Below, piece after piece: positions 1-39,923 of a stretch of DNA of 39,923 bases. This DNA comes from Brenneria bubanii (GTDB lineage: Bacteria; Pseudomonadota; Gammaproteobacteria; Enterobacterales; Enterobacteriaceae). The stretch is taken from assembly GCF_022378355.1 (NCBI RefSeq), contig NZ_JAKMAJ010000022.1, positions 1 through 39,923 of the forward strand, in the 5' to 3' direction. The notes below the pieces were generated by a model. The model ran no database searches. It worked only from the letters and a program-made list of their open reading frames with translations, and was not told the DNA's origin. Made by a program: the position numbers and the translations under genes. The stretch's first letter is position 1. Each line of letters begins with the position of its first letter.

Positions 1-820
1 TTGACGCTCCAGTTGCCGTCGCCATTGACCGTAGTCTGATAGGTTTCATTACCCACCCTCACGGTAACCGCATCGCCCGGCTGCACATTGCCGCCGGTTT
101 GACCGCTGACGCTGATGCTTTGGCCAGACTCAGTCGCGTTCACCACGTTATCCGCGGTGATGTTATCGATGCTGATCGAGGCATCCGGCGCCGTGGTGTC
201 AACCGCATAACCGTGGCTTGCGTTAGCCGTTGTCGTGTTGCCAGCGGCATCGGCGGTAGTCACCGTGGCGTTAACCGCGGAATTCCCCGCCAGCACGCTG
301 CCCGGTACATTGACGCTCCAGTTGCCGTCGCCATTGACCGTGGTCTGATAGATCTCATTACCGACGGTGACGGTGACCGCATCGCCAGCCTGCACGTTGC
401 CGTCGGTTTGACCGCTGACGCTGATACTCTGGCCGGACTCAGCCGCGTTCACTACGTTATCGGCGGTGATGTTATCGATGCTGATCGAGGCATCCGGCGC
501 CGTGGTGTCAACGCCGTAATCGTGGCTGGCATTGGCCGTGGTGATATTGCCCGCAGAATCAGTGGTGGTGACCGTCGCCGTCACCGACGTGTTGCCCATC
601 AGCGCGCTGCCCGGCACATTCGCGCTCCAGCTTTTGCCGCCATCGGCATCGGTGGTTACGGTGGCGGGGTAAGTTTGACCGCCGACGGTAACCGTCACCG
701 TGTCGCCAGCCTGTACATCGCCACCCACTTTACCGGTGACGCTAATCGTCTGACCGGATTCCGTCGCGTTCACCACGTTATCGGCGGTGATGGGATCGAT
801 GGTGATCGAAATCGAGGGCG
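1..820 (-). repeat. 309-bp tandem repeats coding Ig-like adhesin domains
   Basis: The same block recurs at 1, 310 and 619 (ttgacgctcc at 1 and 310, a diverged form at 619), an exact period of 309 bp or 103 codons. The copies at 1-309 and 310-618 are nearly identical over long stretches. The copy nearest the N terminus, from 619 to about 820, is more diverged and has a small insertion. The array continues past the left edge, so its copy number is unknown. Such arrays change length by recombination and often break short-read assemblies. Confidence 0.9.
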
Positions 821-1346
821 AAGTTGTATTATCCGTTGTCTCCGAAGCTGGCGCAGTTAACGCTGCCGCTCCGGCAGTGTTTTCATCGGCAGAGGAGGCC
901 GCGCTGAACGTCAGTCCGGCAGTATCATAACCAATGGTGGGGGAAACCATCTGCCCGGTTAACTCCAGGACGACCGGCGTATGGCTGCCGCCGCCGTCTC
1001 CTGCTTCGCCGATATCACTATTCCCGGCCGCCGTTGGCTCCAGAACTTGCGTCGGGTCATCCCCTTGCGCAATAGCGGATTGTAAGGATGCAACATCATC
1101 ATTACTGTCCGCGGCGGTAGCGCCTTTATTGTTCACGCCAGCAACGTCGCTCCAGCTGCTGTCGCGACCTAAATCCAGTGTGCGTCCATCAGGTAACGTG
1201 ATCGAAACAGCGCCGTTATCTCCCGTAACGACTTCTTCTCCGCTATAAATACGTTCACCTGCGACTAACAACCGTTGACTGCCGTCCAAAGAGACGACAA
1301 AAACCTGACCGATAACGAATTTGATGATACCGATTACGCTATTCAA
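1..1346 (-). CDS. LapA-type giant repeat adhesin, N-terminal part (runs off the left edge)
   Basis: About 448 N-terminal residues are visible; the gene continues beyond the window. A TTG start at 1346 is preceded by AAGGGG seven bases upstream, and no better start is visible. Residues 1-65 form a LapA-type retention module: a hydrophobic start (NSVIGIIKFVIGQV), then ITLPDGRTLDLGRDSSW. A TAAG motif at residues 105-108 matches the site where the periplasmic protease LapG cuts Pseudomonas LapA. After an acidic, Gly/Ser-rich linker come Ig-like repeats of about 103 residues (TADNVVNA..ESGQ; VDTTAPDASISID). Known family behaviour: the retention module plugs the TolC-like pore and keeps the adhesin on the surface until LapG releases it when cyclic-di-GMP falls. 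The divergent type I secretion genes at 1725-6733 are the obvious exporter. No lapD or lapG gene is seen in this window. The expected C-terminal RTX and secretion signal is not visible. Confidence 0.88.
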   Translation of the reverse strand, partial: MNSVIGIIKFVIGQVFVVSLDGSQRLLVAGERIYSGEEVVTGDNGAVSITLPDGRTLDLGRDSSWSDVAGVNNKGATAADSNDDVASLQSAIAQGDDPTQVLEPTAAGNSDIGEAGDGGGSHTPVVLELTGQMVSPTIGYDTAGLTFSAASSADENTAGAAALTAPASETTDNTTSPSISITIDPITADNVVNATESGQTISVTGKVGGDVQAGDTVTVTVGGQTYPATVTTDADGGKSWSANVPGSALMGNTSVTATVTTTDSAGNITTANASHDYGVDTTAPDASISIDNITADNVVNAAESGQSISVSGQTDGNVQAGDAVTVTVGNEIYQTTVNGDGNWSVNVPGSVLAGNSAVNATVTTADAAGNTTTANASHGYAVDTTAPDASISIDNITADNVVNATESGQSISVSGQTGGNVQPGDAVTVRVGNETYQTTVNGDGNWSV

Positions 1347-1724
1347 AATAGTTCCCCTTGCTATCTAGTTATTATTTTTGTGTTACGGATAAATTAGTAA
1401 TAGATTGCGACATCATCCTGATGAGTTGTTCTTGCTGTACAAACCTATTGTAAAATTGATTTTATTATTACTGTAAACCAACTTCTTACGTGTCGATCTC
1501 TTGACTCGACGACCAATATAATAAAAAATCCTGCATGTTCTTTCCAGAAGAATACTCACATTGAGTAAATAAGACGTTTTAAATGATATTCATTTCATTA
1601 AAAATTAATGCACTGATATTGCATATATTATCAGAATGTTTATTCAACCATAAGTTTAACTAACCTTTAGATCGGTATAAGAAAAAAATCACGAAATCAA
1701 CTTTTTTCTCAGGAAAATATTATA
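1347..1724. promoter_or_regulatory. Divergent control region between adhesin and secretion genes
   Basis: This 378-base AT-rich gap separates the adhesin start from the TolC-like gene and must hold the promoters for both. No confident -35/-10 pair was assigned. A dyad AAATGA-tat-TCATTT lies at 1581-1595 and resembles half of a Fur box (about 12 of 19 matches to the classical consensus by eye). A TATAAG hexamer near 1676-1681 could be a -10 element for the plus-strand operon. No ORF of note is seen. Confidence 0.45.
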
Positions 1725-3080
1725 ATGGTTTATAATAAATATAGTTTATCAACATTACTTTTCATTACGGTTTTTAGTAATTATGCCAACGCTGACACTA
1801 TTCAGGATGCAATTAAATACACGCTCAACACCCATCCAGAAGTAAGCGCTTCAATTAATAGCCGTTTCTCTGCCGATCATGATTTGCGCGCGGCCAAAGG
1901 TGGATATCTCCCTTCCGTGACGTTAAATGCCGGCACAGGCCGTCAAGAAACGGACAGCCCCTCCACTCGCGCCAGCGGCGATCACCGCGTCGAATTAAGC
2001 CGCAGGGAATCCGGTATTAGCGTAAACCAAATGGTCTTCGACGGTTTCGCTACTTCCAGCGAGGTTGGTCGTCAGCGTGCCACGGTGGACTCCCGTGCTT
2101 ATAAAGTAGTTACTTCCAGCGAAAACACCGCATTAGATGCCGTGCAGGTCTATCTTGATGTGTTGCAGCGCCAGGAATTTGTCCGCCTCGCGGAAATCAA
2201 TCTGGCCAGTCATGAACGTATTTACGATCAGATAAAGCTGCGCAGTCAACAAGGCGTCGGACGTCTTGCCGATTTGGAACAGGCTGAAGCCCGTCTGGCC
2301 CAGGCGCGCAATAATGCATTAACGGAAAAAACCAATCTTGATGACGCCCGAACCAGCTACTACAGCGTGGTGGGTAAAGAACCGGAAAACCTGATTGCGC
2401 CAGCCGCTTCCGCGATTACTTTGCCGACGTCGCTGGAAGAAGCGCGTCGGATCATGCTCGCCAACAATCCTTCCTTGAAATCTGCCGAATCCGATATCGA
2501 AGCGACCGAGAAACAGTACGAAGCCTCTAAATCCACCTTTTATCCCCGCGTAAACATTGAACTGGCGCGCAATGTGGATAACAACATTGACGGCGTTCGC
2601 GGCCACAACAACGAATGGCAGGCGATGGTCAGAATGAGCTACAATCTGTACGAAGGCGGAAGCAGTAAAGCCAATATGGAATCAAAGGCTTATAAAATAA
2701 AAGAAGCACAGGACGTAAGAAATAACGCCCTGCGTTTGCTTAATCAAGAATTGCGTCTGGCCTGGTCTGCGTTGAATAACGCCCGTCAGCAACTCCCTAT
2801 CGCCGCACAATATGCCGATCGCAGCATGCGAGTACGCACCGCTTATCAGAAACAGTTCAGTCTGGGTGAAAGAACGCTGCTGGACTTGCTGGACAGCGAA
2901 AACGAGTTATTTACCGCACAACGCCGCCTGGTGGAAGTTCGGTTTATCGCGCTATTTACCGAATATCGGATAAAATCACGCATGGGCGATTTATTGAAGA
3001 GCTTATCAATTTCTGCGCCCGCAGCCGGCAATAGCCTGACAAATGTCACCACGCATGCAGAGTTACCCGTGTTAAATTAA
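1725..3080 (+). CDS. TolC-family outer membrane protein of type I secretion system (LapE-like)
   Basis: A 451-residue outer membrane channel with a signal peptide ending near ANA-DTIQ (residue 23-24). It has the two-fold repeated helical architecture of the TolC/AggA family: DAIKYTLNTHPEVSA near the N terminus, an NQMVFDGFATSSEVG strand region near 100-115, and MSYNLYEGGSSKA near 310 in the second half. It should form the trimeric exit duct for the adhesin and the docking site for its retention module. AGGA lies 12 bases before the ATG. It is the first gene of a three-gene plus-strand set with the ABC transporter and adaptor. The length is normal for the family. Assignment to LapE rather than general TolC rests on the neighbouring genes. 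Confidence 0.9.
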   Translation: MVYNKYSLSTLLFITVFSNYANADTIQDAIKYTLNTHPEVSASINSRFSADHDLRAAKGGYLPSVTLNAGTGRQETDSPSTRASGDHRVELSRRESGISVNQMVFDGFATSSEVGRQRATVDSRAYKVVTSSENTALDAVQVYLDVLQRQEFVRLAEINLASHERIYDQIKLRSQQGVGRLADLEQAEARLAQARNNALTEKTNLDDARTSYYSVVGKEPENLIAPAASAITLPTSLEEARRIMLANNPSLKSAESDIEATEKQYEASKSTFYPRVNIELARNVDNNIDGVRGHNNEWQAMVRMSYNLYEGGSSKANMESKAYKIKEAQDVRNNALRLLNQELRLAWSALNNARQQLPIAAQYADRSMRVRTAYQKQFSLGERTLLDLLDSENELFTAQRRLVEVRFIALFTEYRIKSRMGDLLKSLSISAPAAGNSLTNVTTHAELPVLN

Positions 3081-3097
3081 TACGCTATTTTGCTATG

Positions 3098-3129
3098 CCC
3101 GTTCTTCGCGCCGTCACGCGGAGAACGGG
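3098..3129 (+). other. Intercistronic hairpin (possible attenuator or RNA stabiliser)
   Basis: CCCGTTCT at 3098-3105 pairs with AGAACGGG at 3122-3129, and inside it CGCG pairs with CGCG around a six-base loop. This gives a stem of roughly 12 pairs. No U tract follows, so full termination is doubtful. It may trim expression of the transporter relative to the outer membrane protein, or stabilise the upstream mRNA. Confidence 0.55.
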
Positions 3130-3198
3130 GCGTTTAGTTACCACTCATAATATTTTCACGTTGCACGGATTGCATTGCGTAAGGAAAACCTCAGCTAA

Positions 3199-5385
3199 AT
3201 GAAGTTGCATTCTGTTCACGATACCCATACGCCTGACGAAGCAGGCCCCCAGGAACATAGCGACCCGCGTAGCCGCCACGACGATCCCTTGCTGGATAGC
3301 TTACTGATACTATGTTCTTTGCAGGGGAAATCGGTCAGCAGGTCAACGCTCACGGCCGGCTTGCCGCTCGCCGCTCAGCGTTTATCAGTGAAATTACTCC
3401 CCAGAGCGGCGGCGCGCGCAGGTTTGCAAGGCAGAGTGCTTAAGCGGCCGTTGGATAAAATTGCCGCGATGTCGCTTCCGGCGATGCTGTTGCTACGCGA
3501 TGGAAGAGCAGCCATTTTGTTGGGCTGGAATGCCGACGGCGATGCCCGCATCATGCCCAGTGAAACGGAAGGCGGCGAAATTACGGTCGATCGCCCGGCA
3601 TTAGAGGAGGACTATCTGGGATTGGTGATGTTTGCCCAACCTCGCCATCAGTTTGATATTCAGTCCGATTCTCTTATCCCCCGCACTAAATCCTGGTTCA
3701 AAGATACGCTTAAACTCTCGCGCTTCCTTTATATGGATGCCGTGCTCGCCAGTTTGCTGGTTAATATCATTGCGCTGGCAACCCCGCTGTTTATCATGAA
3801 CGTCTATGACCGGGTGGTGCCCAATCAGGCGACAGCCACCTTATGGGTGCTGGCTACCGGTATTACCGGCGCGTTTATCTTTGATTTGATATTGAAAACG
3901 CTGCGCGGCATCTGTCTTGATATCGCGGGCAAAAAAACCGATCTGATTATTTCGGCGACGCTGTTTGAGCGCATTACCGGTATGTCGATGAAGGCCCGTC
4001 CGGCAAGGGTCGGCAACTTCGCGCAAAATATCCACGAGTTTCAGTCGCTCAGAGATTTTCTATCCTCGTTAACGCTGACAAGCCTTATCGATTTCCCCTT
4101 CACATTGCTTCTGCTGTTAGTGATTGGGATTATCGGCGGGCCGCTGGTCTGGGTTTCCATCCTCGCCTATCCTATCGCGCTGCTCGCCAGTTGGGCGCTG
4201 CAAAAACCGCTAACGGAAGCGATCGAAAAAACGATGCACCTCGCCAGCGAGCGGCAAGCGACATTGATTGAAACCCTGAGCAGCCTGGACGCAATTAAAG
4301 TCAATAACGCAGAGAGCGAACGACAGTACGTGTGGGAGCAAACCATCGGCAGTCTGAGCCGCCTGGAAATGCGAGCCAAAACATTGTCGTCCCTGGCGGT
4401 TAATCTGACCCAATGGATCCAGCAATTTGCCGGCGTCGCCATGATTGTGGTCGGCGTCTATATGCTGATTGACGGCAAACTCAGTATGGGGGGATTAATC
4501 GCCTGTTATATGCTGAACGGCCGGGCGCTCATCCCGCTGGGACAACTCTCGGGGCTGGTCACGCGTTATCAGCAGGCCCGTCTGACGATGACCACGACCG
4601 AACAAATGATGCAGCTGCCGCAGGAGCGCAATGAGAGTGAACATCCGTTAAAGCGGGAAAACATTCGCGGCAGTATCGAGTTTCGCAACGTGACGTTTCA
4701 TTATCCCGAGCAGAAAAACAGCTCTTTACAGGGAATAAATATTTCCATCGCCGTTGGCGAAAAAGTCGGCATTATCGGACGAAGCGGTTCGGGTAAAAGC
4801 TCGCTACAAAAACTGATCGTCAATCTCTATCAGGCCAATACGGGCAATATCCTCGTTGACGGCGTCGACGTGCGTCAGCTGGACGTCAGCGACCTCCGGC
4901 ATAACATCGGCTACGTACCGCAGGATATCCAACTTTTCAGCGGATCGCTGCGCGATAACCTGATCGTCGGCGCGCGTTACGTTGAAGATGAGACCATGCT
5001 GCAAGCGGCGGAAATCGCCGGGGTTAATGAATTTGCCCGTCTGCATCCCGATGGTTACAACCTTCAGGTGGGTGAACGCGGTCAGCAATTATCCGGCGGC
5101 CAGCGTCAATCGGTCGCGTTGGCTCGCGCGCTACTGCTCGATCCGCCGATTCTGATTTTCGATGAGCCGACCAGCTCCATGGATAACACCAGTGAAGATA
5201 GGCTGAAGAAAGCGCTCGTACCCGTCGTCGCCAACAAAACGCTGTTGCTGGTGACGCATCGCGCGTCGATGCTGTCGTTGGTTGATCGATTAATTATTGT
5301 TGATAAAGGGCGAATTATTGCCGATGGCCCGAAAGCTATCGTCATGGATGCCTTAAAAAAGGGACAGATCAATGCGTCTCGTTGA
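3199..5385 (+). CDS. Type I secretion ABC transporter with degenerate C39-like domain (LapB/LssB type)
   Basis: A 728-residue inner membrane exporter that energises adhesin secretion. Residues 30-150 resemble a C39 peptidase domain but lack the catalytic Cys context, so it is a C39-like docking domain rather than a protease. Membrane segments span about 180-435 (including VNIIALATPLFIMNVYDRVVP). The nucleotide-binding domain spans about 492-725, with Walker A GRSGSGKSS at 527-535, signature LSGGQRQS, Walker B ILIFDEPTSS and the H-loop VTHR. AAGGA lies upstream of the ATG. The 3' end overlaps the next gene by 14 bases, suggesting coupled translation. The domain order fits transporters for large RTX/LapA adhesins, and the divergent adhesin is the likely substrate. 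Confidence 0.92.
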   Translation: MKLHSVHDTHTPDEAGPQEHSDPRSRHDDPLLDSLLILCSLQGKSVSRSTLTAGLPLAAQRLSVKLLPRAAARAGLQGRVLKRPLDKIAAMSLPAMLLLRDGRAAILLGWNADGDARIMPSETEGGEITVDRPALEEDYLGLVMFAQPRHQFDIQSDSLIPRTKSWFKDTLKLSRFLYMDAVLASLLVNIIALATPLFIMNVYDRVVPNQATATLWVLATGITGAFIFDLILKTLRGICLDIAGKKTDLIISATLFERITGMSMKARPARVGNFAQNIHEFQSLRDFLSSLTLTSLIDFPFTLLLLLVIGIIGGPLVWVSILAYPIALLASWALQKPLTEAIEKTMHLASERQATLIETLSSLDAIKVNNAESERQYVWEQTIGSLSRLEMRAKTLSSLAVNLTQWIQQFAGVAMIVVGVYMLIDGKLSMGGLIACYMLNGRALIPLGQLSGLVTRYQQARLTMTTTEQMMQLPQERNESEHPLKRENIRGSIEFRNVTFHYPEQKNSSLQGINISIAVGEKVGIIGRSGSGKSSLQKLIVNLYQANTGNILVDGVDVRQLDVSDLRHNIGYVPQDIQLFSGSLRDNLIVGARYVEDETMLQAAEIAGVNEFARLHPDGYNLQVGERGQQLSGGQRQSVALARALLLDPPILIFDEPTSSMDNTSEDRLKKALVPVVANKTLLLVTHRASMLSLVDRLIIVDKGRIIADGPKAIVMDALKKGQINASR

Positions 5386-6733
5386 GTATGCCAAACGCAT
5401 CAGGCGTTATTTTATCGGGCGTGATGAAGATAGCCTGCATGCCATGCCCGAAGTCAGTCGCGCCATCGTGGAAGACTCCCCCAGAGTCATTCGCATCACG
5501 TTATGGAGCATCGGCGCTTTTTTCCTGTTTTTTATTCTGTGGGCCGCGTTTGCAGACATCGACGAAGTGACCCGCGGCAACGGCAAAGCGATACCTTCAT
5601 CCCGTTTGCAAAAGATTCAAAATCTTGAAGGCGGTATCGTTACTGAATTGTTTGTTCATGAAGGTCAGGTCGTTCAGCCGGGCGATCCCTTGCTGCGGCT
5701 TGACGATACCCGTTTTGCCTCCAACGTTGGGGAAACGGAAGCCGACCGCTTGGCGCTAATCCTGAGAATCGAACGCTTGAATGCCGAAATTAACGATCGT
5801 GCATTAGCGTTATCTTCGGAGATCACGGTCCGATCGCCGGAAATGGCCAAGGGTGAACAGGATCTCTACAACAGCCGGCGCCAGCAATTCCACAATGAAA
5901 TATCGGGATTGGAAGAACAGTTGGTGCAACGCCGGCAGGAACTGCGCGATTTCTCCGCCAAACAGCTCCAGTTTCGCAATAGCCTGAATTTGTTGCAGCA
6001 AGAGATTAGGATGTCGGAACCGCTTATCGCCGAAGGCGCGATTTCCAAGGTGGAAGTATTGCGTCTGCGACGCGCGGAAGTGGAAACCAAAGGTCAGTTG
6101 GAATCCGTCACGCTATCCGTTCCCCGCGCTGAATCAGCCATCAAGGAGATCGAAAACAAGATTCAGGAGACCCGCGGACGTTATAAAAGCGAGGCGTTAG
6201 CGCAGTTGAACGAAGCCCAGACCAATTTGAACAAGCTCTCTGCGACGGGCAAAGCGCTGGAAGACCGGGTCAATCGTACTCTGGTGATTTCGCCGGTGCG
6301 GGGTATTGTGCAACAAATACTGGTGAACACCATTGGCGGCGTTATTCAACCGGGCAGCGATCTGGTTGAGATCGTTCCGCTGGATGATAAGCTGCTGGTC
6401 GAAGCCAGAATCCGTCCGCAGGATATCGCCTTCCTGCATCCGGGGCAGGAAGCGATCATCAAACTCACCGCTTACGACTACACCATCTATGGCGGGTTGA
6501 AAGGTCATCTTGAACAAATTAGCCCGGATACGGTAACCGATAAGGAAGGCAATAGTTTTTATATTATTCGCCTGCGTACCGATAAAAACTATCTGGGAAG
6601 CGCAGAAAAACCCTTGTTGATTATTCCGGGCATGGTCGCTTCGGTCGACATCATAACCGGCAAGAAAACCATTCTCAGCTACCTGCTGAAGCCTATTCTT
6701 CGCGCCAGAGCGGAAGCGCTGCGGGAAAGATAA
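5372..6733 (+). CDS. HlyD-family periplasmic adaptor (LapC-like membrane fusion protein)
   Basis: A 453-residue adaptor linking the ABC transporter to the TolC-like channel. A cytoplasmic N-terminal segment of about 40 residues is followed by one membrane helix (about 42-62). Next comes the first lipoyl half (LQNLEGG-type IQNLEGGIV, then EGQVVQPGDPLLRLD), a long coiled-coil hairpin at about 120-300, and the second lipoyl half and beta-barrel (VRGIVQQILV, IQPGSDLVEIVP). The ATG at 5372 lies within the 3' end of the transporter gene, with an AGGGACAG ribosome site. It ends 29 bases before a strong terminator and completes the type I system. The length is typical. Confidence 0.92.
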   Translation: MRLVEYAKRIRRYFIGRDEDSLHAMPEVSRAIVEDSPRVIRITLWSIGAFFLFFILWAAFADIDEVTRGNGKAIPSSRLQKIQNLEGGIVTELFVHEGQVVQPGDPLLRLDDTRFASNVGETEADRLALILRIERLNAEINDRALALSSEITVRSPEMAKGEQDLYNSRRQQFHNEISGLEEQLVQRRQELRDFSAKQLQFRNSLNLLQQEIRMSEPLIAEGAISKVEVLRLRRAEVETKGQLESVTLSVPRAESAIKEIENKIQETRGRYKSEALAQLNEAQTNLNKLSATGKALEDRVNRTLVISPVRGIVQQILVNTIGGVIQPGSDLVEIVPLDDKLLVEARIRPQDIAFLHPGQEAIIKLTAYDYTIYGGLKGHLEQISPDTVTDKEGNSFYIIRLRTDKNYLGSAEKPLLIIPGMVASVDIITGKKTILSYLLKPILRARAEALRER

Positions 6734-6762
6734 GTAAACGCGCATAGCCTGAGACAAAAGTT

Positions 6763-6806
6763 CGGGGCAGGGTCTTCTTTCTGCATGACCCTGCCCCGCT
6801 TTTTTC
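6763..6806. terminator. Strong intrinsic terminator between convergent operons
   Basis: A perfect 12-bp stem (CGGGGCAGGGTC at 6763-6774 pairing with GACCCTGCCCCG at 6787-6798) is followed by CTTTTTTC on the plus strand. On the minus strand the stem is followed by AACTTTTG, so it probably also stops the tad operon coming the other way. Confidence 0.9.
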
Positions 6807-6811
6807 TTTGA

Positions 6812-8683
6812 TTATTTATTGAGCCGCAGCTCGGTAAGCGACGAAGCGATAGAGGCAAACGCACTCGACAAATCATTGACGTTGGTGGCGTTGAAATAAA
6901 AGCTGCCAGCCCCGCTGGAGCAATTCTGCATCATGGTTTGCGTGCTGGCGTTGGTGCCGCTGCCCAGCACTACCGTATAGATGGTAATGCCTTCGGCACG
7001 AATATTGGTGCAAAGTTGCGAGGTCAGTCGATTTAACGTGGCGTTACCCACCTGCCAGTCGGTTCCAGCCTGATACAGTTTGCCATAGGGCTTTATTTCG
7101 GTACTGCTGTTGTTCAACTCCGTTTCGCCGCCGACGCGAAGCGAATTAAAGTCGGAACTGTTGGCATATTTATAAAACGTGACGTAGTGGTTATCGTCAT
7201 TCAGTTTATCAATAGAAAAAGCATGACTGGCGGAGCCTGTCAACCATGCCTGACTACCCGTCGAATTTTTATATTGGTATTGATATTTGATGGTGTAATC
7301 CACCGGAATATCCCTCTCGCCATCAATCACCACGCCAACGCTGGCGCTGGCCTTATTGGTTATCGGATCAAGACCGTTATTGCCGTCGGTGAGCAGTACA
7401 ATCACTTTGTTCAGACCAATGGCGGGATCGCGCGGCAGGTCGCTATTACCCCAGCCGTCAGCGCCGCGCCAATTCGGATCCAGCATACGCCACGACCATA
7501 ACAATCCCAGCGGGATAATGGTGCGGCCATCCACCCCCATTGCGTTGATTTTATTATTTAACGCATTCGCATTATTAGACAGAAACATCATATCCCGGCT
7601 TTGAGGACAGTTATCACTTCGGATAAAGCCGTATTGCGACTGCTCATAATAGGAATTAAAGGCGAACTTAGGGATGATGTTGCCGCCATCCTTATTCTCG
7701 AGCTCTACGCTAATGCTGCGATTGCCGCTAATCACCGGCTTTGAACCGGGTAAAATTCGATAATCTTTAGCTCCGGAAGCATCAAGCTTTTTCAGTTCCG
7801 CCGTGGTTTTTAATCCGTTGGATTCGCTTAATGTACCTACGGTCATTAATGGCTCAAAACGGCCCGGCAATCCCGGTTCGGCGTTAAAGGTATCGTTCAC
7901 ATAAGGTTCCACCACGCAGCCGCCCCAGTTCTTGTCGGCGGCAATGTAGGGAAGCGCCCGGGCCTCAGCGGATAGCCAGCGTTTCCTATCCCGCCCGACA
8001 TACACGGTGTCTGCAAAGGGAACGATGCCAATATAGGACTGGCTGGCGCTTCCGTCTGTCTGCGCCGCACCCAGCACGGTATTCACCAATTCCGTTGCGG
8101 CGGATTTCAGCCTGACAATCCGATTCTCATTGTTCATTGAACCAGTATTATCCAGCGCCAGCACCATCTCCAGATCGCTGCGCGTGCGGCGCACCGCCCC
8201 ATTTTCCGCAAACAGATTAAACGAGGCTCTGTTCATCAGCCCCGTCACCAGCAGCGGCAGACTACCGTTGGCGGTCATCGAAACCAACTGCGCGCCGGTG
8301 GGGTTACCGGATTCATCGGTTGCGACACTGTAGGTGATAGACACGTTATCTTCGGTAACCGAACTGCCGAGAAAACCCGATGGCATATTGCTGAAAAAGT
8401 AACTGATGGCATCAGCCCGCCAGTTGGCCTCAGCCTCGGCGCTGGAATCCGGCGTAAAGGTGTCCAGATTACGTCCGGCGGAGATCACCGCCGTATCCAG
8501 GGCATTTTGCAACTTGCTTTGCGCCATGCTGTAACGGATAAAATCGATTGAACTCAACAGCGTCAGCAGGAGCAGCGGGAAACAGAGCAGATAGGTCAAG
8601 GTGACCGAGCCGCGCTGATCCTGTTGCAGCATAAGCAAAAACGATTTTGGCCTTATCATGGCTCCCTCGACTTTCAACGTCAT
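6812..8683 (-). CDS. tadG: TadG-like pilus protein with von Willebrand A domain
   Basis: Last gene of the tad operon, 623 residues. A hydrophobic N-terminal helix follows QRG (GSVTLTYLLCFPLLLLTLLSS), resembling TadE-type pseudopilins but with Thr instead of Glu at +5. A von Willebrand A domain starts near 150 with the metal-site motif DNTGS in MVLALDNTGSMNN. A later motif, LLTDGNNG, and the C-terminal VVLGSGTNAS stretch complete the fold. In the family the protein is membrane-anchored, faces the periplasm, and aids pilus assembly or anchoring. The start at 8683 overlaps the tadF stop (ATGA). An in-frame ATG at 8659, preceded by GAGGGAG, is an equally credible start. Confidence 0.87.
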   Translation of the reverse strand: MTLKVEGAMIRPKSFLLMLQQDQRGSVTLTYLLCFPLLLLTLLSSIDFIRYSMAQSKLQNALDTAVISAGRNLDTFTPDSSAEAEANWRADAISYFFSNMPSGFLGSSVTEDNVSITYSVATDESGNPTGAQLVSMTANGSLPLLVTGLMNRASFNLFAENGAVRRTRSDLEMVLALDNTGSMNNENRIVRLKSAATELVNTVLGAAQTDGSASQSYIGIVPFADTVYVGRDRKRWLSAEARALPYIAADKNWGGCVVEPYVNDTFNAEPGLPGRFEPLMTVGTLSESNGLKTTAELKKLDASGAKDYRILPGSKPVISGNRSISVELENKDGGNIIPKFAFNSYYEQSQYGFIRSDNCPQSRDMMFLSNNANALNNKINAMGVDGRTIIPLGLLWSWRMLDPNWRGADGWGNSDLPRDPAIGLNKVIVLLTDGNNGLDPITNKASASVGVVIDGERDIPVDYTIKYQYQYKNSTGSQAWLTGSASHAFSIDKLNDDNHYVTFYKYANSSDFNSLRVGGETELNNSSTEIKPYGKLYQAGTDWQVGNATLNRLTSQLCTNIRAEGITIYTVVLGSGTNASTQTMMQNCSSGAGSFYFNATNVNDLSSAFASIASSLTELRLNK

Positions 8684-9327
8684 TGCAACGTACTCAGCGT
8701 ACTGAACCGAGGGCGATAAAATACCGCGCTGACAATCTGTCTCTCGCCACCCAGCGTCTGCCAGAACGTCGAGCTCATGACAAACGGGGTATAATCATAA
8801 AAAACTTCCACCGTAATCACCGTATCGTTAATCGCCGCCGTTGGAAAACCCGCGGGCGGCGAAAGCCGCGAAGCCAAATCATGGGAATTGGCGCCGCCTT
8901 TATAGCTTCGCCGCCACTCAGGCGTCGTTTTCCAGGCTGGATTTTTACCATCATCATCCGCTTCAACCTTATACAGGCTGATCACCATGCCGCCGTTGCT
9001 CTGATAACTGAGCGGCGTCATCAGATCCGACGCGATAGTGTTATAGGTGCAAACCGAATTCGCCAACGTGCAATCGGAATTGTCGCGCAGCTCACGCTGC
9101 ATGGACAGGCTATTCGCCACCATAAATGCCGCTCGGTCCACTACCGACGCGGTTCTGAAATATTGATAAAACTCCCATGAAGCGATGATTACAAATACGC
9201 CAATAGGAATAATCAGCGCGGCTTCAACCGCCACCACGCCGCGGTTGTCTCGTCTGAAACGCCGCAGCGTATTCTGTATGCAACGTTGCCAAAAACGGGG
9301 GAAAAAATTCATCACTGATCTTCTCAT
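8680..9327 (-). CDS. tadF: TadF-like minor pseudopilin
   Basis: A 215-residue protein with an N-terminal prepilin-like segment: NRG, then VVAVEAALIIPIGVF, giving Glu at +5 after the predicted cleavage Gly. The rest is a periplasmic domain with a Cys pair (DC..SVC near 104-109). It follows tadE by three bases and overlaps tadG by four. In Tad systems TadE and TadF are processed by the same peptidase as Flp and are needed for pilus formation. The start is uncertain: ATG at 9327 or ATG at 9312 (MNFFPRF), neither with a strong ribosome site. Confidence 0.82.
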   Translation of the reverse strand: MRRSVMNFFPRFWQRCIQNTLRRFRRDNRGVVAVEAALIIPIGVFVIIASWEFYQYFRTASVVDRAAFMVANSLSMQRELRDNSDCTLANSVCTYNTIASDLMTPLSYQSNGGMVISLYKVEADDDGKNPAWKTTPEWRRSYKGGANSHDLASRLSPPAGFPTAAINDTVITVEVFYDYTPFVMSSTFWQTLGGERQIVSAVFYRPRFSTLSTLQ

Positions 9328-9330
9328 CGC

Positions 9331-9816
9331 TTATTCATTCTGGATCAGAATCACCCGCTCAAAACGAGCCCTGCTCAGTCCCAGCCAGTAAATAAACCCA
9401 GTCAGGCCGGGACGATCGAACCCCAGACGATAGATAACCATACTGCTTCGTCCGCCGGTATCGCACACCGGGGTATAGTTAGCGTCGTAAGCATCGCTGA
9501 ACGCATTATCCGCCCCCGGGGTATAGACTTTCGCCTCGGCATAAACCTTACTGTCGCTGCTGATCCAACTGGACAGAGTATCCTTCATCACCTTGTTTAC
9601 CGCCTGCTGGCAATCCCCAGTGATGCCAATACGTCCCATGCGCGCTACGCGATTCGCGGCCACATCCAGATGGGCGTCCGCCAGCATGATAAACGCCACT
9701 TCAATAGCCAGAAAGATCACCGCAAACAGCAGCGGCGCCACCAATGCGTACTCCAACGCCGTGATGCCCCGCTGGTTGCGAGCTAATCGCGACCAGCGCG
9801 TCCTCAAGCTACTCAT
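9331..9816 (-). CDS. tadE: TadE pseudopilin
   Basis: A 161-residue protein with the TadE N terminus: after RNQRG comes ITALEYALVAPLLF, with Glu at +5 and a membrane helix. A single periplasmic domain follows, with two Cys (GDCQQ, PVCDTGG). The ATG at 9816 overlaps the tadD stop by eight bases, which suggests coupled translation. A GTG at 9828 would add four residues. Predicted role: minor pseudopilin of the Flp pilus machine, matured by TadV. Confidence 0.86.
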   Translation of the reverse strand: MSSLRTRWSRLARNQRGITALEYALVAPLLFAVIFLAIEVAFIMLADAHLDVAANRVARMGRIGITGDCQQAVNKVMKDTLSSWISSDSKVYAEAKVYTPGADNAFSDAYDANYTPVCDTGGRSSMVIYRLGFDRPGLTGFIYWLGLSRARFERVILIQNE

Positions 9817-10600
9817 GGCTATCCGCACCGGATTGACCCATGCTTTGGCGCAGGTAGCGATAAAACACCAGATTATCCTGCACCATATCCTGCGACTGCG
9901 TGCTCATCAGGATATCTTCGGCGGCATCGTCCCGCCCCAACATGCCGTAAGCCAGCGCCAGGTTATCTCTCTCCTGAGGCAACTTGCCGGAAACGCCGTT
10001 CGTCCCCAGCAACGTGTTGATCGCATCTCGCGGTTTCCCATCAAGCGCCAGCGAGAGGCCCAGGTTATTGCGCAAACCGGTATCGTCAGGATATATCTGT
10101 AATCCTCGTCGGTAAGTACCCTGCGCCTGAAGGTGATCGCCGGCCAAATCATAGCTGACGCCGAGCCCGGACAACGCCAGCGCATTATCGGGGAATCGCG
10201 CGAGAATGGCCTGATAACGCGCGATGGCCTCCGGCAGATTACGTTGCCGAACCAGAATACGGGCCGGCCCTAACCAGGCATTAATGTTTTCCGGATCCAA
10301 CTGTTGCGCTTTGACATAGGCATTATTGGCTGCGCCAAACTCGCCCTGTAAAAAGTGGGTATCGGCCAAGCCGAGCCAAACCGCAACGACGCCGGGATTG
10401 CTTTGCACCAAACGGCTATAAATAGACATCGCCATCGTGACGTCCCCACTCTGTAATGCGCTGGAAGCAATGCGTAAATCGCCGGATTCCAACTCAGACT
10501 GGCTTTGAACTCGTTTGCCTGTCGGCAAGTGCATTGCCGTACATCCGGTGAGCAACGTCAATAAAACCAGCGCCATGACTGTTCGGCATTTACCGTTCAT
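9809..10600 (-). CDS. tadD: TadD, TPR lipoprotein of Tad pilus assembly
   Basis: A 263-residue predicted lipoprotein. The signal peptide ends in the lipobox LTGC with Cys20, and at least four tetratricopeptide repeats follow (for example AVWLGLADTHFLQGEFGAA and ALSGLGVSYDLAGDHLQA). In the family it acts in the periplasm as a pilotin or assembly factor, probably for the RcpA secretin. The start is well supported: GGAAGGG lies eight bases before the ATG. It lies 27 bases after tadC. Confidence 0.88.
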   Translation of the reverse strand: MNGKCRTVMALVLLTLLTGCTAMHLPTGKRVQSQSELESGDLRIASSALQSGDVTMAMSIYSRLVQSNPGVVAVWLGLADTHFLQGEFGAANNAYVKAQQLDPENINAWLGPARILVRQRNLPEAIARYQAILARFPDNALALSGLGVSYDLAGDHLQAQGTYRRGLQIYPDDTGLRNNLGLSLALDGKPRDAINTLLGTNGVSGKLPQERDNLALAYGMLGRDDAAEDILMSTQSQDMVQDNLVFYRYLRQSMGQSGADSHE

Positions 10601-10627
10601 CGGTATTTCCCTTCCGTTGTATTTTCA

Positions 10628-11563
10628 TTATTGTTGCTGTGAAAAAAAGGCCATCAGCCCCAATACCGCAGGTCCCGCCGCCACAATTAATACCGTGGGC
10701 AGAATAAACAGCATCATCGGCAGCGTAATTTTGACCGCCAGTTTGGCCGCGCTCTCCTCAAGACGCATCATTCTGGCGGTACGCTCAGTCCGAGCCAGAA
10801 TACGCAACGCCTGAGTGATCGACGTACCGTACTGACGGGATTGCAGCAGGGTGTTCACCAGCGTGTTCATTGATTCCAACCCCGTGCGCTGCGCCAGACG
10901 CTTCAGTACAATCTCCGTATCATTGCTGATCTGCAATTCGCCCGAGGTTAAGCGCAATTCATCAGCCAGTGCCGGACAGACAGCATCGATTTCCTCAGCA
11001 ACGCGATGAATCGCACTATTCAACCCCAGGCCGGCATTGGTGCAAATCACCAGTAAATCGAGCGCATCCGGCAACGCCTGTTGGATCACCTGTTGACGCC
11101 GCACCACCATCCTGTCCAGCGAAATTCGGGGCAACAGCATGCCGAGATATACCGCCAGCAGGCAGAGCACTACGCCGTAGATACGTTGACCATCCAGCAA
11201 CGGCCAGATAAACACGACCACCGCCGCCAATAACGCCGCTATCGATAACAGCGCCAGCGCAACGACGCTCATCAGCGCCTGTGGACTACGGTATCCGGCA
11301 GAGATCAGTTTCGCGGCGATTTCCGTACGCTGAGCGACGCTGAACAGCGGGGCGAACTTGCCGATCGGGTGCAACACCCTAAGCAGCCGGTGAGTCAGCC
11401 GATTCTGAACAAGTTGCTTCGGCCCAACCTGCTGACTGCCTTTACGCATTACTTCACTGCGCATACGCGCGGCAAGTCTGGCCTGTCGGCTGGTGCGGGC
11501 ATAGAGATAAAGCGCCACGCCAATCACCGCGCACAACAGAGAAATCAGATGCAGCAGAACCAT
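10628..11563 (-). CDS. tadC: TadC, inner membrane platform protein (GspF/T2SF domain)
   Basis: A 311-residue polytopic membrane protein with a T2SF/GspF domain (VRRQQVIQQALPDALDLLVIC, GLGLNSAIHRVAEE) and a C-terminal pair of membrane segments. With TadB it forms the platform on which the TadA ATPase acts. I chose the ATG at 11563 because GGAGG, inside the last codons of tadB, lies six bases upstream. A longer reading frame from 11584 lacks such a site. The stop of tadB and this start are one base apart. Confidence 0.9.
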   Translation of the reverse strand: MVLLHLISLLCAVIGVALYLYARTSRQARLAARMRSEVMRKGSQQVGPKQLVQNRLTHRLLRVLHPIGKFAPLFSVAQRTEIAAKLISAGYRSPQALMSVVALALLSIAALLAAVVVFIWPLLDGQRIYGVVLCLLAVYLGMLLPRISLDRMVVRRQQVIQQALPDALDLLVICTNAGLGLNSAIHRVAEEIDAVCPALADELRLTSGELQISNDTEIVLKRLAQRTGLESMNTLVNTLLQSRQYGTSITQALRILARTERTARMMRLEESAAKLAVKITLPMMLFILPTVLIVAAGPAVLGLMAFFSQQQ

Positions 11564-11564
11564 T

Positions 11565-12548
11565 TCAGACCTCCATGCTGGCAATCTTGCGAATGGATAG
11601 CGTGCCCAGCGTCAGCATAATGCCCGCCACCCACAGCAGGTTTTGTCCTGTTGAGGTTTCAAACAGCACCAGAATGTAATCGGGGTTGAGAATGAACAGC
11701 GCGGCGGAGATAAAAAAGGGCAGCACGGTCAGAATCATGCCGGATAAGCGCCCCTCGGCGGTCATCGCCTTGGTTTTCAACCTCAGGTCGCGCCGGGCGC
11801 GAATAATGCCGGACAGATTATCGAGCGCCTCGACCAGCGAACCACCGGTATCCCGTTGCAAGGAAAGGCAAACGGCGAAAAAAGCGAAATCAGGCAACTC
11901 AATACGCAGCACCGCATCATCCATCACGTCCTGAATATCGTTCCCCAACAGCAGACTGTCGCCCATGCGGCGAAATTCCGGCCCAAGCGGCGCATTAAAA
12001 TGTTCGCCGACATTACGAATGGATTGCACAACAGGGATCCCCGCCTGGCTGGCGCGGGTAATGGAGTCCATGGCATCCGATAGCTGGCTAAGGAATTTGA
12101 CCTGGAAGCGATCCACCTGCTTGCGGTAGAGGATAATGGCGACCGCCAGCGGCGCGAGCAATAGGGATGCGGGTACGCTCCACCATGATATCGGGACGAC
12201 GCCAAAGAGCAACAGCAGGATGGCTAACGCCAGCGTCGCCAACACGGCGCCGATCAGTACTCTGCTGCCCTGGCGTCCGCCAACGGTATCAAGCCGGTTG
12301 AAATAGTAACCTAGCGTCCCCATCGCCTTACGCCGCCGATAGCGGCGCGCATCGGTCTGCGCCCGCTCCAGATCCTGCAGAATTTTCTGACGTGAGACCT
12401 GTCGCGAGACGCCGGTAACATCTTTCAATCGCTGTCGAATACGAGCGCCTGCGCGACGGCGCAGCACATCCATCAATATCATTATCGCCAGCCCGAGCAG
12501 CACGAAGAAGGCAAAGCACACTATCATGACGATGTCGGCCAGGCTCAT
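11565..12548 (-). CDS. tadB: TadB, inner membrane platform protein (GspF/T2SF domain)
   Basis: A 327-residue integral membrane protein with an N-terminal helix, then paired helices near 105-145 and a T2SF domain (FLSQLSDAMDSITRASQAGIPVVQSI). C-terminal helices lie near 270-315. Partner of TadC in the Flp pilus platform. It overlaps tadA by four bases (ATGA). The gene order tadA-tadB-tadC is that of canonical Tad loci. Confidence 0.9.
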   Translation of the reverse strand: MSLADIVMIVCFAFFVLLGLAIMILMDVLRRRAGARIRQRLKDVTGVSRQVSRQKILQDLERAQTDARRYRRRKAMGTLGYYFNRLDTVGGRQGSRVLIGAVLATLALAILLLLFGVVPISWWSVPASLLLAPLAVAIILYRKQVDRFQVKFLSQLSDAMDSITRASQAGIPVVQSIRNVGEHFNAPLGPEFRRMGDSLLLGNDIQDVMDDAVLRIELPDFAFFAVCLSLQRDTGGSLVEALDNLSGIIRARRDLRLKTKAMTAEGRLSGMILTVLPFFISAALFILNPDYILVLFETSTGQNLLWVAGIMLTLGTLSIRKIASMEV

Positions 12549-13987
12549 GGATGCATCGCCTCCAGAAGTGCGGTTTCCATACCGAAATAACGTGCTCGCT
12601 CGGCAAAAATTGGCCGCATGCCGCTACTGTCATAGGTGCCTTTTACTTCATCATCATAGGCACCGGAATCATAGTTGAAACGGAACAGCTCCTGCATCAC
12701 GATAACATCGCCCTCCATGCCCGCCAGCTCGGTAATACTGGTGATACGCCGGCTGCCATCGCGCATGCGTTCAACCTGCACAATCATGTGTACCGCGCTG
12801 GAAATCTGTCGGCGAATGGAATATAGGGGCAAATTGCCATTGGCCATCAATACCATGCTTTCTAGACGGATCACGGCGTCTCGTGGGTTATTAGCATGCA
12901 ATGTCGTCATTGAACCATCATGACCGGTGTTCATTGCCTGCAAAACATCCAGCGCCTCGGCGCCGCGAGTCTCCCCCAAAATGATTCGGTCCGGTCGCAT
13001 ACGCAAGGCGTTACGCACCAAATCCCCCTGCGTTATCTTTCCGCCGCCTTCGAGGTTAGCCGGACGGGTTTCCAGCCGTAATACATGCGGCTGCTGTAGC
13101 TGTAACTCCGCAGCATCCTCAACGGTAATGATACGTTCGGACTCGGAAATAAAGCGCGACAGCGCATTAAGCAACGTGGTTTTCCCCGACCCGGTACCGC
13201 CGGAAATCAGGATATTGAGCCGACTGGCGGCGGCGATTTCCAGCACCCGAACCATCGCCGGGGACAAACTGCCTTTCGCCGCCAATCGCTGTAATGTCAG
13301 ATTCTTACGCGAAAACTTACGAATCGAGATCGAGGCGCCATCAATCGCCAACGGCGGCAAAATCACATTGACGCGGCTCCCATCGGCCAGACGCGCATCC
13401 ACCATCGGGCTGCTTTCATCCACCCGCCGACCGACCGATGAGGCAATACGCTGCGCAACGCTGACCACATGCGCGTTATCGCGAAATTTCAGCGGCGTGA
13501 GTTCCAGCTTGCCGAAACGCTCCACATAAATCTGATCCGGACCATTCACCATGATGTCGGAAACAGAATCATCCTGAAGTAACGGCTCGATAGGCCCGAC
13601 GCCGAACATGTCATTAAGGATTTCCTGTCCCATGAGCTTCTGTTCGGTTTGCGTCATCGCCATGCTTTCAGCAACGACCGTTTCCGCAATGATCGTTTCT
13701 ACATCAAGTCTGACCTCGTCACGCGTACGCTGTAATGCGCTGGATACATCTATCGTGGCAAAAACCGTCTGGCGTATCCGGGCGTAGTGAACGGAGCGAA
13801 CGACCGTATCCTCGTTACCCGTCGAGCGAAACGCCGCCGGTGCCAACTCTTTGATCGAAGCCACCGCTTGGGGACTCACCGCATCATTAACTTTTTTGCC
13901 GTACTCCCGCTCGCCCGACGCCGGTATGGTTTCGCGTGGCGGCGATATCTCGGCCGGCGCTACTGGTTGTTTTCGGCCAAAACTCAT
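12545..13987 (-). CDS. tadA: TadA/CpaF-type pilus assembly ATPase
   Basis: A 480-residue cytoplasmic secretion ATPase. Walker A is GGTGSGKTT at 263-271, the Asp box is ITVEDAAELQ near 287-296, Walker B is RPDRIILGETRG, and the His box is TGHDGSMTTLHANN. All key elements are intact. It powers Flp pilus extension through TadB and TadC, and possibly retraction. The poorly conserved first 60 residues are usual for the family. It overlaps tadZ and tadB by four bases on either side. Confidence 0.95.
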   Translation of the reverse strand: MSFGRKQPVAPAEISPPRETIPASGEREYGKKVNDAVSPQAVASIKELAPAAFRSTGNEDTVVRSVHYARIRQTVFATIDVSSALQRTRDEVRLDVETIIAETVVAESMAMTQTEQKLMGQEILNDMFGVGPIEPLLQDDSVSDIMVNGPDQIYVERFGKLELTPLKFRDNAHVVSVAQRIASSVGRRVDESSPMVDARLADGSRVNVILPPLAIDGASISIRKFSRKNLTLQRLAAKGSLSPAMVRVLEIAAASRLNILISGGTGSGKTTLLNALSRFISESERIITVEDAAELQLQQPHVLRLETRPANLEGGGKITQGDLVRNALRMRPDRIILGETRGAEALDVLQAMNTGHDGSMTTLHANNPRDAVIRLESMVLMANGNLPLYSIRRQISSAVHMIVQVERMRDGSRRITSITELAGMEGDVIVMQELFRFNYDSGAYDDEVKGTYDSSGMRPIFAERARYFGMETALLEAMHP

Positions 13988-15192
13988 GACGACCTCTTAA
14001 GACTCAGCGATGACCACCATGCTGTTTTAGGTTTGTTCGCCGCTTCACCGGTCAGGATGCTGGCAAGCTGTTTTATTCCCTGGGCAAACTCACTGCGTTC
14101 CGGCAGCGGCTCCGCCAGATTTTCCGACAGCGACAGCGATTGCGCGTCATAACCGATCTGTACCGCGATCGGCAGATCCACCGTTTTCATAAAATCGCTG
14201 CTATTGACCTTATTGCGGTTCAACGGCTGCGGCTGGTTTACGATGTTATACACCGTCGCCGGATTGGGATGGGCTTCGATATGACGCGTCAGCTTCACCA
14301 GAGTTCTGGCCGAGTAGACGGATTGTTCCGCCACGACGCAGGCCAGACTGGCATGGTAAAAGGCCTCAGATGCCAGCGCGCCGCCGCGCTGCGGCACATC
14401 CAATACCACGTAATGAAAATGCTGACTCAGCGTCGTCAGTAATTCCCCCAGAATGCCCTCCGCCGCCTCATAAGGCTCCATATAATCCAGTTCGGATCCC
14501 AGCGCGTATAATCGGTTATCCGCCGTGCTTAACGTCCGTTCCAGATATTGAAGGTCCAGGCGATCGACATTTCCCATGATCTCAACCAGCGAATTGCCGC
14601 CCGAGAGTCCCAGCATGCTGATGCCGCCGCCGCCGTAAAAATCAAGATCGATATAAACCACACGTCGGTGAGCGCCGCCGGCGGATAGCTGTCTGGCCAA
14701 ATGCACCGCGACGCTGGTCGCGCCCACGCCTCCGCGCGTACCAACCACCGCAATAGACTTACCCAGCCGCCGCTGCCGAACCGGATTATGATCGTTATCT
14801 TCCAGAACCCGACGTAACAGCTCGGCGCCCAGCGGCTTTACCAGATAATCTTGCACGCCACGCTGCAACAGGTTGCGATAGAGCCCGATATCATTACGAT
14901 CGCCCACGACATAGACCTGAACAGAAGGCTCGCAGGCATTGGCAAGCCGATCCAGTTCATCCAGCGGCCCACTGGATCCGGAAATATCCACCAATAACCG
15001 CTGAGGCGAGCGCCCCATTTTCTTCAGCCAGGCAATCGCATCGTCAATACTGCCACGTTCAACCCGGCTGTCTGCCACCGTGCTGGCCTTAAGAAAACGA
15101 GTCAGTTCCTCTTTGCTATCCATATCTAGAACAAAGGCTGCAACGCTCACTACTCGCAGTTCACTGCGCTCTTTATCACCCAATACACTCAT
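13984..15192 (-). CDS. tadZ: TadZ/CpaE-type pilus localisation ATPase
   Basis: A 402-residue protein with an N-terminal receiver-like domain (about 15-130; RLLVDISG, YVVGDRND, DYLVKPLG) and a C-terminal MinD/ParA-like ATPase domain. The deviant Walker A reads GTRGGVGATS at 151-160, with Arg and Ala where ParA proteins have the two lysines, so ATP turnover may be weak or absent. In the family TadZ/CpaE marks the cell pole and recruits the pilus machine. The receiver-like domain may not be phosphorylated. The ATG at 15192 has GGAT upstream; the 3' end overlaps tadA. Confidence 0.88.
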   Translation of the reverse strand: MSVLGDKERSELRVVSVAAFVLDMDSKEELTRFLKASTVADSRVERGSIDDAIAWLKKMGRSPQRLLVDISGSSGPLDELDRLANACEPSVQVYVVGDRNDIGLYRNLLQRGVQDYLVKPLGAELLRRVLEDNDHNPVRQRRLGKSIAVVGTRGGVGATSVAVHLARQLSAGGAHRRVVYIDLDFYGGGGISMLGLSGGNSLVEIMGNVDRLDLQYLERTLSTADNRLYALGSELDYMEPYEAAEGILGELLTTLSQHFHYVVLDVPQRGGALASEAFYHASLACVVAEQSVYSARTLVKLTRHIEAHPNPATVYNIVNQPQPLNRNKVNSSDFMKTVDLPIAVQIGYDAQSLSLSENLAEPLPERSEFAQGIKQLASILTGEAANKPKTAWWSSLSLKRSS

Positions 15193-15206
15193 AATCCGTA
15201 TCCGTG

Positions 15207-15620
15207 TTAATCGCTTGTTTTCGCCGTAGACTCGGTTTGACGCAGTGGCTCAACTTTATTCTCGCGATAGCGGGTTATCGACAGCGCCGCCGCATCAGCC
15301 TGCATACCGCTATACTGACGCGGGGCCGCCAAATCCTGGGGGCGAGCCAGACTGGCAGCCAGATTCGTGTAAGTCGCGCAGCCAAACGCAATCCGCCAGC
15401 GGCCGTTATCCTCCCAGTCCCGACCAGGTTGCAGCATGCTCTGGCAGTCAGGCGCAACCGCTACCCACTCCTTACCACGCTGCTGCAACTTGATTGAAGA
15501 CACATCCGGCATGCCGTCATCATCCTGCTGCCATGAGCTACAGCCGGACGACAGTGCTATCGCCGCGCTGATAGGCAATAAGACAAGATATCGACGCAGC
15601 CCGCTAAACATAACCATCAT
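15207..15620 (-). CDS. RcpB/CpaD-family pilus assembly lipoprotein
   Basis: A 137-residue predicted lipoprotein: hydrophobic signal followed by SSGC, a lipobox with Ser instead of Leu at -3. The C-terminal part has the CpaD-like run NLAASLARPQDLAAPRQ followed by ITRYR. It lies between the secretin gene and tadZ, the usual place for this component, and should sit at the outer membrane with the secretin. AGGGAG lies four bases before the ATG at 15620 and seven before the ATG at 15617, so either start is possible. Confidence 0.78.
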   Translation of the reverse strand: MMVMFSGLRRYLVLLPISAAIALSSGCSSWQQDDDGMPDVSSIKLQQRGKEWVAVAPDCQSMLQPGRDWEDNGRWRIAFGCATYTNLAASLARPQDLAAPRQYSGMQADAAALSITRYRENKVEPLRQTESTAKTSD

Positions 15621-15665
15621 CACACTCCCTTTGGTTTTTGGACAAACATCCGCAGCAGTGAAGCG

Positions 15666-17024
15666 TTAATAGACAAACCCAGCTGAGCCCGTCAAACGAG
15701 GAACTTTATTCTGCAAGGGGTCAACGCCCGTTTTTTTATTCAAAATATATTCGATATCGGAATTAGCTCTCATGCTATCCAATGGCGTCGCGAGTTGGTC
15801 GGCGGTAGTCGGGCGTACCAGATACGGCGTGACGATGACCACCAGTTCGCTTTTATTGTTTTGGTAATTAGAAGAAGAAAACAGCTTGCCCAGCACCGGA
15901 ATAGAGCCCAGTCCGGGCACTTTGGAAAGCACATCGCTGACGTTGTTCTGTAATAATCCGCCGATGGCGAAACTCTGCCCGCTGGCCAGTTCCACCGTGG
16001 TTTCCACCCGCCGCACAGAGATGCCGGGAATGCTCAATCCATCGACCACAATGCTGCTGTTGGCATCGATCTCGCTGATTTCAGGCCGCACCTTAAGGCT
16101 GATACGATCATCCGATAGCACCGTCGGGGTAAAGTCGAGGGCGACGCCAAAGGGCTTGAATTCGATGGTGGTGGTATCCGATTCCTGTCTGACCGGCACG
16201 GGGAATTCTCCGCCCGCAAGGAAGCTGGCGGTTTGACCGGAAACTGCGGTCAGATTGGGCTCAGCCAGGATGCTGATCAACCCTTCTTTATCCAGCGCGT
16301 CAATCATGGTTTCAACCGAGGTACTGCCTGACTTGAAGCCGCCGACGGCGCCATAGCTATTGGCCGCTCGGCTATAGGTTGTTACGCCGGTAGTGCTATT
16401 GGTCGATGCGAAATCGCGTAATCCGCTCACTCCCAGCAAAAAGTTCCCCGGGCTGGACAGCACCTCCCAGTTAACGCCCAGTTGCTGAGTGACCGACCGC
16501 GAGACTTCAGTAACCCGCACGCGCAGATGAACCTGTACCGGGCTGGAAATCGTCATTTGGTTAAGCAACTCGTCTTTTTCCCCCAGATAAGGGCGAATAG
16601 TACGGTTAACGGCCTCGATTGTTTCGGCATTAGGTACGGAGCCAGCCACCATAATCGAGCCTGGAGACGACGTCAGCGTCAGACGCAGTTTCGGAAAACG
16701 CTGACGTAAGGTTGTCTGTACCTCAGACAGATTATGTCTCACCACAATCGTACGCTGGATCATGCGCTTACCGCTGTTATCCAGAACGTACAGGGATGTG
16801 GTGCCGACGCGTTTACCCAACACCAGCACCGCGCCGGGAGTGGGCGACTGAACGTCGGCAATCGCCGGATCGGCCACGAAGACCGAAGCCATATCATCGG
16901 AGACGTTAATCAACTCCCCCGCGCCGACGGACAACGTCATTGTTTGTAGCGCCCTGGCGGGCACGCTTAATAATAGGCCGGCCAGCGCCAGCACCAACAT
17001 ATGCCATGAAATTCTAGCGAGCAT
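15666..17024 (-). CDS. rcpA: RcpA/CpaC-type outer membrane secretin
   Basis: A 452-residue secretin. It has a signal peptide ending near ARA-LQT, an N-terminal pilus-secretin domain (DPAIADVQSPTPGAVLVLGKRVGTT), and a BON-like segment near 105-165. The conserved secretin barrel covers about 250-415 (EPNLTAVSGQTASFLAGGEFPVP, VPGLGSIPVLGKLF). It forms the outer membrane ring through which the Flp pilus exits. The ATG at 17024 lies inside the end of rcpC (11-base overlap), with AGGAG ten bases upstream. A TTG at 17033 is too close to that site. Confidence 0.93.
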   Translation of the reverse strand: MLARISWHMLVLALAGLLLSVPARALQTMTLSVGAGELINVSDDMASVFVADPAIADVQSPTPGAVLVLGKRVGTTSLYVLDNSGKRMIQRTIVVRHNLSEVQTTLRQRFPKLRLTLTSSPGSIMVAGSVPNAETIEAVNRTIRPYLGEKDELLNQMTISSPVQVHLRVRVTEVSRSVTQQLGVNWEVLSSPGNFLLGVSGLRDFASTNSTTGVTTYSRAANSYGAVGGFKSGSTSVETMIDALDKEGLISILAEPNLTAVSGQTASFLAGGEFPVPVRQESDTTTIEFKPFGVALDFTPTVLSDDRISLKVRPEISEIDANSSIVVDGLSIPGISVRRVETTVELASGQSFAIGGLLQNNVSDVLSKVPGLGSIPVLGKLFSSSNYQNNKSELVVIVTPYLVRPTTADQLATPLDSMRANSDIEYILNKKTGVDPLQNKVPRLTGSAGFVY

Positions 17025-17955
17025 AAGTGTCAAACTCCTGTTCCTGACGTTGACTGCCGCGCATGATGATCACTCGTTGTGATCTAGGCGGACTGATTTT
17101 CCCTTTCGAGTCTGATGCCGATGCTTCATACTCTCTGGCGCCCAACGCGCGGGAAACATCCCCGCCCCACACCGGACGGTTTTCACTACCGCGCGTGCTG
17201 TCCCATGCCACCACGGAAGCCGTTGCGCCCTGCTCATCAGCTTGAGCGCCCGTATTTCGATCTTCTAATGCGAAACTACGCAACGCCATCGACAGGCTGC
17301 CTAGCTGCGCCGCCACGGTAACGGCTTCGGCAGCGCGCGGCGCCACCTCGACGGTCATGGTTCGGGCCCGGTTTGTCTTACCGTTCTCCTCCGTCTGGCG
17401 CTGGATACTTGAACCGACGGCAATGATGCGCGCCCGCTCGACAACCGTTTCACTCACCACCAGTCGCGTATTGCTACTGTTGTGATTATTTTCCTGCTGG
17501 TTGAGTTTCTGGGTCAGAATGATATCGACAAAATCCCCGGGTTGAATCAGTCCGGCATTGCCGGAAACGTCATCCACCGGTACTGAAACGGCACGCATTC
17601 CCGGCTTTAACACCGCAGCCAGAAAGCCCGGGGCGTCCGGACGAATAATATTGCCGGCCAGAATTAACTCGCCTGAGGCTAACGGCTTACGTAACAGCGC
17701 CCCATTCAGATTGGCGGCGGTGCTGCCTTCACGCAGAGCCCCCTCCGGTACCTTGCCTGAGGAATAGGCCTTCCAGCCTAAGTCACCCTCTCGCAACAAT
17801 AATCCGGCCGGTAAATCAGCAACCGCAACCCGGACCTGATCCAGTTTTTCCGGCGGCGGACTGGCATTTTGGCTACTGACAAACCATATGCGTGCGACTA
17901 CGGCCAGCATCGCCGCCGCAAGCAGAATCAAAGCAAATTTCAATACTGAAGACAT
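17014..17955 (-). CDS. rcpC: RcpC/CpaB-type pilus assembly protein
   Basis: A 313-residue periplasmic protein with an N-terminal membrane anchor (about 5-27) and an SAF domain (about 44-110; VRVAVADLPAGLLLREGDL, LRKPLASGELIL). An RcpC-type domain follows (GMRAVSVPVDDVSGNAGLIQPGDFVDIILT). The family works with the secretin, possibly binding peptidoglycan. The ATG at 17955 has GGGAG ten bases upstream. It overlaps rcpA by 11 bases. Confidence 0.9.
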   Translation of the reverse strand: MSSVLKFALILLAAAMLAVVARIWFVSSQNASPPPEKLDQVRVAVADLPAGLLLREGDLGWKAYSSGKVPEGALREGSTAANLNGALLRKPLASGELILAGNIIRPDAPGFLAAVLKPGMRAVSVPVDDVSGNAGLIQPGDFVDIILTQKLNQQENNHNSSNTRLVVSETVVERARIIAVGSSIQRQTEENGKTNRARTMTVEVAPRAAEAVTVAAQLGSLSMALRSFALEDRNTGAQADEQGATASVVAWDSTRGSENRPVWGGDVSRALGAREYEASASDSKGKISPPRSQRVIIMRGSQRQEQEFDTYAR

Positions 17956-18038
17956 CAACAGGCCACTCCCGGCTTGATGATCAGATGGCTGAAAAAGCGA
18001 CCTGTCGTTGAAAAACCTACGGTCGGACAGATAGTGGG

Positions 18039-18569
18039 TTAAGGCAGAATGCCCCAGCCCTGGCTGACTAACGCCGTTATCCCTCCGGCCACCAGTGCGA
18101 CGCCATAAGGCACCCCGCGCCGCGCCGACAGCATATAGCCAGGCGAGAGGGATGGTTTTCTGACTGGAGCATCTGATGATGCCGTCTGCGACGTTCTATC
18201 CGTCAGCAGATCCGCCAGCCAGCCGGCAATGCCCAGCATCGCACCGACCAGACCTATCACCACCAGTACGGAGGCCATAGACAGGGGCCCCGCCCATAGC
18301 ATGACTACCGCGCCCAACTTGACATCGCCGCCGCCGACACCACCGCGAACAAAGGGCAGCAGCAGCAGCAGAAAGGCGACCATAGCCACTAAACCGTGGA
18401 CGGCAGACTGCTGCCAGTTCAATCCCTGAACCCAGGCATACACGGGAAACAGCAGGGCATAATAACCAATCCAGCGATTGGGCAAACGTCGGCGAGTTAA
18501 ATCAGCACGGATTAATAGCCCGAAAAGGGCTATTAATAACGCACTAATAAAAAGCTTAAATAAAAGCAT
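18039..18569 (-). CDS. tadV: TadV/CpaA-type prepilin peptidase
   Basis: A 176-residue polytopic aspartic protease of the type IV prepilin peptidase family without the methylase domain. One catalytic Asp lies in LIRADLTRRRLPN near the first helix, and the other lies in the GGGDVKLGA motif (GxGD type). It cleaves the leaders of Flp, TadE and TadF at the inner membrane. The ATG at 18569 is preferred over an in-frame TTG at 18578; neither has an obvious ribosome site, so translation may depend on flp. Confidence 0.88.
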   Translation of the reverse strand: MLLFKLFISALLIALFGLLIRADLTRRRLPNRWIGYYALLFPVYAWVQGLNWQQSAVHGLVAMVAFLLLLLPFVRGGVGGGDVKLGAVVMLWAGPLSMASVLVVIGLVGAMLGIAGWLADLLTDRTSQTASSDAPVRKPSLSPGYMLSARRGVPYGVALVAGGITALVSQGWGILP

Positions 18570-18589
18570 TAATAACAATAAAGTTATTA
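18570..18589 (-). other. AT-rich hairpin spanning the flp stop and the flp-tadV gap
   Basis: TAATAAC at 18570-18576 pairs with GTTATTA at 18583-18589 around a six-base loop. On the coding strand the structure spans the flp stop codon and the gap up to tadV, just before its ATG. It could lower tadV translation or protect the 3' end of a short flp mRNA, which would favour abundant pilin. It is weak because it is pure A/T apart from one pair. Confidence 0.4.
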
Positions 18590-18775
18590 GTTTGTTTTAC
18601 TAACCTGCGTATCAATCTTGTCACCCAGGTTCTCGAATGCGGTCGTAAGCTTACCCCCAAAAGTAGTAAGAGCAGCCGCGATGACAACGACAATAACGCC
18701 AGCCAGAATGGCATATTCCAGGGCGGATACGCCACGCTCATCCTTCTGTAGGGCTTTAAATAGTTTACGTATCAT
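18587..18775 (-). CDS. flp: Flp type IVb major pilin
   Basis: A 62-residue prepilin. The positively charged leader ends in ERG (Gly15); the mature protein begins VSALEYAILAG, with the family's Glu-Tyr pair at +5/+6 and a following hydrophobic helix. The mature pilin is 47 residues. It is the first gene of the tad operon; AAGGA lies eight bases before the ATG. Family role: the main subunit of thin adhesive pili that form bundles. A nine-G run lies about 50 bases upstream of the start on the coding strand. Confidence 0.95.
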   Translation of the reverse strand: MIRKLFKALQKDERGVSALEYAILAGVIVVVIAAALTTFGGKLTTAFENLGDKIDTQVSKTN

Positions 18776-19462
18776 TTTTCATTCCTTAAAAGTTAATATA
18801 AATTAAACAAACAACAGCACACACCCCCCCCCGCCAAGCAAATAACCCGACAGGGCGCCAGGTAAGATTATTCGTTGATACTTATTGTCAGAGAGTAATA
18901 AAAAAGATTCCCTTATATTACCCCCAAAAGATGAGACTAATCTTAATCCAAATTAAGGGGTAAACTCAAGCAGTTTGCGTTAAGTTTTTATGAAAAACCG
19001 ACAGACATCACAAATATATTCAAGACAAAAATCAACATTTATGCTATTAACGCAAGGACTTACGACACAACATCTCATTAGATTTACTTAAGAATCATTG
19101 ACAATCCCATTCACTTATCATTTATTATTACTTTACTGAAAAGTAAAGAGTTATTGTTGCGACATAACGACATACGCAGGCAGTTACACTAATTTCACAT
19201 TACTCGATACATGGTGGACATTTATGCGTATTGAGTTTTTTTTCAACTACCAACAATACCAAAACTTCATATCAACAACATTATATTTGATGTTTTTTGC
19301 TAACATTACAGAAATAATTAAGTTAAAAAACCCATTAATAATTTTCACGAAAGAGCCAAAATAGCTTCTTTTAAAATCTATATTTCCATGATGACGTAAT
19401 GCTTATATCTGGATAAGTATATTAATTCCGGCATAATGCTTAAAATTGCAATTACTGCATTA
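18776..19462. promoter_or_regulatory. AT-rich 687-base region upstream of flp
   Basis: No convincing gene is seen. The region must hold the flp-tad promoter (minus strand) and the 3' end of the cyclase gene. Visible items are: nine C in a row at 18824-18832; a dyad TGAGACTAATCTTA at 18932-18945, reading TAAGATTAGTCTCA on the minus strand and resembling an RcsB-type box; a short repeat CTTAAT-ccaa-ATTAAG at 18942-18957; and CTTTACT-gaaa-AGTAAAG at 19131-19148. A possible but poorly spaced pair CTGACA...TAATCT lies near 18860-18890. No promoter is called firmly. The low GC content suggests H-NS binding. Confidence 0.5.
18824..18832 (-). repeat. Homopolymeric tract, nine G on the flp coding strand
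   Basis: Nine uninterrupted C on the plus strand, 49 to 57 bases upstream of the flp start codon, in an otherwise AT-rich leader. Tracts of this length slip during replication and in other bacteria switch surface genes by altering promoter spacing or leader structure. Whether this one varies is unknown, and the count may also be a sequencing error. Confidence 0.7.
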
Positions 19463-20977
19463 TTAATGATTATTCAAATCATGATAAATTCGAGTCTGGC
19501 TACATCCCATCGCTTTCGCCTGATACATGGCGGAGTCCGCATTAATAGCCAATGTAAGGGAATCGGTACCGTGCTCTGGATAAAGCGCAATGCCGATACT
19601 ACAGGATATATCCATTTTTTTCCCTTCGATATCAAAGGGCTTATTCAATGCATGATGAATTTTTTCAGCAACATACAGGCTATTTTCCACTTCTTTGATA
19701 CCTTGAAGTAAAATGATAAACTCATCGCCGCTGCGCCGATATACCGTATCGGAGTCTCTAACGGCTCCGCGCATACGGGCTGCGGCTTCTTTTAATAACA
19801 AATCACCAATAGCGTGACCAAAAGAGTCATTTATCTGCTTAAATTTATTTAAATCAAGGAACATCAGGGCGATCTTTCTGCCCGTTTGTTTAGACAACAA
19901 GATGGCCTGTTCCATTTGCTCAGCAAACGTTAAGCCATTCGCCAATGACGTCAGTGAGTCATAATGGGCCAACTGACGATAATGTTCTTCACTTTGCCGT
20001 AACATATCAATAGCGCGATATCGCTCTATCGCAATGGAGATTAATTGGGCAGACTTCTCAATCGAAAAAATTTCTTCCTCGTTAGGAACATATACCTTTC
20101 GGTGATAAACACTCAGCACGCCTAATACTTCTTTGTTTTGCCCATAAATAGGTTCAGACCAGCAAGAGCGCAACCCGGCGTACAGCGCCAACCCCTTATG
20201 CAAAGACCAGTCGGGATGAACGGAGATATCGTCAGTCACCACACGCTTCCCGCTATAAGCGGCGGTACCAAATGAGGCCACGCCGTCAGCAATCTTGACG
20301 TTATGGATCGCATTTTTATAAAAGCCAGGCAAACTGGGTGCCGACCCCAGCATCAGGCATTTTTTTTCCTTATCAACCAACAAGACTGAACAAACAATGC
20401 GGCCGGGATTTTTCTCTTCGACGCTAAAGATAATCGCATCAAGAATATCTTTTAACGGCGCGCCGCTCGATAGAAGCTCTAATGCCCGATTGTAGGAGTT
20501 ATCGTGGTGCTCTTGTATTTTCCTTTCCGTAATATCGAGCTTGATGCCGACGTATTGCGTAGAGTCATTAGTCTTGTTGTATATCTTCGCGATCTTGGCC
20601 TTTTCCCAATACAGCTGTCCATCTTTTCGCCGGTTAACAAACTCGCCGCTCCATACCTCACCTTTATTTATGGTGGACCAAAGGTCTTCATAAACTGAGG
20701 GATTAGTCATGCCTGAACTTAATATACTCGTTTTTTTGCCAATAACTTCGTCGGGCATATAGCCTGACATGACCACAAACTGACGATTTACATAAACGAT
20801 TTCACAGTTCTTGTCTGCAATCATGATAGACGCGGGGCCGTATTCGGTCGCGAAGAACATCATATTTAGAAAATCTTGTTTTTTCCGCTCCAAAGTGAAT
20901 TTTTGTTTGAATTTTCTATTTTTTATAGCAGAAAACAGCAGCAGAGATGATAATATGATTATTATAATTTCATACAC
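19463..20977 (-). CDS. PAS-GAF-GGDEF protein with SGDEF active site (putative diguanylate cyclase)
   Basis: A 504-residue protein from a GTG start at 20977, which has GAGGAG nine bases upstream. A TTG reading from 21034 lacks a ribosome site. Order: one N-terminal membrane helix (about 3-17), PAS/PAC (about 43-155; YVNRQFVVMSGY, DITERK), GAF (about 161-320) and GGDEF (about 336-496). The active site reads SGDEF at 416-420, with Ser in the first position. The inhibitory RxxD (RDSD) is at 407-410, five residues before it. The usual LPNR is LANG. I recall that an SGDEF protein near a type I-secreted adhesin in Pectobacterium atrosepticum was reported as an active non-canonical cyclase. Orthology to it is inferred from domain and context. 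Confidence 0.9.
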   Translation of the reverse strand: MYEIIIIILSSLLLFSAIKNRKFKQKFTLERKKQDFLNMMFFATEYGPASIMIADKNCEIVYVNRQFVVMSGYMPDEVIGKKTSILSSGMTNPSVYEDLWSTINKGEVWSGEFVNRRKDGQLYWEKAKIAKIYNKTNDSTQYVGIKLDITERKIQEHHDNSYNRALELLSSGAPLKDILDAIIFSVEEKNPGRIVCSVLLVDKEKKCLMLGSAPSLPGFYKNAIHNVKIADGVASFGTAAYSGKRVVTDDISVHPDWSLHKGLALYAGLRSCWSEPIYGQNKEVLGVLSVYHRKVYVPNEEEIFSIEKSAQLISIAIERYRAIDMLRQSEEHYRQLAHYDSLTSLANGLTFAEQMEQAILLSKQTGRKIALMFLDLNKFKQINDSFGHAIGDLLLKEAAARMRGAVRDSDTVYRRSGDEFIILLQGIKEVENSLYVAEKIHHALNKPFDIEGKKMDISCSIGIALYPEHGTDSLTLAINADSAMYQAKAMGCSQTRIYHDLNNH

Positions 20978-21796
20978 AATAACACTCTCCTCAGGCCCGA
21001 GAGGTCCTGAACGTACAGTTCGCAGTAAAAACAACGAAAGATCCCGGTAATAGCCCCCTTCCCCGTCGTTTTACAGGATAATTGACACATTTCCGGAGAG
21101 CGGAAAGAATGAAAGAAAAAATGCTCCAAATAGCTGAAGGATTCAGGAACATAGAAACATCGACATAAAAACCCCGCGTATCACTGTGTGCAAATCAAAT
21201 GAGGATTACAAATCCTAAATAGAGCCTTAATTAATATTAATCATGCTTGCGTTATAAGTTTATCTAATGGAATTAAAAAACATTCCATGTTTCATATGCT
21301 GGTACATTTTGACCATCAATCTTTTGTAAGCAAATCAATTATACCAATAAATATCATTATTTTAATCAATAAAATCTATCACAAACCGATATTCGATCGT
21401 TCTTAGCAAACATTTATTTTTTTATTCTTATTAATCATGCAGTTAAAACAAACCCAATAGTTAGCTATAAATTATAACCTACGCTTCACATGGTTTTTCA
21501 AGCGAGCGATAAAATATCACTTATCGCTTCATTAACAATACAATGCACAAACAATAACAAAAAGGTAAGGATAAAATAATAAAGAACATAATTATGCCAA
21601 TATAACGCAGTATTTATAGAGACGATAATCGCTAATTATTGAACGCGAATTCCCCCACGGGATAAAAAACATTAAATAAATTAATGTAATCAAGAATAAA
21701 AGTAAAAGATAAATTAAAAAATGGGGAAATAGCTCAAATTGCAGTCATATCATTAAATATTCATAAAGCGTAAAGCGGGGTGGCTTGGATTTTTAT
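20978..21796. other. AT-rich 819-base gap between the cyclase and phosphodiesterase genes
   Basis: No ORF, RNA gene or mobile element is supported here. Visible structures are a small hairpin TTTCCG-gagag-CGGAAA at 21090-21106 and an eight-base-pair inverted repeat AGCGATAA / TTATCGCT at 21505-21512 and 21521-21528. Neither is followed by a T run. The very low GC content fits a silenced regulatory spacer or decayed DNA. The cyclase promoter must lie near 21000-21200 but was not recognised. Confidence 0.5.
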
Positions 21797-22588
21797 TTAG
21801 AATTCAGTTTTTAGCGCATCAAAGCTATCGAATGGCTGCGGACGTGAAAGATAATATCCTTGTGCGGCATCAGCATGGGAAGCCTTAACAATGGCCCATT
21901 CTTCCGGTGTTTCAATTCCTTCGATAACAACATAATTACAAAAACGAGCAAGTAAAGAGATTAACGCCGGAAAAACCTTACGGCCTTCCCCGCTTTGCTG
22001 TAGCAGGATAAAAAGCTCGCGGGCAACCTTGATGCAGTCATATTGCGCCAACATTAATGACGAAAAATTCGCCACGCCGCACCCAAAATCATCCAGCCAC
22101 AATGTTTGGGCTTCAGGGAGTTTTGTTAACGTATCTTTTGGCAATCCGCCCTGATTTTCCACCATTTCAAACCTAATCCACGGCATAGTTGAAACGAGAC
22201 GCTTGGCTTCATGGCTCTTCTGTAAAGCAAGTAGCGTCATTCCATCAATATTGACCGATGCCAGCAGATTGTCTCGAGTAAAACGCAAGTGCCAGTGCGA
22301 CAAAAGCTGAAGCTGTTCTACGATGATCTGCAAACGTTCTTCAACATTGATGTTGGCGAAATATTTTTCGGGAGAGATGAAATATTGTGGTAAGGAGGAA
22401 GAGGAAATTGAAGTTAATAATTCAATAGCCATAAGTTTACCAGATGTTCGGTAAATAGGCTGAAAGGTGTACCGCCGTTGGCATTGATTCCAGTAGTTAG
22501 ATCCCAATGACTTAACGTCCTCTTGCTGAGGAAGCATTAGCCCAAACTGATTAACATTCCCTTCCTGCTGCACTATGCGTTCCGCCAT
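21797..22588 (-). CDS. pdeH: EAL-domain cyclic-di-GMP phosphodiesterase, PdeH/YhjH family
   Basis: A 263-residue stand-alone EAL protein, very like E. coli PdeH as I remember it (FQPIYRTSGKLMAIELLT, LASVNIDG, LWLDDFG, GIETPEEW). The catalytic residues are present: Glu56 in the ELL form of the EAL motif, Asn113, Glu141/Glu144, Asp166-Asp167, Lys187, Glu223/Glu226 and Gln243. It should hydrolyse cyclic-di-GMP in the cytoplasm and so favour motility over attachment. E. coli PdeH is a flagellar class 3 gene, and a sigma-28 promoter 49 bases upstream here shows the same wiring. The ATG at 22588 has no clear ribosome site. It lies next to the putative cyclase and the pilus and adhesin loci. Confidence 0.93.
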   Translation of the reverse strand: MAERIVQQEGNVNQFGLMLPQQEDVKSLGSNYWNQCQRRYTFQPIYRTSGKLMAIELLTSISSSSLPQYFISPEKYFANINVEERLQIIVEQLQLLSHWHLRFTRDNLLASVNIDGMTLLALQKSHEAKRLVSTMPWIRFEMVENQGGLPKDTLTKLPEAQTLWLDDFGCGVANFSSLMLAQYDCIKVARELFILLQQSGEGRKVFPALISLLARFCNYVVIEGIETPEEWAIVKASHADAAQGYYLSRPQPFDSFDALKTEF

Positions 22589-22636
22589 TAGACTGACACT
22601 GTTGGTTATAAAAGCTACATCATACAGGTTATACCG

Positions 22637-22663
22637 TTATCGACTCTCCGGTCGCAAACTTTA
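22637..22663 (-). promoter_or_regulatory. Sigma-28 (FliA) promoter of pdeH
   Basis: On the minus strand TAAAGTTT (22656-22663) is followed by exactly 11 bases and GTCGATAA (22637-22644). The FliA consensus is TAAAGTTT-N11-GCCGATAA, so only one base differs. It lies 49 bases upstream of the pdeH start and points at it. Confidence 0.9.
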
Positions 22664-23198
<535 letters not shown>

Positions 23199-23200
23199 GC

Positions 23201-23581
23201 TTAGCCTTCGATGATAACCGTCGCGCAGGCATAACGCCGCTCATCAGCCAACGTAACATGTACGGACTTTACCCCCATGTGGGCCGCTAATTCAGATGCT
23301 TTGGCGAAAAAACGCAGCCCAGGTTTGCCCAGCTCATCGTTAAAGACTTCAAACTGAGCAAAGGCCAGTCCATGACGAATTCCGGTGCCAAAAGCCTTTG
23401 CGGCGGCTTCCTTTACGGCGAAGCGTTTGGCGAGGAAACGGACTGGCTGCTGATGCTGTTGATATTGCAGCCACTCATTTTCCGTCAGGATACGACGCGC
23501 CAGACGCTCGCCTGAGCGCTCAATCACCAATTCGATACGGGCGATTTCAACAATGTCCGTTCCGAGCCCGAGAATTGCCAT
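23201..23581 (-). CDS. acpS: Holo-[acyl-carrier-protein] synthase
   Basis: A 126-residue enzyme that transfers 4'-phosphopantetheine from CoA to the acyl carrier protein, activating fatty acid synthesis. Family motifs: [15 protein letters not shown] at the N terminus, with the metal-binding Asp, and [15 protein letters not shown] near 48-62. The start overlaps the pdxJ stop by one base (TAATG), the usual coupled arrangement. Confidence 0.96.
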
Positions 23582-24312
23582 TAACGACGAGCTTCCCGCA
23601 TCAGCGCCTTCATTTCAGCGACAGCATCGCTCAATCCGCTCATCACCGCGCGGCCAATGATTGAGTGGCCAATATTCAGCTCATGCATTTCCGACAACGC
23701 GGCAATGGCTTGTACATTGTGGTATGTCAGTCCATGGCCTGCATTCACTTTTAATCCTTTGCCTGCCGCATAGACAGCGGCGTCACGGATACGATCAAAC
23801 TCATATTGCCGGGTCCGATCGTCAAGCGCATCGGCATAGGCGCCGGTATGAATTTCAATATAGGGCGCGCCACTCTCAATCGCCGCATCAATCTGTTTTT
23901 TATCAGCATCAATAAACAAGGACACCTGGATGCCCGCCTGACTCAATTTGGCGACCGCCTTATTCATTTTTTCCTGCTGACCAGCCACATCCAACCCGCC
24001 CTCGGTGGTCACTTCCTGACGTTTTTCAGGCACCAGGCAACAAAAATGGGGCTTCAATTCGCAGGCAATACTCACCATTTCTTCCGTGACGGCCATTTCC
24101 AGATTCATGCGCGTCTGAATGGTGCTTCGCAGGATACGCACATCACGATCGGTGATATGACGACGATCCTCACGCAGGTGAACCGTAATCCCATCAGCGC
24201 CCGCCTGTTCCGCTAAAAATGCAGCCTGCACCGGATCCGGATAGGCAGTACCCCGGGCATTACGAAGGGTTGCTATGTGATCAATATTCACGCCCAACAA
24301 CAGTTCTGACAT
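23581..24312 (-). CDS. pdxJ: Pyridoxine 5'-phosphate synthase
   Basis: A 243-residue TIM-barrel enzyme that condenses 1-deoxyxylulose 5-phosphate with 3-amino-2-oxopropyl phosphate to give pyridoxine 5'-phosphate. It has the family N terminus [17 protein letters not shown], the HLREDRRHI segment and the C-terminal [11 protein letters not shown]. It lies in the rnc-era-recO-pdxJ-acpS cluster, 80 bases after recO, and ends coupled to acpS. Length is normal. Confidence 0.97.
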
Positions 24313-24392
24313 GGTAAATCCTCGATAAAGTCATGCGTAATACGAGGCAGTTTACACCGATGTTCTCGTTTCTGGGTACCGAAGAAGCAGGA

Positions 24393-25130
24393 TTATTTAT
24401 CCGACGGGGGCGTTTTGGCTAAATTAAGCTTGGGTAAAAACTGGCGAAACAGTTCACGACTTTTCAGCGGTTTACCACCGAGATAGGGCTTTAGCGCAAT
24501 ACGCGTAAAACGCTTGGCCGCCCGTAACGTGGCCGAGTCGGGAAACTCTCTCGAGGCCAATGCGCGCAACTCATAACCGGTAAAGCTATTATTATCGACA
24601 ACCAAGCTGGCGATAAACCCTTTCTCTTCACGATATCGATAAGTCATGCTATCAGCTACCGGATCGCCGCTTCCCGCACAGTGCAGAAAATCAACGCCAT
24701 AGCCGAGACTTCCCAGCAGCGCCAACTCAAAACGGCGCAGCGCCGGCTCAGGCGAAGCAAGTTGGGAGGCCAGCTGTTGCAGGCAATTCAGATAATCAAA
24801 AAAAAGCGCGGAATAGTTGGTTTCATGCTCAAGAACACGAATAAGCAATTCATTCACATATAAACCGCTGTAGAGCATGATGCCGGACAGGGGGAGAGCC
24901 AGCGAAACCGGCTCGGCATTACGTAAAGTCTTAACTTCTCCCCGTCCGCTCCAACGAACCAGCAGCGGGGTGAAGGGTTGTAGACTGCCTTTCAGGCTTG
25001 AACGACGCGCCCGTGCTCCTTTAGCCAGAACCCGGACCCGTCCGTCACTTTCACTAAACAAATCCAGCAACAGACTGGTTTCGCTATAGGGTCGCCCATG
25101 CAAGACAAATGCACGCTGCCAGCCTTCCAT
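24393..25130 (-). CDS. recO: DNA repair protein RecO
   Basis: A 245-residue recombination mediator of the RecFOR pathway; with RecR it loads RecA on SSB-coated single strands. N-terminal OB fold ([23 protein letters not shown]) and central helical part ([34 protein letters not shown]) agree with the enterobacterial protein. It begins 11 bases after the era stop and so is in the same operon. Confidence 0.96.
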
Positions 25131-25141
25131 CGGCGTGGACC

Positions 25142-26727
<1,586 letters not shown>

Positions 26728-26816
26728 TTACCAATAGATCAACAATGCGTCAAAAACAACAGCACACGGGACAGGCCTGACTCGCTAATATCAGCCAAAA
26801 CTGTTTCGTTTGCATA

Positions 26817-26834
26817 GGCTCCCGACCGGGAGCC
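26817..26834 (-). other. Hairpin in the rnc leader
   Basis: GGCTCCC (26817-26823) pairs perfectly with GGGAGCC (26828-26834) around a four-base loop, about 93 bases upstream of rnc. No T run follows on either strand. E. coli RNase III cuts a stem in its own leader to lower rnc expression; this stem is a candidate for the same role, though it is short for an RNase III substrate unless extended. Confidence 0.45.
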
Positions 26835-26900
26835 AACGTTCATATCTGGAAATATTCTACAACGGACAGCGTAATAATGCTGCGTGTTTATTACCACTGA

Positions 26901-27863
26901 TCAATGAATACCGCCAATCCGACTTAGTCGAACGCCGGTAGGCCATTCACCTTCTTGTTTTTCAAAGCTCATCCAGATTCCTACCGCTTTGCCGACAAGA
27001 TTTCTTTCCGGCACAAAGCCCCAATAACGGCTATCCAGGCTATTATCGCGATTATCGCCCATCATGAAATAATGGCCGGCCGGCACGACCCAAGTCGCCA
27101 AGGATTGTTGTGACTGCTGATAATATCCGCCCAGTTGATCCTGCTTGCCGGAAACAAGCAAAATATTGTGCGTCACATTACCCAATGATTCTTTGCGAAT
27201 ACCCATGCGCACGCCGTCGATTTTATCATCGTTCAGCGGCATCTGATAAAACCCGCTCCGGGATTCCAAATCAGGCTGATTAAACGTCTGGACGAAATCG
27301 CTGGGCTGGACGTCATTATAGGTTACCGCCAACGTGTTATTACAGTTTTGCGGCCCTTTGCAGTCAGGATTGATCGTCACTTGCTTAGTCAAAGGATCAT
27401 AGCTGATGCGATCGCCCGGCACGCCGACGACGCGCTTGATGAAATCAATATTAGGATCGGACGGATATTTGAATACCGCAACGTCGCCACGCTTTGGGTG
27501 GCCCGTTTCAATCAAGGTATGCTGAGTAAAGGGTTCTTTAATACCGTAGGCATACTTCTCCACCAGGATAAAGTCGCCAATCAGCAATGTCGGCATCATT
27601 GAGCCAGAAGGAATCTGGAATGGTTCATAAATAAAAGAACGCACAATTAAAACCAGCGCCACAACCGGAAATACCGACGCCACAGTTTCAACCCAGCCAG
27701 GTTGGGCAGCGGCGGGATTCGACAATTCGCCGCTGTTTACCCCTTCACTCGATGCCGCAAATTTCTTTCGGCGTGCCGGCGCCCAAATAAAACGATCCAG
27801 GCACCAGACAATGCCCGTTATTAGCGTTATCAACGCCAGAATCACGGCAAACATATTGGCCAT
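26901..27863 (-). CDS. lepB: Signal peptidase I
   Basis: A 320-residue inner membrane serine protease that removes signal peptides from exported proteins. There are two N-terminal membrane segments (about 3-22 and 63-77). The catalytic Ser88 lies in IPSGSMMPTLL and the catalytic Lys143 in FIKRVVG. The family box MGDNRDNSLDSRYWG is near the C terminus. AGGAG five bases before the ATG supports the start. It lies 15 bases after lepA and is probably cotranscribed with it. Confidence 0.98.
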   Translation of the reverse strand: MANMFAVILALITLITGIVWCLDRFIWAPARRKKFAASSEGVNSGELSNPAAAQPGWVETVASVFPVVALVLIVRSFIYEPFQIPSGSMMPTLLIGDFILVEKYAYGIKEPFTQHTLIETGHPKRGDVAVFKYPSDPNIDFIKRVVGVPGDRISYDPLTKQVTINPDCKGPQNCNNTLAVTYNDVQPSDFVQTFNQPDLESRSGFYQMPLNDDKIDGVRMGIRKESLGNVTHNILLVSGKQDQLGGYYQQSQQSLATWVVPAGHYFMMGDNRDNSLDSRYWGFVPERNLVGKAVGIWMSFEKQEGEWPTGVRLSRIGGIH

Positions 27864-27878
27864 GCCAACTCCTAGGAT

Positions 27879-29678
27879 TTATTTGTTGTCTTTGCCAACG
27901 TGAAGAATAGCAAGGAAGGCTTCCTGCGGTAATTCAACGTTGCCCACCTGCTTCATACGTTTCTTACCGTCTTTCTGTTTCTGCAACAGTTTTTTCTTAC
28001 GGCTGACATCGCCACCATAACATTTCGCCAGTACGTTTTTACGCAGCTGCTTAACGGTTGAGCGGGCGATGATGTGGTTACCAATCGCCGCCTGAATGGC
28101 AATATCAAATTGCTGACGAGGGATAAGATCTCTCATTTTCTCCACCAGATCGCGACCACGATATTGAGAATTATCCCGGTGGGTAATCAGCGCCAACGCA
28201 TCCACACGTTCGCCATTGATGAGAACATCAACACGCACCATGTCGGAAGCCTGAAAACACTTGAAGTTATAGTCCAGAGAGGCGTAACCGCGCGAGGTTG
28301 ATTTTAATCGGTCAAAGAAATCAAGCACCACTTCCGCCATCGGAATGTCATAAGTCAACGCGACCTGATTGCCATGGTAAACCATGTTGGTCTGCACGCC
28401 ACGCTTCTCAATACACAGCGTAATGACGTTGCCCAGATACTCCTGCGGCAACAGCATATGGCATTCGGCGATAGGTTCACGCAATTCCTGAATATTGTTC
28501 AGCGGCGGCAGCTTCGATGGGCTATCCACATGGACGATCTCGTCGTCGGTGGTTTCGATTTCATAAACAACCGTCGGCGCGGTGGTGATCAGATCCAGAT
28601 CATATTCACGTTCCAGACGCTCCTGAATGATCTCCATGTGCAACAGCCCCAGGAACCCGCAGCGGAAACCAAAGCCCAACGCCGTAGAGCTTTCTGGTTC
28701 ATAAAACAGCGAGGCGTCGTTCAGGCTCAGTTTACCCAGCGCGTCACGGAAGGCTTCATAATCATCGGAGCTGATGGGGAATAAACCGGCATAAACCTGC
28801 GGTTTAACCTTCTTGAACCCCGGCAAGGCTTTTTCCGCCGGCTGACGAGCTGACGTCAGCGTATCGCCGACCGGCGCGCCCAGAATATCCTTGATGGCGC
28901 AAACCAACCAACCCACTTCACCGCAATTGAGTACGTCGCGGTCAACCTGCTTCGGCGTAAAGATGCCCAGACGATCGGCGTTATAAACCTGACCGGTGCT
29001 CATGACCTTGATTTTTTCACCTTTCCGCATTGAACCGTTTTTAATGCGCACCAGTGAAACCACACCAAGATAGTTGTCAAACCAGGAGTCAATAATCAGC
29101 GCCTGCAACGGCTCTTCCGCGCTGCCCTTCGGCGGCGGGACATCCCGCACCAAACGTTCTAATACTTCGGGCACGCCAATACCGCTTTTAGCCGAGCAGC
29201 GCACCGCATCGGTGGCGTCAATACCGACAATATCTTCAATTTCCTGAGCAACCCGATCGGGATCGGCGGCGGGCAAGTCGATTTTATTTAGTACCGGCAC
29301 CACTTCCAGATCCATATCAAGCGCGGTATAACAGTTCGCCAACGTTTGAGCTTCAACCCCTTGCCCCGCGTCAACCACCAGCAATGCGCCTTCGCAGGCG
29401 GCCAATGAGCGGGAAACTTCATAAGAAAAGTCTACGTGGCCGGGCGTATCAATGAAGTTTAACTGGTAGGTTTGACCATCCTGAGCCTTATAATCCAACG
29501 TCACGCTCTGCGCTTTAATCGTTATACCGCGTTCGCGTTCCAGATCCATTGAATCCAGAACCTGCGCAGCCATTTCACGTTCGGTTAAACCACCGCAAAT
29601 CTGGATAATGCGGTCAGATAACGTCGACTTACCGTGGTCGATATGGGCAATGATGGAGAAATTTCGTATATGCTTCAT
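27879..29678 (-). CDS. lepA: Elongation factor 4 (LepA)
   Basis: A 599-residue translational GTPase that binds ribosomes and is linked to back-translocation or initiation quality. N-terminal G domain: [25 protein letters not shown] and NKIDLP. The characteristic C terminus ends KDNK with the [17 protein letters not shown] segment. I start it at the ATG at 29678, giving [12 protein letters not shown] as in E. coli; a longer reading frame to 29810 adds 44 unrelated residues. No strong ribosome site precedes this ATG. Confidence 0.97.
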
Positions 29679-29913
29679 TATAAAAATTTTTCTACCTTGA
29701 TATTCCTGAAATTCTTGCCGATGGGCATGCGCATTAGGTGAAAACAATCGCGATGAGCTTCCACCTGAACCGCTGCATTCTACATGCCGAACGTCCGAAA
29801 ACCTAGTCATGTCCAGCGCATTACTCCTGATTATGACGGTTTTATTCGCAATAGCGGAACGGCAGGATGAAAGAAGATATTAAATTGATGACAACGACTG
29901 AAAATAATGGAGA
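29679..29913 (-). promoter_or_regulatory. lepA leader region
   Basis: This gap between rseC and lepA should contain the lepA-lepB promoter. TAGAAT near 29780 on the minus strand is a possible -10, but no good -35 is visible. Nothing else is recognised. Confidence 0.35.
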
Positions 29914-30381
29914 TTACTCAGCGACATTTTTGATTTGCAGTACCTCGCCAGGCAAGGCGATTTGCAAAATAACAGGTTGATAATTAATATTTTTCCCCAG
30001 ATTTTTTCCCCAACTTCTCACCGACAAAAAAGCCAGTCCGCCGCCCAGTACGGCGCCAACAATAGCGGAAAGCTCATTGGTAAAAAAAGCCTGCAGTAGC
30101 GCCGCGCCCGCAAACAATCCCACTAGCGGAACGAAATAAACCATCACGGCAGATTGCAGCAAACGCGCCTCGGCAATACCGAGTTCAACCCGCTGTCCGA
30201 TTTGCAAAGGCTGTTTACAGTCTACCCGCAACAGATGTTCGGCTGGCGCGCCCAGTTGGTTCAGCACTCCGGTTCCGCACGTTGAGCGCGACTGACAGGC
30301 CCCACACCCCGAACGCTGTTCACAATGCAAGACGGCGACACCATCTTGCCATGAGACCACCGTCGCCCATTCTTTGATCAT
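29914..30381 (-). CDS. rseC: RseC, SoxR-reducing/sigma-E modulator membrane protein
   Basis: A 155-residue inner membrane protein of the RseC/MucC family. The N-terminal Cys cluster (CEQRSGCGACQSRSTCG) and two membrane helices (about 78-98 and 102-122) are typical. In E. coli it has a mild effect on sigma-E and takes part in reducing SoxR. It starts directly after the rseB stop and is the last gene of the rpoE operon. Confidence 0.93.
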   Translation of the reverse strand: MIKEWATVVSWQDGVAVLHCEQRSGCGACQSRSTCGTGVLNQLGAPAEHLLRVDCKQPLQIGQRVELGIAEARLLQSAVMVYFVPLVGLFAGAALLQAFFTNELSAIVGAVLGGGLAFLSVRSWGKNLGKNINYQPVILQIALPGEVLQIKNVAE

Positions 30382-31335
30382 TTATTGCGCCTTCAGAATA
30401 ATATTGTCTGCCACACGCTTAGCGGTAGCTGGCGGGAGTTCGCCAACAACGGTGATTTCATTATTATCGCGAAGCTCGGTATGTATTGTCCGTCTTCCTG
30501 TACGCACGGATTGGTCCGCTCGCGCTTCGGAAGATGCGCTGATATTGATGGAAAAACTAAACAGACCGTCGCTGTACAGACGCGTTTCAATAGGGATATT
30601 GACACCCGGCAACGTCCTGCGGTTGTGTGATACTTCTTTCATGCCCGCAGGCAGCCATCCAGGCGACCAGGCAAAATCTACATTTGATTGCGTAGGCGTT
30701 GGCAATACCGGCGGCAAGCTTATATTTTCCAGCGGACGCATGGCTTTAGCAACGTTATCATCCACGATTAGCGACGTCGCCAGAAATTGCTCCAGGCGTT
30801 CGCCGTTGCGATCCTGCAAATCAACCCGCAACGGCAGTTTAGACTCGGCGTCCATCCAGACCGCATAGCTGTAGCGAGTTGCATCCCTTGAGATAATCCT
30901 GACGCCGACGGCTAGGCGGTCTGCAATACGAACTCGCCCATCCGCAGGGATGAAATCATAATATTGGGCGATACTTTTGTAATCCGCATAGACCAACGAA
31001 GGTAGCGAGTCGACGATGTGATCGCTCGACAACGTGAACGGCTCAAGGTCTGAATCAAAATAGCTGATTTCATTTCCTCGCTGTACGATCTCGCGCCGAG
31101 GGCCATCCATAAAAACCAGTTGCGCCAACGACCGATTATTAATCACGGCGTGGCGGTATCGCACCGACTCAAATCCCTGACGAGTAATGTTAATGAAAGA
31201 AATTTCGTAATTTAATGCATGACTGGCTTGGTTCATTTGTTGCAACAACGCCCCGGACGCAGTCTGCGCCGGGGCGATGATGGAATAAAACAAACTGCCA
31301 ATCAGCAAACAGAAGGTTAACCAAACGCGCTTCAT
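30382..31335 (-). CDS. rseB: RseB, periplasmic regulator of sigma-E
   Basis: A 317-residue periplasmic protein with a signal peptide ending near APAQ. It has the two-domain MucB/RseB fold (LNYEISFINITRQGFESVRYRH-type start; YRV-like C-terminal domain with GWLPAGMKEVSH). It binds RseA and blocks its cleavage by DegS until lipopolysaccharide or misfolded porins remove it. The ATG overlaps the rseA stop by one base. Confidence 0.95.
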   Translation of the reverse strand: MKRVWLTFCLLIGSLFYSIIAPAQTASGALLQQMNQASHALNYEISFINITRQGFESVRYRHAVINNRSLAQLVFMDGPRREIVQRGNEISYFDSDLEPFTLSSDHIVDSLPSLVYADYKSIAQYYDFIPADGRVRIADRLAVGVRIISRDATRYSYAVWMDAESKLPLRVDLQDRNGERLEQFLATSLIVDDNVAKAMRPLENISLPPVLPTPTQSNVDFAWSPGWLPAGMKEVSHNRRTLPGVNIPIETRLYSDGLFSFSINISASSEARADQSVRTGRRTIHTELRDNNEITVVGELPPATAKRVADNIILKAQ

Positions 31336-31988
31336 TACCGAGGCTGAGTTCCTAATGATTGAGTTCCTGGAACCTGGATTGCAGCTTGCTGATCATCATG
31401 ATGCTGGAGTTGTTCAGCGTGCAAACGGCGCTGCAGTTCATAATCTTGCAGAATAGCGTTCAGGCGATTGCGCTGAGCATCAAATTTTTGTTGACCATTG
31501 TGTGAGGACACGCTTTCAGACGGCACGCCAAAGCTGACCGGAGAAGCAGTTCCCATCGCCGGCAACGTACTAAACGCGGCAGATTCCGCCATGCCATCCG
31601 TAGAACCCACGTGATTATAGTTTTGCACGCCAACGATAACGGCCAAAGATACGCAGGCGGCAACGCCGACCTGAGTCAACTGACTCGCCCAGGGTCGAAT
31701 TTTGTGCCAGAACGGCATTTGAGACCAACGCTCAGGGTGCGGCTGAGACTCTGGTTGCGCTTGCGGAACCAGACGAACGGGTTCGTTTTCAATCGCAGCA
31801 GCCACGCGGGCGGCGATATCAAGATGAATCACATTTTCACCTTCACCGATATCCCCACGCAACGTGTCGCGGATTAGATGATAACTTTGCCAACTTTGCT
31901 GCAACTTGCCATCTCGTGACAAGGAATTCAGCAGTTCGGAATCAACTGCCTCACCATCCATTAAAGCGGAAAGTTTCTCTTTCTGCAT
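31335..31988 (-). CDS. rseA: RseA, anti-sigma-E factor
   Basis: A 217-residue inner membrane anti-sigma factor. The cytoplasmic N-terminal domain (MQKEKLSALMDGE.. WQSYHLIRDTLRGD) binds sigma-E; one membrane helix lies at about 101-118 (GVAACVSLAVIVGV); a periplasmic domain is the DegS target. The ATG at 31988 with AAGGG upstream gives the same N terminus as E. coli RseA. A longer in-frame reading from 32081 overlaps rpoE and is rejected. Confidence 0.96.
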   Translation of the reverse strand: MQKEKLSALMDGEAVDSELLNSLSRDGKLQQSWQSYHLIRDTLRGDIGEGENVIHLDIAARVAAAIENEPVRLVPQAQPESQPHPERWSQMPFWHKIRPWASQLTQVGVAACVSLAVIVGVQNYNHVGSTDGMAESAAFSTLPAMGTASPVSFGVPSESVSSHNGQQKFDAQRNRLNAILQDYELQRRLHAEQLQHHDDQQAAIQVPGTQSLGTQPR

Positions 31989-32046
31989 ACCAACACCCTT
32001 ACTTTTGTCAAATCCATCATTAATCATGCGCCATGCCAGGAACAGG

Positions 32047-32622
32047 CTAACGCTGAATAAGCGGCTGTACTTTATTATCAATAGCTTCCCGGGCCCGGAA
32101 GATACGGGAACGAACAGTGCCGACCGGGCAATCCATGATGACGGCGATCTCTTCGTAACTCAGTCCATCTAATTCACGCAGCGTAATCGCCAGGCGTAAA
32201 TCTTCCGGTAAAGACTCAATAGTGCGGAAAACAATGTTCCTCAATTCTTCTGACAACATTAAATTCTCAGGGTTCGATATTTCTTTCAGTGCGCCGGCAT
32301 TTTCATAATTTTCTGCATCATTGGCGTCAATATCGCTGGAAGGAGGACGCCTTCCCTGTGCAACAAGGTAGTTCTTCGCCGTATTCACCGCGATGCGGTA
32401 TAACCACGTATAAAAAGCACTATCGCCGCGGAAAGACTCCAATGCGCGATACGCTTTGATAAACGATTCCTGTACTACGTCAGGCACATCCCCTTGGGGC
32501 ACGTAACGAGATACCAGACTCGCCACCTTATGCTGGTAACGAATCACCAGTAAATTGAACGACTTTTGGTCGCCTTTTTGGACCCGCTCAACCAGAACCT
32601 GATCTGCTAGCTGCTCGCTCAT
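32047..32622 (-). CDS. rpoE: RNA polymerase sigma-E factor
   Basis: A 191-residue ECF sigma factor for the envelope stress response. Region 2 contains DVPDVVQESFIKAYRAL and FYTWLYRIAVNTAKNYL; region 4 contains SYEEIAVIMDCPVGTVRSRIFRARE. It is held inactive by RseA, encoded just downstream. I chose the ATG at 32622 (MSEQLADQVLVERV), matching E. coli; GAGGAG lies 12 bases upstream. A sigma-E promoter at 32706-32733 indicates autoregulation. Confidence 0.98.
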   Translation of the reverse strand: MSEQLADQVLVERVQKGDQKSFNLLVIRYQHKVASLVSRYVPQGDVPDVVQESFIKAYRALESFRGDSAFYTWLYRIAVNTAKNYLVAQGRRPPSSDIDANDAENYENAGALKEISNPENLMLSEELRNIVFRTIESLPEDLRLAITLRELDGLSYEEIAVIMDCPVGTVRSRIFRAREAIDNKVQPLIQR

Positions 32623-32705
32623 CCGAGGTAATATCTCCTCAAACCGTTCTCCACACGTAAATAATACTGCCAGCCATATATAGTTGTCCCAGAGCAAGCT
32701 CAAGC

Positions 32706-32733
32706 TTAGAGCTGACATCCCATATAAAGTTCC
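32706..32733 (-). promoter_or_regulatory. Sigma-E autoregulatory promoter of rpoE
   Basis: On the minus strand GGAACTT (32727-32733) is followed by 16 bases and TCTAA (32706-32710). This equals the sigma-E -35 and -10 pattern and the spacing of the E. coli rpoE promoter as I recall it. The transcript would have a leader of about 75-80 bases before rpoE. Confidence 0.88.
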
Positions 32734-32739
32734 GGCCAA

Positions 32740-33072
32740 ACTATTTTATACCCGCTATCTTGCAAGTCGCGGGCGCGTCGTCTTGATTACGGGGCCCGTC
32801 GCTGGACCTCGCCCTTAATAAGGACCGCTGCCGGTAGCGTTCAAACGGGGCGCCAGGCAGACTTGATTTAACACGCCAGCACGCCGATTTTTTCTATTAA
32901 TCATCAAGCATATCAAATCGATCATACGATAAATCCGTTCCATTAGCACGAACCGGCCCGGTATGAAAGCGGGTATTTATACATCTTTACAGGACCGCAA
33001 AAATCAATACATGGATAAAACATTGAATGCTACCATCGATTCTCCACTTCTTTCTTACCTGACGATACGAAC
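32740..33072. promoter_or_regulatory. rpoE-nadB divergent gap
   Basis: No gene is seen in this 333-base stretch. Its rpoE-proximal part is GC-rich and its nadB-proximal part AT-rich. No NadR box (TGTTTA-N6-TAAACA) was found, and no confident nadB promoter was assigned. Additional distal rpoE promoters may lie here. Confidence 0.4.
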
Positions 33073-34674
33073 ATGCAATCGACCACGGAATACTCTTGTG
33101 ATGTATTGATCATTGGCAGCGGCGCTGCCGGGCTGTCCCTTGCGCTGCGCTTGGCTTCCCACGCAAACGTTACCGTTCTTAGTAAAGGTCCGCTGAATGA
33201 AGGGTCGACCTTCTATGCTCAAGGCGGTATTGCCGCTGTTTTTGATGAAACCGACAGCGTCGAGTCACATATAGAAGATACATTAATCGCCGGTGACGGA
33301 CTCTGTGAGCATGATGCCGTTGCGTTTATCGCCAGCAATGCCAAAAACTGCGTGCAGTGGCTGATCGAACAAGGCGTACTCTTTGATACGGAAACCAGCA
33401 ACAGCGGCGAAGCGCGTTATCACCTCACCCGCGAAGGTGGGCATAGCCATCGCCGCATCCTTCATGCAGCGGACGCCACCGGCAAAGAAGTGGAAAATAC
33501 ACTGGTACAGAAAGCGCGTTTACATCCCAACATTCGTATTATGGAGCGCTGCAACGCCGTCGATTTAATCACCTCCGACAAACTGAGCCTACCGGGAGAG
33601 CGGCGGGTGGTGGGCGCTTACATCTGGAACCGTGAACAGGAAGTGGTCGAGTCCTGCCGGGCAAAAACCGTGGTTCTCGCCACCGGAGGTGCGTCCAAGG
33701 TATATCAATACACCACCAATCCGGATATTTCATCCGGTGATGGTATCGCCATGGCATGGCGTGCGGGGTGTCGGGTGGCCAATATGGAGTTTAATCAGTT
33801 TCACCCGACCTGTTTATTTCATCCGCAGGCGCGCAATTTTCTGCTGACAGAGGCGTTGCGCGGTGAAGGCGCTTATCTTAAACGCCCCGACGGCAGCCGC
33901 TTTATGCCGGACTTCGACGCCAGAGGCGAACTGGCACCACGAGACATCGTCGCCAGAGCCATCGACCACGAAATGAAACGTCTGGGCGCTGACTGCATGT
34001 ACCTGGATATCAGCCATAAACCGGCGGAATTCATTAAGCAGCATTTCCCTACCATCTATGAAAAACTGTTATCGCTGGGTATTGATATAACTACAGAAGC
34101 CATTCCTATTGTTCCGGCGGCACACTACACCTGCGGCGGCGTAATGGTCGATCAACGCGGACATACCGATCTCGACGGGCTGTACGCCATTGGCGAGGTA
34201 AGCTATACCGGCCTGCACGGAGCAAACCGCATGGCGTCGAATTCATTACTGGAGTGTCTGGTATACGGTTGGTCGGCGTCAGAAGAGATTCTGCAACGCC
34301 TGCCGAAAACCGATCTGATTGAAACGCTTCCAGACTGGGATGAAAGTCAGGTTGATAATTCGGACGAACAGGTTGTTATCCAGCATAACTGGCACGAGCT
34401 AAGACTATTTATGTGGGACTATGTCGGGATCGTGCGCACCACAAAAAGACTGGAGCGAGCGCTGCACCGTATCAACCTGCTTCAGAATGAAATTGAGGAG
34501 TACTATTCGCACTTCCGCATTTCCAACAATTTGCTGGAGCTGCGCAATCTGGTTCAGGTAGCCGAGCTAATCGTTCGCTGCGCGTTGGACAGAAAAGAGA
34601 GCCGCGGATTACATTACACGCTGGACTACCTCGCCCAGTACGATGCGCCCAACCCTACGGTACTTACGCCATAG
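33073..34674 (+). CDS. nadB: L-aspartate oxidase
   Basis: A 533-residue FAD enzyme oxidising L-aspartate to iminoaspartate, the first step of NAD synthesis, together with NadA. The dinucleotide-binding motif is [18 protein letters not shown] (about 11-28). Other family boxes are [31 protein letters not shown] and [10 protein letters not shown]. Very similar to E. coli NadB but about seven residues shorter at the C terminus. The ribosome site before the ATG at 33073 is weak. Confidence 0.97.
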
Positions 34675-34679
34675 CGCAT

Positions 34680-34720
34680 TCTGTTTATGCAGGTTCATCT
34701 CAGGAGCCTACATAAACAGA
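34680..34720. other. Inverted repeat between convergent nadB and trmN6
   Basis: TCTGTTTATG at 34680-34689 is exactly complementary to CATAAACAGA at 34711-34720 around a 21-base loop. The right arm is the last codons of trmN6 (LFM), just inside its TAG stop. No T run follows either arm, so it may be a bidirectional processing or pausing structure rather than a classical terminator. Confidence 0.5.
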
Positions 34721-35454
34721 TAAAAATGTTTTGTCAGCGACTGATAGGCTTCTGAATAGCCGTGTTCGGCATCACGCATCATCAATTGCTGAATCCGACA
34801 GTCCCCCGGCTGTCGGGATAACGCACACAAAACGCGGTGCGCGGGCCGCGAGGGTGATTCCGCCACATCCATTCGCAGGCGAATAAACCATCCCTGCCCC
34901 CCAGCCAACCACACAAAAGACTCAACAACCTGCATCGGCAACACGACGCAGAAAAGACCCTCTGGCGAAATCAGACGTTGCGCGCAATCCAGCAGCAACT
35001 CATGCGTCAGCGAGACGGTATAGCGGGCTTGACTGCGCTGCACCGTGCCGCAAGCAACCCCAGGAGTAAAATAAGGCGGATTACTGACAATAAGGGAATA
35101 GTCCGCGGATCGGTTCTCGGCAAACTTCACGATATCGTCAATATAAACCGTCACCCGCGCGGACCACGGCGACGCGGCAATATTTTCAGTCGCCTGACGG
35201 CCTGCGGCCGTATCCAGCTCAACCGCATCAATCCTCACGGCGTCATCTGTTCTCTGCGCCAGCATCAGCGCAATCAAGCCAGAACCACAGCCAATATCCA
35301 GCACGCGCCGCACGCCGGATACCGGAGCCCAGGCACCCAGCAATATACCATCGGTTCCTACCTTCATGGCGCAGCGGTCGTGTGCGACAAAAAACTGTTT
35401 GAAGGTGAATCCACCACGACGCAGCATCGGTTTATTATCAGATTGTTTACTCAT
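34708..35454 (-). CDS. trmN6: tRNA1(Val) (adenine(37)-N6)-methyltransferase
   Basis: A 248-residue SAM-dependent methyltransferase (YfiC/TrmM) making m6A37 in tRNA1-Val. SAM motif [18 protein letters not shown] (about 50-67) and catalytic SNPPYF (about 123-128) are intact; [20 protein letters not shown] is the family N terminus. I start it at the ATG at 35454 (MSKQSD) to match E. coli length; a frame from 35499 adds 15 residues. It is divergent from srmB. Confidence 0.95.
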
Positions 35455-35587
35455 TATGACTCGTTCCCGCTTAAAACCGTCGTAGCATAGGGTAAACATC
35501 TATACAGTAAAAGCGCGGTTGTCTGTTTAAACAGGTGAAGAACCCAGCCAATGCGTCTATAATCGGCGCCCCAAACAGAGGTAGACC
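35455..35587. promoter_or_regulatory. srmB-trmN6 divergent promoter region
   Basis: TATAAT at 35558-35563 is a good -10 for srmB, with a weak -35 (GTGAAG) at 17-base spacing. A perfect 12-base palindrome CTGTTTAAACAG lies at 35523-35534, just upstream of that -35, and could bind a dimeric regulator. AGAGGT precedes the srmB ATG. Confidence 0.55.
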
Positions 35588-36913
35588 ATGACAGCAACAA
35601 ATTTTTCCGAGTTAGATCTTGATGACAGCCTGCTAGACGCCCTGCGCGATATGGGTTATGAACGTCCGACGGCAATTCAGATGGCAGCGATTCCCCCGGC
35701 AATGGACGGCCGTGATGTGCTGGGATCTGCGCCGACCGGCACAGGCAAAACCGCCGCATATCTGTTGCCGGTTTTGCAGCATCTGCTAGATTTTCCTCGT
35801 AAAAAATCCGGGCCGCCTCGTATTCTTATCTTGACGCCTACGCGCGAACTCGCCATGCAGGTCGCCGATCAGGCGCGCATTATGGCCGCCCACACCCACC
35901 TGGATATCGCCACCATCACCGGTGGTGTGGCCTACATGAATCACGCTGAAGTATTTAGCGAAAACCAGGATATCGTGGTTGCCACGACGGGCCGTCTGCT
36001 TCAGTACATCAAAGAAGAAAACTTTGACTGCCGCGCAGTAGAGACGCTAATCCTGGACGAAGCGGACAGAATGTTGGATATGGGATTCGCCCAGGATATC
36101 GAACATATTGCCGGTGAAACCCGCTGGCGCAAGCAAACGCTGCTGTTTTCCGCTACGCTGGAAGGCGACGCGATTAAAGATTTCGCCGAGCGCTTATTGA
36201 ACGATCCCGTTGAGGTCGAAGCCGATCCTTCCCGTCGGGAACGTAAAAAAATTCTGCAATGGTATTATCGCGCCGACGATATCAAACATAAAACGGCCCT
36301 GCTTTGCCATCAGTTAACACAGCCGGATGTCACCCGCAGCATTGTTTTTGTCCGTAAGCGTGAGCGAGTGCACGAATTGGTCACCTGGTTACATGAAGCC
36401 GGGATTACCGCCTGCTATCTTGAAGGGGAAATGGTACAGGCCAAACGTAATGAAGCGATTAAGCGCCTGAGCGATGGGCGGGTAAACGTTTTGGTGGCGA
36501 CCGACATTGCCGCGCGTGGCATAGACATCAATGATATCAGCCACGTGTTTAACTTTGACCTGCCGCGTACCGCGGATACTTATCTGCATCGAATTGGCCG
36601 CACGGGCCGAGCTGGTCGTAAAGGGTGCGCGATCTCTTTTGTTGAAGCGCATGACCATTTACTGCTTGGCAAAATCAGTCGTTACCTGAATGAGCCGCTC
36701 AAGCCCCGGGTGATTGATGAGCTTCGTCCGACCACGAAAGCGCCAAACGCCAAAACAACGGGCAAGCCGTCCAAAAAAGTATTGGCCAAGCGGAAAGAGA
36801 AGCAAGAGAAAGAAAAAGAAAAAATCAAAGTGAAAGTGCGTCAGCGGGATAAAAAGAACATCGGTAAGCGTCGTCAGCCAGCCCAAAAAGCTGACGAATC
36901 CTCCGCTAATTAA
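35588..36913 (+). CDS. srmB: DEAD-box RNA helicase SrmB
   Basis: A 441-residue ATP-dependent RNA helicase acting in early 50S subunit assembly. Helicase motifs in order: Q motif (RPTAIQ), SAPTGTGKT at 48-56, PTRELA, TGG, DEAD at 157-160, SAT near 190, ATDIAARGID and HRIGRTGRAGR. The C-terminal tail beyond about 375 is Lys-rich (KRKEKQEKEKEKIKVKVRQ), typical for SrmB RNA binding. The ATG at 35588 has AGAGGT upstream. Confidence 0.97.
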   Translation: MTATNFSELDLDDSLLDALRDMGYERPTAIQMAAIPPAMDGRDVLGSAPTGTGKTAAYLLPVLQHLLDFPRKKSGPPRILILTPTRELAMQVADQARIMAAHTHLDIATITGGVAYMNHAEVFSENQDIVVATTGRLLQYIKEENFDCRAVETLILDEADRMLDMGFAQDIEHIAGETRWRKQTLLFSATLEGDAIKDFAERLLNDPVEVEADPSRRERKKILQWYYRADDIKHKTALLCHQLTQPDVTRSIVFVRKRERVHELVTWLHEAGITACYLEGEMVQAKRNEAIKRLSDGRVNVLVATDIAARGIDINDISHVFNFDLPRTADTYLHRIGRTGRAGRKGCAISFVEAHDHLLLGKISRYLNEPLKPRVIDELRPTTKAPNAKTTGKPSKKVLAKRKEKQEKEKEKIKVKVRQRDKKNIGKRRQPAQKADESSAN

Positions 36914-36925
36914 GCAACGGGTATC

Positions 36926-36953
36926 GCCGCGCGACTGACGGACGACGCGCGGC
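36926..36953 (+). other. GC-rich hairpin downstream of srmB
   Basis: GCCGCGCG (36926-36933) pairs with CGCGCGGC (36946-36953) around a 12-base loop, 13 bases after the srmB stop. No T run follows, so it may need Rho or act as mRNA 3' protection. Confidence 0.5.
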
Positions 36954-37060
36954 TGCTCGAATCAGAGTTATCCTGATCTCTTCATATAAGCGTCACAAGA
37001 TTAATACACAACATCGGCATAATTCTCTCGCTATTAATTCATTAACGGGAGAATCATGTT

Positions 37061-38026
37061 ATGCGTCGTCGTCAATTCCTGCAGTTAGCCGGAGCGATCT
37101 TTCTGGCATCTCGCTCAACGGCGGCCTTGTCCGAAACGCCCACCGCCTCTCAACTCACGCTGCCTGAATCAGGCAAACAGCTGCTGAAGTTTGGTCTGGT
37201 CACCGATATCCATTATGCGGATAACGACACCTATGGTGCCCCGGGAGAGGAGTTCTACGAGGTCTACCGGCATGCACTACCGAAATTTCGCCAGGTCGTC
37301 GACCTGTTCAATACGCAATCGCTCGATTTCGCCATCGAGCTTGGCGATTTTAAAGACTGCGTCAGCCCCAAAAATCATGAACAGACCCTAGGTTTTCTGA
37401 AACTGGTGGAGAGCGAATTCGCTAAATTTAAAGGCGATCGCTACCACGTAGTCGGCAATCATGACTTTGACGCCATCAGTCCACAGGATTTTCTTGCCTG
37501 TACGCAAAACGCCGGCGATGCCAACGGCAAGCTCTATTATACCTTTGTGAAAAATGGCATTCGTTTCATCGTATTAGACGCCTGTTATATCGACGCCAAA
37601 GGCAAAGGCGTGCACTTCTCTCACAATAATTTTACCTGGGATATCGCCCATATTCCTGATGAAGAGATTGATTGGCTGCGCGCCGTACTGAAATCCAACG
37701 ATAAACCCGTCGTGGTGTTTACGCACCAGACGCTGGATTACTTTGACCCGGAAATGGCGAAAGCGAAAGTTATCGTTCAGAATGCGGAGCCCGTGGTCAA
37801 AGCGCTGGAAGATTCAGGGCAGGTTCTGGCGGTTTTCTCCGGCCACCATCACCCGGGTCGTTATAATTTCAGAAATGGCATTCATTACTTGACCACCAAA
37901 GCGCTGGTCGAATGGCCGCTGCCTCATAACGCCTGCGCCATCGTTACGATTGATAAAGATCTGAATATTTATGTTGAAGGAATGTACGACGCCGTTTCCC
38001 GGCAGTTGAATAAAGCGCGAGCCTGA
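37061..38026 (+). CDS. Tat-exported calcineurin-like metallophosphoesterase
   Basis: A 321-residue predicted periplasmic phosphoesterase. The N terminus MRRRQFLQLAGA is a twin-arginine signal followed by a hydrophobic stretch ending near STAA. Metal-site motifs appear in order: DIH (Asp49, His51), GDFKD (about 95-99), GNHD at 132-135, FTHQ, and GHHH near 270. The pattern (FGLVTDIHYAD, then a YRHALPKFRQVVDLFN helix) resembles the Mn-dependent ADP-ribose/CDP-alcohol phosphatase group. The substrate is unknown; release of phosphate from nucleotides or phosphodiesters is inferred. GGGAGA lies seven bases before the ATG. E. coli has other genes at this place, so it looks lineage-specific. Confidence 0.88.
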   Translation: MRRRQFLQLAGAIFLASRSTAALSETPTASQLTLPESGKQLLKFGLVTDIHYADNDTYGAPGEEFYEVYRHALPKFRQVVDLFNTQSLDFAIELGDFKDCVSPKNHEQTLGFLKLVESEFAKFKGDRYHVVGNHDFDAISPQDFLACTQNAGDANGKLYYTFVKNGIRFIVLDACYIDAKGKGVHFSHNNFTWDIAHIPDEEIDWLRAVLKSNDKPVVVFTHQTLDYFDPEMAKAKVIVQNAEPVVKALEDSGQVLAVFSGHHHPGRYNFRNGIHYLTTKALVEWPLPHNACAIVTIDKDLNIYVEGMYDAVSRQLNKARA

Positions 38027-38129
38027 TAAAGATCGCTAAAACGCGCTGCGGAGTCTGTTTGGTATTTTTCTATTATCGGGCAGGTGATTCGCTTATTTTC
38101 AACCGCTACAGCGTTAGAATAGGCATTTA

Positions 38130-38180
38130 CCCGGCCCGGCCCGGAACGGAACGGAACGGAACGGAACGGAACGGAACGGA
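38130..38180. repeat. Pentanucleotide tandem repeat, (CCCGG)3 then (CGGAA)7-8
   Basis: Three CCCGG units at 38130-38144 merge into seven full CGGAA units and a partial eighth at 38142-38180. The tract is intergenic between the phosphoesterase stop and the terminator. ORFs across it on either strand look like chance frames. Such a tract should vary in copy number between strains by slippage. Confidence 0.92.
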
Positions 38181-38214
38181 TGGAGTTTATCCCGCCAGGA
38201 TCCAGTCGCATAAG

Positions 38215-38245
38215 AAAAGGCTCATGAATCATCATGAGCCTTTTT
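38215..38245. terminator. Bidirectional terminator between phosphoesterase gene and grcA
   Basis: AAAAGGCTCATGA (38215-38227) pairs perfectly with TCATGAGCCTTTT (38232-38244) around a four-base loop and ends in a T run. The flanking A and T runs let it work on both strands: for the phosphoesterase on plus and grcA on minus. Confidence 0.93.
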
Positions 38246-38313
38246 GGGATACCGCTGCCGGCATCCCGATTCCCGCAATATTTACTGAAACTCGACCCGC
38301 GCGAATTTACCGC

Positions 38314-38697
38314 TTACAGGCTTTCGGTAAAGGTACGAGTAATAACATCACGCTGCTGTTCCGGCGTCAGCGAGTTGAAACGCACGGCATAGCCAGAAAC
38401 ACGGATAGTCAGCTGTGGGTATTTTTCCGGATGCTTAACGGCGTCTTCCAATGTTTCGCGACGCAGCACATTCACATTCAGGTGCTGACCACCTTCTACG
38501 CGCACTTCAGGTTTAACTTCCAGAGGAACTTCGCGATATTCGATCTGACCCAGATCGCTTACAGGAACGATTTGATCTGCGCTGTAAACGGATTTAGCGC
38601 AGACACAACGTGCCTCAGCTTTTTCGTCATCCAGCAACCAGAAAGAATTGACCAGTGCGGTGTTGTCTGATTTGGTGATTTGAATACCTGTAACCAT
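38314..38697 (-). CDS. grcA: Autonomous glycyl radical cofactor GrcA (YfiD)
   Basis: A 127-residue spare glycyl-radical domain that can repair oxygen-cleaved pyruvate formate-lyase. The radical Gly lies in [12 protein letters not shown] near the C terminus; the N-terminal MVTGIQITK matches E. coli YfiD. GGAGG five bases before the ATG supports the start. Two FNR-type sites upstream indicate induction without oxygen. Confidence 0.97.
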
Positions 38698-38832
38698 TAT
38701 AGCCTCCGTAAAACGGCGTATTATTGTCTAAATTGAAAGTGGCGATAGTAACAAAGCGCCATCAATTTTTAACGATTATATAAAACAAAAAAACTCTGAC
38801 TACCTATATACCAGTACGGCAGCCGCCATTCT

Positions 38833-38846
38833 TTGATTTAAATCAA
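38833..38846 (-). promoter_or_regulatory. FNR box, proximal, of grcA
   Basis: TTGAT-TTAA-ATCAA is a perfect FNR consensus palindrome. If centred near -40, transcription would start near 38799, with TATATA/TATAGG around 38804-38811 as the -10 on the minus strand. Confidence 0.88.
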
Positions 38847-38885
38847 TTATAATGATCAGCATTATTCCACGATCTTGGCAATTTA

Positions 38886-38899
38886 TTGTTTCACATCAA
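38886..38899 (-). promoter_or_regulatory. FNR-like box, distal, of grcA
   Basis: TTGTT-TCAC-ATCAA matches nine of ten conserved positions. Its centre lies 53 bases upstream of the proximal box. This equals the spacing of the two FNR sites known for E. coli yfiD, where the distal site tempers activation. Confidence 0.72.
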
Positions 38900-39059
38900 T
38901 TTTACCACCACGCACAGGTTGCAATTTTTTTGATAAATTTTCAATTTTTTTCATAACAATCGATATTCACGCGCATTTTCCAGGCGTTACGGTTTTACCT
39001 TGGAACAATTGAACGGTAAGCTACCGACGACAAAATTTCTTATAAATGAAGAGAACACA

Positions 39060-39746
39060 ATGGCGACTTCTCTAACCTGGCATGATGTGCTGGCACAAGA
39101 AAAACAACAATCCTACTTTATCAATACGCTGGAATTCGTGGCTAAAGAACGCGCGAGTGGAAAAACGATTTATCCACCACAGAAAGATGTTTTTAATGCA
39201 TTCCGTTTTACCGAGCTCCATCAGGTCAAGGTCGTTATCCTCGGTCAGGATCCCTATCACGGTCCAAATCAGGCGCATGGATTATCCTTCTCGGTTCGCC
39301 CCGGCATACCGGCTCCGCCATCGCTGGGCAATATCTATAAAGAGCTGGCTAACGACATCCCTGGTTTCGACATTCCAAAACATGGTTTTCTGCAAAGCTG
39401 GGCGGAACAAGGCGTGCTGCTACTTAATACGGTATTGACCGTTGAAGCGGGTCAGGCTCACTCACATGCGAACCTGGGCTGGGAAACCTTCACCGATCGC
39501 GTTATTGCGGCATTGAATGAAAATAGAGAAGGCATTGTCTTTTTACTGTGGGGATCGCATGCGCAGAAAAAAGGCAATATTATCGACTGCCAGCGGCACC
39601 ATGTATTAAAATCGCCACACCCTTCGCCGTTATCGGCGCATCGCGGTTTTTTAGGATGTAAGCACTTTTCCCAAACCAACCAGATTCTCGAAAAACAAGG
39701 CGTTACGCCAATTGACTGGGCGCCGCGCTTACCCGAGCATCCATAA
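39060..39746 (+). CDS. ung: Uracil-DNA glycosylase
   Basis: A 228-residue repair enzyme that removes uracil from DNA. Family motifs: [12 protein letters not shown] with the catalytic Asp, LLLNTVLTV, and [11 protein letters not shown] with the catalytic His. I start it at the ATG at 39060 ([15 protein letters not shown]), which aligns with E. coli Ung; AAGAGA lies upstream. A longer frame from 39000 adds 20 unrelated residues and starts with TTG. It is divergent from grcA. Confidence 0.98.
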
Positions 39747-39812
39747 GAAAATACTGCCTTCATCGGATGGGGGCAGCAACTGCAGCGCGCAAGAAAAAAC
39801 CTTTACGAGCCG

Positions 39813-39836
39813 ATTTAGGAATTTAGGAATTTAGGG
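39813..39836. repeat. Three 8-bp repeats beside the tRNA 3' end
   Basis: ATTTAGGA, ATTTAGGA and ATTTAGGG are directly adjacent, 11 bases beyond the 3' end of the tRNA-Ala gene. Confidence 0.8.
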
Positions 39837-39847
39837 AAAAGAAGGAT

Positions 39848-39923
<76 letters not shown>

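Follow-up and report, generated by a model that had tools for sequence, protein, structure and literature searches.

A stretch of Brenneria DNA in which a LapA-type adhesin, its exporter, a Flp/Tad pilus operon, a cyclase-type gene and a phosphodiesterase gene lie side by side raises the question of whether one local cyclic-di-GMP (c-di-GMP) circuit runs both surface systems, as the first-pass annotation of this DNA had proposed. The window, i.e., the whole stretch analyzed, is the complete contig NZ_JAKMAJ010000022.1 (C22; 39,923 bases) from a genome of 4.89 Mb in 533 contigs, and for this reason only the first ~448 residues of the adhesin lie inside it. Using family models and motifs, we found all five components within about 22 kb, each in the place that the annotation had given it:

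3..1346, minus strand: N-terminal part of a LapA/MRP-type adhesin (TTG start at 1346) with a retention module, a TAAG site at residues 105-108 and Ig-like repeats, truncated at the contig end
1725..3080, plus strand: TolC-type outer-membrane component of the type I exporter
3199..5385, plus strand: LssB/LapB-type ABC transporter
5372..6733, plus strand: HlyD-type adaptor
6763..6798, plus strand: putative exporter-operon terminator, recognized by eye as a 12-bp G+C-rich hairpin with a T run behind it, located between the adaptor gene and tadG
6812..18578, minus strand: tadG, tadF, tadE, tadD, tadC, tadB, tadA, tadZ, rcpB, rcpA, rcpC and tadV, with no internal stop
18587..18775, minus strand: flp pilin gene of 62 codons, read from the sequence
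18776..19462, minus strand: A+T-rich stretch of 687 bp from the cyclase stop to flp, with blocks kept in Brenneria genomes G002 and G003
19463..21034, minus strand: membrane-anchored PAS-GAF-GGDEF protein with an SGDEF motif and an RDSD I-site
21797..22588, minus strand: PdeH-type EAL phosphodiesterase (NCBIfam NF008617/PRK11596)
22637..22663, minus strand: FliA-like promoter of pdeH, TAAAGTTT-N11-GTCGATAA

The individual parts also proved to be what they had been called, and none contains an internal stop, the adhesin alone being cut off by the contig end. The adhesin frame, which runs off the contig edge and holds Ca_tandemer as well as Ig-like repeats, matched the retention_LapA model (NCBIfam NF033682) at 118.8 bits against a cut-off of 50, and the type I exporter is complete, with its TolC, ABC and HlyD components each above the NCBIfam cut-off. 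The Flp/Tad operon is likewise complete, comprising 13 genes from tadG to flp in which pilin, prepilin peptidase, secretin, ATPase, TadB/C, TadZ and TadE/F/G are all present; CpaB was above its NCBIfam cut-off, tadF fell just below the Pfam cut-off (21.9 versus 22.9 bits), and the prepilin motif, spotted by eye, identified flp. The phosphodiesterase reached 377.1 bits with the PdeH model (cut-off, 190) and is preceded by an element that we take to be a FliA-like promoter, in agreement with the flagellar promoter claimed for it. The hairpin behind the exporter genes was not reported by a terminator finder restricted to short loops.

The adhesin half of the proposed circuit could be followed beyond the contig. 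The TAAG motif in the retention module corresponds to a LapG-type cleavage site and is found in 20 of 22 adhesins, the N-termini of the relatives having been located by tblastn; P. polonicum carries AAAG, which fits the site pattern used ([TAP]AAG), and B. salicis carries TAAD. This genome contains one LapG-family and one LapD-family match, encoded by adjacent genes on another contig (C9). About 0.5 kb separates them from the C-terminal portion of an adhesin, which carries Ig-like, VWA and RTX domains and extends past the end of C9. We infer that C22 and C9 meet within one adhesin gene. The LapD protein has degenerate motifs (RGGEF and KVLAR) where active motifs would be, as does the P. fluorescens LapD receptor, whose GGDEF and EAL motifs are also degenerate. 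Furthermore, lapG and lapD lie past the adhesin in all four Brenneria genomes assembled as single contigs (G002, G003, G005, and G007), LapG being encoded on the adhesin side of the exporter adaptor at a distance of 19-32 kb, in the order adhesin C-terminus, lapD, lapG, yfhB, tRNA-adenosine deaminase gene and mltF. The longest stop-to-stop frame at the adhesin spans 8,329 codons in G002, 8,385 in G003 and 4,157 in G007. From these single-contig genomes, the full locus therefore reads lapG-lapD, adhesin, exporter, tad where present, cyclase, pdeH and yfhL. A conserved block in the adhesin promoter may resemble an RcsAB box.

Without the tad genes, this is the MRP adhesin locus already known from Pectobacterium (ECA3266 with ECA3270/ECA3271). 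A review describes ECA3266 of P. atrosepticum as a type I-secreted repeat adhesin and ECA3270 and ECA3271 as its c-di-GMP enzymes (PMC6584795), and a second paper places the adhesin cluster in all species compared, 12 in the genus, with LapG mentioned alongside (PMC6963963). The P. atrosepticum locus shares its repeat adhesin, type I exporter, cyclase, phosphodiesterase and clustered LapG with the locus studied here; it differs in that its exporter and cyclase are not separated by a Tad operon. Nineteen named loci were retrieved, and exclusion of two weak acidobacterial EAL matches left 17 (5 Brenneria, 11 Pectobacterium and 1 Samsonia). All 17 syntenic loci have the same order of adhesin, exporter, cyclase, phosphodiesterase and yfhL, which the window matches, and in all 17, including 11/11 from Pectobacterium, the exporter stands directly beside the cyclase. 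The gap between them is convergent and measures 16-169 bp in 18 relatives without tad (the frameshifted record L020 was left out of this measurement). A terminator-like hairpin was present in 8 of the 12 empty gaps tested.

Both its position and its sequence make the PAS-GAF-GGDEF protein of the window an ortholog of the Pectobacterium cyclase, which the title of the work of Perez-Mendoza et al. in 2011 on the P. atrosepticum MRP locus reportedly calls non-canonical. Its motif series, RDSD-TVYRR-SGDEF with the I-site included, occurs in 22/22 loci, and the SGDEF protein is likely the local source of c-di-GMP. The putative pdeH promoter was recovered in all 10 Brenneria genomes, where it matches the FliA consensus at 14-16 of 16 positions, 75-77 bases from the start codon, around a spacer of fixed length and varying sequence. 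Samsonia has a match of 14 of 16 to the same consensus at 62 bases. In Pectobacterium the element is weaker against the FliA consensus (12-13 of 16) and lies 75 bases from the start in 10 of 11 loci; in the remaining one, that of P. fontis, no FliA-like pdeH promoter was found. The activity of the SGDEF protein is putative and the whole genome holds 16 EAL matches, so that a local effect is not certain.

The placement of the tad operon sets the window apart from the relatives described above. Here, exporter and cyclase are 12.7 kb apart with tad between them, and the same is true of G002 and G003 only (3/10 Brenneria). Exporter and cyclase are adjacent in the other 7 genomes of the genus (7/9 when the window's own is excluded), namely, B. 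alni (G001), B. izbisi (G004), B. roseae (G006), B. salicis (G008), Brenneria sp. hezel4-2-4 (G009), G005 and G007. TadA of the window type (78-100% identity) was nonetheless detected in 8/10 Brenneria, all but G005 and G006, and five of these carry the same type of operon at other sites. In G009 it lies between the glutaredoxin-2 gene and phosphatase/pyruvate-flavodoxin oxidoreductase genes, the first flank being shared with G001 and the second with G007, and a third site, between gcvT and a Hydrolase_4 gene (Pfam), is used in G004 and G008. A second TadA lineage, 55-56% identical to that of the window, occurs in 8 of the 9 other Brenneria genomes and was not found in the window's genome; we infer that it is the Pectobacterium lineage.

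Outside the genus, the linkage was not seen where both genes lie on one contig. Among 198 genomes of the family, TadA was matched in 34 (E <= 1e-60) and the adaptor in 24 (E <= 1e-100), with both in five (G000, G036, G159, G175 and G031). The G031 pair is on different contigs, and the nearest TadA-adaptor pair among G036, G159 and G175 is ~77 kb apart (G175). Each of 25 Pectobacterium genomes has one TadA (25/25), at 56-57% identity to that of the window, and 24 have the adaptor; the two are on the same contig in 13/25, ~356 kb apart at the nearest, and on different contigs in 11. The remark of the first-pass annotation that the Pectobacterium flp locus lies elsewhere is thus borne out, and the lineage specificity that it suggested for the coupling holds for the Tad linkage. 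In the synteny comparison that it proposed as a check, the adhesin block is conserved and the tad linkage lineage-specific; against the proposed coupling, the same type of tad operon sits elsewhere in five Brenneria. In the Pectobacterium flp/tad cluster (PMC3767616), the general Flp/Tad gene order is the same; that cluster differs in lineage and place, and in having an adjacent two-component system, of which there is none within the window operon. The Tad insertion is a genuine variant and the lineage-specific part of the locus. Among the literature titles listed on Brenneria Flp/Tad, on Brenneria adhesins with type I secretion or on Brenneria, c-di-GMP and LapA, none describes this arrangement, a judgment made mostly from titles and with subscription papers largely outside its scope.

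We next consider how the operon came to be there. Trees were built from 12 concatenated Tad proteins (8 genomes), from five same-locus proteins (13 genomes) and from seven proteins of a housekeeping neighborhood (11 genomes, without G008 and Samsonia). The three genomes with tad in the locus form one clade in each (support of 1.000, 1.000 and 0.995, respectively), and a single insertion in their common ancestor is therefore the simplest account. At the two boundaries of the insertion, the longest direct or inverted repeats measured 8-9 bases in 3/3 carriers, against shuffle means of 7.9-9.1, and thus no transposition scar is visible. Purifying selection acts on the operon, which is intact, at a constraint looser than that of the exporter and core genes (dN/dS of 0.110-0.112 in 3/3 comparisons versus 0.036-0.051). 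Each chromosomal tad site has its own tad clade, the G007 operon groups with those of G001 and G009, contrary to the gene trees, and synonymous divergence between G002 and G003 is 0.197 in tad versus 0.388 in core genes, i.e., half. Given the G007 conflict and the halved divergence, the operon seems also to have been exchanged laterally. The same three observations would fit an origin of the various tad sites by separate lateral acquisitions rather than by movement of a single ancestral operon within Brenneria. Outside the genus, however, TadA identity does not exceed 57% in 198 family and 369 class genomes, with up to 8 or 4 candidates scored per genome, and the ratios of tad to same-locus divergence (1.0-3.1 for pairs without G007 and 1.7-3.8 with it) fail to separate the two histories. 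We regard separate acquisitions as possible but somewhat doubtful; they are compatible with the explanation of the locus that we prefer.

Whether the pilus answers to the same signal as the adhesin is where the original proposal divides. Its adhesin half stands: predicted c-di-GMP control of the adhesin is well supported by the anatomy (LapG, LapD and the TAAG site) and by the published ECA3270/ECA3271 precedent in a Pectobacterium relative (PMC6584795). Its pilus half does not, with the same operon type elsewhere, a convergent gap in relatives and no shared element in the upstream regions; shared control of the Tad pilus is not supported by the sequence, which is a lack of support and not proof of independence. 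Upstream of flp and of the adhesin gene, no conserved 14-column element rose above column shuffles (33/42 versus 31-34 in six shuffles), and flp and pdeH gave 32 versus 30-33, again in six. The comparison of flp with the cyclase gene (dgc) yielded 37 versus 31-35, yet an rnc control scored 31 and likewise rose above the 27-29 of its shuffles (six for each comparison), and the set as a whole gives no usable signal. An Rfam search of positions 1-23300 detected no c-di-GMP riboswitch, its three matches being below the gathering scores (E of 0.22-0.58). A dyad upstream of flp was rejected as an element, with two matches in the window versus 1.54 expected.

A single circuit acting as a motile-to-sessile switch for adhesin and pilus, with the insertion kept for bringing tad under the cyclase and PdeH, would still have several observations on its side. 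The adjacency has been kept in three species despite a synonymous divergence of ~0.8 between the window and G002/G003, the operon is intact and selected, and the three carriers share a conserved region upstream of flp that does not resemble its counterpart in operons at other sites, so that a promoter or regulation of tad specific to this site is possible. There is also a precedent for joint use, since in P. aeruginosa a single response regulator, PprB, links Flp pili with an adhesin secreted by a type I system (PMC3510237); in the window, however, no such regulator is found in or beside the operon. The five Brenneria with the same tad type at other sites, the upstream comparison of flp with the adhesin gene and the riboswitch search all speak against such a circuit, as do Flp/Tad mutants of Pectobacterium, whose biofilm and motility were unchanged in vitro (PMC3767616), and we hold it to be unlikely.

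A more indirect coupling would be transcriptional, with tad following the cyclase on one strand, no longer close to the terminator that many relatives have there, and transcribed in part from the cyclase promoter. Cyclase and flp are 687 bp apart. Against the hairpin in 8 of the 12 empty gaps, neither scan found a terminator near the cyclase stop in the window or in G002, and a weak one appeared in G003. The contrast is modest, because 4 of the 12 empty gaps gave no hairpin with the same finder, and weaker hairpins with T-rich tails occur closer to flp in each of the carriers. It is improbable, as far as these sequence features can tell, that part of tad transcription comes from the cyclase promoter; equally small is the chance that the insertion tied the expression of the pilus in part to that of the cyclase and wired a new pilus into the c-di-GMP adhesion switch.

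The locus is instead probably the Pectobacterium/Brenneria MRP (LapA-type) adhesin locus with a Lap switch, in which a self-contained Flp/Tad operon has been inserted between exporter and cyclase. Its genes, their order, their motifs and their conservation are observed directly; the switch is modeled on Lap systems and on the work on P. atrosepticum. The adhesin would leave the cell through the type I exporter encoded beside it, and its retention module would keep it anchored in the outer membrane. At high c-di-GMP, probably supplied by the local SGDEF protein, LapD would capture the protease LapG and the adhesin would stay on the cell; PdeH, expressed from its flagellar-class promoter, would lower c-di-GMP and free LapG, which would then cut at TAAG and release the adhesin. 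The Tad operon would, most simply, have been inserted once, in the common ancestor of the window strain, G002 and G003. It is most likely transcribed from its own promoter, and its position is best explained by insertion into a permissive convergent gap rather than by a joint circuit.

Compared with the LapA-LapD-LapG system of P. fluorescens, the retention module with a TAAG-type site, the exporter, the LapG-family protease and a LapD whose GGDEF and EAL motifs are both degenerate are shared, and the Brenneria locus adds the cyclase, a flagellar-class PdeH and the inserted Tad operon. The adhesin circuit is of a known kind, completed here by lapG and lapD, and the new part is the Tad insertion. 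The block of lapG-lapD, adhesin, exporter, cyclase and pdeH represents a compact, conserved c-di-GMP adhesion switch, and the empty sites in seven Brenneria genomes offer a natural comparison for whether neighborhood alone brings a pilus under that switch. If it does not, the locus would be a caution against inferring regulation from adjacency.

The gene for the PAS-GAF-GGDEF cyclase (window 19463-21034, minus strand) showed synonymous divergences of 1.36 between the window and G002 and of 0.70 between G002 and G003, two other Brenneria genomes, compared with 0.88 and 0.39, respectively, for core genes. Despite this high synonymous divergence, its dN/dS was low, at about 0.035. The gene is also A+T-rich.

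Among the adhesins compared, 21 of 22 carry TAAG or AAAG at the LapG-type site, the only exception being that of B. salicis (locus L007), in which the N-terminus displays TAAD (near 8980-9417). Judging from this motif, the B. salicis adhesin may be resistant to cleavage. The lapD match of G003 (locus L065, 12523-14411) is split into two pieces lying in different frames, a layout that may correspond to a frameshifted gene or else to an assembly error. In the divergent region separating the adhesin and exporter genes (window 1347-1724), a block of approximately 50 bases around TTCTGGAAAGAA...TTTTTTATTATAT is strongly conserved and was found in 10/10 Brenneria.

Two lineages of TadA occur in Brenneria, and in three genomes (contigs G004:C45, G007:C1, and G009:C27) both are found only about 45-56 kb from each other. 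The matches to rcpC and rcpA are separated by approximately 0.9 kb in G007 (locus L057, 8206-9097), which differs from the other tad operons of the window type.

The extreme end of the contig is occupied by the following feature:

39848-39923, tRNA-Ala gene

Given this position, the assembly break beside it probably corresponds to an rRNA operon.

Finally, the gap between the cyclase and exporter adaptor genes contains an insert of approximately 120 bases in three Pectobacterium loci (L012, L013, and L014). These inserts are related in sequence and resemble a small repeat element, indicating that the cyclase-exporter gap accepts other insertions besides the tad operon.
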